In this document: one piece after another, positions 1 through 64,000 of the stretch
Layout: every line of letters starts with the position of its first letter
Position numbering within the stretch: position 1 is the first letter of the stretch
From: Beroe forskalii
Lineage: Eukaryota > Ctenophora > Nuda > Beroida > Beroidae
Assembly: GCA_011033025.1 (NCBI GenBank)
Contig: WFMF01000429.1
Span: 91,773 to 155,772 of the forward strand
Length of the DNA stretch: 64,000 nucleotides
Reading direction: 5' to 3'
Translations under genes and position numbers: made by a program
The notes under the pieces: model-generated
Told to the model about the DNA's origin: nothing
Seen by the model: only the letters and a program-made list of their open reading frames with translations
The model's database searches: none

Positions 1-1564
1 CACTCAGTGCGTGACATGTGAGCCTCTAAGACACGCTACAGAAAGCTATTAATAGCACGAAGGTGTGATTGCAGAAGCAGCGTTATGACACTAGTGTATC
101 ACCAAGTAGTTGTAGTAGTGGTATTGGTATAAGCTTATAAGCGATATATTCTACTGCCATACCATTACTGATATATATATTATATCGTGCATTATTTCTA
201 CGTGTTTTTGTGCGACTCTACTGTCTCGTTGATATGCTGTACTGGAACTCTCTCTATACTCGTGACTTGTACGGCATTTGTAGCCTTAGTTATTGAGTTA
301 TTTGGGAGTTTTCAGTTCCAGAGTAACTGTATGTATAATAATGTAAATTATCCATATTTATTAATAGTTTCTCATTGTTTTCAAATTTACTTTAGAACTG
401 CTTAGTTAACTTAATTTTTTCTGAGTTCTTCATTTTAAAGACCATAGGTCTTATCAAAACAACAAACGAATAAGTCTGCCTTTTCCGGTTTCTCTTCGGA
501 TATTTTCCGGGATTTTGTTTTTGATTTAGCCGCTGATGAAAAGATGGGATTTGCCTCAGCTTTTGGTTTCGGCTTTTGCTCTTCAATGACGCCTCTCAGC
601 ACCATATTCTAGAGAAACACTCGCCTTTGCATAATATGCGTGATATTACGACGACAATAGTGTAAATAACACGTAGGATAATCACTTGAAACGTTAGGCG
701 GGACACCTGTTTCTTTGTGCTGTAGTAAGCTAGTCTTTATCCGCGCCCTCATCCGTAGGTGTTTTCACCTTTTTCTGTTTCTTTGAAAATGTTTGATTGC
801 AAACATACGCGGTAACGTCCTAACGTCCCTGCATAACGCGGTTTTCTTCACCCCCTTACAGTTCAGGTATAGGCATTGCGGACTGGCTAATTAGATCGTG
901 TTTCATCCCGTGGCGCGCAATGATCCAACGGAGATGCTAAGATGGTGTTATCAAACAACACGTGAATGAGACAACACGCTCTGTTACTGTTAGCGACTGC
1001 TATCATGTTAGTGGGCCTAGTAGATGGGTGAAGATCAAATGACCAAGGGAATACTTTCAAACCTTAAAACAGCACTTAAACATTATGCGTCAACCCATAT
1101 TAGTAAAGTTATATGAACTTTAGATAATTTTTAAATTTTCCCACGCTCGGAAACGGGCGTGGCCATATGACCCCCCAAGACGTCGATTCATCGAACGGCA
1201 GCTAGTCATTTTTTTCAGCATGGACAGAAGTGCCGAATATCGTCGAGAAACCCTCTCGAGTTTCGAGAATCAGATTAATCATTTGAAACCGGTATTTCGC
1301 AAAAGAACTTCCATTCAAATCAATTCAAACAAAAATCAATAAACACACACATAAATTCTCCTAAATCAAAGCAGGAAATGGAAGTTGAAAATTTTCAAAG
1401 TCACCCCCTGGACTCAGGATTTGTCATTGAAAAGTTAACAAAAAAAATACTATCTTTAGAGGGAATAAATAATTTTCAAGGCATCAACCGAATGATATTT
1501 TAAGTTCGTTTAAGAAGAAAAATTACCCAAAACCATGTAGAAGAACCATTGAAGCTAAAAGAAT
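1..1564. other. Non-coding flank; one copy of a dispersed repeat
   Basis: I see no gene here. The short open frames are AT-rich and lack recognisable domains. About 735-1010 is a copy of a dispersed repeat: the segment from the ccgcgccctcatccgtagg motif to the acaacacgtga motif recurs in pieces near 6960-7085 and 8110-8260/8964-9005. The last few hundred bases are presumably downstream or 3' UTR of the minus-strand GPCR that ends at 1565. Confidence 0.6.
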
Positions 1565-2781
1565 TCAGTTTCTCGCTCGTTTTCGTCTCTCAAACCACAC
1601 TAAACAAAATTTGACATTAATGCGACAGCAGAAACAAAACGAAGTCATACAGGAAACCATTGCGTGCCTGATATCTCGACACCGAAGTGAGTAAATAAGT
1701 CCGTTGAAACACACTGAACTATACAGGAAGCAGTACAGCACGCCCGACCGTACGGAGTTGATTTCTGGGAAACAGCCAATAATCTGCAGGAGTTGGTTGA
1801 CACAGTGAGGCAGCCAGGAGACACAGTTAAAAACCATAACCGCCAACAGAGACACAGCAACCCGGAACTGCTTGCGGGCCTCCATTAGCCTCACGAGCCC
1901 AGTGCTGTCTTGGCGAGAACGGAGCCTTGGTAGGAAGCTGGTGTATCGGTGCTTCTGGACAAGCGAAGGAGTCTGAAGATCAATTTCACCAAATTTGATA
2001 TTGCTTCTTAGTTTCATGTATTTCAAGAACGGTATGTCTCTGTTATATTTTGCATCGTTACTATTGGCTTCCCCTAACCAGGGATGCCGCGCAGACCGGG
2101 TGCGGACATCAGGGGCCTGGTTAGTACACCTTTCGGCTGAGCTTCTGTGACACTGGCTTTGCTTCCTATCACCCTTCTGCATCCCGATCTGTTCCTGAAC
2201 TTGATCAGTAACATTGGCACTGAGTGTCAGACCCACTGTCCTTCTCAATAACTCGCGATGAACAGGATGCCGGATTACATTCCTGTGCTCTAGGAAGATG
2301 TGAACGTAGCAATACGCCACCATTCCAAGAAGTGGTAGAGGAAAGACGAGGGATAAGATTCCTATGATCCTCGCTTGGAGTTGATCGCTGGGTGTCTCCA
2401 ATTCACACATCCCCACTTCTTCATTCCAACTTGCAACCTCGAACTCCTCGCCCAGACCCCATGAGAAGAGAGCTCCGAACAAAAGGAAGGGTCCGAGGAT
2501 CACAGCCACCAGGGTCCACTGCATTCGGGACAGCGTGTGTGGATGCCTCAAGGGGTACCTCAAGGCTCTGTATCGGTCCCATGATATGACGGTGAAGATA
2601 GCGAAGCTGAGCCGGCGGAGGAGTCTCAGCAGGAAGATGGCAGAGGGACAGGATCGGATGGAGTACAAGGTGAAGAAGACAGCAGCAGTGACGGTGTCAA
2701 CAAAGGTCAGCGCTAGCATGTAGCTGTGCGATTTGAACTTCTTCGTTTGTACAACAAAGTAGATAAGGGAGGCGTTAACGA
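1565..2781 (-). CDS. Class A (rhodopsin-family) GPCR, terminal coding exon, 5' part missing
   Basis: Seven-helix receptor of the plasma membrane; ligand unknown. The frame is open upstream of the first Met (2719) to a splice acceptor (tttcag) whose exon starts at 2781. The exon opens at VNASLIYF, carrying the TM1 Asn, so the N-terminus and most of TM1 lie in an unidentified upstream exon. Visible class A marks: TM2 Asp (ALTFVD), TM3 Cys 25 residues before the Arg of the DRY motif (SWDRYRALRYPL), TM4 Trp and Pro, an ECL2 Cys (GMCEL), TM5 Pro and Tyr (FPLPLLGMVAYCY), TM6 CVSWLP, and TM7 NGLIY in place of NPxxY. Intracellular loop 3 is long (about 110 residues, basic). The tail is short and basic with a Cys cluster (SFCFCC) that could be palmitoylated. 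The TM7 Pro-to-Gly change is unusual. Family assignment is firm; subfamily is not recognised. Confidence 0.85.
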
Positions 2782-5700
2782 CTGAAATTATATATTGCTA
2801 TAGTCTGGTGATTTTATCAATTTTCATCAAAAATTTTTAATTAAGATTTTAATTAAGAAAAGGTTTTTAACATTTTGGAATCTATCTCCGTTAATTCGCT
2901 TCAAATTAAAACACTCAACTTGATGTAACTCAATTTGATTACTTATGACTCCAAAATAAATGAAGGAGACCAATGACATGATATAACAACATGGAATATG
3001 ATAATATAATGTTACTCTAGTTTAACTGGCAGAATGGTTATCAAAAAACCACCTCAGACAACCCCGTATGATATACTGATATATCATTATCATGATCTTA
3101 ACGAACTCATTCCCACTCTGTTTAAAACCACTTACATATAGTGAGAAAGGAAATCGAGGTGATGACAATACTGAAGATTACGTCTGTTCTCATCATCTAG
3201 AAGTCAATAAAATAACACATTAATGATGAATCAGCGGCAGATGAACTGAAATTCAAAAGTTTGATATTTCAATAACGAACATGGTGATCTTGGAGCATGG
3301 TCCTCAAGCTTACAAACTACAAAGTCCACGTGGATACAAAGCTAATTCACGACTAATTCACGTGAATCCGTTTTACAGTCCACCAAAATTTTTAGAGGAC
3401 TTCAATTCCATTTCTAAACCTTATTATTCAATTACTATACTCCAACCCTAAACAAATCAGCCTGGCCTCTGGTGAACTCATCAGAGTTCACGGTAAACAG
3501 CCGTTCGTTAAAGTTCACCCGGATCCACCTGAATTAACGGTTAAATTTTACTGCAGTTTTTTAAGTGAACTGATTATGGATTCAAGTGAATGCACGCGAA
3601 ATGCGAATTTACCCTGAATTTGTGGTGAATCTACGTAGACTAGATGGAATTGATGATGATGCCTAACATAGAGATGAAAGCGTCAATGAAGAGCAACAAC
3701 TCAACAAGATTTAGTCATCAGTGAAATCACCAATATCATTTATTCTTCATAAACTTGTATAAACACTTTACAAGTTATGATAAGGATTATCTCAAGAATA
3801 AACAGCGAAAGAAAGCTAATGCTAAAAGGTCACGTTTTTATATTCTGAGTGAATTAGATTTGAAAACTACGTATATGTGGAGCTTAGGAGGATACTTTCC
3901 TTGGGAAAGCTTGAAAATTAAGAAATGAGACTTCACAGCGTAATATAACATTATAAATTCGACAAATATTGAGATACATAAAGTACTACTATACTGAATT
4001 GCTTTTACAATGAAATAATATTCTGTGAAAACTCTTGATATGAATAGTAAACATTTGAAAACTAGCCAGTTATAAAGAGTAAAAGATGAGCAATAATCGG
4101 GATTCATTTAAGTGCTGTGTTGCGGGCAAGCAATGCGTTATACCAGGAGACAACAAGCTAGAAGTTGCCATGTGAAGGGGCTTGTGAAGGGCTTGCTACA
4201 TTGTCACCTACCGGCAACATCATAACGGCTCTGTTTATTGGACCAGATAATTATTTAACTATTGAATAAATGATTACAGAATACAAAACTTTTAACTTTT
4301 AACCATTAGATGGGAAGCCGAGTAGCAGTATAAACGTCAAAACAAAATAAAACGCCGTCGTCTTAGGGTTATTTCGACAAACGCTTTTTCGACAAATGCT
4401 TGATTTTATTAAATTTTGGGATATAAAGATATAACCAGGTAACAACTTCGCTTCATTGCATGGGCTAGGAGTGAGAAGCTAGTATGTCATGCACCTTCAG
4501 GAGAACATTCAACTACAAAATGAAGGAACAAAAGCTTAAAATTCGAGTTAGAAAACTAGAAAAGCGATCGTATCAAGTAAGAAGAGAAGACCAGAGTAGT
4601 TATTTTGGGAACAGTATAACCAAATGAAGCTAAGGTTATCAAATACGAAATATTGGTCTCGAAAAAGCACTCATACGACCGACCACTCGTAGAAAAGTGA
4701 GTCTCTGAAATTAATATTGGTCTTCGTACGTAGTTTTATATAAGATATTATAATATTCATCTAAATATATATCAACGTATATCCTATATTAGTAAATTAC
4801 TCCCGGAGTCTGGGAACTAGAACTCGGATCACACAGCTAAACTGTAGCATTGCCACAGCAAGGGTGTTCAAACTTTCAAATGCGAAATATTTGATAAATA
4901 CATGTATTTTTCGTAAGTTAGGTGCTTCAAGTGGTTTGCTTCAAGTGGTTTGCTGGTGTAGTAGCAGTAAGGCACTGAGTGAGTGAGAGGAGTTAATAAG
5001 GGGAGCGCGTAGTTCCGTGAAACTTAATAAACTGCATGTTTAACATGCCGCTTCCTCTATCAATTATACAATCCAAGTAGTTTGATTCACCAAACCACTT
5101 CATTTTGATTTCATAGCAAAATACGTAAATATAAATATTATATCAGTATTGCCAAGAAATTCATAGAATAGCAATAGCTATTAGCGAAAAGCGAAAGTGA
5201 GTTTTTCTGAAAGTTCACCATATTAAGTCTTAATGCGACAAATTCGGGCCTTCAGCCACTTGGTGTAATTATATCACGGTTTGTACGTTCTAAGTAAAAA
5301 CCCTTCAACCCTTCAACTGCAAGTCATAAGATGAAACAGAATCCAGATATTGGCCAGGGACGAACCAAGCCCGTAGGTAGCCAGAGTTTTTTCCGGGCAG
5401 GGCCCTGCACAGTGAGCAAGCTACGACAGGATTTAGGGCCCCCAGAAAAATTTGGATGATAACGCGATGATAACGGTATTCGTTAGAATAAGTGAAAAAT
5501 TTTGTGAGGTTTTCATTTTATCGAGGGTGGCTGCAGCCCCCAAAGTGCTCCCCAATGGTCAAAGGCCTACCACGAACGGAGATAAGTGCACTTAAGGAAA
5601 ACTTATGATCAATTTTAAGGGACTAAGGGTGCTCCTAAATATTCTGTTCACGAAACTTGAGTTAAGAAAATATTTCGCACATCGCAATATTTCGCAAATC

Positions 5701-5820
5701 GCACTTATCTTTTTCTTCTTAGGAACTTCCGAAGACTGACAGAGGTGTTGTGACCTCAAGAAAGGAGAATCATGCTGAAATTCCCGATCGTGCAGTATAG
5801 CGCCATGTACGTGCTCTTCA
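2782..5820. other. AT-rich non-coding stretch upstream of the GPCR exon
   Basis: No gene supported. The missing first exon(s) of the minus-strand GPCR should lie here or further right, but I could not find a convincing TM1 exon with a donor in phase. There are loose direct repeats of a ttcacgtgaatc-like word around 3330-3620. The one 89-codon minus frame at 3838-4107 is low-complexity and has no domain. Confidence 0.5.
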
Positions 5821-5829
5821 GTCTCAAAT

Positions 5830-6060
5830 AGACAGGGGGGGAGACGATTGCACTTTTTTTCCTATTAATTTGGAAAAACTGAGAGTGTTCTCTCGCCCTG
5901 CTAACATTTGAATGAGAGCCTTTTCCCATCAATTTGGAAGAGGAGGGAATGTCCTCTCACTTTGGCCCTCACTTTGTGCATTTCAATAAGAGCCTTTTCC
6001 CATCAAATAAGAAGAAGTGAGAGTGTTCTATCACTTTCATCATTCAAAATTCAGATTTGG
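5830..6060. repeat. Short degenerate tandem repeat (about 65-75 bp, 3 copies)
   Basis: Three diverged copies share a block reading roughly cccatcaatttggaagaag, then gagagtgttctctcac, then atttgaatgagagcctttt. Copies start near 5860, 5925 and 5990. There is no coding potential. Confidence 0.6.
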
Positions 6061-6079
6061 ATGTGAAATTATGAAATCA

Positions 6080-6745
6080 TGAAAATTTTCACCTGCAGCG
6101 AGCTATTGTGAACGATATGTAACTAAAGAACTAAATTAGTCTTAGACGCACCCACAAATGTGAAACTTTATTAAAAAAAATCGCCTGCATAAGGCCGTTG
6201 TAATTTAATTATTTGTTCATTACCAGATTGGTCTTAATAAAGGCAGATTCATAGGCAAAAAAACCTTGACAATTTTTGCCTGCGGCGGGCTGTTGTGCTT
6301 GAAATTTGAATAATTTAACTGAATTGTTGCTAGACTCAGTCTCAGGGTGAAAACTTCAAAATTTTCGCCTGCGGCGGGCTTTTGTGAATTTTGATCAGAT
6401 TATGTCAGTATGTCAACAAGCAGTCTCAGATGTCTAAAATACAGTCCCAGATGTAAACCTTTCCAAAATTTTGCCTGTGGCGGGTTGTTGTAATCGAGTA
6501 ATCGAATTATACATCACCAAATTGATCTTAGAGGAAGATTCATGTGCGAAAGAAGCCTTGGAAATTTTTTCTGCGGCGGGCTGTTGTGATCAGATTATTT
6601 TACTCGATTGATACTAGACACAGTCTCAGAGGTAAAACCAAAAATTTTCGCCTGCGGCGAGCTGTTGTAATTGTGAATTGTGGTAAAATTATGTGACTTA
6701 TTAGTTATTAATTGATCTAACACACAGTCTCAGATTTTAAACTTT
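6080..6745. repeat. Diverged tandem repeat, about 90-115 bp units, about 7 copies
   Basis: Each unit carries a core like ttttcgcctgcggcgggct followed by gttgtg and, further on, agtctcagatg. Cores occur near 6090, 6180, 6280, 6368, 6470, 6570 and 6650. The copies differ by many substitutions and small indels, so this is an old array. The core is much more GC-rich than the surrounding AT-rich linker. Confidence 0.65.
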
Positions 6746-6959
6746 CAAAAATTTTGAGAAAATGTGAGAAAAGCAAGCGGGCCCTTTAATTATCTTTGAA
6801 TTTTGAAACTTAATAGTATAGGGAAGTCTTAGAAAACACGAAAAATTTTGGTTGAAAGTGAGGGGATTTGAAATAGTGTAACCGAGGGGATTTTTCCTTC
6901 CTAAGTCTGCGTTATTGAAGTCCAAAGTTGGTGCGTGAGTCAAACTGGAGCATAATTGG

Positions 6960-7090
6960 CCTATATCCGTGCCCTGATCCGTAGGCGTTTTCACCTTTTT
7001 TCTGTTTTCTTTGAATATGCTTGATTGCAAACATGCGCGGTAACCTCCTAACGTCCCCGCGCAACGTGGTTACCTTATTACAGGAAATTA
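6960..7090. repeat. Dispersed repeat fragment (second copy of the 735-850 segment)
   Basis: The block from atccgtaggcgttttcacc through ttgattgcaaacatgcgcgg to gtccccgcgcaacgtgg matches 745-845 closely. It continues at 7075-7190 into a segment (taattaagccctaaggtc, then aaaagggcttaatttcatg) that is repeated at 7990-8090. Together with 8110-8260 these are pieces of one interspersed repeat family. Confidence 0.65.
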
Positions 7091-7213
7091 AGTTTACATA
7101 TAATTAAGCCCTAAGGTCTCAAAAAGGGCTTAATTTCATGCACCTTAATGACATGTATTCTTAATTTCATGAGGACTAATTTTTCAAGCAAATTTGAACA
7201 TTATAAGTTCGAA

Positions 7214-7440
7214 AGGTGCGCGGACAAAACCCCACCCGGACAAAACCCCACCCGGACACAACCCCACCCCAGAGCACAAACTGCGCGAAAGGGACGCTCG
7301 TGCGTAATCCTGTGACGCAATGTTACGGTTAGGGTTAGGACGTATGGTTCGCACGAACGTTCCCATCGCGCAATTTGTGCTCTAAGGCGGGGCCACGTCC
7401 GAGTGGGGTTTTGTCCGGGTGGGGTTTTGTCCTACCATCG
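7214..7440. mobile_element. Small TIR element (MITE-like), TTCGAA flanks
   Basis: Two near-perfect inverted termini of about 30 bp, each a doubled GGACAAAACCCCACCC motif, begin at 7222 and end at 7432. The interior is about 150 bp with an imperfect second inverted pair (gagcacaaactgcgcga and cgcgcaatttgtgctc) and a GGTTAGGGTTAGG stretch. TTCGAA occurs directly outside both ends (7208-7213 and 7441-7446), which would fit a 6 bp target duplication. It encodes no protein, so it would be non-autonomous. Confidence 0.7.
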
Positions 7441-7984
7441 TTCGAAAACATTGATTTTTTAAAATAATTTATTATTCAGTATTGATTAATCTTTGAATTG
7501 ATGCCGTATGGAAAGCCACTGGTACTGCCAAGACTATCAATAATGCAAGAGAGCCCACATCTTGGAGCTCACTCCTTGACACTCTATCATACTTTCAAAC
7601 CTTCATACCTGAATTTACATAGCATGCAATGTTTCCAAGGCCGTCATGATAATCAGCTATTATGTGGTGTTTTGTGGAAACATATTCGATCATTAATTTG
7701 ATGTAACTGATAAGATTCTCATGATGCTGTGATAATCTGTTCTATATAATATGTTATTTCGTCATAGTAATTATCGTCTCTGAAAATTCCGCAATTGTAA
7801 TTAATTATGTTAAGTGGTAATTGGAAAGTAATTTAAACTATCAAAGTGTCAAATGAAGAAATACAGCCAAAATTCTAATTAATAACATATACTGTAAGGT
7901 CTTAATTATTTGCGTACAAGGCTGAAATTTCTATCTCATGAAATTTACTCCACAATGATAATTTGGCTGCATGTATTTAAGAAT

Positions 7985-8100
7985 GCATTAAATTAGGCTT
8001 ACATGTAATTAAGCCCTAGGGCCTTAAAAAGGGCTTAATTTCATGTAGCTTAATGACATGTAGGCTCATTTTTCTGAAGGCGATATTTCCTGTAATAAGG
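7985..8100. repeat. Direct repeat of 7085-7190
   Basis: Contains taattaagccctagggcc, then aaaagggcttaatttcatg, then cttaatgacatgta, in the same order and spacing as 7095-7155. The segment includes a short palindrome (aagccct...agggctt). Confidence 0.6.
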
Positions 8101-8257
8101 TATTCCCTGCGAAGCGTGGAATGCCCCCTCACAGTTTACGTGACATACGGTATAGCCTCTGCGGACTGGAAATGTGGAGCGTGTATCATCCCGTGCCGCG
8201 CAATGATCTAACGAGATGCTAAGATGGTGTTATTAAACAAGACTAAGATGGTGTTGT

Positions 8258-8967
8258 TAAGGGGGCCGGGGGGGGTCCGAGGTCGATTTTCGTTTTTTCA
8301 TTGTTTCTGATAGAGCTGAACGCCAGCTACCAGTAGGTTTTTACCGCATGAAAAAATATTGTTCCTAGCCAAAGTTATGAATTTTTTCAAATCGTTGAGT
8401 TCGCCTGTAATTACAGTGCGCGCAAACTTACGACACGATTTGCCGAAAATAAACTTTAAAATCTATCTCCTCCAACAGTTTTTGAGGAAAACCCTTGAAA
8501 CTTGGTAGTTATGTTCTAGGGCATAAAACAAAACTTTCATGCGAGCCGATTTTTTTGATTTAGGCCTCAGAAGTGAAAAATATGGTCTCTCAAAGTTGGC
8601 TCCTGTCCCAAAAATAGTCAAAATGACGATTTTCAAATTTCAAAAAATTCATATTTTACTTCTGAGGCCTAAATCAAAATCGGCTCGCATGAAAGTTTTG
8701 TTTATGCCCTAGAACATAACTACCAAGTTTCAAGAGTTTTCCTCAAAAACTGTAGGAGGAGATAGATTTTAAAGTTTATTTTCGGCAAATCGCGTCGTAA
8801 GTTTGCGCGTGCACTGTAATTACAGGCGAACTCGCGATTTGAAAAATTCATAACTTTGGCTAGAACAATATTTTTCATGGGGTAAAACCTACTGGTAGCT
8901 GGCGTTCAGCTCTATCAGAAACAACAAAAAACCGAAAATCGACCTCAGACCCCCCCGGCCCCCTTAA
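8258..8967. mobile_element. Foldback element of about 710 bp with TTAA ends
   Basis: The two halves are near-perfect reverse complements for about 320 bp each, around a centre of roughly 60 bp near 8590-8650. The termini read TTAAGGGGGCCGGGGGG at 8258 and CCCCCCGGCCCCCTTAA ending at 8967. The flanks join as gtgttg/acaacacgtga, and an uninterrupted version of that flank (gatggtgttatcaaacaacacgtga) lies near 941-965, so an insertion into a copy of that repeat is well supported. TTAA at both ends suggests a piggyBac-type target, by analogy only. No transposase is encoded. Confidence 0.8.
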
Positions 8968-9927
8968 ACAACACGTGAGATAGCACCCTCAGAAACGTTA
9001 CTTTTAGTGATTTAGAGTGGTTCATTTATTCATTTCACGGGTATATTATGTCTACCTATATTATGTTGTAGGTACTGTGATCATACTCAGTGTATTCCAT
9101 GAGGCACATGGTATACGACAATCACCTGTCTTCAAAACATTGGTACAATGTATGTTAAATGTTGTGGTCTGTACAGGTAGTTTGCAGTGTGATCAGAGAT
9201 TGTATTCTATGTATGATTGTATATGTACATTGTACAAACTACAATGTACACAGCATAGTGTATACGAACGCAGCAGTTAGATCTTTAGATCAGCAGTTAG
9301 ATCTTTAGATCATTTGATTATTTCTCCTCGGTGCATTTGTCAAGTTGTTAACTCTAGTTCTACTGTGCTTAAATATCCTTTCCTTTGTAAATATTCTTAA
9401 TTTGACTAAATATGTGGGGAAAATTTTATTTGAATTTGATGGATTTTGTTTTAACTCTCAATTTTTATGTTGGGGACATTCTTGTCTGATTCTAACGTGT
9501 AATTTTGAATTTTTTACTGCCTTCTACATGTTGCTCTCTTTTGAATTTGTATGTGTGTTTAGTAATGCTAATTTAATTGATTGGTTATATTTTTTAAATT
9601 ATTTAAGATTTAGTAGACCTTTAGAAACTTTATTCAAATTCATTCATGTATATTTCGTCCAAACAGAAGTGTTAGTGCTTCTCTGGACTAGTTATGTTTA
9701 ATTCCTGTATAATACCGTAGAAATGAAATACAAACACGGTGTTCCAGGTCATTTAACATTGTGTTCTAAATGTATCTCTAGATACGTCTAGCTTATTGCT
9801 ATCTACCAAACTGTCTATAACTGTCTATGATATATCTTGTTGAATGTTCGAAGTTTGTAGTTTATAGATTTTAGTGTGCTTGATGTGACTTCATGTTTCC
9901 TTCATCTTTGATTTTTTATGGATAGGA
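8968..9927. other. Region upstream of the transglutaminase-like gene
   Basis: AT-rich, with no recognised coding domain. A 21 bp direct duplication (cagcagttagatctttagat) lies at 9271-9310. Any 5' UTR, promoter or upstream exon of the 9928 gene should be here. A polypyrimidine-like tract ending in tatggatag just before 9927 could be a splice acceptor. The 118-codon frame at 9345-9701 is Phe/Leu-rich and looks like chance AT-rich sequence. Confidence 0.4.
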
Positions 9928-12726
9928 TTGAGATCTTGTCTTCATAAATGCGTACGAAAAATCTCAGACATCATGAAAATAATCACTATTTTAGAGCTTT
10001 ATCCAGATTTTCATATCGCAGGTGGACGGGTTACAGGTTGTGATTTTGGAATGAGTGACATTATTTTGGCAGAGATCTATCACCTCCAAGAGAAGCTGTC
10101 ACAGACTATTCAGCAAAACAAACATGACCTTCCTAATTACTGTCTCTCAAAACACGGTTCTAAAGATTTACTCACGCTAAAGCTCTTCCTTGAGCTACAG
10201 AAGTCTGAAAATGGAAGGGAACTAAATGAACTTTTGGAAAGCGTAGAAACTCAACTCCTTCTGAATAACGAGCAGTTGTTAGAGCATTTGATGTCGAGCG
10301 GCGGTATCGAGAACGGAAACTGGACGAGAGCTCTCGAACTGCTCACCCAGATATACCAAACAGACCCGCAATTCCTACAGCACCCGGTTAGAATGAAAAT
10401 AGGGGCTGCAGTGGCGCTGACATTCGCCATGCCGGTGATATCAAACGCAGAACGACAGGCAAAGAAGGAAATAGATCCCATAAAACGCTACAAAACATTC
10501 ACTCCACTCTGTCTCTCGAGCCCACTGTTTGATATGTTCGAAGGACTGTCTTGCTGGCACATGCGCTATGTTGTAGGCTCGTGGGCTGAGGATGAGGAGC
10601 TGGAATGGGCTCGTCAAAACACCGCCGAGAAGTTCAAATCTCCTGAGATGATCGGCAAAGCAACCCACTCCATGGTGGAGTATCGGAGTAGTAACGACGA
10701 GGGGGTGTCTATCCACGCAGGTCCCGCGTTCTACAACCACCGCCCCCAGACCCTGGAACTGTGGAGCAGGGAGGGGGGAGTGTGCGGGGTCGTGTCCAGG
10801 TTCGGTGTGGCGCTGTGTCAGGCGCACGGCGTGCCTGCCATGCCAGTAGGACAGCCCGGCCACTGCGCCCTCACCTGGTACGACGGCAGGCAGTGGGTCC
10901 TGGGCAACAAGATCCGGGGGTGGGATCAGACGCGCTTCCACCGCGGTATCCAAGTGCAGTGGGGCAGACCTGCGCTGTTTCACCTGCTCATGTCGGCGAC
11001 AGGGGACCGGTTTCTGGAGACTGAGAAGATGCGAATAGCTGCATCCTTCTTAGAGCCTCCTGAACGCTTCGCATTCCTGCTTAGTCAGGTTATACCGGCT
11101 TGTCCTCAGAACTACGATACCTGGCGGGACTTGCTGGGGTTAGCCACTCAAACTCAACTTATTGGCCCCAAAGTGACGTTCGTTGATGTGGCAGTAGGGA
11201 AGCCGGTAAGTGTAAGTTCGACCCCCGGTAGGGCTAGCCACATAACCTCTACTGAAGCTGATGGGGCTTGGTGGACGGGGGACGAATCTGCCTGGGTCGA
11301 GGTAGACTTGATGGAGCCATACACTGTGGATCATGTGAAAATACAATGGTGGGGATACTCCAGACCAGCCCGGTTTAGTGTGTACGCAATGTTGCAGTCA
11401 GGATCAAGTCTGGTTAGAACTGAGCAGGATCAGCAGGAGGGGGAGGAAGGAGGGAACGACTGCAACAAATGGATTGTACTTCCAGGGTGGGTGGTGCAAA
11501 CCAGGAAAATCAGGATCGAGTTGTTCGACGGAAAGTTGGATCCCTGGAATAAAACGAGGATGTTTGGTATTCGGCATGTCCAGGTGTTTTCTGCCCTGCA
11601 ACAGGAAACTGCCTGGTTTCAACGACCAAATTGGGCGGACAAGGTTCTAAGCGATGAGATTAGGGTTCAACTGACGGATAGATCCAGATTACAAAACGTT
11701 GCGGAAGATAAACCTGTGAGAGTAAGCGATACCGAGGATCGTGCTAAGAAGATAACATCTAAAGCTGATGGGGCCTGGCGGACATGCAATGATACTGCTT
11801 GGATTGAAATAGATCTGCAAAACACTTGCACGATAAACCAGATGAAGATTCACTGGTGGGGTTACTCCAAGGCGGACAGATTCAGAGTGTTTGCTATTAC
11901 CCCCGATAATGGACACGTTTTAGTGAGGACGGAGGATCACCAGATGCTTATTGCTGAGGAGGGGGGAGGAGACAAGAACTGCAACCGATGGATACGACTT
12001 GAGGGGTGGGACACAGGGACAAATAGGGTTAGAATAGAGCTGTTCGAGGGTCATAGGGACCCGTGGGGCAAGAACAGGTTGTTTGGTGTGAGGGAGGTGG
12101 TTTTAGAGGGAGCAGTGATGGAGGTGGCTGGAGATCTAGGGAGATGTCCTGGTGATGAACTCTTGGAGGCGGGGCAGGTTTGTGGGGATTTGCTGTGTGG
12201 GAAGGTGCTGGAATTCTTTAGTGAACACGGACTTTTCAAAGGGGCATCAGGAGACATGACTTTCAATGGGGCTTGCATTGCAACTATTGCTGACCTTGTG
12301 CGTAAACTTGACAAGAAAGTCGTATCTGCAAGTGAGGATCCGTCTGCAGCAGCTTTAACTGTGAGACTCGCTGAGGGAGGCGCTTGGGAACCTAAAGCCT
12401 CGAAATCATGGATAGAAATAGACCTTGGAGGTCTCTGTGTGGTGCGTCGAGTTGATATCACATGGTTTGGGAACGAGCAGGCCTCAGAGACCGCAGTGGT
12501 GGTTGAGACAGCCAGTGGCAATGAAGTGATCAGTTGTGGGCGTGATATTTGTGTTGTCGGGAAGAAAGTGAGAATAACTTTTAATGGAAACGGCTTTGTG
12601 GTGAATCGTGTGAAAATTTCCGGGCAAGAGTTTTATAATAAGACCATTTTGAGAGACACTGTTAAAAGATATTTGAAGGATCACTCTTTTGTAGCTTCGA
12701 AACTGATTGAAGAGTACTTAAGATAA
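9928..12726 (+). CDS. Transglutaminase-like / discoidin-like repeat protein (932 aa, one exon)
   Basis: Residues 1-190 form a helical N-terminal region that I do not recognise. Residues about 200-395 resemble the transglutaminase/peptide N-glycanase papain-like fold: Cys286 in GGVCGVVSRFG, His312 in GQPGHCALTWYDG, and Asn327 in WVLGNKIRGW where the third catalytic residue is expected. Three beta-sandwich repeats of the galactose-binding (F5/8, discoidin-like) kind follow. The first two (about 415-545 and 590-725) share ADGAW, WVEVDL/WIEIDL, KIxWWGYS and RIELFxGxxDPW. The third (about 800-910) is degenerate (WIEIDLGG, DITWFG). No signal peptide or membrane helix is seen, so it is probably cytosolic. 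The start is uncertain: Met at 9928, 9973 or 10051 would all keep the domains, and an upstream exon is possible. Activity (protease, amidase or inactive fold) is not known. The region is more GC-rich than its flanks, as expected for coding sequence. Confidence 0.85.
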   Translation: MRSCLHKCVRKISDIMKIITILELYPDFHIAGGRVTGCDFGMSDIILAEIYHLQEKLSQTIQQNKHDLPNYCLSKHGSKDLLTLKLFLELQKSENGRELNELLESVETQLLLNNEQLLEHLMSSGGIENGNWTRALELLTQIYQTDPQFLQHPVRMKIGAAVALTFAMPVISNAERQAKKEIDPIKRYKTFTPLCLSSPLFDMFEGLSCWHMRYVVGSWAEDEELEWARQNTAEKFKSPEMIGKATHSMVEYRSSNDEGVSIHAGPAFYNHRPQTLELWSREGGVCGVVSRFGVALCQAHGVPAMPVGQPGHCALTWYDGRQWVLGNKIRGWDQTRFHRGIQVQWGRPALFHLLMSATGDRFLETEKMRIAASFLEPPERFAFLLSQVIPACPQNYDTWRDLLGLATQTQLIGPKVTFVDVAVGKPVSVSSTPGRASHITSTEADGAWWTGDESAWVEVDLMEPYTVDHVKIQWWGYSRPARFSVYAMLQSGSSLVRTEQDQQEGEEGGNDCNKWIVLPGWVVQTRKIRIELFDGKLDPWNKTRMFGIRHVQVFSALQQETAWFQRPNWADKVLSDEIRVQLTDRSRLQNVAEDKPVRVSDTEDRAKKITSKADGAWRTCNDTAWIEIDLQNTCTINQMKIHWWGYSKADRFRVFAITPDNGHVLVRTEDHQMLIAEEGGGDKNCNRWIRLEGWDTGTNRVRIELFEGHRDPWGKNRLFGVREVVLEGAVMEVAGDLGRCPGDELLEAGQVCGDLLCGKVLEFFSEHGLFKGASGDMTFNGACIATIADLVRKLDKKVVSASEDPSAAALTVRLAEGGAWEPKASKSWIEIDLGGLCVVRRVDITWFGNEQASETAVVVETASGNEVISCGRDICVVGKKVRITFNGNGFVVNRVKISGQEFYNKTILRDTVKRYLKDHSFVASKLIEEYLR

Positions 12727-12913
12727 GAAAATTGTTTTCTTCGAATTTCTTCTGACAATACTGAAACCCGCATCTCTTCATCTATTTGGGATAGTGGTGC
12801 CATTTGGGGTGGTTGTACCTTTTGGGGTGTTAAATTGTAGGCGACTAGAGAGGAGGCGGAGGCATGTATGTGTATGCATCTTTGACCTTTGTAGGCCTAG
12901 TACCTGCCAGTCT

Positions 12914-13006
12914 GTCTATCTATCTGTATGTATGTCTGTCTGAGTGTCTGTCTGTATGTCTGTCTGTCTATCTATCTGTCTGTCTATCTGTCTGTCTGTC
13001 TGTGAT
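12914..13006. repeat. TCTG/TCTA tetranucleotide microsatellite
   Basis: An irregular run of tctg, tcta and tatg tetranucleotides, about 90 bp long. Confidence 0.85.
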
Positions 13007-13269
13007 TGTGTGGTGTAATGGGCCTCCTCAGAAAGTCTATTATAATAGAGACTATAAAGAGTAGTATAGAGTACTCTCGAAACACCTGGCACAGGGAATA
13101 GAGAGGGGCTGGGTTTACACCATCTGCTGTTATTATCATGTGAGTTACATCTCACTCTCTCCTTCTTTTTCACTCCTTCCTAAGTTACTACCTTCATATC
13201 GCGTTCTGTACTAGAGTTTTTTCCCTGGCTAGACCAGATCATTTCCCTTGCCACCTGCCATCCACGGCG

Positions 13270-13378
13270 AATTAGTTTACCCGAAATTATCATGACATTG
13301 ACCAATCAGCGCGCTAATTTACGGTCAACATGCTCGCTGATTAGTCAATGTCAATGAACCTGCGGGCAAACTATATTC
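13270..13378. mobile_element. Hairpin MITE-like element
   Basis: The left half reads tagtttacccg, then catgacattgaccaatcagc. The right half is its reverse complement with mismatches (gctgattagtcaatgtca, then cgggcaaacta). A diverged relative lies on the opposite strand at 55265-55325 (gattggtcaatatcatgac, then ctcgggtaat). Confidence 0.5.
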
Positions 13379-14629
13379 CGTCGATACTGCAGTTCCCTAT
13401 GCATGAAAGTCATCAACGCGCTACATTTCCTATGTACATTAAAGATGATGTCTTTTGAACGTCATGAACACGCCTGACATTAGACTTACATAATATGTGT
13501 CGATGACTAGCACAACTTGGTTCTAAGGAAGTAAGGAATTTGAGCTGATTGTTAAAATTGTACTATTTCGTCTATTTCGTCTATTAAAGCAGTCGATAAT
13601 AACAACTTAACAAATATACACGTGTTGATGACTAGCACAATATGGTTCTTAGGAATTTAATCTGGTTGTTATTGAAATTGTACTATTTCGTCGATTCCCC
13701 GTCTATTTTGGAGCAGTTGGTGATGATGAACCACTTTAGGGGGTCTTTTGGAACTCCCGGCTAACGCAAGTTTGCGATGCATCATATTCTGATTTGATTA
13801 AATAGCGTAGTGTCATCATTTGATTGGCTACACCAGCCTTATCAGCATACTAGGGTGATAACTTGATAAATCTGGCCATGGCACTTAGATGTTATTATTT
13901 CTTTTCTTGTTGTAACACTGATTAAACTTCCCCTTTTCACTGGGGAAAAATTGTTTGCCGTTTTATTTTCTTGTTGAGTTGTTGTTTCATAACGAAGTAT
14001 CGAGCTTCCCCTTTTCAATGTATGAGAAAATATTGTTCTCAGCCAAAGTTATGATTTTGGCGAATTTGAACGTGATAACAGTACGCGCGTTAACTTTAAC
14101 TATTACGATTGGCCGAATATTCGCCTTCAAAATATCATCTGATTTGAGGCATGATGACAACTGTTCTTTTAATAAGTAACTAATTTAATATCACCCAAAT
14201 ATTATGTAACACGATGAGTTGTAATAATATCATGACCCATATTGGGGCTACGTCACCTATTGTCATACCACCATAATATTTTGTTGCCCTATACTATATG
14301 CGCGTTAATAACATAATATTATCCTCCATACACCCCCAGGTATGATATATTAAACACATATAAACGCCGTGCGTAAGAAATAGGCGGTTCAACGTCATCA
14401 AATCACTACATTAAACTATGATAACGACGTCATCCTGCCGCCTATTTCTCGTGCGCGGAGTATAATATTGACATGATCACACACTGCCTGGTTATAGGGC
14501 ATCATCTCCCCCTCCCTGTTAAAACCTGATGGATTTCTCTCATGTATAAATACCCGGCATGTGTTACAGTGTTGCTACAGCTTCCTTTTACCGTGTTTGT
14601 CACATTTCGTGCTACGTACGTGATTTATT

Positions 14630-14945
14630 AATGTGCGTCAACTCCTTTGCTTATTAGAGTTTAATGTGCGTCAACTCCTTCTTCATTTGCTTATTAAGTT
14701 ATTAGAGTTAAATGTGCTCCAACTCCTTCTATATTTGCTAATTAGAGTTCAATGTGCTTCAACTCCTTCTATATTTGCTAATTAGAGTTAAATGTGCTCC
14801 AACTCCTTCTTTATTTGCTAATTGGAGTTCAATGTGCTTCGACCCCTTCTATTTTTGCTAATAGGCTGCAACTCCTTTGCTAACTAGAGTTTAATGTGCT
14901 TCAACTCCTTCTATATTTGCTAATAAGAGTTTAATTTGCTTCAAC
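14630..14945. repeat. Tandem repeat, about 44 bp unit, about 7 copies
   Basis: Units read roughly ttaatgtgcttcaactcctt then ctatatttgctaattagag, with substitutions and some shortened copies. No coding frame persists. Confidence 0.75.
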
Positions 14946-17900
14946 CCGTATCATATTAGCTTTCACGGCCCTGAAAATCACGGACAAAATTTTCACGGAC
15001 ATCAACATTCACGCTGAGGTGCTCATCGTGACTGTAATGTCCGTGATAATTATGTCCAATAAGGTAACTGCTTGACTAGGCATCACCATTCTGCAGAATT
15101 GCTGCCAATAACGTCTGGACTCTTTTCTGCAGAACACATGGTTGTTTGTCAAGCCCCTTTTCCTGGAATTTGTTTGTGTCATCTAGTGGTTTATTCATAA
15201 AGCTCGTAATTGCTTGTTTTTGTGTTATGTTTGTCACAGACCACAGCTGTTTTCGTCATCGGGCATGTATTATACAACATTTTTTCGTCGTCGCGTTCTG
15301 TCAATTCTTGGGACTGGGGGAGGGTTGGGATACCTTACTCCGCTGAATAAGTGCGTCACGTAATAAGCGCGCACTTTAACATCATGTGCGCACGAATTAG
15401 TGCACAAGTTTCCAAAATCTTACCAAGTCACTAATTAGGTGTCGCATTGTACTTGAAACTGACTTTTAGGTAATGAATTAAGATGGGGTGCAGTCCACTT
15501 ACTGAGAGTAGGTCTGTGTATAATTGAATTCCATTCCGAAGTCTGAAGCCAATGTTTACACGTCAAATGTTTGTTCACCAAACACAATACCTACTCTTCA
15601 GCTATGTTTGTTCGTCAATGTATGTGTCTGCCGCATAGCTTTGAAGATAATACATGTCACACCCCCCAGTATCTGAAAAGTAGCCGTTTCCCCACCGGAA
15701 ACACCCCACTTCTCTCCCTGATAATGACGTCACACAACACATACACTCCGCTCTACCCTTTAGTTACGTCACCGTGGGCTACATTCCTGGTAATTTTCAC
15801 GGGAAGTGCTGACGTGGCCTCTAATTTAATAACCCTCCTCTGTCCTGCGCTCTGTGTTATCAGTGATAATGATACGCGCGCAGATTAAACGGGCGGTTAC
15901 GATGACGTCATTATCATAGCTTGATGTAGTGAGTTGATGACGTTTCACCGACTATTTTTCGCGCCGGTTTTAATATACAACATGTACCCCCGCCATGAGA
16001 GATAAATAGGCGGTGTGACGTCATCAAATAACCAGGTTATCGTGTGATAATGCCGTGTGGTGTGCGCGTCTCTCCCGCGCGCTACGTTCAAGACAGAGGC
16101 TGTGTGTGCGTCCTTGACATTCCTTTCATTTCCATTCTCACTTCTGCACCACCTCGTACACTTATAGTCGGAGTGTTTCGGTGTTCTGCGTGAATTATTG
16201 CTTCATATTCTGTACTTTTATTATTGTACTAAGTTAAAAGTAGTGTTCGATTTTAAGGAATGTACTTCCATCGTCACGCTAGTTTTACACAATACACTTG
16301 ATCTATCAACTCGCGCATTCCTTGCTGACAACCGTACACATGCCAATTGTACATCATATTTCAACTTACTGATCATGTATTCTTGTGTAATGTTGTCAAA
16401 TGTCATCATACCAAATCAAGCTTCCCTACTCCCTAATCAATGCTTCCCAACTCCCTAATCATACTCTCTTATTAATATTATACCTCTCTAGTCCCTACTC
16501 CCTAATCATGCTTCCCTATTCCCAAATCACCTCATTTAATTTCCCACGTCCTGATTCACATTATTTCCTCAATAAGACACCGTAATAGAGGGTTGTCTAG
16601 GAATTCCTCTTTACAAGGCTTCCTCCTCTTTCTGACATATTACAAATTCTTGTTTCGAGGGCGTGGCCAAACCTTACAAAGCCTCACCATCATTGAAATT
16701 TGGGTTCCGTGAAAGTTATTTTCCTTGCCACATTTGCCAACCCCAAGAAGCGAAACTTGTACAGTATAAAGACATTTCATCCGATTCATCTGATTTATCC
16801 AGGCCAGGGATTGTAAAGTGGTTATGAAAAAATATCCATTCTGACAGTGACGGGGAAATCCATCAATCCATTAACCCAATCGATCGGTTTTTGAGCTACT
16901 AGTTGAAGCGTTAGGCCCTCTTAAATTTTTAAGGGGAGGGGGTTTCGGAAACTGAGGAGGACTAATTTTTTAGTAAATTTGCATGATGATATAATAAAGG
17001 ATCAAAACACAAACATAATTTCATTTCAGTTTGATTGAATTCTCAAAAAATTATTTCCTGTTTGTTCAAACCTTGACTGAGCTGTTTTTCCATGATCCTT
17101 CAGAGGCCCATCCCCCAGCTATATGGGATTTGGGAAGTTATTTTTACGACGACCAATGACCTATTACACACAGTACACACAGCTGTACACTGGTACACCC
17201 CATTAGTATAATATCATGCAGAATATTCCTCCACATTAATCGTTCAAATCACATTACCTCTACCCCCCTTCCTCAAGTGGTAGGCAGTATGACGTCATCA
17301 ACACACCAACTAATACCATGGTACTCACATCACACTGTGTAGTGTTACCGCGCAGTGTTACACTAAGAGCTGCTGAGTTCTGCGGTCTCAGACAGGGAGA
17401 CCTAATCTACTTCCGGTTATTTCTCTTTTGTACGTGCCGGTAGAGGCTTGTGCTGCGTTTGTGGGTTTGTGCGAGTGTCAGTGTGTGTATTGTGTAGATG
17501 TGTGAGGAGTTTATAAGCATAGTATATATCTGTTATTTTCTTTAACTTCATTGTACAATTTGTTTAAAAACAGTTTCGTACTACATAATATGAGAGTAGT
17601 TTCTGTTGCTCTATGACATGGAGAACGTCTGTACACCATTACTGAGAAAGCAAACCTAGTGGGTCCCTGCGAGCACAGATCCTGGTAAAAATAGCGAGTG
17701 TATCCATTAACAAGCAAGCTCTTTGTTCGAATATGGAGACATTTGACATCTCCGTCTGTTGAAGAGAGCTCTCTATCTCTCTTATAATGTACATGATACA
17801 GAGAAACAGTGAGTGTTAGGGGGAGTGAGGGGCCGCGTCATTGCTATTTTTATATGCTCTACAAAATATATCCATTTTATTCAAGGGGGTGTTATAATGG

Positions 17901-18404
17901 TTTTGTATGTTGCTCAATGCTCATATTTCTAGGAACTTGTTGCTGAGCTGGGTCTCATGATGCTGTTCTTACGGCTGTCCAAAAAACGTCAGTTCCTGGT
18001 TGTTACTCCCGTGATCCGTTATATTCAATCACTTCTATTTATAGCCCGGTTGATTTAATTAGTATATCACTGTTAGCCCCTTTACCCGCCCTTTCCTTCT
18101 CACTTTTTGTTGCATTCGTTTTGGCTTGCTGTGGTACAGAAATTTACCATACTTCTTAAAATTCTTGATATTTTTTGGTCATCTTCATTATGCTAGGTCA
18201 ATTATAATGACATTCGTGATATATGTCGGTGAACAATGGATGTAACTTATTCGATCTTTACTGTGTACGTGAAGGCGAAAAGGACGCATTTTACTTTTCA
18301 TAAAAAGTACTGAAATGGCGTCTTCTTTAGTCTTTGAGTTTAGGATTCGCCCCTGTCAAAACGTCTAACTATTCGCCTCCAGCTCTTAGTTCACTGAACC
18401 TCAT

Positions 18405-18480
18405 TAGCTGAACCTCAGCAGCTGAACCTCAGCAGCTGAACCTCAGCAGCTGAACCTCAGCAGCTGAGGCTCGAACCTCA
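18405..18480. repeat. 15 bp tandem repeat
   Basis: About five copies of agctgaacctcagc plus one base, ending in a variant cagctgaggctcg. Each unit contains the palindrome CAGCTG or half of it. Confidence 0.8.
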
Positions 18481-19189
18481 GTAAAAGGTTTGTATATTCA
18501 TGAATGCGGCGCTTGACCATACCACAACCTGGAGCAATGTTACACCCCAGTATAATATTATATTTATTTGTTTCTCGACAAATTTACATGTTTCAAGAAC
18601 ACGCCTGTTTAACATGTTATATAATCGTATGTTGTGTTTAACTTGCACCGCACAAACATAATACAAACACGCGGTCACGATGACGTCATTGTCAGTGCGT
18701 AACGTGGTGCGTTGGTGACGTCACTCTGCCAGTGTTTCGTGTGTGATTTACATTATTATAACATATATCACATTTGCCAGAGAATATTACATATTGTATG
18801 ACACACTATAGTAATAGCTAATAGTGCGAATTGAGTAAGTGCTCCTTGAAAAGATGCTAAAAGGTGCTGACAATTCCAGCTCTTGTACATTGGTCGCAGG
18901 GGTCACGGAAATACACACATCTATAACTTGCACGTCTTGCACGTGCAGAATATATCGGCTGTATTGGATTGTGAAGGAGATACTGCATCCGGTACTCCCT
19001 GACTATATGATATCCGCGGTCATGTACATGCTCTCAAAGAAATTAATGATATATCACAAGAGTATGTAGTATATAACTATGGCTTTATGTTGACAAGAAT
19101 TTATCATATAATATAAATTTAACTTCTCCGAGCTAGTAAAGGTTCATATAGAATATTGTAGTGTTAGTATCGGCTGAGTTTTATACACT

Positions 19190-19322
19190 GTGCACATTGT
19201 GCACTTAGTTGCCCACTGTATTGCGCACTGTGCACTAAATTGCACAATGCGCACTGCATTGCGCACTACATTGTACACTTCATAACTACATTGCGCACTG
19301 TATTGGGCACTATATTGTGCAC
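19190..19322. repeat. Degenerate gcactgtattgc repeats
   Basis: About ten imperfect copies of a roughly 12 bp word (ttgcgcactgca and variants) with TGTGCACA-type palindromes at both ends. Confidence 0.6.
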
Positions 19323-20797
19323 TTAATTTGATCCTTGCTGTGTTTGGATCAGGATTACGTGTATTTTGTGATACTTGTCATTCATAAAGAGATGGATGTC
19401 TTGGGATTTTAGAGTATAATATTGTGTGATTTGAATCACGTTTTTAATGTGTGCGTATATAATTTTCAATATTTAACGGGCAGTTGTGTTTCTGACTTCT
19501 GTGCTTTTGTGATTTTTTTAGTTCATTTGTAGGTATTCTGTATTTGAAATTTGCGTTGATCCTGTATTGTAGACGGAAAGTTGACCGCCAAAAATTGAGC
19601 CTGTGCCAACTATCTCGATTTGATAACGGTCATAAGAAGAATATGATTCGTGAAATAATCACATGGTTCTTCTCCATCATCAAATACCTGTCTTACATTT
19701 AGGTGTAAAATGATTTGTAATTCGAGCTGTGGCGTACGAGTGAGACCTATCTACGCCAATGCCCCTCAGTAACCCTATCTTACACGCAGTAACTCTATCT
19801 CATCAGAACGTGACATCTTATCTAATTACCAACCTTCCCCTTCTCGTTTTACCTTCACTCTCAGTGTGTGTATGTGCGTTACACTGTAAGTGTTACAGCT
19901 GGCTATAATGACCATCACGGCCTGCCTCTTGTAAATCAAATAAGGTAAAACATGCAGCATGTTACATGTTTACATAGGATTTACATTGTGTATACACTAT
20001 ACGCGAAGTATGTATGGAATGTATGTAGAGTGTATGTATTTTATCTACATACTACAGTACAGAGTTGCTGTGATATACCTATGATCTTATGATGATCCAT
20101 GTCTCTAGGTGCATTCGCAATGTCACGTGTATTACTCAGCGCTATGGAAACATTGGCTGATTTTCTCATCAATTCCTCACTTTAAGGTATGATAATGACG
20201 TCATCCCCCACATTTAGCAGCCCCTCTCCTCTAATCACTCTGCTTGTCTCGATTGTGTGGGGGAATAATATGTGTGCGATAAGACAATACATATATTATG
20301 TTTATATGCAGTGTGAAAATGATAATATTCTATAATATTCTCGCCGTGTTGAATATTATGTTCATTCTACTTCCTACCATCTCACCGATTAATTCGGATC
20401 ATCAGTCCTCGCTACCTCTCACATTTACTATGCGTCTCCTCGGCAGCGTCTTATACCCCCTCTCTCCCCTCGCTGTAGACCCTTACATAGAATATCTTAT
20501 GAAGCGCTTTGTGGTCAACTTTTGATTTTCTCATTTTTGATTCATCCCATGAATATGACTAATTATGTTATGATGTAATGATCTGTTGCAACAGTAGTAC
20601 AATAGTCCATAATATGATGCTGTGACGTTGATTCCTTTGCAATTGTGAAACGTAAAGAGCATCGTGCTAACACACTAACATATATACCTACATATATACG
20701 CAAGTCTTCTGTACGTGTCGCTACAATTACCGCACAAACGTGTACTTGCATTCCTGAGCACGGGCTTCTGACTTTGCTGTACTCCTCCTTGCTACAA

Positions 20798-20900
20798 AAT
20801 ACTGTGTATATTCCTTGGCATGTTCCTTGCTGTTTCGTTGGAGTATAGAATACTGTGTATATTCCTTGGCATGTTCCTTGCTGTTTCGTTGGAGTATAGA
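20798..20900. repeat. 51 bp direct duplication
   Basis: actgtgtatattccttggca and the next 31 bases at 20801 recur from 20852 with essentially no change, so this is a recent tandem duplication. Confidence 0.8.
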
Positions 20901-21102
20901 ATACACTTCTTCTTGTGCGTCGTATACTGAAAGGTATAGCTCCCATTTTATTATTTGTCGTGTTTCTATTGTTCACAATTCTTGTTTGAAATTGCGTAGC
21001 GTTTGTTTACTTACTAGCAATACTAACATTACCGACATGTGGGCTAGTGGGTTGATCATAATATTGAAGCTCTTCCGAAGTAGAATACACAAGAAGTGTG
21101 TT

Positions 21103-21174
21103 TTATGATCTAGCCAATGTTTCAGCACTTGTTATGTGAAACAAGTGCTGATGAAACATTTGGCTAGATCATAA
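21103..21174. repeat. Strong hairpin, about 30 bp arms
   Basis: The left arm starts ttatgatctagccaa and runs to agcacttgtt. The right arm ends ggctagatcataa and starts acaagtgctg. The loop is about 6 nt; there are a one-base and a three-base bulge. It lies about 370 bp beyond the 3' end of the secreted VWD gene. It could be a decayed palindromic element or a structured RNA. Confidence 0.6.
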
Positions 21175-21546
21175 CATTATGATCACAGTGATGATTTATT
21201 GTATATCATATTGATAATATTCTAGTGGCGCCAGGTCACATACAACTCTATCGTATCGTGAGCAATTGAGTAAATTCCTTGGAAACGAATGATAATTCAT
21301 GACGTTGATATGCCATTCTTCCAAATTTAAATTGATAAGATTATTCAGTCATATTTGAGGAGATTTACAAAGGACTAACCTACTGCACTGGTAGCTATAA
21401 TAATTGCAGTGATAATGTAATTTTTAAATTCCCCATGCATGTTCTATCAGAATTTCCAAAAAACCAATATCGCAGATTGTCTTGATTCCTGTTGTCTCAT
21501 ACAAGGTTTGCAAAGTTTACAAGGTTACAAGGTTTTACAAGGTGTA

Positions 21547-24500
21547 TTACTCAGTAACTGTTGTCGCTTCAGAAACGTATTCCTTGCCCTTGTAAGATAC
21601 CACAGCTACGTAAGGTCCCGTCCTACCCTTAGCCTTCTTTCCCAGCTTCATGTTGATGTTCCCCTTCTTAACCTTTGCTTTCTTGCACAACACCGGGTAA
21701 TTGTTGATCAACCTGCAGGTCTTCACTTGCTGCTTTGTCAGCTTGTCTCCGTTCTTAACGTCCACAGTAAAGGCTACTCTACAGGGCTTCTCCGCGACAC
21801 ACTTCACCACGGACTTCTTGGGAGATACCACGATGTCTGGTTGAGTGGGCACATTAACAGTCACTGTGAAGATATCCTCAGCTGTCTTGTCCCCCAGGGT
21901 CGCTTTACACCTCCACTCCCCCTCATCATCTGCTTCAGATGACTCCACCTTCAGAACCTTCCTGTCACTGGAGATGCCTTCCGTGTACTCTTCCTCCCCT
22001 TTAAACCACCTAATGTCCTTCTTTAGGACCCCTGCTGCCTCAACTTCACATGTCAGGGCTATGAGTTGTCCGGGGGTTACCTCTACGTCAGGGTTCACTG
22101 CTTTAACCCAGTCTGCTGAACAGAACGGACAGCAGTCATCTGCCTTCACAGCTTCTATCTCGTTAGCTGCACAGGAGAGAGCAGGACAGGGCAGATCAGA
22201 GCACGACATGTCCCCAGCTGCCAAACACGTGCATCTCTGACACTCTCCGGTCTTGTCAATAGTGTCCCCAACCTCGTAGAACTGTCCTTCGAACAGACAC
22301 TTGCACTGGGACGCGTCCACACACTGGCCGTCCTGCAGGAACTGTCCTCCTGGACAGAAGCAGCCCCTTGCCGTCCCCTCCTGCTCGGGACTCCTTTCCA
22401 GACAGGTGGGAGCTGGCAGAGGGCCAGCAGACTGGTAGGTGAGTCCTGCAGGGCACTCGTAGGGGCAATACGCCACTTCCTCCCTCCAATCTGCCAGATC
22501 CACTCCGTTCTGGACACAAGTAGAAGCGTAGGTGTCATAGACAGAGCACGCACAGCTCTTGTCGATGAAGCAGTTGCAGACATCCACCATGCAGTTATAG
22601 TAATCTCCGCCCTCTGCATCTCCGATTGAGACAGTGTTGTGACAAGCAGAGAAGGGGCTTCCTTTCAAATCATCGCAGATCTCTGCAGCCAGTCTGTGTC
22701 CATCGTCCACATCATCACAAGGGTGGAAGGGAGCAGGAGGAGCTGGACAGTTCTCATCGTATTCCTGGTAGTGATTGCCTGCGGAGTTAGGTCCACCTCC
22801 CACCAAGTCGTCTCCAGGGTTACCGTTGAAGTTGCCACAGAGTCCCTCAGTAACCGCAGCACAGGAGCCGTGCAGCAGTAGGTCTGCGTTGATGTACCGG
22901 CCCATGTGTGTGGCTCTGACCCTCAGCGCAGGAATCCGACCTTTGCTGCCCTGGTACAGGACTATCTCCAGTTGTCCGTTGTTCTGGATCTTGATAACGT
23001 CGCCGTTTGTGTACGTCTTCACGTAGGGAAGTTGAACGGCTGCTCCGTCCACTTCAGCTACGAAGTTGTTGGCAATGCTGAAAGTCTTGCCGTTGAAGTG
23101 AACCTCAGCTCGACCAGTGTATCGGGGTGCTCTGCCCAGGAGATCAACGTGTTTGAAGAAGACGGTGAAGTCGTCGCAACTGGCTGCCTGGTACGTGCAA
23201 CTACCGTGGAAGTCAAAGTACTTCCCGTCAAAGGTCCGGTAGTGGGGATCTCCTGAGCTGGAACAAATCCCAGTTTCCGGTACACAGCTAGATATACATG
23301 TCGCCTGATCAGTCCACTTCTGTTGTCCCGCAGGGCACGATACTTGGCCCCCTTCGCACAGGCAGACGAAGCTACCCTCAGGACCACATACACACCTAGC
23401 ATTGTTATCGTCAATGTAGGAGTCTCCCTCAGCAAACCCTTTCCCACTGGTGTCTATGCAGGTCACTGATAATACCTGGATCTCGTACATAGCAATAAGG
23501 GCGTAGTCGTTGTATTGACCGGAACGGTGGTTCACACTTAGTTCCACTGTGTCTCCACAAGCATCGCCACCACAGGTTACTCTGAGATTGAAGGGTTTAG
23601 TAACGAGCACAAACCAAGATATTACACACCGTGGCATAAGCATGGTGGGTAGTTGCTACACCACAGGTTACTCTGAGATTGAAGGGTTTAGTAACGAGCA
23701 CAAACCAAGATATTACATACCGTGACCTAAGCATGGTGGGTAGTAGCTACACCACAGGTTACCCTGAGATTGAAGGGTTTAGTAACGAGCACAAATCAAG
23801 ATATTACACACCGTGACCTAAGCATGGTGGGTAGTAGCTACACCACAGGTTACCCTGAGATTGAAGGGTTTAGTAACGAGCACAAACCAAGATATTACAC
23901 ACCGTGACCTAAGCATGGTGGGTAGTAGCTACACCACAGGTTACCCTGAGATTGAAGGGTTTAGTAACGAGCACAAACCAAGATATTATCTGTGGTAATC
24001 ACTGAGGGTTTTGAAAAGAAAGCAAATATGGACCAATGATGAAGTTATATACTACATCCAAGACGGCACTCCATAAATAAATCACAAATTGGGGTACGAC
24101 TCGCCACTTTCTAAGTGAATTCATTGATTGAGTGCCGTATGGCTTTGTGAAGGAGTTCATTCTGACCCTAAGACTAGTCCAGTTACCTCAATAACTCAAC
24201 AGATCAGTGTTTAACCTGTAAGGAGAGTCGTCCGTATATTTTAGTGTGCCACACAGGTGAGAAGCTCCACTGCCACTGTCAATGATACTGATCTCCGTTC
24301 CAGCCCTGCAAAGAAAATGAATAATTCAAAATCAAAGTACCTTGTATGTTTATATTTCTCCGTCAATCCAGTGTCTTATCTATAAAGGTTCATTTGTATA
24401 CAACAACCATAATAACAATGTTTGATGTTTGTGCTAATGTAGTTGATGAAGCAAACGGTAGATAACAAAAGAAAATTGCGGTTGAAAGCATTTATAGTTC

Positions 24501-25392
24501 GCAGCACTAGGAATAGCTTGCCCCAGCGAACCTGTATCTGCCACTTCCCTTGGTGCTGTAGAACACCACCTCCCCAACACAGGATCTCTCAGCAAACTTG
24601 GCCCGGAACCAGAGGTCCGTGTTCCAGTAGGTGCCGGAGAAGATGTACGTGCCGAAGTTACCGTCTATGGCCCGCGAGGCGGGGGTCTTGGCGTGCGACA
24701 TGGTCGCGTGAACCAGTCTCACTTGATCTGCTCCACTGGCTGCGGTCATTGGTGTGGTCATTGGTTACAAGGTGTGGTCATTGGTAACAAGGTGTGGTCA
24801 TTGGTTACAAGGTGTGGCCATTGGTTGCAAGGTGTGGTCATTGGTTACAGGGTGTGGTCATTGGTAACAAGGTGTGGTCATTGGTTACAGGGTGTGGTCA
24901 TTGGTTACAGGGTGTGGTCATTGGTTACAAGGTGTGGTCATTGGTTACAGGGTGTGGTCATTGGTAACAAGGTGTGGTCATTGGTTACAGGGTGTGGTCA
25001 TTAGTAACAGGGTGTGGTCATTGGTTACAAGGTGTGGTCATTGGTTACAGGGTGTGGTCATTGGTAACAGGGTGTGGTCATTGGTTACAGGGTGTGGTCA
25101 TTGGTTACAGGGTGTGGTCATTGGTTACAGGGTGTGGTCATTGGTAACAGGGTGTGGTCATTGGTTACAGGGTGTGGTCATTGGTTACAGGGTATGGTCA
25201 TTGAAGGGGAAGCAGAGTACCAAGTCATTGGAAAGTAGTGGATAATTTAGGGAACAAAAGTTCCGCTTTAAAAAGATTCGTCAGTCGTTAATCAAATTTT
25301 CTGCACTGTGAAGCGTGTAAATTCTTTGACAGACACTTACCATTGTCGAAGAGTGAAGCCAGGATAAAAAGCACAAGGCTGATTGATAACAT
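21547..25392 (-). CDS. Secreted discoidin-like / VWD-C8-TIL-VWC / Ig-like protein (4 exons, about 794 aa)
   Basis: Exons by splice signals and phase: 25341-25392, 24532-24739, 24216-24305, 21547-23581; the sum is 2385 nt. Exon 1 is a signal peptide (MLSISLVLFILASLFDN). Exons 2-3 and the start of exon 4 make a fucolectin/discoidin-like domain (ASRAIDGNFGTY, SHLCGTLKYTDDSPYR, then a CGD/NDYALIAMYEIQVL end). Exon 4 continues with a Cys-rich linker, a von Willebrand D domain (GDPHYRTFDGKYFDFHGSC, EGLCGNFNGNPGDDL), C8 with TIL-like Cys patterns, a VWC-type segment (CQRCTC, CCPFCS), an Ig-like domain (LTCEVEA, ADDEGEWRCKA) and a basic C-terminal domain. It is likely extracellular matrix, mucus or adhesive material. 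All introns use GT-AG. The exon 4 acceptor is tandemly amplified. A Met at 23643 could start a shorter form without signal peptide, but the spliced form is better supported. Confidence 0.85.
23568..23990. repeat. 91 bp tandem repeat across the exon 4 splice acceptor
   Basis: Five acceptor-bearing copies: the ctgagattgaaggg word starts at 23582, 23673, 23764, 23855 and 23946, exactly 91 bp apart. On the gene strand each reads ...cccttcaatctcag, then gtaacctgtggtg. The unit therefore contains the polypyrimidine tract, the AG and the first 14 or so exon bases. Only the copy at 23581 continues into open coding sequence; the upstream copies run into TAG within a few codons. Confidence 0.9.
24740..25207. 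repeat. 20 bp minisatellite in intron 1, abutting the exon 2 acceptor
   Basis: About 23 copies of ggtgtggtcattggttacag with a/t variation at one site. The last unit merges with the splice acceptor of exon 2 (gene strand: ccaatgaccgcag then the exon). The same array in the right arm (59956-60609) has about 32 units. Confidence 0.92.
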
Positions 25393-26334
25393 AGTTCAAC
25401 TCAAAAGCAAAACAACTTGTATTCTTGAGTCAATGAGCGTGAATAAGCTGGGTTGCCGAAGTGTAACCTCTCAGAATTCTGAGATAACACGTGACTATTT
25501 CAGGCAGTCTTGAAATCACGTTAATCGATCAAGTGATCCCATTGCTCAATCACCTGACTGATAAATTGAGACAATTACCTCAATGCACTCTGTGTTCTGG
25601 TATCACTACACTGAGTTGTCTAGAGTTGTCTCTAAATCAGCAGTAATCCATGAGGTGGTTGCGCGCTCCATCAATGTAGTTTTATTTTGATCTATATGAA
25701 CACCCTGAATAAATAGTACTGCGGGCTTTTTGCCCGAACTTTTGGAAGTAATGGGAGCAAAAAAAACACTATGTTTTAACAAGAAACAAGAGTTTGTGAA
25801 GCTAGCCTGGGACCAAATACAGTTTACAATACCCCCAACTAACTACTCTCTAATATCAATGTCACAATACACCGTTAGTTCCCATTATTAACCTGTATAA
25901 GTTCTAATAAGTCCTCTCTCCTGAGTCCAGTACAGTGGTATGATAAACAAACAGTGGGAGTGGGTCCCAGCAGAGCTCTCTGCAATGGAGAGCTGCCACC
26001 GTCACTCGCGCAAGCGGTGACGTGTGGTCTGTGGATTGTGCACGAAAAAAAACTGGTATATTAGATAAACAGTGGACGGCTTGGTTACTCACGTACTCCG
26101 TAGTGACATATAATATCACGTCATTAGAAAGATATTAAAATATTAGACAGGGTGTGTTAATAAAGCTAATAAATATATGTATTGGTATACTTCATAATAT
26201 ATTGGTCTGTTATTTAACGTTATTTATTGAAGGTTTTTATTACAATATGCCCCATCCCCCCTCCTTCATAATTGGCACTGTGCTCAATGTTTTGAAGTGG
26301 TTACCTGTGCTTGTACGATTGAATGTAACGAAGG

Positions 26335-26492
26335 ATTGAGTGTAAAAGTGTAAAGTAGGATTGGATGTAACGTAGGCTTGAATGTAACGTAGGATTGAAT
26401 GTAACGTAGGATTGAATGTAACGTAGGATTGAATGTAACGTAGGATTGAATGTAACGTAGGATTGAATGTAACGTAGGATTGAATGTAAAGT
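26335..26492. repeat. 17 bp minisatellite (gattgaatgtaacgtag)
   Basis: About nine copies; the inverted counterpart is at 58640-58795. Both arms keep it, so it predates the duplication. Confidence 0.88.
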
Positions 26493-26982
26493 AGGGTCAC
26501 CTGATCGAACGATTTTAGGAACCTGAATTGGAAGATTTCAAATGAATGATTTACGGAACAATTAGTTTCTCTTCGCCTGCTTACTTAGTACTTTAGTAAC
26601 GCTTCCGATATAGCCTCGATATCGACATATTCATTATTCGTGCTAGCGCCTAGCACTCATTTTACATTTCCAATCACTCAGTTCTCTCAAATTTTGATAC
26701 TTTCTCAACGGTTAAGATGTCTACTTTTGACTGATTATCTCTAGGAACTTGATAGATTGCCGGTTTTATTAATGGCTTGCTCCTCTTGTGATCATTTTAT
26801 TTCTCAGTGGTAGAGTTGGAAAAGTTATGATTCGAAGAAATTTGTTATTTCATTACTACGTTGAATTTGTGACCCGAGTTGTCAGATTTTTTGATATTCC
26901 AAACACACAAATGAATGAATGTCTGTATGTCTTTTTGTGATAAAGTATTAAGTATAACGAGAACATTATTATTCTATAGTAG

Positions 26983-27652
26983 TCTCACGACAAGTTTTGA
27001 CCGATTTAAAGGGTAGTACTATATGCGTAGAGTCGTGTTCTACACGCGTTTTATATCATGTGTCTGTTATGACTTACAACAAATACCTTTGTATTTGCGT
27101 TACAAAAATGTGTATATCTGAGGTTTTTGAGCAAACTTGTTTGAAACTTTCAGGATATTTAGAGCTAGATATAAGCAACATCTCAGTGAGAAGTTTAGAT
27201 TCATTTTTGAGCTCCAGAAGCGGAGTTATGACCGAAAAAGCCACTTATTAAGCGGTAACTTTAAAAACAAAAACACCAGTTTATTTGTCATATCTCAATT
27301 TCTGGAGGTCAAAAATGTTAGCTACTCCAGGATTATATTGGTCATATCCTGCCCGTAATATCCCGAAAATTTGATCAAAATTGCTCAAAAAACGGCTGAG
27401 TTATGCGCTTTTTTGTTTTGTGTAAACAAGCATTTTTTATTATTACCATATAAGGTAATGTGTGCGTGTTGTGTACACAGTATAGTACTTTAGAGGCTCA
27501 AACTTATGATTTAGAGCACTCGGCTGAGCTTCGCTTCGCCTCGCACTCTAAATCATTTAAATGTCTCCTGACGACATTTAAATATTATATAGAGCCCTGC
27601 TCTCGCAGGGCTCTATATTGTCTGCGTGTTCGTCTTACGCCTCTAAAGTACA
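26983..27652. mobile_element. Segment of about 670 bp present only in the left arm
   Basis: In the right arm, sequence equivalent to attattattctata is joined directly to tatatatacaagtgcc (58170-58195). The left arm has an extra ~670 bp between these. It ends with a compact palindromic block at 27485-27651 whose ends are the perfect 13 bp inverted repeat GTACTTTAGAGGC/GCCTCTAAAGTAC. Nested inside are gatttagagc/gctctaaatc-type, catttaaatg and agccctgctctcgcagggct palindromes. Insertion in the left arm or deletion in the right are both possible. Confidence 0.6.
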
Positions 27653-28954
27653 TATATATACAAGTGCCATGCGCCCACTGTTTCTCTCTGTGCTATTTAA
27701 CATCTACCTACGTAGCACGTACTATACAAGTCTACGAGTATACAGTACACACAGTGAGAACATACAGTACATTCTCACGTCGTATATTTCACTTATAACT
27801 ATAACACTTGCTCTTTAACAGATGACAAAGAGTAGCTAGCTGCTTCTCTTTGTAGCGCTCTTCATTTCTCTCTATTTCTACTCCATTCTGTTTATTAATA
27901 AATAAATATATACAATGTGTTGTTAACTTGCAATTACTGTTCTATGGGTTTGTTACAATATGTTTTGTTACTTTTTATGCCCAACTTTGGTAATTTCTGC
28001 TATGAATTTAAAGTGAACAAATATTAAGAGCCGGACAGGAATATCTTTTAAATTAACTTTTCCCTTTGTCATCGTTTTGTAAGTTCATGTACTTGTTGGG
28101 TAGTTTTTGTTGCAATTATTGGGTTTTTATCAGTGGATTTAATTATCATCACTTAATATTGCTTTAATTTTACCATTATGTAAATTTCTGTGATTGTTTA
28201 GTTCGGAGAGAGCATTCTGAAATTACCACACGACCAGCATTTTTACGTGCGTGCTACTGATTAATAATAATAATATAAACAGTATATTCACGTACTTATA
28301 TGTTGCTGTGCGATCGGAAATTTCAGAATGATTCTCCTTTCTCGCAACACCCATGCTAATTTCTGTGTTCGTTGAGCTCGGCTCGGTTCATGATGTGATG
28401 CTAGTTGGATTTCAAAGCTTGGTAAGTATGGCGATGTGCAGTAGTATTAACTTATTAAGTTGGTTATATGCGCGATATTACCAAAGCTATTTTAATTTTT
28501 CGTGGTTAATACGGGATTTTCTTGATTTTTCCACTAAACTGAATGCTGAGATAACCTTGTTCGATGATTTGAGTCGAACAAAATATGCACGTTAACATTA
28601 TCATTATATCATCCATGAAGAACATTCCGAATTTTATCATCTCTGAGTGGTCACTGATCGCAGTACCAAGTGGCCTCCTGTAGAGTTGATTATACGCTTA
28701 GAGCATGGCTGGGAATGCGCTAATACAACTTACAGGGCTTTCAGCAATTAATTCTTTTCCACTGTTGCTTGTCACGTTTAATTGATTTGACAAGTGAGAA
28801 GTTGGGGTTATTTGTAATTTCATTACGCATTGTTCATGTGCCATAAAATTACCATTCTTCAGAGGAACAATTTATAATTTCCTGTCTAATTCCCAAATAA
28901 AACCTCGTTTTTACCTTCTCCCCCATACCCAGTATAACAGTGCCCCTCCCGCAG

Positions 28955-30168
28955 GTAGAAGAAGTAAAGAGTAAAGCAGTAACCGTGTCTGGGTATCCTG
29001 ACAACAAGTTCAGATCCGTCCTCAGTTCGCTGTTCGGAGCGATGCCCGCCCTCCTCTCCACTGACACCCTGTCGAGCAGCAGTGACAGCAGCTACGTCTC
29101 CACGGTCACTGACCTCTCCGTAGTGGAGGCCACCACGCCCCCTGAAGTCTCTACCACTCCCCCAGTCTCTACCACGCCAGACCACACTGCTGTCAGTCCG
29201 CCAGAACACGCCCCTAACCACGACTCTAACCACACCCCTAACCACACTCCAAACCACACTCCCCCTGCAGCGCCAGCACCAGCTCCCACCAAGCAAGTCA
29301 AGAAGAAGTCGCAGCGGAAGCGGAAGAAGCCGCCAGTTTCCGATAAAGTGATCCTCCCGCCCCCACCCCCGCCCGCCGTCGTAGAGACGCCCTCCACCGT
29401 CACGTCCGCCTCATACGCGGACATGCTGCGGAAGCCGCAACCCCTCATCCTCTCGGAGTGCTCGTCAGAGTCGGACCTCGCCACCCCCACTTCGCGCAAA
29501 CCCTCGGCTGTATCCGCCTCCAGCTCGTGTCCTAACATCGCCACGTGTGCCGCGCCGTGCCCCACCTCCAAGGCATGCCCCACCTCCCCACCCTGCACGC
29601 CGTGGCAGGAAGGGGGTGGTGTGCTGCCCTGCACGCCCTGGCAGGAGGGAGGAGTACTGCCCTCCTGCGCGCACACCTCAGAGCTGGAGTTCCTCAACGA
29701 GAGCAGCATCACGTCGGATAACCACTTGGAGGATGTGGTGAGTCAGCACCAACCAGGCGACCTCCAGAGAGTGTTTGAGAGCAGCAAGTGCGAGAGGTCA
29801 GGCTACCAGATACACACCACTCTACGACCCTACTCAGTCCACAACCATCAGAGTGACACGATATCGGAGTCTCATCAGAAACTCATCAACTACTTCGCCA
29901 GAGGTAAGCGTAGCGAGGGAAATAGCTATGTTTAAAAGGTTAAAATTGTTTAAAAAGTTGCTTATTGTAGTGATGATCTTTGATGGCAGCATTGCTCCGC
30001 TGCAATTACATCAGCCTCTTTGGAATAATCAAACTCTTCGGAATAATTAATTTCCCCAAATGAACTGATTTCTTTTCGAGGATTTTCGAGTTAATTTAAT
30101 ATCTCAAATCATACTCCATTTCAGAGTGGAAGAAAGTCGCGAATTCGAGTGAGTATAATAGTTGTTAA
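28955..30168 (+). CDS. Coding exon(s) of a proline/serine-rich protein, partial
   Basis: A 949 bp open exon lies between a good acceptor (cctcccgcag, exon from 28955) and a strong donor (gag/gtaagc, exon to 29903). It encodes about 316 residues: a Ser-rich start, a Pro/Thr/His-rich stretch with PNHTPNHTPNHTP repeats, a basic KKKSQRKRKKPP patch (possible nuclear signal), polyproline, SYADML, a duplicated CTPWQEGG motif, and a more ordered end. GC content and codon bias are clearly higher than in the flanks. A possible terminal exon in phase begins at 30125 (tttcag/agtgg), reads EWKKVANSSEYNSC and stops at 30166-30168, overlapped by AATAAA at 30167. However, a gtgagt donor inside it makes that ending uncertain. 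Upstream exons were not found. Product not recognised. Confidence 0.6.
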
Positions 30169-30371
30169 TAAAGAAGGGTGTGACAAGTTCATTTTGTCAC
30201 GAGAAGCCGAGTGGCAATAGTGGCATAAATTGTAGGCAACATACTTTGACAAGCTTTATGACCTGATTGCACCACAAAAAACATGACTCGCAATTTTAAG
30301 GATTAAGACGTCCTCTGGTTCTTGAAGTCATAACGAAAATTTAAAAAGAAATTTTAAGTTTTAAACGAAAA

Positions 30372-30560
30372 TGGTACTCCGGTAGGACTCGGGGTACTCC
30401 CGTGGTACTCCCGTAGGACTCCCGGAGGACTCCCGGGGGACTCTCGGAGGACTCCCGGGGGACTCCCGGAGGACTTCTGGGGAACTCCCGGGGGACTCTC
30501 GGAGGACTGCCGGGGGACTCCCGGAGGACTCTCGGAGTACCCCCGCATTACTCCCGGAGA
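30372..30560. repeat. 12 bp-based minisatellite (ggactcccggag)
   Basis: About 16 variants of ggactcccggag or ggactctcggag. Very GC-rich in an AT-rich setting, with CCCGGG palindromes. It lies downstream of the proline-rich exon. Confidence 0.85.
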
Positions 30561-30789
30561 ACTCCCGGAAGTCTCCCGCAGTAATTCGCTCGTATGACCG
30601 CAAACACGAGGTCAGGAAGGACGAAGGTCATCTTGCATTATTGATCTACACGGGGTTCCTCTTCATTCTTTCATTTTTGCCATGGAATTATGGTAGTTTT
30701 AGGAATGTATCAAACTAAAGTACCACTTTCATCCCTCCATCCTCCACCCTCCAGGAACGATGATACGAACCATAAGATCCCATCCTTCC

Positions 30790-31000
30790 TTTAGGAAGTA
30801 CCTACACTCGAATATGGGCGGGGTCTTCAGACTACCAAGTTGATTCATACCGTTGCCAACGCTGTGAGCAAGTATATCTGACTCATGGGACAGAGGGTTT
30901 GGCTGGATCCTTCTTACAGACCCGTCAGATATACAGCATCACAAATGTTTCAACTTGATAGTCTGAAGACCCCGACCATATTCGAGAGTAGGGACTTCCT
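30790..31000. repeat. Hairpin with about 85-90 bp arms feeding into a minisatellite
   Basis: The left arm (aggaagtacctacactcga to agtatatctgac) and the right arm (gtcagatatacag to tagggacttcct) are imperfect reverse complements around a centre of about 40 bp. The ggggtcttcagactacc part of the arm resembles the ggggtcttctggttc part of the adjacent 35 bp array. Confidence 0.7.
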
Positions 31001-31002
31001 AG

Positions 31003-31690
31003 AGGAAGGGTGGAGTCTTCTGGTTCGTGTCATCTGGAACAAAGGAGGGGTCTTCTGGTTCATGTCCTCTGGAGGAAGGGTGTGGTCTTCTATTTCGTGT
31101 CATCTAGAGGAAGGGTGGGGTCTTCTGGTTCGTGTCATCTGGAGGAAGGGTGTAGTCTTCTGGTTCGTGTCATCTCAAGGAAGGGTGGAGTCTTCTGGAT
31201 CGTGTCATCTGGAGGAAGGGTGGGGTCTTCTGGTTCGTGTCCTCTGGAGGAAGGGTGGGGTCTTCTGGATCGTGTCATCTGGAGGAAGGGTGGGGTCTTC
31301 TGGTTCGTGTCATCTGGAGGAAGGGTGTAGTCTTCTGGTTCGTGTCATCTGGAGGAAGGCTGTAGTCTTCTGGTTCGTGTCATCTCAAGGAAGGGTGGAG
31401 TCTTCTGGATCGTGTCATCTGGAGGAAGGGTGGGGTCTTCTGGTTCGTGTCATCTGGAGGAAGGGTGTAGTCTTCTGGTTCGTGTCATCTGGAGGAAGGG
31501 TGTAGTCTTCTGGTTCGTGTCATCTCGAGGAAGGGTGGAGTCTTCTGGATCGTGTCATCTGGAGGAAGGGTGGGGTCTTCTATTTCGTGTCATCTGGAGG
31601 AAGGGTGGAGTCTTCTGCTTCGTGTCATCTGGAGAGGGGCGGGGTCTTCTGGTTGGTAGGCGGAGTTATCATCTCGAGGGGTGGAGTCTT
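31003..31690. repeat. 35 bp minisatellite
   Basis: About 18 copies of the unit gtcttctggttcgtgtcatc then tggaggaagggtggg. Variants (ctcaagg for ctggagg; tagtc for gggtc) recur in the same order, so there is higher-order structure. Long open frames here arise only because the unit lacks stops. Confidence 0.92.
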
Positions 31691-31749
31691 CTGGAACTGG
31701 TGGGCGGAACTGATGAGTTAAACGTGTGCAGCCCTTTATAAGGCAGCAA

Positions 31750-31985
31750 CTGACACCACTTTACGTCACACTACGTCGTGCCCCACATTCCTTTACGTCA
31801 GACTGCGCGCCACGTATTGTGACGTTGACACCACTTTCGTAAGACTGCGTGTCTAGCATTCCAGTACGTCAGCTATTGTGACGTTGACACCACTTTCATA
31901 AGACTGCGTGTCTAGCATTCCAGTACGTCATGTATTGTGACGTTGACACCACATTGGTAAGACTGCGTGTTTGACATTCCATAAT
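31750..31985. repeat. 59 bp tandem repeat, about 3.5 copies
   Basis: gacgttgacaccactttc begins at 31821 and 31880, with a close variant at 31939: a 59 bp period. Each copy includes tacgtca. Confidence 0.85.
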
Positions 31986-34900
31986 GTTGTGACATTTCAT
32001 TTCGTCGCCCAAATTTTATCACCACTGCCGTTGGCCGTGACTTTTTCATTCTGGAATTTTTGACAAATTTCATTAAATAATACTATCTGGATGAAAATAA
32101 GTATTCTTGCAGAGTTAAAGTTGAAAACGTAACCATGACCAAATTTTCATTATGAGATGGTGATAATCCTGCTACACTAGTTGAATCCATGAATTCGTAT
32201 TTCGGGTACGAATAGCAATTTCTGGTACATTATTTTATGGCACTTTTGAGCAAAATTGTGCGTACGTCCGCGGTAAAATTCCCATGGCAACTTTTGGTTG
32301 GAACATCTACTGGGCTATTAACTTATTAAGGAAGGACACGGACATTGTTGTGACACCCGTGTACCAGAAGTTGCGTATTACTTGCAGATTTTGTCTAATT
32401 TCGTAGAGTGGTCCGCGCAAAAAGTGCGAATTTCGTATCGAATGCGCGCAAAAGTAAACATCGCGCGTCAGCAACGATTTTATGAGAGGCCGAAATGGAG
32501 CCAGCAAAATTCGGTATAATGGATCAACCATTAACAATGTAAGTATGATATTCGTTGACGGTGACAATCACATGGTTTTCGAAAGCTTTTGAACTGATAT
32601 TCTTTTACGTATCAGTGAGGTTTTAATTTCTATTGCGAACGATTTGTTCACAATAGTAACATGAGTTTTATTTCAGATAAAGACGGGCGTATGAGGTAAA
32701 GAGAAGTTCCCCCTTTAGTGATTAGGATCTACTTTTAGTTTTGTAATTAAATAACACAGATTTATTGAGACAAGAACTGCAAAGCACTTAAATTATTCCG
32801 TTTGTAATTTCTGATGAAGTATGTGATTTTATCAAAGACACTTTGCTTTTCTCGAAAACTTTGTTTTCTCAGCGTGGCTGAACACAGTCAATGTTCTTCA
32901 TGATTTCACACGTGTACTGTTATTTTCCCACTTTGAATCTAAAAGGCAGTGAGTAGTTGCCGTTCGATTGATTTATAATGGGAAAATAGTAGTGCACGTG
33001 CGAAATCGCTTCTCTTTTTGAACTTTGACTGAAGTGTATTGACTTTTGTGAGATATGATGCACCTTTCCTCTATTTATAGGCAGTGCCTTTTGAAACCCT
33101 TAACGCACTGCTGGGTTGTTCGCACAAATTCAATATTAACTGGGAAAGCATAATGCAACAGTGCCATATTAAAATCGCAGATATTTCCTTGTATTTGAAA
33201 CGACCCTCATTTTACTCGTAAAAGGATGGTGCATGATTCAGTTTGGTAATTCTTAAAAAGTACAAACCTTTCCATTAAAGCCTCGATCTTAATGCGACAT
33301 TTCACATCCAGGCCTTCGACCATTCGTGTGTAATATTACGGTTTGCACTTTTTATTCGTTACCTTACCCTTCACTAGCAATTGCCATTTTGCATGATGTT
33401 TTCAAAGACCCTCAAGATTTGATATCAAGTTGAGGAATCTTTATATGAAATTATATTATGGAGACAATTATCCGATCTTGATATATAAATTGATAAGATT
33501 CTAATTCATTCATCGTAGAAGCTATCATTAATATTTTCTATGTCACATCACACACTATACCTAGGTATATATTTCCATATATTCGGCTGGTATTGTAAGC
33601 ACTACATCAAGTCGGAAGTAACTCATGCTTCGTTCCTCCTGCCATACATCAAGATCAAAAACCCCTTAATCATTCCCGCGTTTCTATACTTTTAAGTACA
33701 GCATGACCCAAGGTATGTCTCCCATATAACCATCAACACCACCAATATGACTTTAAACACGTTTTATTAAGTATGTCTTTGACGGAAAATACTCGTTCCT
33801 ATGGGAGACATACCATTCGAATACCATTTCAATGTTGTGCTTATAATGCCAGTTTAGGCAATTCTCTCCACTATTATTAATACATCTATTTTTATAGAAA
33901 TTCATTTTGAAACAAGTGTGTTTTAAACGAACATTTTGTGGTTAGATTAATGTATCATAAGTATTAAGTAATATGTGCAAAGTAGTATGTTTTGTAAATC
34001 ATATTAAATTCGTTGAAAATCTGGCTTGTCTCCCATGTAAACGAGAGCCTTCATTATCTTTTAAAATGATGTCACCTTAGCATCTTGCGCTTTAAGGTTA
34101 CACTTTACAGTTAGTTGGGGTGAGGGTTACTATAAGGGTATGGCGAAGGTTAGGTCAGGGCCAATAGAGATTTAGGTTTTGATCCTTGACGTCACTGAGA
34201 GCCGTTTACATGGGAGACATACCGAAAATATAAATACCCTAATTTATTTCATAATATATCACTTAAAATAGGATTATTGGTCCGTTTTTTCTAAAGATAT
34301 GAGGATATGTTCGTTTACCAGGCGATTAATAAAGAATAACCATGTATAAACATTAACACGTTTTATAAAATTTGAGTTTATAAAAGCTATATATTCAGTT
34401 ACGTTTTTTGAGATTTATCGTGTTTTGAACAAAAAGTTAAGCTCAAAAGCACATTCCGCACCAATCTGAAGAAGTGCTGCCATATACCCAAACCAGTGAG
34501 CTCAGTGTAGATCCTAGAAGTACAGCGTTTTGAACAAGGGTCAAGGAATCGAAACAGATGCTATTGCGTGGTAATAGCCAAGATTTAACTTTAAGGAATG
34601 GATCATATCGAATTTCAGGAAAGATAGAAAATTTCTCTCGCAGGAATCGGATTTGATAGTTGTACTAGTTATAGACTCAGTTGTAAAGTTTTTGGAGTGA
34701 CGAAAGTTACTGCGGTGACCCGATGTACTGTTCAATTGTTGATGTATCGAAAAATACGTTTTGACTGTAGAATGTAATGAAAATATTTTAGTTTTTTATA
34801 GAAAAGAAGTCTGAATTCTGATATGCAAGCTTTATTTAAGATTTAAGAAATGGGATATTTTTAAAAACTGAAAAGCTGAACGTAGTAAATATACGATGTA

Positions 34901-35320
34901 ATAAATGTGTTGATATTGATAAAATTTCACGGTATATACGCACCGTCATACAGTACAATTTCCTAACGAAAACGCTTTATTTTCTTGTGTTCGTGGGTTT
35001 CGGGGTTCGAAAAATTAATCAGTCTTTCACTCCGTCAAAAATTTTTGATCGCCGTGACATCGCTTTGTACACTCTGTACCGCTTTTACAAAAAACTCCAG
35101 CATGAATAAAGTCAGTTTGTTGTAAAATACAACACCCATACTAAGTATATACACATGTCAGCACTCCAGCTGCTCTCCTAGGATTTCCACTCCTTTATTA
35201 ATACGCGGGATGTTTTCGCTTTTGCACAGCATAATGTTTGATTTGTTGATAACTTGTTTTCATAAATTTGCCCGAAGTTTTACAGTCACGCTCGAAACTT
35301 GAAGTTCATGGTTTGATACT
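31986..35320. other. Non-coding stretch before the BTB gene
   Basis: No gene supported. There are two small inverted-repeat structures with TGTCTCCCAT termini: about 33714-33816 (ggtatgtctcccata and tatgggagacatacc) and about 34023-34213 (tgtctcccatgtaaacg and cgtttacatgggagaca). These are probably related MITEs. A short ATG frame at 32493 ending at a gtaagtat donor was considered as a first exon but leads nowhere in phase. Confidence 0.5.
34023..34213. mobile_element. MITE-like element with TGTCTCCCATGTAAACG inverted termini
   Basis: About 190 bp with inverted termini of about 20 bp. It has no coding capacity. A half-related pair at 33714-33816 shares the TATGTCTCCCAT end. Confidence 0.5.
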
Positions 35321-38277
35321 ATGACAACAAATGGCTGGAGAAAATCCTTGTGGGCAACATTTGGTAGCCAATTCAATTGCCCAGATATAAGCGATTGTGT
35401 CATTTTAGTGGCTAATGGGGGTCAGGGTACGTATAATTATTTTTAAACAATTATGTAATTTTCGTTGTTGGCTAAATCTTTCATCTTTGAGCATGCTCTC
35501 TTGAGTGGTGCTTATTCTTACGCCGTGTAATGCAGTACAGGTGTTATGCAGCGTAACGCACAGGTATCATACAGCGTAACGTAGCGCACATTTGTTATGC
35601 AGCGTAACGCACAGGTGTAACGCGGCATAACGCACAGGTGTTACGCAGCGTAACGCACAGGTGTTACGCAGCGTAACGCACAGGTGTTACGCAGCGTAAC
35701 GCACAGGTGTTACGCAGCGTAACGCACAGGTGTTACGCAGCGTAACGCACAGGTGTTACGCAGCGTAACGCACAGGTGTTACGCAGCGTAACGCACAGGT
35801 GTTACGCAGCGTCACGCACAGGTGTTACGCAGCTTAACGCACAGGTGTTACGCAGCGTAACGCACAGGTGTTACGCAGCGTAACGCACAGGTGTTACGCA
35901 GCGTAACGCACAGGTGTTACGCAGCGTAACGCACAGGTGTTACGCAGCGTAACGCACAGGTGTTACGCAGGGTAACGCACAGGTGTTATGCAGCGTAACG
36001 CACAGGTGTTAGGCAGCGTAACGCACAGGTGTTAGGCAGCGTAACGCACAGGTGTTACGCAGCGTAACGCACAGGTGTTACGCAGCGTAACGCACTGGTG
36101 TTACGCAGGTGTTACGCAGCGTAACGCACAGGTGTTACGCAGCGTAACGCACTGGTGTTACGCAGCGTAACGCACAGTTGTTAGGCAGCGTAACGCACAG
36201 TTGTTTGGCAGCGTAACGCACAGGTGTTACGCAGCGTAACGCACAGGTGTTACGCAGCGTAACGCACAGGTGTTACGCAGCGTAACGCACAGGTGTTACG
36301 CAGCGTAACGCACAGGTGTTACGCAGCGTAACGCACAGGTGTTACGCAGCGTAACGCACAGGTGTTACGCAGCGTAACGCACAGGTGTTACGCAGCGTAA
36401 CGCACAGGTGTTACGCAGCGTAACGCACAGGTGTTACGCAGCGTAACGCACAGGTGTTACGCAGCGTAACGCACAGGTGTTACGCAGCGTAACGCACAGG
36501 TGTTACGCAGCGTAACGCACAGGTGTTACGCAGCGTAACGCACAGGTGTTACGCAGCGTAACGCACAGGTGTTACGCAGCGTAACGCACAGGTGTTACGC
36601 AGCGTAACGCACAGGTGTTACGCAGCGTAACGCACAGGTGTTACGCAGCGTAACGCACAGGTGTTACGCAGCGTAACGCACAGGTGTTACGCAGCGTAAC
36701 GCACAGGTGTTACGCAGCGTAACGCACAGGTGTTACGCAGCGTAACGCACAGGTGTTACGCAGCGTAACGCACAGGTGTTACGCAGCGTAACGCACAGGT
36801 GTTACGCAGCGTAACGCACAGGTGTTACGCAGCGTAACGCACAGGTGTTACGCAGCGTAACGCACAGGTGTTACGCAGCGTAACGCACAGGTGTTACGCA
36901 GCGTAACGCACAGGTGTTACGCAGCGTAACGCACAGGTGTTACGCAGCGTAACGCACTGGTGTTACGCAGCGTAACGCACAGTTGTTAGGCAGCGTAACG
37001 CACAGGTGTTACGCAGCGTAACGCACAGGTGTTACGCAGCGTAACACACAGGTGTTACGCAGCGTAACGCACTGGTGTGACGCAGCGTAACACACAGGTG
37101 TTACGCAGCGTAACCCACAGGTGTTACGCAGCCTAACCCACAGGTGTTACGCAGCGTAACCCACAGGTGTTACGCAGCGTAACCCACAGGTGTTACGCAG
37201 CGAAACGCACAGGTGTTACGCAGCGAAACGCACAGGTGTTACGCAGCGTAACGCACAGGTGTTACGCAGCGTAACGCACAGGTGTTACGCAGCGTAACGC
37301 ACAGGTGTTACGCAGCGTTACGCACACTGCACAGGTGTTACGCAGCGTAACGCACAGGTGTTACGCAGCGTAACGCACAGGTGTTACGCAGCGTAACGCA
37401 CAGGTGTTACGCAGCGTAACGCACAGGTGTTACGCAGCGTAACGCACAGCTGTAACGCAGCGTATACGTAACGCACATGTGTTGCGCAGCGCGTTCGATA
37501 ACAAATACTATATATACGCCCCTCATGAAAATATGGAGACACCACGCGCACTGCTATATTAATGCAAATGGTTGAGATTGTGCATGTGGTGACAATTGCA
37601 ATGACTCTGCAGTTTCCTTGATATTCATCATTCAAAGGGCCTCACTTTCAACAACCAATTAACAACCAATTAAAAGGAGACGCTACGGGAGCCAAGGAGA
37701 AGTTCTATGTTCACAAGTTGGTGCTTTCCCTTCACAGCCCAGTGTTTGGCCAGCTCATGATAACTGGCGATGGTCAAAAACAGGTTTAAATTTTTCATCA
37801 ATATTGCAATCTCACGTTGGATCGTGCGTGGCTTTTATTAGTATTAATTCATGCATAATCTTCAAAATTAAAAATATAATTAATTATCATGATTTTAACT
37901 CGCGCACTACGCAGGAACTAGACTTGAGCAGCACAGAACGGAAACCAGAATCATTCCTCTCGTTCTTACAGTGTCTCTATGACAACGGTACTTCCATAAC
38001 GCCGGATAACGTGGAAATGCTACTCGGATTCTCCAGAAAATACCAGGTTTTTCCCGAAACGCAACCAGTTTTTATTATATTAAACGCACTTTTCTGGGTG
38101 TTTTAATTTTAGTCAACACGTCCAGAGGGTGGTAATATTAATAAGTGATCACTTGGGTCTTTTTACGATCCCTTTTCATCTCAGGTGAAGTGGTTGCAGC
38201 TGAGGTGTCTGAACTTCGTGGCGAGGAACGTTTCTGAGGAAGAGGCCCTTTTCCTCATCATTTCTGAAGGATTCTAA
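35321..38277 (+). CDS. BTB/POZ-domain-only protein (4 exons, 145 aa)
   Basis: Exons 35321-35426, 37677-37783, 37915-38046 and 38185-38277 join in perfect phase with GT-AG introns (438 nt including stop). Exon 1 begins at an ATG and reads ...FNCPDISDCVILVANGG. Exon 2 continues EKFYVHKLVLSLHSPVFGQL, exon 3 ESFLSFLQCLYDNGTSITPD then NVEMLLGFSRKYQ, and exon 4 VKWLQLRCLNFVARN, stopping after SEGF. These are the classic BTB elements: SDxxLxV, the F.VHK.VLS..S.VF core, FL..LY, and N...LL..A.KY. The protein ends just after the BTB fold, with no Kelch, MATH, BACK or zinc-finger partner visible. It may act as a dimerisation or Cullin-3 adaptor-type module (inference). Intron 1 (2.25 kb) is nearly all minisatellite. 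Confidence 0.85.
35530..37492. repeat. 23 bp minisatellite, about 85 copies, filling BTB intron 1
   Basis: The unit is GTTACGCAGCGTAAC followed by gcacaggt. The first 15 bases are a perfect 7 bp inverted repeat around a single A. The central ~35 units (about 36220-36950) are nearly identical, while units at both ends carry more variants (ggtaac, cctaaccc, gaaacg). This gradient is typical of unequal exchange. Confidence 0.95.
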
Positions 38278-39141
38278 CGTACTTATGAAAACACCGGCAT
38301 GTTCATGTTCTCATCATGTCTTAATGATTTTAATGGACACCCACGGCATTTCTTATGCAGTTACATGACCCTGTGAACATAAATCTCTACCTTCCCATTT
38401 CTATAATTGTACAATCTGAAATAACAATTAAATGAGAGATGGTCAAATTCAAAACTCAAAATATAAACATTGAAATTGAATTGTTCGAGTTTTTCAGCTT
38501 TAATCTGGACTTTTTAATATTTAATCAGATAAAAATTGATATAGGTACATGATGAATGATCTTTAAAATATATCTGAAGATGATTATAATTTTCAATTCT
38601 GGTGCCAAAGCCTTTATCTCTGTGGAATTTAATGATTACGGCCAACATGGCATTTCAAGTAATTTTATTCTGATTCAACATTCGTCTCAGTTCGTTATCT
38701 GCCTGTTTTGATTTAACTTAAATTTTCAACCGAAATGGCTTTCAACTAACACTTACAGTTCATGGAATCCTTTCAAAAGTTCAAACTTTCAATGGTTCTG
38801 GAAATCAATCATGAACGCTTCATCAATCATGGAGTCCTTGTCAATAAATAGCTCAGTCCTGATAGCACACACACACAACTTAACACATATGATAATAATA
38901 TTAACACTTATTACTTTATCACCAGCAATTTCCATCCATGATAGCCATGCTATCGGTGTCCTATGGGTAATTGAGGGAGCTGTCATTCTGAAACCGTCAT
39001 CTCAAACACTATGTGACTACTTAACCGTCAATTTAAGTTTAACGGTTTATTGTTGATTTGAGGATTGAGTTAGTGACACAAACACACACATTCATTAAGT
39101 GCTCTCATTTCGCTGACAACAGGACGAAGAACTCAATCCTG
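38278..39141. other. Intergenic gap between convergent BTB and guanylate cyclase genes
   Basis: 864 bp of AT-rich sequence; both genes end here (BTB stop at 38277, cyclase stop at 39142). It should hold both 3' UTRs. The 81-codon plus frame at 38811-39056 has no domain. Confidence 0.6.
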
Positions 39142-42100
39142 TCAAACGTGTATGTTGTTGGGGAGGTTTTTCAACTTCTTGCTGCTGTTCATGAGTTTGT
39201 CGGCTATCTGGTGGTTCGTGTTGTTGTAGCAATCGTTCTGTTCCATCGCTACCTTCTTCTTCAACTGCGTGGCCTAGAAGGGGTTAACGTTATAAGGGTT
39301 TAGAAGGGCAGCAAACTTTCCTGAAATATGAATATTTCTCCAATGAATCAATAGCATTGTGCTAATAGAGGACTAAAGGGGAGCGGACAATTCACCGCAC
39401 GACACTAAATCTTGTTTTATTTCAACTCCGAGCAAAAGTTAGAGTCTGGGTTAGGGTCTGGATGAGGTTTAAGGTTAGGGACAGGAAAGGGAGTGTCCCG
39501 AGCTGATGAAGTGTCCTGTGATCAAATGTCGTAAAACCTCAAGAAATGAATGAATATCGTTTACCTGGTCGGTGAAGTGCCGGGGGTTCGACAGGTTGAG
39601 GTTCTTCTCGACCCCCTGCAGCCAGTACGTCTGCACTAGTCCCTTGCCCTGCGAGGAATTGTGGTGAGCAGGTATCCTGGTTCAGAGGATTCAGAGATGA
39701 ATAAGACCTAACATTTGTTTAAATATCCAAGCATAGATGTGCAACTAAATTTCATTTCCAGCAAATTTCCTCATTTGATTAATTTCATTCAATTAATCTC
39801 TAAAAATCAGATATTGAGGTGAATACAATGAATAAACTAAACACTAAAGAAGATAAAGCAAACTATAAACCCACCTTCATTTCCACCAGGCCTCGGGGTT
39901 CAATGATGAAACCTCCATGGTGCTCCATTATCTTGTACGATTGCTCACTCATCTGGATTTTCAGTGCTGAAATAAGAGCATCAAAAACGGCCAAAAATGC
40001 AGTTCTAGATCAAGAAAAGATGAGTAGAGTCAGAGTGGCAATATTTCATTTCTGAAATAAGCTTGAGAGTTGCAGAAAAAGATCCATAAGAAATATCTGA
40101 ATTTGATTTGAATCCCTCTGATAGGCTACCGGGGAGGTACGTGACTCGTTCCCAATCCCATCTACAGCCCTTCAAGTGTCTAGGTGCAGGCGGTCTCGTC
40201 CCTAGGGACACATCTCCTTCACTAGGGGGATGTATCTCTCACAGATCCATCCCCCGTTCAGTAGTAAAGTAGTAAATACTGTTTTAGATGCATATTGAAT
40301 ATTGATCCCTTACCTTCTCCATTGGACTCCATTCTGCTGGCTGTGTTGACAGTGTCTCCGAAGAGGCAGTACCTTGGCATCTTCTTACCCACGATGCCAG
40401 CCACCACAGGTCCTGAAGAACATACAGTTAGTAAATATTTTTAAATTATTTTCATTTCCCGAACTTGTGACACTTATTTCTTTATGTGCAAGCAGTTGTG
40501 AATACTGAATACGTTGTCAATAATTCCTTCGCTATACAATGGTAAATAAATGATATTTGCATGGATGCAGGTATATTAATATTATTAAAAGTTTTTAACG
40601 AAAGTTTCACCAGAGTGCATGCCGATGCGTATCTTGAGCTTTTCGTTGGGCAGATGGCTGATTATGAAGTTGTTGACGTTGCTAAGGAAGTCGAGGGACA
40701 TGAGACCTATCTGGGCCGCGTGCCTGTCTCCGTTTCTAATTGGCAACCCCGACACAACCTGCGGAGAAACAGGTCGAAAATTGGAACTTGTTTTAAACAG
40801 CCTGTGTTTTTGAAGAAAGTAAGAGGTCGAGAATTGGAACTTGTTTTAATCGGTTTGCACTTTCATCAGATAAAAGGATTCTCACATTTATTAAAGGCTT
40901 TGAAATTATGTCACGTTATTCTCGGTAATATTGGTGGGGTTGTAGTGTGATCTCACCATGTAGGCATCCCCGATAGTTTCAACCTTGTAGCAGTCGTACT
41001 TCTCTATGCACGTGTCAAATAGAGTGTAGAGGTCGTTCAACATATCCAAAACCTGATAAGGAGATAAGGGTCAAAGATAGAATAGAGGTTTTAACGAAAA
41101 TCATCATTTGCTAATAACAAGTCGCATTGATAAATTTGGTAGAGCAAATGTTAGGCAAGTGTATCGCTGTTCCGAAAAGCAGAATTATTCACCTCGATGG
41201 GTTTTGAGCCGGAGCTGATGGCAGTGAAGCCGACAATGTCGCTGAAGTATATGGAAACACACTCGAACCACTCTGGAGGTACCATGTGCCCTGACTTCAG
41301 CTGATCTGCCACAGATCTGCAAATGAGGCTCTGTTATATCCCATAATTTTCACTGGTTTCCTGTAAAATCCGAAAATCGTTCAAAACTTTTATTATATTG
41401 TAATGTCAGAAGAATATACAGGAATTAAACAAATATAGTACAAATCATATGAGCCCATCAAATCATATGAGCCCAATTTTAAAAGTGCCAAAGTTACCAA
41501 AATTATTGTGTGACCAATATTTGTTTTATCAGCTATGATATTTATTGTTGAAATTTTTCATGTCTAATTATTGATACTAGAATATTGTTGAAATATTAAA
41601 TAATTGATTATATTATTTACACAAATATATCAAATAAATAAATAACAAATATACATTCTCTAATCCTAACTCCTTGTAAAACCAAGAAGTCCCCTCTGAT
41701 TCTGTCTAGCTGGTAATCCAGGGTAGCTGAAGTAGCGTCTTGGCAGAGAAGGTCTGAGATCTGACTGTCTGCAGAGGAGGAGTGAGATGATGTGTTTGCA
41801 GTAGACACTCAGTCGTCTGTCTGCAGGGAAGGACAGTTCCTCGTAGTAATGGTCAGGGTGAGTGAAGGCAGGTCTCCCACCACCAGTCTGTAAAGAGTCA
41901 CGCCAGCCGCCCAGATGTCTGCGTCCACCGGATCAAACCGACCCTTGAAGAGGATGTCGGGGGAGGCGTACAGCCGGGTTCCTTCGAAGTCTGTGAGAGG
42001 GGAGCCGGTGATGTAGGAGGCAGCTCCGAAGTCGATGAGTTTGATGGAGAGATCAGAAGGGTCGATGAGGATGTTCTCCGGCTTGATGTCCGAGGTGAGC

Positions 42101-45100
42101 CACTTCCATCTCCGAGTGGAGGTACACCATGGCAGAGAAGAGCTGCTTCATGATGGTCCTGCAGGGATCCTCCTCTAAGGTATCTGATGTTGAGGGTGTA
42201 GTCGAAGAGGTCCACCCACCCATCCAGGCACTCCAGGATCAGGAAGTAGTTCTTGGGGAGGCTGTAGAAGTCGAGGAGGTGGACGATGTTGGGATGGCTG
42301 ATACCTGCCATGATCTTCACTTCTCTGGGCACCGCCACACAGTCCAGGGAGTCCTTCACCTTCAGGTTCTTCTTGCTGATCTTCTTCACGATGACATCAC
42401 TGCCCAGCTGGTTGTGACTCGCTCTGTAGACGGTCCCGAAACCACCGGCTCCAATCTGAGGTCCCACGGAGTAGGTCTTCCTGAAGTGGTCGCTGTCTTC
42501 GGTGAAGGAGGAGGTCTTCTTGCTGCTCTTGCACTGTCCCATGGCGGTGGTGAAGTTGAAACAGGAAATGGTTATAGTTGGCAAGCTTGTAACAGTTAGA
42601 TTAGGAGAGTTGGATGAGGTTATGGTTATTTGAGAACAGTATTTATACCTGGCGCTCTGACACCGGTAGCATGCTTGCTTGAGAATAGGGGTCTGGTAAC
42701 GAGATCTCGTTATGCGGGATGACGATCACTTCAAGGGGGTGTCAGAGTGTGGGCACCGGACCTTGTTTCGTTGTTTGGTGTCAGGTGATGCTGTGCCCTA
42801 AGAGCGCTTGACAGCACCGTGACGAATGTACGCACTGACCCTCCCTATAATCAAGAACGGTTCCAAGACAACAACAAATCATGGATAGCTTGGCGGGTCT
42901 AAAATGAATCCATAAGAATTGTGATTTTTTGCGAATCTTGACCATGAATGAAAAGATTATAATACAATAATAAGGGGCTATGGCTCACCTCCTAGTCGGT
43001 TGCCCTGGAGACTGTCCTTAACTGCTTTATCCCTGACAGTTAGGTCTGAGCTGACGAGTCGCTTCAGCATTGCACTATGCTAGCTAATTCCACTACTAGA
43101 CTCACCAGGTAGTGGAACGCATCCCAACGTTCTATTGGTTTTGTAACTTGTGAGTATTTTGATGTGTCAAGAGCCTCTCTATGATATGTCATACAAGTTA
43201 CATCATCACTAGTGCAGCAAAACCAGTAAGGATCAATAGATATAATTACTACCGGGGTTTCTATATACCAACTAACCACCACTATTGCAGGAACCATTAT
43301 CTTGAATGTATCCCAACAGCCATGCATTCAGCCCGACCACAATATGTCTGCACAACCCGAGCTCAACAACTTAGCTCCAGGGCCCAGCAGCAATATCTCA
43401 GGAGGCCCCAGCAATAGTGGCCCCAATAACTCAAAGCTCCCTTGTGAGCTAACATCCCAATAGCTCAGGGGGCCCAGACAACCCAATAGCTCAGCAACCC
43501 AATAAGGGAGCAACAACCCAATAGCTCCATAACCAGGGCCCAACAATAATACCCAAGCCATCAGCCAATAGCTCAGGGGCCCAATAGCTCCACAGCCCAT
43601 CAGCCCAAGCAAATCACCATGGTCAGGGCAACACCTCTCTTTAAATTGAGATTTGGGTGGACAATAACAGTATTATCCTCCTCCCCCAGAACCCAACAAC
43701 CCAAGCTCCAGGGCCCAGCAATAACTCAGGGGCCAACAACCCAATATGTCCAGAATTTAACAACCCAATCAGGGGGCCCAACAACCCAATAGCTCCAGGG
43801 GCCCAACAACCATGTCCCTCAGGGGGGGCCCAACAAGCTCCAGGGGGCCCAGCAACCCAGCTCCAGGGGCCCAACACTATCAGGGGCCCAACAACTTAAT
43901 AGCTCAGGGCCCAAAAACCCAAAGCCCGGGGGACCCCAAACCCAAAAAGCCCAGGGGGCAACAACCCAAAGCCCGGGGGCCCCAAAACCCAATGGCCCCG
44001 GGGGGCCCAAAAACCCAAAAGCCCCCGGGCCCCAACAACCCAATAGCCCGGGGGCCCCCCCAAAGTTCGGGGCCAACCTGTCCAGGGGCCCAACCCCAAC
44101 CGGGGGCCCAAAAACCCAAAGTCGGAGCCCAACAAAACCCCGGGGGACCCCAAAAACCCAAAAGGGCCCGGGGGGCCCAAAAACCAAACCGGGGCCCAAA
44201 ATTAACCCCAACCCAATAGCTCGGGGGAGCCCAAAAACCCAAAAAAAGGCTAAGGGAGCCCAAAAACCCCAAAGGCCCCAGGGGAACCCAACCCCAAACC
44301 CAAAAAAGCCCAGGGGCCCAACAACCCCAATTCATGTGCCCCATAAACCCAAAGCCCGGGGGGGCCCAGAAACCCAAAAGCCCCTTGAGCCCATAAACCC
44401 CAAAACAAATCACCGGCCCACTCTCTTTTGTAAGTGGGGTGGGTGGACAATAACAGTGTTATCCTCCTCCCCAAGAACCATGCGGCATGGGAGCCCAACA
44501 ACCCAATAGCTCCAGGGAGCCCAACAACCCAATAGCTCCAGGGAGCCCAACAACCCAATAGCTCCAGGGGCCAACAACCCAATAACCAGGGGCCCAGCAA
44601 CCCAATAGCTCCAGGGGAGCCCAACAACCCAATAGCTCAGGGGGAGCCTAACAAACCCAATAGGCCCAGGGAGCCCAACAACCCAATAGCTCCAGGGAGC
44701 CCAACAACCCAATAGCTCCAGGGGAGCCCAACAACCCAATAGCTCAGGGGAGCCTAACAACCCAATAGCTCCAGGGAGCCCAACAAACCCAATAGCTCCA
44801 GGGGCCCAACAACCCAATAGCTCCAGGGGAGCCCAACAACCCAATAGCTCCAGGGGAGCCTAACAACCCATGGCTCAGGGGAGCCCAACAACCCAATAGC
44901 TCCAGGGGGAGCCCAACAACCCAATAGCTCCAGGGGAGCCCAACAACCCAATAGCTCCAGGGAGCCCAACAACCCAATAGCTCCAGGAGAGCCCAACAAC
45001 CCAATAGCTCCCAGGGAGCCCAACAACCCAAAAGCTCATGTGAGCATCAACCAAATAGCTCCATGGGAGCCCAGCAACCCAATAGCTCCATGTGAGCCCA

Positions 45101-48100
45101 TCAACCCAAGCAAATCACCATGGTCATTGGTTATTGGCAACACCCCACTCTCTTTTGTAAGTGGGGTGGGTGGAGAATAACAGTGTTATCCTCCTCCTTA
45201 AGAACCATGGCATGGGAGCCCAACAACCCAATAGCTCCATGTGAGCCCAAAAAACATTATAGCTCCATCAAAACCAAATAGCTCCATATCTACATTTAGC
45301 CTAACAACCCAACAGCTCTCTGTGAGCCAAATAGTTCCATATGAGCTCAACAACCAAAGCAACTCCCAAGCAATCTAATAACTCCTCACTATTACAAAAC
45401 TGCTGCCAGTTATAATCTACCTATATCAGGTCACAGTTTTTTGGCAACACTCTACTTTCCTTTCAAAGTGGGGTGGGTGGAGAATAACAGTGTTGTTCTC
45501 TGCCCCAAGAACCAAGACCTGGAAGCCGTTTGCTCCAAACACAGCTGTTTCCAGTGGGCACATGAACAATATGTACTGAATGCAACACTGTTACACCATA
45601 TGAAATTTTTACGTGGTAACTTCATGCATTTAACAAAAATGTTGCAAATTCAAAATTTGCTTCCAACCTAGTAGTAGTACAAAATTAAAAAAATACATTA
45701 CAAATTTACCAAATAAACCAATTTACCTAATCAACATGAATACTATAACCACTTTGTCAATGGAAAAAGACCACAAACTTTATTGATATAACAAAAAAAT
45801 CATTGCACACCAACTTCGTTAAACTGGGAAGTTTTAGACTAATTATTCCCTTGTATCCAGTGGATAATGAAAATGCAGTTTTTAGAAACGAATAACACGC
45901 CATCACTTATAGAAAAACCACACAATTTTAAGCTGTCCCAGCATTAAAGTCAACCAAAAAGCCATTCTGATAGATATCAGACATAAATGTTGCGATGAAA
46001 CCTACTTGAGAGTACATCAATGAAACACAAAAAGCTTTTCATACACGCCAAAAAAGATATGAAAAAGGACTTTGATAGTAGTAACACCATGGATAACTAT
46101 GACAAGAATTCATGAATCTAATGCAACTAACCACACCCTACCGTCAAGGTAATCTGTGAACTGCACAAATCATAAATTAACAGAGAAAAAGCAAGGTAAC
46201 TCATAATACAGTTTTATATACTAAACATCAGCTATAAAATATGGAAGTACTGACAGAAAATCCATCCTTTATTAGGTAAACAATGGATAAAACGAAAATG
46301 AAACAAGAAATAACTAAATTGCTAAACCATCAAAGTTGTATGTGAAAAGTAGGCAAAAATAATCTAAGCACGTGGATGCTAATGATAGTCGACCAGAGAA
46401 CACTGCTCAGAGACACTTAGTAATAACATAGTAAACTGCCTCATTCTTGAGCCTGAACAAAACACACTTTTCGATTGCAAAAGGACCTTAAGGACAGGAG
46501 CTTTACCTGCAGGAATATACAAAAACATACCAAGAAATAGAAACAAACCAAAAAAGGGTTATTCACTCTGTTCGCCCAATAATGAGGAACATGACACATA
46601 ACAGGACATTCTTTCCCATTACTTGTCCTAGAAATAAAGAAGAATGGGAGGAGAAGATTTGGTTGCTTCATCGCCTCAAAAAAGAAGCAAACTGGCATGT
46701 ATTCGGCTCAAGTTGAACAGACAGATAACTGCTTGAGCTGGGGCCATTGGGGTCTATTACCCAATTGGAGAATATAGATAAGCGAACAATACTCTGTATA
46801 GATATCTGTCCTCTACTATATAGATTATTAGTTATGCCAACATATTATCAGCCAAACCGCGACCGTTGCCTCTCAGACTATGAGGGGCCATGTCGTATGG
46901 CACAGCGCCTCCGCGGAAGCGCATTTTACCTACCTACCTACCTTATCCAATAATAACTTACTTAGGCAGCATGGATTCCAGGAGGTCATCTGTTCGCTTC
47001 TTCTCAACTTGTAACTGAGCTGTTCTCTCGTCAACCACCTCCTCCAAGTTAGTAGCGTATTTCTCCATCCGAGAAAGAAGGTTCTCCACAATACCAAAGT
47101 TAGAACTGAAGTTTAAGAATTCAAGTCAGAAATAGTTAAAATGCAATGATGTAACTGCTGGCTCCATTGCGTTGGTTTTGAATCTAAACCTAAGTAACGT
47201 AGTGCAAGCCCAAGGTGGCTTTATGAACCACAAAGAAGCCCATTATTAACTTCTTGAAAAACAATAGTAAAATACCCGTCAGTTCGTATAGATCTGAGTG
47301 ATGATCTGATCTGCTGGATAGCAGGTCGTTGGCGGGGGTCTTCCTTCCAGCAGTCTCGAGCCAGGGAGGAGACTGTGGCTATCTTTAGGTCGGTGGAGAA
47401 GGGGAACTCAGGGCGGTAGGGAGTCGTGGTACCCGTCTTACGGATCATACAGATCACCTCTAAAAGAGGGATGGGTGTGTTACATTTTAAACTACAAGGA
47501 TCATACAGATCACTTCTAAAAGAGGGATGGGTCTGTTACATTTTACACTTCAAGGATCATACAGATCACCTCTAGAAATAGGGATGGGTGTGTTACATTT
47601 TACACTCCAAGGATCATACAGATCACTTCTAAAAGAGGGATGGGTGTGTAACACAACAGGGTCACAAGGACCATACGTATCAATACTGAAAAAGAAGAGG
47701 ATGGAGTTATGAAGAGATAGGACTTTACGAGGGGGTTGTAAATCATCAGAACAACGCATTCTTCGGATTAAACAAGTCTGAAACATGGCAAGGCAAATGC
47801 AGAATGTCCTCACCAGTCGCAGTCAAGTCGCTCTGCATGCTCGACAGTCCGAAGGGTCCTTCCCTAACCAGTATCTCGTGAAGCACTATCCCGAAGCTGT
47901 AGATGTCGCCCTCCTTGGTGCCTTGACACGGCACACACTGCATTCTCAGGAGCTCCGGAGCTCGGTACACCAGACCTGACAAAGGACAGAATGTCAGGTC
48001 TTTTAAATTATATCCCCCACCCTTTTCGATCAAAAGAGGGAGGGAAGGTCGCATCATCATCATTATCAGAAGGTTATAAATCTGATCTGAGTCTGGGTTG

Positions 48101-51100
48101 GATATTGATTATGAAGTCAAAACTCAAATTTACCCAGGTGAAACACTCGCATCTCCCTTTGGCTAGTTAAGCTGTTATGAGCAGTGAAAGAATCAATGAA
48201 TTCAAACAGCCATGATCGAAGAGTACTCACGTTCGTTCATGGCTTCCTCAGTAGCCCTACTGAGCCTCTCCATATCACTCATGAAGATGGTCCTACTGAA
48301 GTCTGAGATCTTGAGAGCGAACTGGTTGTTGATGATACAGTTGGAGGACTTGAGGTATCCGTGGCTTCCGATCACTGAATCGTGGATGTACTTCAAGCCC
48401 TGGGGGAGAGTGGGTATTGGAAAATTGCAAGGTATAACTATACCTACATACAGAGTGTCCACTGAAGGTTGAAACGGTTCTGAATAGCTTGGAATTCATG
48501 CACAAAGAACAAATTTCGACCAGTCTTGTTAACAAAATTGTAAATGGAAATGAAACAAGAATCATATTTGATGATGCTCAAACATGGAATTTACTAATTT
48601 AATGACATGGAGTTGGAAATCCTACCTGAGCCAGATCGTGAATGAGACTGAACTTGAGCATGTCATCAAGCTTCACATCATCGTTCTCCAGGATATCCTG
48701 CGAGTTTTGTGATTTTAAATTTTTCGCAGAATAAACGTCTGAATGTATTATTCAGAGTTTTTGAGTTTGTCCGGGTGATTTTAGTTTCCTCCGAATTAAA
48801 GTATCAATATTGACACTCTAATTTATCATCTTTCAATAATGATGAATTTTTCGACCCTGTCGAGACTCGCAGCGTACAGTCGCGCACTTCTCAGCCGCAC
48901 ACAATTCTCAGCCGGCATGAGCCAGGGTAGTACACGGTAAGAAGAGTGGGATCAATTTTACCTGTAGGGAGCCCTTGCTGCAGTACTCCGTCACCAGAAA
49001 AGCGATGTCCCTGTCAATTATAGCCCCGTACACAGTCAACAGATTCTCGTTACGCATATCTTTCAACTGCAGGAGCAAACATATGTGTACGGTTCAAGGA
49101 TGCATCTGGTTTAGAGTTTAGACCCACAGTACAGCCCGTAGGGCGAGGCTCTTTAAAACCAATATGGACCGATCAGGTTAGTGTCTAGTATTTATCATAG
49201 ACACCAATGAAAGCGTCAGAGGGTTTTATTAAGTATAAACATCAGTAACCCGCTCACCGCTTTCATCTCAACCATGAGTTCCCTCGATATTCCCATGTAC
49301 TGAGGTAGTACTGTCTTTAGTGCGACGATCTTATTCTCGAACTGGCCACGTCTCGAGAAGAACTGGTGGCTCTTTCCCTTCATGTTCGTAGACTCACTCG
49401 ACTGAAAGCACGGAAAAGTGAGGACAAGAGATACAAAATATCTGTCGTATCAATTAAACGTTTTAAAGTTTTAACTTTGACACCATTCAAGTTCTGAATG
49501 GAGTATGAGCAGCGACCATCGACTTAACAATGCTTAAGCAATGCGGAATATGCGACGGTCTATGTCGACAGGAGGAGGAACTGAGAAAAGGAGAGGGGAA
49601 AGGAGAAAAAATGGTCTCTAAACAGCAGTGTGTAAGAAGTTCGACCCTAAAAACCTAACTTCCTCTTCCCACGAAACACTCGACAGAGAAGAGCCCCTCG
49701 TTGCGGGGAGTGATCTCCTGGAACCGAAGACGGAGGAGCCCAGGGGGTCCCTGGCCACGTCCCGCACACTGCTCAGAGGAATCCGCCATGACATCGCCGC
49801 CAGAGACGCCTCGTACCGCACCTTCCTGATAGAGCATTAAACTATTACTTGTTATAGCATCACGTGTCATAGCAACACGTGTCATAGCAACACGTTTCAT
49901 AGCAACCACTGTCATAGCAACACGTTTCATAACAACCAGTGTCATAGCAACACGTGTCATAGCAACACGTGTCATAGCAACACGTTTCATAGCAACCAGT
50001 TTCATAGCAACCAGTGTCATAGCAATACTTTTCATAGCAACCAGTTTCATAGCAACCAGTGTCATAGCCACACGTGTCATAGCAACCAGTTTCATAGCGA
50101 CACGTGTCATAGCAACACGTGTCATAGCAACACGTGTCATAGCAACACGTGTCATAACAAAACGTGGCATAGCAACACGTTTCATAGCAACCAGTGTCAT
50201 AGCAACCAGTGTCATAGCCACACGTTTCATAACAACCAGTTTCATAGCAACCAGTGTCATAGCAACACGTGTCATAACAAAACGTGGCATAGCAACACGT
50301 GTCATAACAACCAGTTTCATAGCAACCAGTGTCATAGCAACACGTTTCATAACAACCAGTTTCATAGCAACCAGTGTCATAGCAACAAGTGTCATAGCAA
50401 CAGGTGTCATAGCAACGGATGTCATAGCAACAGATGTCATAGCAACAGATGTCATAGCAATAACTCAATGAGTTCCATAGGACATCAAATCTGTACACCT
50501 GACGTATGACGTACCTGTACACATAACGTGTGACGCACCTGTACACATGACGTGTGACGCACCTGTACACATAACGTATGACGCACCTGTACATGAAGAT
50601 CATGACTGCTAGCCCCGACACAAGGAGAATAACGGCACCAGCAGTGGCTCCGATGGCAATGGTCAGGGTCGAGTCTGGAAACATGCAAGAGAAGAGGGTC
50701 AAACTATTGAAGGGAGATGATCAGAAGTAGTGCAACTGCCGCATCGACAGCAGGCACTATAGATTAGGTGGTTAAATATCTGATAAAACAAGTATTTGAG
50801 ATAGGAATTGTAAGAGAGAATATTTAATAAGAAGACATAATATCACCGATACATATTAATCATATCACTGATATGTTAAAAGATATTGCATTTGTTAAAA
50901 GTGGTCACTGCAGGTCAAATGGTCAAAAGATCAGATCACTTCCCGGTTTGGTGCCGGTCTCACACCATAAACGCCGGCAATTCCTTCTGTAGATAAAACA
51001 AGAAACATATGAGAGAGAGGACTCACCACACTTCTCGCCCTCAAAGCCACACTTGGGTTCAGCCAGGGGGGCCGCCTTGGCACCGCCAGGCCACGCTATT

Positions 51101-54100
51101 TCCCACTCCTCCTTCTCCTTCTTGTATTCATTATTCGCATATGAACCCACTTCCTGTTGGGAAGATGCTTTAGAGCTTTAGGACGAGAGGGAGCGAATTT
51201 ATAAAACCAAAAGTTTGGTTCCTAGGTCTCTCCCTCCGCATGCGTACGTCTTTTGGAGGCAATTTCATCGGTTGTGATGTATTATCTGGAGTTAAACAAA
51301 TGGAAGGGTATAATTTGTAATGTTGCCAACAAAATAAATAATTAATAATTACCTCCCATTCCCCGTTCTTGTCAAGGTGCCAGAAGATAAAGCTGTTGAC
51401 TCTGTCCCCGAATTCGTCCAGAGTTATGTTTCCCGTGATCGGCTCAATATCGCTAAAATTTGTCTCTGAGGGGGCAAGGGCATCAAAAGTGAAAGCAGTT
51501 ATCACGTCCATAGCACAGTAATCAATAACTTTTGGCTATATAAGGATTTAAAGCGGTAATCAATGTGTTAAACTGATAATAAGATTAGTTGGTGTATTGG
51601 ACTAGCTCGTGATCGAAAGATCCTGGGTTCGATTCCCTGCCATTTCCTGGTATGAAATTTGTATTTCGTTGCGTGTTATCTCTCTGAGTCTCTGCTATCT
51701 GATTAGCTGATAAGCGCATCACACACCACTGCTTTCTTGCGAGTGCTAAATACATGATATGGATAACACTGGTTTGATTACACTTGAATTCTTCGCTTCC
51801 TGTCATTGGCCGTACGGTTGTTCGATAAGACTAAGAGGTGAAACCTTCAAAAGTGGTCAAAAAGGGCAGTAGTTTGCAAGTGTACGGGAAAGGGACATTT
51901 CACCCCACGACACTTCACCTCGCAATATTTTACCTCTAGGCACCTCTTGACAAAGGTTATGGACTGCAGATTAGAGTTATGGGTAAGGTCAGAACTGGGA
52001 TATGTAATAAAGTGTCGTGAGGTAAAATGCTATGAGGTGAAGTGTTGTGAATCGGAAATGTCGCGGGGCTCCCGTGAATAGTGTTAACTAACTGGTGAAG
52101 GTTTTTCCGTAGAGCTCATTGACAGCGATAGCTTTGGTGACGGGGTCGTAGTGGTTCTTCATAGCGTAGGCCCACAGGAGCACCGAGTCGTGGTAGTTAG
52201 CTGCGTACAGGGGCAACTGAAGGGGGATAATCAGAGGAATTGGCATGATGGCCGATACATCAATAATCAGAGGAATTAGCAGGGGAAGGCGAACAATAAA
52301 GCAATAAGACGGAGCACAGGCTGGTCATGGAGCCCTCTATATCAAAATTCTACTATTTTAAAATCAAATTAACCATGGTAATTTCTATGCATTGAAGGAT
52401 TGACAATTGCAATGAAAATTCGGGGCCTATTCGACAACAAAACTCAGTCATGATGATGCCCTTACCGCTCTGTCATCAGCAATGATGTGGTTGAAGGGTG
52501 GATCCTTTGCCTTCTTCTTCACAGCCTCAGAGAATTCCTGGAACTTGAGCGGCTCTATGTCGGCGTTAACGATGAATGCTGCCTGAAGTACAGGTAGAGG
52601 AGTTGAGAGGTTTCCATGGGGAAGAGTGGATGTTTTATTAAGTCACAACTTGGTCATAACTTTGTCACCACTAGGTTACATTTGGTACCACTAGGTTACC
52701 AAGTTTTGGTTACCACTAGGTTACCACTAAGTTACCGGGCTTTGGTTACCACCTGGTTACCACCTGGTTACCACCTGGTTACCACCTGGTTACCACCTGG
52801 TTACCACCTGGTTACCACTTGGTCTCCACTTTGGTTACCTGGAAGGCTTTGTGTGCGTCCTCGTCTCTGCTCTTCCCCTTCTGAGAGGAGTCGAAGTAGA
52901 GCTCATCATCTGCTCCGACCCATGTGTAACACGGGTAGTAGTTCGTAGGAACGATGATAAACACGTACTCGTTCGACTCAGTCATGCCTGGGAAGTGGGA
53001 ATAAAAACGTACTCGTTTGACTCGGTCATTCCTGGGAAGTGGGAATAAACACGTTTTCAATCGACTCGGTCATTCCTGGGAATAAACACGTACTAATTCG
53101 ACTCCGTCATGCCTGGGAAGTGGGAAAAAACGTATTCAATCGACTCTGTGATGCCTGAGAAGTGAGAATAAACAATATGAGTAAACACGTACTCATTCAA
53201 ATGTCATGCTCGGGAATAAACACGTATTCATTCAAATCATTTCAGTTATTTTTTGGCAACCAGTAATATAAGGCTTATCAACATAATGGCAACGATAAAA
53301 GCATGTCTAATACTAATACTTAATAGGAGATAATTTAAAATCTCGGCTGTAATCTCATATGTTGCAATGGCAATGCCTGCATCGTAAGCTTGTAGCATCA
53401 TGTCCCTCACCATACGCTGACTGCCGAACAGGATTATAACTGAAACGGTTTGTTTTTACAAAAGCAAATTTGCTGACAATGACAATTTTAGTCAATTTGA
53501 GGGAGTGAACCTCACAAATTAAGTCTATTTCATACAGGGCCTTTTGTTTGACGGCAGGCTATGGAGTTACCGGTCTGATAACATTGGACCACCCTTCACA
53601 AGCCACTACCAGGTGGCTCTGACAGCTGTTAGTGAGACTCATCATAAAATTTAGTCCCGGTTTTCAGCTTAATCGAGGCAAACCTGAAAACTATAGATGC
53701 TATAGAACGTGCTGGGAATGTTAAGATGTGACATGAAAAGTCACATGTGATACGAAATGTGTGCCTGGGAAGACGGGAGACTGGGAGTGGGAGAATTTAG
53801 GACGAATGATGACTGATGCGACTGTGGAATCTGTAGATCAACTTACCTCTGGATCTTGACTTGATGGCATCCCCCTTGAAATAAGTCTCAGTGAAGTTCT
53901 TGTACATTTCAAGCTTTTCCTCATACAGTTCAGGGAATATGCTCTTGAGGTCAAAGTCTCCCTTTTCCTCGTCAGCCAGCGATACCGGGTAACTGCCCAA
54001 CAGTGCTATCTGGGAGGTGTCCAGCACGTCAAAGAGATCTGCATTGCCTATCGTCTGGAAGAAGTTGTGAGCCCGGTAGGATGCTTCGTACACTTCGTGT

Positions 54101-54765
54101 ATGATGGTCATGTGACTGGTCCACTTGAAGAGCCGCAGGAACTCGATGAACGCTTGGTACGCCACGGAGGGGTCGAACCTGATGGTGTTTCCCCACCCCT
54201 TGGCTACTTTATTCTCCGGAGCTATGGGTTCCCGGCTCTCCTGCAACAGCAGAGCGGACTGCACGAACATGGCCTGCCCGAGGAAGGAGCGCAGCGCTGA
54301 GGTCTGCGAGGAGAGGTCCTTGTGGGACCCAACAATGAACATCACCTCCTTCCCCGCCTCCGCCAGTCTGTCCAGGCACCGGCCCGTTTTCCAGGCGTCC
54401 CCACACTGGTTGTACTCGCTCCTGTTAAACCAATTCCCCGCGTGGGACCTGTCCCACTCGTTAACGGGCACGTCAGCGAAGGTCAGGAGTTCGAGGTTGG
54501 GCTCGTACGTATCGTTGCCGAAGTACTTGTGCACCTTGGCCAGCGCCACGAAGGCAGCGGGCCCACACTCGTAGCCTGGACAGGGAGGGTTCTCCAAGCC
54601 ATAGATATCTACGCTCTCTGGCTTGTAGAGGTCCAGGAAACCGTAGATAGGCTGCGAGTCCTGTGGGTCATCTTGGGTCTCAGGGGTATCTGGAGTGTCT
54701 TGTGATGAGATAAGGAAGAGGAGGAGGAGGAGAAGGGGAGGAAGGAGATTGCGGAGATTGCTCAT
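39142..54765 (-). CDS. Receptor (membrane) guanylate cyclase, 23 exons, about 1206 aa
   Basis: Complete gene rebuilt exon by exon, all in phase (3621 nt). It converts GTP to cGMP at the plasma membrane in response to an unknown extracellular ligand. Order: signal peptide (about 1-22, Leu-rich), ANF-receptor-like ectodomain (to ~537), one membrane helix ([18 protein letters not shown], ~547-564), kinase-homology domain (~570-900), coiled-coil dimerisation segment (~901-948), and cyclase domain (~949-1163) with a basic Asn-rich tail. The natriuretic-peptide-receptor type is clear from overall order and motifs; the ligand class is not. Exon coordinates are in the three block entries. The gene has strikingly repeat-laden introns, one apparent GC-AG intron (after exon 2), and a kinase pseudogene inside intron 16. 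It converges with the BTB gene, 864 bp away. Confidence 0.92.
41666..42542 (-). pseudogene. PIM-like Ser/Thr kinase, intronless, three frameshifts
   Basis: Starts at an ATG in a strong context (accgccATGG) with MGQCKSSKK, an N-myristoylation/palmitoylation-type end. Then follow [13 protein letters not shown] (Gly loop), VIVKK (catalytic Lys), [61 protein letters not shown] and [18 protein letters not shown], an order and wording close to PIM kinases. The frame breaks three times by single bases: +1 near 42177 (before [12 protein letters not shown]), +1 near 42094 (VAHL/DIKPEN, where HRD would be) and -1 near 41852 ([17 protein letters not shown]). The last frame ends at 41666. It sits in the same strand inside cyclase intron 16. 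It is either a decayed retrocopy or a live single-exon gene with indel errors in the assembly. Confidence 0.7.
43350..45400. repeat. About 27 bp minisatellite with higher-order blocks, in cyclase intron 16
   Basis: The unit is roughly cccaacaacccaatagctcc then aggggag; about 60-70 units with many variants, including a degraded G/C-run section at 43900-44400. The array is divided by a conserved spacer (gtggggtgggtgga, then aataacagtgttatcctcc) seen near 43650, 44435, 45160 and 45470, so blocks of several hundred bases have themselves been duplicated. Long frames reading GCWAPWSYW are artefacts of the repeat. Confidence 0.9.
45480..46961. other. Rest of cyclase intron 16, nothing coding seen
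   Basis: AT-rich intron sequence up to the donor of exon 16. An 85-codon minus frame at 46441-46698 shows no domain. Confidence 0.5.
47276..49825 (-). other. Guanylate cyclase exons 9-15: kinase-homology domain
   Basis: Exons: 49660-49825, 49258-49401, 48962-49066, 48626-48697, 48231-48399, 47814-47975, 47276-47459. Motifs: [13 protein letters not shown] (juxtamembrane), [13 protein letters not shown] (the Lys strand), [43 protein letters not shown] in place of the catalytic HRD loop, [10 protein letters not shown] in place of [26 protein letters not shown] and [10 protein letters not shown]. Loss of HRD and DFG means a pseudokinase, as is usual for membrane guanylate cyclases, where this domain transmits the signal and binds ATP. 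The exon 15 acceptor sits in a 56 bp tandem repeat. Confidence 0.9.
47440..47690. repeat. 56 bp tandem repeat containing the exon 15 splice acceptor
   Basis: ggatcatacagatca starts at 47442, 47498, 47554 and 47611 (56, 56 and 57 bp apart), with a decayed fifth copy near 47668. On the gene strand each copy reads ccctcttttag then a(g/a)gtgatctgtatgatcc, i.e. intron end, AG, and the first 20 or so exon bases. Only the copy next to exon 15 continues as coding sequence. Confidence 0.9.
49857..50466. repeat. 15 bp minisatellite filling most of cyclase intron 8
   Basis: About 40 copies of gtcatagcaacacgt or ttcatagcaaccagt. The array begins about 32 bp from the exon 9 acceptor and ends about 25 bp from the donor-derived array. 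The unit is a multiple of three without stops, which explains the long spurious frames. CACGTG E-box palindromes recur. Confidence 0.93.
50493..50594. repeat. 24 bp tandem repeat containing the exon 8 splice donor
   Basis: On the gene strand the unit is atgtacag/gtgcgtcatacgtt. The real exon 8 end (ttcatgtacag/gtgcgt at 50587) is the first of about four copies, each with its own tacag/gtgcgt or tacag/gtacgt donor-like site. Confidence 0.88.
51580..51800 (+). mobile_element. Possible tRNA-derived SINE
   Basis: attagttggtgtattgga resembles a tRNA D-arm with part of an A box, and 33 bp on ggttcgattcc is an exact B box inside a T-arm-like ctggg/ccctg stem. The 5' acceptor stem is not convincing, and about 150 bp of unrelated sequence follows without a clear poly-A. 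It lies in cyclase intron 5. It is better read as a truncated SINE than as a working tRNA. Confidence 0.45.
51886..52080. mobile_element. MITE-like inverted repeat in cyclase intron 5
   Basis: The left end acgggaaagggacatttcac, then cgacacttcacctcgc, is reverse-complementary with mismatches to the right end gaggtgaagtgttgtga, then ggaaatgtcgcggggctcccg. A diverged relative lies near 39380-39535 (ggagcggacaattcaccgca ... aagtgtcctgtgatcaaatg). Confidence 0.55.
52662..52845. repeat. 11 bp minisatellite starting at the exon 3 splice donor
   Basis: On the gene strand the exon 3 end and donor read ttccag/gtaacc, immediately followed by runs of GTGGTAACCAG. About seven perfect copies are followed by diverged ones. 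Each unit contains CCAG/GTGGTAACC, resembling the donor itself. Confidence 0.9.
52955..53245. repeat. 44 bp tandem repeat containing the exon 3 splice acceptor
   Basis: On + the unit starts gtcatgcctgggaagtggga. Starts at 52981, 53025, 53069, 53106 and 53148, plus one or two decayed copies to about 53245. On the gene strand it reads ttcccacttcccag/gcatgactgagtcgaacgag and on to tttatt. About 31 bases of exon 3 and 13-15 bases of intron have been amplified together. Confidence 0.9.
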
Positions 54766-57659
54766 CCTTCATCATACCACGGAGGTGACTGCATCTTCCT
54801 ACACAAATATAGCCAACGAATGTAATGAGTAATCCTTTTGAGATTGTAAATAAGAGTGAAAGTAACGTAATTTTGGCCAAACAGAGTTTTTACAAATAAA
54901 ATTATTGACGCATATCATGTTATTGATCATTACGAAAGTGTATCTAGGGCAAAAAACGAAAAGGCCCCAGAAGCTGATTGGGCATATAAAAGCGGGTTGA
55001 TGTACATTGTACAAACAGAATGATAGCTAGAAACTAGAAAGTAGAAAGTCTCGGTATGTAATATCGTGCGCATGTGCGGAATGCTGGGTGAGCCACCTGA
55101 TCTATATTACAGGGAACACACATCCCCTTCCCAAATTGAATCTGGAACACATGTACAGCTGACAGAGATTGTAGAAAGAACTAGTGAAGTTGCTCCAAGG
55201 GCGATTTAGCAGCTGCAACCAAGTGATATCGATAACAGGTTTACCTACAGGTCAAGCGTGAAATTGACCATAAAATTCACCCATATGATTGGTCAATATC
55301 ATGACGGTTTCAGGATCCCTCGGGTAATATAATACGTCACCGAAATAATTGTGACGACACTGCGAAATGCGAGGATTCAGAGTGGTGAATCAATGACGTG
55401 GAACCGAACGGGCATCTGATCATCTGGATCGGGGGCATTTGAAATATTTTGAATGATGTACAACCTAGGTAAGTTGTTGCTCAGAGATGATTCACGTCAG
55501 CACGCCTTCATTTCCTAAGTGATTAAGTTTCTTTTATTGCTTCTACAATGCATTATTACATGTTTTTGCAGGCAATGGGTAGTATCAAGAGCATCAAAGA
55601 TCGCCTCCAGAAACACGTCCATATTATTTTATTTGAAAATGAAAGTTCGATCTGATAACAAATTACACATGCAATTTGCTTCATTCTTTAATTGACTCTG
55701 TTAGCATCAGGTGGTGAAACATGACGAAATTAACAACACTATAATTCTGCTCGAAAATTCATGGAACAAAATGAAATTGGCTGGAATTAAAATAAATTGA
55801 CTGGGTAATAAAAATGCACTGGGTTATAAAGAGTCTAAGTAGGTAATGAATCCGCTGCAATATGCCAGGCATTTTTGGGATACAAAAGAATTTCATTGTG
55901 GTGACACGATTTCAGACCCCCCCTAATGGATATTCACAACAAATGGATCATGGGAGAAAAGAATTTCTGGAGAATGGAAGCTTCGACTAAGTGATAGGCG
56001 GTTTGACATCAACAAATGACCAATTTAAATCATGGCAACGTCGTCACAGAAAACCTGGCCCAGTGCGGACAGAATGATTGCTTAGGACAGTCTAATGCCC
56101 GAGTAACAAAGTCAACTGATAGTGTTCTTTTCAGCAGGCATATAAACTGGCTAATGGAGCAATTAAAAGTAGTGAGTCAAATGTGTCTGCGTCTTTTCAG
56201 AAATTGATTACATTGCACAAAAAAACTTTTTGTCTGGGAGTGGTAAAGGTTACGAACGGAAAAAGCTGCTTGACCAATTGACCAGTGACCAAAGATAACT
56301 CGACAAGCTGGCTTGATGTTATCAACAGACCAATTGCCAATGATCACATGATGATATTGATTTAACCATGATTATGATTTCATTATCAGTAGTCATATTA
56401 GTAGCCATATCTGAATCGCAGGAAAAGTGGACACTTATAAACCGCTATGGCGCTATACTATTGAAACTTCGTAACAAACACCATTGTAACGCCAGAGGTC
56501 ACGAATCACCCGAATGCTAAATAAAGATTTTTATTAATTACCCCTAGAAAACTCAGCTGAATGAAAGAAAATAGAATTCTAATATTGAGATTGACATAAA
56601 ACAATGTTGAATGGTGAAGGGCAAATTGTCAGAGAAAAGAATAAAGGACTTTGGGACTGTATCATTGTACCGACTGACTATGACAAATTAATTGCTCGAG
56701 CAAGTTGGTAAATTTTCTGTAGAACGATTGACAGTAGATTTGATTGCACGCTATTGAGACAATAAATTTTCAGATGGTGGAAGTGATTCAATTTCAAGCT
56801 CCATATAGTGCATAGATAAGGAAAATATTTGCGTCGGTTATTGAGAACGAAAAAAAGGACTAACGAAGTTTTGGTCAGGAATTCCGCATCTTTCCATATT
56901 TTACTTGACCGAATTTACGTAAATCTTTGATTTTTAGTCACGCATAATATGAAACTTTTGATGGACGTGGCAAAACGTATAGTTAACTAAACTAACGTAG
57001 TGAAATTTACATGATAATAGCAAGCCAGCTTGAATCACACTACTATAAAGAAAGCTTTAATTAATCCTAATAATTCATCTCTCTTCACTTTGCCATGGCA
57101 GTCCATGGGATGTCATGCCGGTGCCATTCATTGTTCAAGATAGTGTAGGTTCATTGTTGATTCATTAAAATCAACCATTTTAAACTGCGGCGCGCGACCA
57201 CGGAATGTCCTTGTACATCGTACAAGCACGGAAATTCAATTGGCGGATGAAACTTATTGATATGAACTTCGATATTTGTTTACAAGAATACAATCAAATT
57301 TTATAATGTATATTTCATTCCGCCGTATTTTGAACTATGGCCAAATCCTAAACCAGGGAAAGCCTGACTTCCTGAAGTCAAAGAGCACCGATCACGATGA
57401 TCCGCAGTGTAAAATCAGACATTTCTGAAATGAAACAGTGTTGCTCTGAAAGAGTTGCGACTCTGATGCAGCCGTGGGCACGTGTGCAGTGTTCTCAGAA
57501 TCATGATGATCCTACATAATAGACTGCTTTGTTTACTTCAGACATTTCAAAGACACGAACTCGCACACTTTTCACTTTAATTATTTTAATACATTAGTGG
57601 CCACTGCACCCAAAGCAAGTTCAGCATAATAGGATCGAAATTTTGGTGAAATTGATGCA
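54766..57659. other. Upstream of the guanylate cyclase gene; no gene seen
   Basis: Should contain the cyclase promoter and 5' UTR. The signal-peptide ATG at 54765 is preceded on the gene strand by non-coding AT-rich sequence. A MITE half-copy lies at about 55260-55325. The remaining short frames have no domain. Confidence 0.5.
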
Positions 57660-58639
57660 ATTTAAATTGAAGCAATATTAAGTAATGATAATTAAATCCA
57701 CTGATAAAAACCCAATTATTGCAACAAAAACTACCCAACATGTACATGACCTTACTAAACGATAACAGGGAAAAGTAAATTTAAAAGATATTCCTGTCCG
57801 GCTCTTAATTTGTTCACTTATTCATAGCAGAAATTACCAAAGTTGGGCATAAAAAGTAACAAAACATATTGTAACAAACCCATAGAACAGTAATTGCAAG
57901 TTAACAACACATTGTATATATTTATTTATTAATAAACAGAATGGAATAGAAATAGAGAGAAATGAAGAGCGCTACAAAGAGAAGCAGCAGCTAGCTCTTT
58001 GTCATCTGTTAAAGAGCAAGTGTTATAGTTATAAGTGAAATATACGACGTGAGAATGTACTGTATGTTCTCACTGTGTGTACTGTATACTCGTAGACTTG
58101 TATATAGTACGTGCTACGTAGGTAGATGTTAAATAGCACAGAGAGAAACAGTGGGCGCATGGCACTTGTATATATATATAGAATAATAATGTTGTCTATA
58201 TACTTTATCACAAACAGACATACATATTTGTGTGTTTGGAATATCAAAAAAATCTGACAAATCTTGTCACAAATTAACGTTGCAATGAAACAACAAATTT
58301 GTACAAATCATAGCTTTTCCAACCCTACCACTAAGAAATGAAATGGTCACAAGAGGAGCAAGCCATTAATAAAACCGGCAATCTATCAAGTTCCTAGAGA
58401 TAATCAGTCAAAAGTAGACATCTTAACCGTTGAGAAAGTATCAAAATTTGAGAGAACTGAGTGATTGGAAATGTGAAATGAGTGCTAGGCGCTAGGACGA
58501 ATAATGAATATGTCGATATCGAGGCTATATCGGAAGCGTTACTAAAGTACTAAGTAAGCAGGCGAAGAGAAACTAATTGTTCCAAAAACCATTCATTTGA
58601 AATCTTCCATTCAGGTTCATAAAATCGTTCGATCAGGTG

Positions 58640-58797
58640 ACCCTACTTTACATTCAATCCTACGTTACATTCAATCCTACGTTACATTCAATCCTACGTT
58701 ACATTCGATCCTACGTTACATTCAATCCTACGTTACATTCAATCCTACGTTACATTCAATCCTACGTTACATCCAACTTACTTTACACTTTTTACAC
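58640..58797. repeat. 17 bp minisatellite, inverted copy of 26335-26492
   Basis: About eight to nine units of ctacgttacattcaatc; one unit has tcgatc. Confidence 0.88.
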
Positions 58798-59766
58798 TCA
58801 ATCCTTCGTTACATTCAATCGTACAAGCACAGGTAACCACTTCAAAACATTGAGCACAGTGCCAATTATGAAGGAGGGGGGATGGGGCATATTGTAATAA
58901 AAACCTTCAATAAATAACGTTAAATAACAGACCAATATATTATGAAGTATACCAATACATATATTTATTAGCTTTATTAACACACCCCTGTCTAATATTT
59001 TAATATCTTTCTAATGACGTGATATTATATGTCACTACGGAGTACGTGAGTAACCAAGCCGTCCACTGTTTATTTAATATACCAGTTTTTTTTCGTGCAC
59101 AATCCACAGACCACACGTCACCGGTTGCGCGAGTGACGGTGGCAGCTCTCCATTGCAGAGAGCTCTGCTGGGACCCACTGTTTGTTTATCATACCACTGT
59201 ACTGGACTCAGGAGAGAGGATTACCTATTAGAACTTATACAGGTTAATAATGGGAACTTACGGTATAATTGTGACATTGATATTAGTGAGTAGTTAGTTG
59301 GGGGTATTGTAAACTGTATTTGGTCCCCGGCTAGCTTCACAAACTTTTGTTCTTGTTAAAACATAGTGTTTGTTTGCTCCCACTACTTCCAAAAGTTCGG
59401 GCGAAAAGCCCAGTACCAATTAATAACTAACACTTTATTGAGGGTGTTTATATAAATCAAAATAAAACTACATTGATGGAGCGCGCAACCACCTCATGGA
59501 TTACTGTTGATTTAGAGAAACCTCTAGACACTGTATTTAAAGCAGCAGTGTAGTGATGCCAGAACACAGAGTGCATTGAGGTGATTGTCTCGATTTATCA
59601 GTCAGGTGATTGAGCAATGGGATCACTTGATCGATTAACGTGATTCCAAGACTGCCTGAAATAGTCACGTGTTATCTCAGAATTCCGAGAGGTTACACCT
59701 CGGCAACCCAGCTTATTCACGCTCATTGACTCAAGAATACAAGTTGTTTTGCTTTTGAGTTGAACT

Positions 59767-61136
59767 ATGTTGACAATCAACCTTGTGCTTTTTATCCTGG
59801 CTTCACTCTTCGACAATGGTAAGTGTCTGTCAAAGAATTTAACCGCTACTCAGTACAGAAAATTTGATTAACGACTGATGAATCTTTTTCAAGCGGAACT
59901 TTTGTTCCCTAAATTATCCACAACTTTCCAATGACTTGGTACTCTGCTTCCCCTTCACCACACCCTGTAACCAATGACCCACACCCTGTAACCAATGACC
60001 ACACCCTGTAACCAATGACCACACCCTGTAACCAATGACCCCCACCCTGTAACCAATGACCACACCCTGTAACCAATGACCACACCCTGTTACCAATGAC
60101 CACACCCTGTAACCAATGACCACACCCTGTTACCAATGACCACACCCTGTTACCAATGACCACACCCTGTAACCAATGACCACACCCTGTAACCAATGAC
60201 CACACCCTGTTACCAATGACCACACCCTGTTACCAATGACCCCCACCTTGTAACCAATGACCACACCCTGTAGCCAATGACCACACCCTGTAACCAATGA
60301 CCACACCCTGTAACCAATGACCCCCACCTTGTAACCAATGACCACACCCTGTAACCAATGACCACACCCTGTAACCAATGACCCCCACCTTGTAACCAAT
60401 AACCACACCCTGTAACCAATGACCACACCCTGTAACCAATGACCACACCTTGTAACCAATGACCACACCTTGTAACCAATGACCACACCCTGTAACCAAT
60501 GACCACACCCTGTAACCAATGACCCCCACCTTGTAACCAATGACCACACCCTGCAACCAATGACCACACCCTGTTACCAATGACCACACCCTGTAACCAA
60601 TGACCGCAGCCAGTGGGGCAGATCAAGTGAGACTGGTTCACGCGACCATGTCACACGCCAAGACCCCCGCCTCGCGGGCTATAGACGGTAACTTCGGCAC
60701 GTACATCTTCTCCGGCACCTACTGGAACACGGACCTCTGGTTCCGGGCCAAGTTTGCTGAGAGATCCTGTGTTGGGGAGGTGGTGTTCTACAGCACCAAG
60801 GGAAGTGGCAGATACAGGTTCGCTGGGGCATGCTATTCCTAGTGCTGCGAACTATTAATGCTTTCAACAGCAATTTTATTTTGTCATCTACCGTTTGCTT
60901 CATCAACTACATTAGCACAGACATCAAACATTGTTATTATGGTTGTTGTAAACTCATGAACCTTTATAGATAAGACACTGGATTGACGGAGAAATATAAA
61001 CATACAAGGTACTTTGATTTTGAATTATTTATTTTCTTAACTGCAGGGCTGGAACGGAGATCAGTATCATTGACAGTGGCAGTGGAGCTTCTCACCTGTG
61101 TGGCACACTAAAATATACGGACGACTCTCCTTACAG
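59767..61136 (+). CDS. Duplicated 5' part of the secreted discoidin/VWD gene (exons 1-3)
   Basis: Exons 59767-59818 (signal peptide MLTINLVLFILASLFDN), 60610-60817 and 61047-61136 have the same lengths and phases as left-arm exons 1-3, with intact frames and splice sites. They encode the first ~116 residues: signal peptide and most of a discoidin-like domain. Differences from the left copy are few (LSIS to LTIN). VWD exon 4 is absent: homology stops at about 61455. An acceptor at 61351-61352 (cccctcag) in the correct phase opens a further 132 codons to a stop at 61750. This could be a replacement terminal exon, but that stretch has no domain I recognise. It is either a 5'-truncated-duplicate pseudogene or a new chimeric gene with the parental promoter. 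Confidence 0.6.
59956..60609. repeat. 20 bp minisatellite, right-arm copy
   Basis: About 32 copies of ccacaccctgtaaccaatga, several one base longer (cccccacc), against about 23 in the left arm. The array ends at the acceptor of the duplicated exon 2. Confidence 0.92.
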
Positions 61137-61811
61137 GTTAAGCACTGATCTGTTGAGTAATTGAGGTGACTGAACTAGTCTTAGTAGGGTCAGAATAAAA
61201 ACCTCAACAAAACCATAGGCACTCGATCAATGAATTCACTAAGAAAGTGGCGAGTCATACCCCAATTTGTGATTTATTTATGGAGTGTCGTCTTGGATGT
61301 ATATTATATAACTTCATCATTGACCCATTTGCTTTCTTTTCAAACCCCTCAGTGGTTACCACCGTTGGTGTACCACTAGATATCTCCGAGGCACTTGTGG
61401 CGTGTCACCAACTCCCCATGTTTATGCAGTGCGTAATATCTTGGTTTGTGCTCTAGGGTGCGCCCTTTTTTCAAAGTTTTTTAGGCTCTTTGACCCGATT
61501 GTAGATCTCAGTGAGCTGATCACGAGGATATCAAGTTTTTTGAAATTGGACAATGTCTTCCTTTGCCTCTGGGCGTTTTTCTGTTTCGTGACGTCACATC
61601 ACGTGACCTGTCACGTGATCCGCCTGCTAGTACTTTGTGCGCGCTCTGATTCCGCGCGCGCAATTGTAATTCTATGCGCGTTCGCGGATCTGAGTTGTCT
61701 GTGTCAATTCTGTGCTATCTATGGCATTGGTAAGACTTATCTTTATTGAATAATAGAATTTTCTGTTACCAATCTATGATAGACGCAGATAGCAAATAAT
61801 TTAAGGATCAG

Positions 61812-63203
61812 TATGGTGGCCGAGAGTGGCCATCGAAAAATTTTCACTTTTCAGCAGAAAAAAAAAACTTCGAAAAAAAAATCATGTGAAAAAAATCGCT
61901 TTTGGCCGAGAGTGGCCATCGAAAAATTTTCAGCAGAGAAAAAAAAACTTCGAAAAAAAAATCATGTGAAAAAAATTCGCTCTTGGCCGAGAGTGGCCAT
62001 CGAGGGTTTTTCAGCAGAAAAAAAATCATATGAAAAAATCGCTCTTGGCCGAGAGTGGCCATATTGAAAGCAACATGCATGTGCTCATGTATGTGCGTGC
62101 GCGTGATTGATAAATGATATCACGCACAGCGACACAGTTCACCTGTATGTGTCCGCATCAAACCATTGATTGACCCACCGACTGACCCATCGATGGACCT
62201 ATTGATGATGCCATGTTGAAATTTAGATGCTCTCATTGACAACGCATACTTAATCGTTGTCAGACGTTGTCTGACCCCCGCTCAAGAGATTTCCAAAAAT
62301 TCTTATATTAGAGTATTTTCGATATCTGAAGATTTTTCGACGCTGATTCCAAATCGCCCCCCATGACGTAGGGTAAAAATGCAACCCTGAGAAGTAATAG
62401 GCGAAAAACTGATTTTTGTCTGGTCACGTAACCAATAGACCAGTGCTCGGCTAAACGGATGAAAAAGCCTTATTTCTCAGTCGGGTTAGGGTAATGGTTA
62501 GGGCAGTGGTATGGTTTCAGGTTTGGGAGGTCAGTTAGGGTCAAGGATTGAGAGCCGTATAAAAAGTAGTGCCACGTGATTGTGCGCTGGCGAGCGATTA
62601 AGTAAGAGCCCTTTCAACTACAGACTAGGCCCTAGGGCACTGGTATTTGTCCTGCATGACACTATTCAAGTATGACCTGTATGTGTCCTTATGACGATTG
62701 TCGACCTGGGCCTGCCGACTGATCCATCTGCATTGATACACCTATTGATAATGACATCACTGATCGTTGACGTGTGCAGGAATAGGGAAATAGGTGTCAA
62801 TGATAACATCTAAATTTCAACATGGCATTGTCAATGGGTCTGTCGATGGGTCAGTCGGTGGGTCAATCAATGGTTTGATGCGGACACTGTGTCGCTGTGC
62901 GTGATATCATTTATCAATCACGCGCACGCACATACATGAGCACACGCATGTTGCTTTCAATATGGCCACTCTCGGCCAAGAGCGATTTTTTTCATATGAT
63001 TTTTTTTCTGCTGAAAAATTTTCGATGGCCACTCTCGGCCAAGAGCGATTTTTTTTCACATGATTTTTTTTCCGAAGTTTTTTTCTCTGCTGAAAATTTT
63101 TCGATGGCCACTCTCGGCCAAGAGCGATTTTTTTCACATGATTTTTTTTCGAAGTTTTTTTTTTCTGCTGAAAATTTTTCGATGGCCACTCTCGGCCACC
63201 ATA
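61812..63203. mobile_element. Inverted-repeat transposon of about 1.4 kb, GATCAG target duplication
   Basis: The ends read TATGGTGGCCGAGAGTGGCC and its reverse complement. GATCAG flanks both sides (61806-61811 and 63204-63209). The inverted arms are about 430 bp. Each begins with three or four ~75 bp tandem subrepeats (cttggccgagagtggccatc, then a poly-A-rich stretch with tcatgtgaaaa) and continues with matching unique sequence (cacgcacagcgacacag, gaccca(c/t)cgactgaccc). The centre, about 570 bp, has no transposase. A paralogous empty site exists at about 63710-63775. Confidence 0.8.
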
Positions 63204-64000
63204 GATCAGCTTATCTTGCCAGTGACATTTTCAAGGCTGATAATTGCGATAACTTGGAAAATGGAAGCTCAAGTTTATACATTGAGAGCTGAGAAGTACA
63301 TTAGTACTATACAGGGTTAAAATTGTACATCCCAATCTGGAGTGTCCCCAGTCAGATCACATGACAAAGCAGAGGACACTCCCTCAACCATTGATAGAGC
63401 AAAAACAAGGTTCACGTGACTGATAGAGGAGGAAGCAAGCAGTATCTCTTTGACCATGAAGAAATCCAGTTAACAGTGACCTAGTTTGTTATATTTTAAC
63501 GAGTAGGCACTTTTGCTAATTCTATTTCATCGTTCGGCAGTCTTGAAGCTTATTCCGATCCCGAGATCGCGAATTCGTACTCTTCTGATTCATATGATTA
63601 GGAAACGGCAAGATAACGGTATGCAAGTTCCACAGGACTGTGAACCGTCGCTCAAAATCCGGGCACCATAGAATTTTCTGATACCAATCTACTAATTCAA
63701 CGATAGACGCAGAAAACAGATAATTTTAGAATCAGCAAGTCTTACCAGTACCATTTTCAAGCTGATAATTCCGATTACGGCAGTCTTAAGAACCTCTCTG
63801 ACACCACCGGCCGGCCGACTTGCCAGACAGCCAGCCAGCCGGTCAGCCAGCCGGCCAGCAGGCCGGCTAGCCGGCCGGCTAGTTAGCCAGCTGGTCGGCT
63901 AGCCGATCGCCTTGCCAGTGCAATTTTCGAGCTGATAATTGCAATTACTTGGAAAATGGAAGCTTTAGTTTATACACTGGGGCCAAGAAGTACATTAGCA
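63204..64000. repeat. Dispersed repeat copies and a CCGGC-rich tandem stretch
   Basis: 63204-63310 continues the repeat interrupted by the transposon (cttgccagtgacattttc, ataacttggaaaatggaagc). It is matched by 63730-63780 and again by 63915-64000. 63660-63730 matches 61750-61805. Between them, 63805-63905 is a degenerate GGCCGGC/CAGC tandem repeat. No gene seen. Confidence 0.65.

What the first reader, a model, noticed from the sequence alone, without database searches (positions are those of the whole stretch)
21547..54765. Tandem repeats repeatedly nucleated on splice junctions in unrelated genes
In two genes I see five arrays whose unit includes or starts at a splice site: VWD-gene exon 4 acceptor (91 bp), cyclase exon 3 acceptor (44 bp), exon 3 donor (11 bp), exon 8 donor (24 bp) and exon 15 acceptor (56 bp). 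In three of them 14-31 bases of true coding exon are copied along with the intron end. The discoidin exon 2 acceptor (20 bp array) abuts another array. Random minisatellites should mostly miss exon edges. This suggests a process that duplicates AG/GT-containing boundaries, as in models of intron gain or growth by tandem exon-segment duplication, here caught at several stages. I have not seen this pattern described as a genome-wide habit.
Basis: partly seen in the sequence, partly recalled or inferred. Interest (0 to 1): 0.88.

Follow-up and report, generated by a model that had tools for sequence, protein, structure and literature searches.

The report
Repeats built from exon-intron junctions
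In this comb jelly genome some short repeat arrays inside genes are copies of an exon-intron junction, a pattern known as 'mirages' from the lancelet; much of it is expected because the introns are short, though it may be somewhat commoner than chance.

Summary
The five arrays are real and the splice sites hold. The genome is a ctenophore's: the cyclase is 62% identical to a Bolinopsis protein, and spliced alignment to it recovers the four cyclase junctions. The same thing occurs in other genes elsewhere in the genome: KICSTOR subunit 2, CFAP69, another cyclase. Inner copies nearly always keep AG or GT, yet homology indicates that the exon-proximal copy is used.

The stated null ('should mostly miss exon edges') is wrong here, because introns are about 230 bp. 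In verified genes 11 of 24 arrays cross a junction; random placement of the unit predicts 4.0 (P about 1.5e-4). Outside the window it is 6 of 11 against 1.7 (P = 0.001), but two of those three genes were verified partly because arrays lay near their junctions. With ancestral introns of at most 218 bp the expectation is 6.6 (P = 0.035); at 120 bp the excess vanishes.

The pattern is not new in kind: amphioxus 'mirages'. Intron growth is visible; intron gain is not shown. Verdict: real, recurrent here, perhaps modestly enriched; new member of a known kind.

The parts
23568..23988 (-). 91-bp x 4.6 array over the acceptor of VWD-gene exon 4 (exon starts at 23581); 14 exon bases in each copy
   Evidence: TRF; sequence; all five copies of the junction keep AG
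52957..53174 (-). 44-bp x 5.2 array over the acceptor of cyclase exon 3 (exon 52987-52839); 31 exon bases copied
   Evidence: TRF; junction by spliced alignment; 4 of 4 inner copies keep AG
52648..52839 (-). 11-bp x 17 array starting at the donor of cyclase exon 3 (one exon base shared)
   Evidence: TRF; junction; borderline crossing; no inner copy detected by the 16-base comparison
50491..50593 (-). 24-bp x 4.3 array over the donor of cyclase exon 8 (exon 50674-50587); 7 exon bases copied
   Evidence: TRF; junction; 3 of 3 inner copies keep GT
47442..47653 (-). 56-bp x 3.8 array over the acceptor of cyclase exon 15 (exon 47459-47276); 18 exon bases copied
   Evidence: TRF; junction; 3 of 3 inner copies keep AG
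49850..50460 (-). 15-bp x 41 array inside cyclase intron 8, ends 24 bp short of the exon 9 acceptor (does not cross)
24751..25203 (-). 20-bp x 23 array in discoidin/VWD-gene intron 1, ends 15 bp short of exon 2 (does not cross)
39875..54765 (-). membrane guanylate cyclase gene (natriuretic-peptide-receptor type by its Bolinopsis relative's name); catalytic exons between 39875 and 41333
21547..25392 (-). discoidin-like/VWD/C8/Ig gene, four exons by reading frame

Best explanation
These are ctenophore 'mirages'. Generic tandem duplication (slippage, unequal exchange or end-joining repair) strikes short introns at many places. When the duplicated segment happens to span an exon-intron junction, the gene survives because the spliceosome keeps using the copy next to the exon; the other copies become intron. 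The array then grows and shrinks like any minisatellite and lengthens the intron. Shown: the arrays, the junctions, the exon bases in the copies, the kept AG/GT, the presence in several unrelated genes, copy-number difference between paralogs. Inferred: that the exon-proximal copy is used in this species' RNA (from ortholog proteins only), the duplication mechanism, and tolerance by selection. The remaining excess over random placement (about 2.7-fold at present intron lengths, 1.7-fold under a stricter assumption) may come from introns having been shorter when the arrays arose, from my choice of genes to verify, and from the exon copy being held by selection, so that the seed of the array is never lost.
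For: Arrays and junctions. Copied exon length spans 1-61 bases with no fixed register. One of the 11 crossing units in verified genes is a multiple of three, fitting inner copies that are spliced out. The spliced models align to the ortholog proteins without gaps at the crossed cyclase junctions and run on through the crossed junctions of KICSTOR subunit 2 and CFAP69. TRF arrays cover 14% of the window and 0.7-26% of the 19 fetched 10-kb stretches; array-free introns have a median of 232 bp (n = 32), so crossing is often expected. The paralogous cyclase intron has the 34-bp donor-derived unit 8 times at the donor in L048 and 24-25 times in L050. Amphioxus precedent, where RT-PCR suggests normal splicing (passage).
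Against: 11 crossings where 4.0 are expected (P about 1.5e-4) is more than chance at present intron lengths, also outside the window (6 of 11 against 1.7); tolerance alone does not predict more crossings than near misses, yet 13 cross and 6 stop within one unit short (P = 0.08; hand count, test).
Confidence: 0.67

Rival explanations
1. A mutational process favours junctions: something about splice-site sequence or co-transcriptional structure makes AG/GT-containing segments duplicate more often, so arrays start there by preference.
For: Excess at present intron lengths: verified genes 11 of 24 against 4.0, outside the window 6 of 11 against 1.7; crossings exceed near misses 13 to 6; copied exon share leans to small values, mean 0.36 of the unit over 12 arrays.
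Against: The excess falls to P = 0.035 with intron length capped at 218 bp and to nothing at 120 bp. Two of the three genes outside the window were verified after arrays had been seen near their junctions; in the genes not so chosen 3 of 8 arrays cross against 1.0 (P = 0.045), two of the three weak or doubtful, and with the cap 3 against 2.4 (P = 0.43). Copied exon length ranges from 1 to 61 bases, with no register. Donors and acceptors are both affected, with unrelated units.
Confidence: 0.18
2. [quoted passage not shown]
For: Two cyclase introns carry short direct repeats at both ends (CAGGCAT at intron 2, TCGAGTG at intron 9). In the strumpellin gene (L035) a 60-bp duplication leaves more than one possible donor in frame. 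Precedents are described in passages of PMC4974935.
Against: Every crossing array in the verified genes overlaps only one end of its intron; no intron here was shown to be new, and by my rough estimate, not computed, 7-bp repeats are within reach of chance in about 20 introns.
Confidence: 0.06
3. Pure coincidence: arrays are placed at random and the first reader noticed the ones on junctions.
For: Expected crossing is 0.13-0.44 per array in the array-bearing introns shorter than 800 bp of verified genes; no excess if ancestral introns were 120 bp or shorter; in genes not chosen for verification the capped test shows none (3 of 8 against 2.4).
Against: The excess at present lengths outside the window (6 of 11 against 1.7); array-free introns have a median of 232 bp, and only 1 of 32 is under 120 bp.
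Confidence: 0.09

Closest known systems
Amphioxus 'mirages' (Adh3, globins BflGb6 and BflGb9, troponin C, PGBD5)
   Same: Minisatellite-like tandem repeats spanning exon-intron boundaries, at both 5' and 3' boundaries, AG/GT in many copies, unit lengths 10-160 bp, copy-number variation (passages of PMC3087553 and PMC3902484)
   Different: Another phylum; present here in all five verified genes, of which two were reported for it and two verified partly for it; in amphioxus RNA was checked, here it was not
[quoted passage not shown] ATP2A1; potato RdRp; fission yeast 24-bp exonic repeat), as summarised in passages of PMC4974935
   Same: Tandem duplication of splice-signal-containing segments makes intron sequence out of exon sequence
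   Different: There the duplication creates a new intron; here it enlarges an existing one
Ordinary minisatellites of tandem-repeat-rich genomes (TRF% of the ctenophore Hormiphora genome, PMC8527503 passage)
   Same: TRF share of the same order as here
   Different: The arrays described here include the splice site and coding bases

Membership tests
Mirage (amphioxus sense) | Tandem repeat unit spans an exon-intron boundary and includes coding bases | tested here: met
   11 of 24 arrays in verified genes; one of them (exon 3 donor) by a single base, one (CFAP69 acceptor) by unit homology because TRF stops 31 bp short
Mirage (amphioxus sense) | Occurs at both donors and acceptors | tested here: met
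   Verified set: 4 donors and 7 acceptors
Mirage (amphioxus sense) | Inner copies keep AG/GT | tested here: met
   14 arrays without paralogs: 45 of 48 inner copies in 12 of them; none detected for the 11-bp exon 3 donor array; the VWD array was scored out of register there (1 of 4) and shows AG in 4 of 4 inner copies when read in register. The two L050 paralog arrays: 26 of 26.
Mirage (amphioxus sense) | mRNA is spliced normally, inner sites unused | tested here: inconclusive
   Ortholog proteins support exon-proximal use; no RNA of this species available
Mirage (amphioxus sense) | Copy number unstable between alleles | tested here: inconclusive
   Paralogs differ: L048 8 donor copies, L050 24-25; alleles not available
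[quoted passage not shown]
   Only proteins, no genomic DNA, of other ctenophores were at hand
[quoted passage not shown]
   In the verified genes each crossing array overlaps one end of the intron only; the L048 cyclase intron has two different arrays, one at each end

The most novel reading that the evidence does not exclude
Junction-spanning tandem duplication is a genome-wide habit of ctenophores: duplication is biased towards exon edges and is a main source of intron growth, and their splicing machinery reliably picks the exon-proximal copy among up to about 25 near-identical sites.
Probability: 0.21. Interest if true: 0.72.

Novelty: new member of a known kind. Interest (0 to 1): 0.46.

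Why it matters
Arrays of near-identical splice sites, of which only the outermost seems to be used, are a natural test of how the spliceosome chooses among equal sites (exon definition against scanning). If mirages are common in both lancelets and comb jellies, tandem duplication at exon edges would be a general route of intron growth, and occasionally of intron gain, in tandem-repeat-rich animal genomes. The cyclase paralogs on contig C142 (8 against 24-25 copies at one donor) make growth visible.

Tried and rejected
Mechanical gene prediction: my own exon finder gave 154 strong exons and 302 junction ends. Over the cyclase region 31 of its 44 junction ends agreed with the homology model (the misses include exons of a nested kinase gene). 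It chose wrong sites near several arrays: VWD exon 4 and cyclase exon 15 by 2 bp, KICSTOR subunit 2 exon 6 by 30 bp, CFAP69 by 17 bp, strumpellin. I therefore rested the main test on genes aligned to orthologs (cyclase, KICSTOR subunit 2, CFAP69), on a continuous domain match (L048 cyclase) or on frame (VWD).

Selection to be told: KICSTOR subunit 2 and CFAP69 were picked for the ortholog searches after one search had shown arrays near their junctions, which inflates the excess outside the window. The ab initio genes, not so picked, give 3 crossings of 8 arrays (1.0 expected, P = 0.045; with the 218-bp cap 2.4, P = 0.43). Of the three, L033 1830-1976 is clear by eye, the TAF5 one is weak (TRF score 61) and L033 5279-5507 (143 bases into a predicted exon) is doubtful. 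The strumpellin array was not among the 8 because the predicted exon end was wrong. All genes together: 14 of 32 against 5.0 (P = 1.4e-5), capped 9.0 (P = 0.03).

Rows dropped before the counts, after reading the sequence or the gene model: L043 263/353 (a coding repeat, no intron), L038 755 (Q-rich coding), L041 8228 and L042 3254 (weak exons), L017 (unclear frame), and predictions at window 21567, 29572/29608, 41316 and 44484-45553. Paralog arrays in L050 and the second arm at 60613 were not counted again. Of 31 short loci 13 were left out as overlapping others. The mirror count (13 to 6) is by hand: it takes in L013, L049, L008, L019 and L029, whose junctions rest on a recalled cyclase motif or on the exon finder, and leaves out L033, TAF5 and strumpellin; two other counts tried, 11 of 14 and 12 of 18, give P = 0.03 and 0.12. 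The block at L048 6230-7312 is the same unit as the donor array but was counted as not crossing.

Rejected: a site-specific process with fixed register; protein-coding expansion (1 of 11 verified units divisible by three; the units of L013 and L049, outside that set, are divisible). PDB searches gave nothing for strumpellin or the window's 945-aa discoidin ORF. Nine paper searches (listings only) showed no report of junction repeats in ctenophores; they cover open-licence papers alone. The original amphioxus Adh paper did not turn up; I know it through passages of PMC3087553 and PMC3902484. Of PMC2812944 I saw the outline only.

Full report
What the window is. The window lies in a 216-Mb genome in 1134 contigs. 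The cyclase protein spliced from the window has its two best matches in the ctenophore Bolinopsis microptera (P0001, 59% identity in the search, 62% in the alignment), and a CFAP69 gene elsewhere in the genome matches Bolinopsis and Mnemiopsis best (69%), so this is a ctenophore.

The observation. TRF finds the five arrays at the stated places. I tested the cyclase junctions with a spliced protein-to-DNA aligner that I wrote, which chooses introns by itself. With P0001 as query it returned the same exon 3 acceptor and donor, exon 8 donor and exon 15 acceptor as the hand-made model, and the proteins align without gaps at these points. Intron 2 has a GC donor. The VWD exon 4 acceptor rests on reading phase. 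Exon bases in the arrays: 14, 31, 18, 7 and 1 (VWD exon 4, cyclase exon 3 acceptor, exon 15, exon 8, exon 3 donor). The last is borderline. The discoidin exon 2 array stops 15 bp short.

Beyond the window. I fetched 190 kb from three contigs: 15 of the 19 stretches were picked without knowledge of their arrays, and four because they hold cyclase-domain hits. Junction-crossing arrays appeared again. KICSTOR subunit 2 (ortholog proteins P0010 and P0012): a 68-bp duplication with 61 exon bases, and a 29-bp array with 9 exon bases, at two acceptors; a third array stops 4 bp short of an acceptor. CFAP69 (three relatives' proteins): a 35-bp array with 6 exon bases at a donor; at an acceptor, an array whose unit repeats the junction although TRF stops 31 bp short. 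A cyclase on C142 (Pfam family Guanylate_cyc continuous across the junction; 'adenylate' is my recall): a 34-bp unit with 20 exon bases at the donor and a 52-bp unit with 18 at the acceptor of the same intron. By eye also L013, L033 and L049, and probably strumpellin, where my exon finder took the wrong copy.

Is it more than chance? The right null is not 'arrays should miss exon edges'. If the segment that first duplicated lay at random over an intron of length L and its flanks, it crosses a junction with probability 2(u-1)/(L+u-1). In the window, apart from the 5.7-kb intron, u is 11-91 and array-subtracted intron length 76-318 bp, giving 0.20-0.44. Over 46 introns of verified genes there are 24 arrays (TRF score at least 50, period at least 8). 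Eleven cross; 4.0 are expected (P about 1.5e-4). Outside the window 6 of 11 cross against 1.7 expected (P = 0.001). Without the CFAP69 acceptor, which I called by unit homology, the outside count is 5 against 1.7 (P = 0.01); without it and the borderline exon 3 donor the full count is 9 against 4.0 (P = 0.006). Two things weaken this. First, KICSTOR subunit 2 and CFAP69 were chosen for verification after arrays had been seen near their junctions; genes not so chosen give 3 of 8 against 1.0 (P = 0.045), of which one is clear, one weak and one doubtful. Second, the result depends on how long introns were when the arrays arose: with length capped at 218 bp the expectation for the 24 arrays is 6.6 (P = 0.035; outside the window 6 against 3.1, P = 0.052), and at 120 bp 9.8 (P = 0.38). 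Array-free introns in these genes have a median of 232 bp (n = 32), so the 218-bp version is the fairest. A second, local test asks whether an array edge within one unit of a junction lies inside the exon or just inside the intron: 13 against 6 by hand count (P = 0.08). I conclude that there may be a modest excess, not a proven one. Much of the striking impression comes from short introns.

How it works. Inner copies keep AG or GT almost always: 45 of 48 over 12 arrays, plus 4 of 4 in the VWD array read in register. The ortholog proteins place the used site at the exon-proximal copy. In 7 of 9 acceptor arrays (VWD left out, one a paralog) no inner acceptor scored as high as the true one; at donors this held in the cyclase exon 8 and L049 arrays but not in CFAP69 (1 of 2 inner donors as high) or the C142 cyclase (7 of 7, and 23 of 24 in its paralog). 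The scoring matrix was trained on a set that includes these sites, so this is only suggestive. One of the 11 crossing units in verified genes is a multiple of three, fitting intronic fate. The share of the unit that is exon averages 0.36 and ranges from 0.09 to 0.90 (12 arrays, CFAP69 acceptor and L049 left out; uniform rejected at P = 0.03): no fixed register, with a lean towards small shares, as mild selection against long exon copies would give. Growth is visible in the cyclase paralogs on C142: 8 donor-derived copies beside the donor in L048 and 24-25 in L050, with a further block of the same unit inside the L048 intron.

What is known. Amphioxus genes carry the same structures, named mirages (Adh3, globins; also troponin C and PGBD5), at both boundaries, apparently without disturbing splicing, and with a proposed route to intron gain (passages of PMC3087553; of PMC3902484). 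Tandem duplication of AGGT segments as a source of introns is an established model with worked cases (passages of PMC4974935). The ctenophore Hormiphora has 13% tandem repeats by TRF and 2357 nested intronic genes (passages of PMC8527503). Nine paper searches showed no report of mirages in ctenophores (listed in Tried and rejected). So this is a new member of a known kind, in a distant phylum and recurrent.

Limits.

Noticed in passing
window 23992-28170 and 57664-61362: Large inverted duplication, 93-96% identical over the main matches, carrying the first exons of the discoidin/VWD gene and both a 17-bp and a 20-bp array; the 20-bp array has about 23 copies in one arm and 32 in the other. The alignment edge at 23992 lies 4 bp from the 91-bp array.
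   Followed up: partly
window 41898-42725: A protein-kinase gene on the same strand sits inside the 5.7-kb intron 16 of the cyclase; nested genes are reported as common in Hormiphora.
   Followed up: partly
window 35537-37464: About 84 copies of a 23-bp unit containing a palindrome with a one-base centre (GTTACGC-A-GCGTAAC).
   Followed up: no
window 53377 and 52987; 49678 and 49401: Short direct repeats at both ends of cyclase introns 2 (CAGGCAT, with a GC donor) and 9 (TCGAGTG).
   Followed up: no
L035 8852-8968: Strumpellin gene: 60-bp in-frame duplication leaves more than one possible donor in phase, a natural case for seeing whether an exon has lengthened.
   Followed up: partly
L048 6230-7312: A second block (about 31 copies by TRF) of the 34-bp donor-derived unit, 1.6 kb downstream of the donor array in the same intron.
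   Followed up: partly
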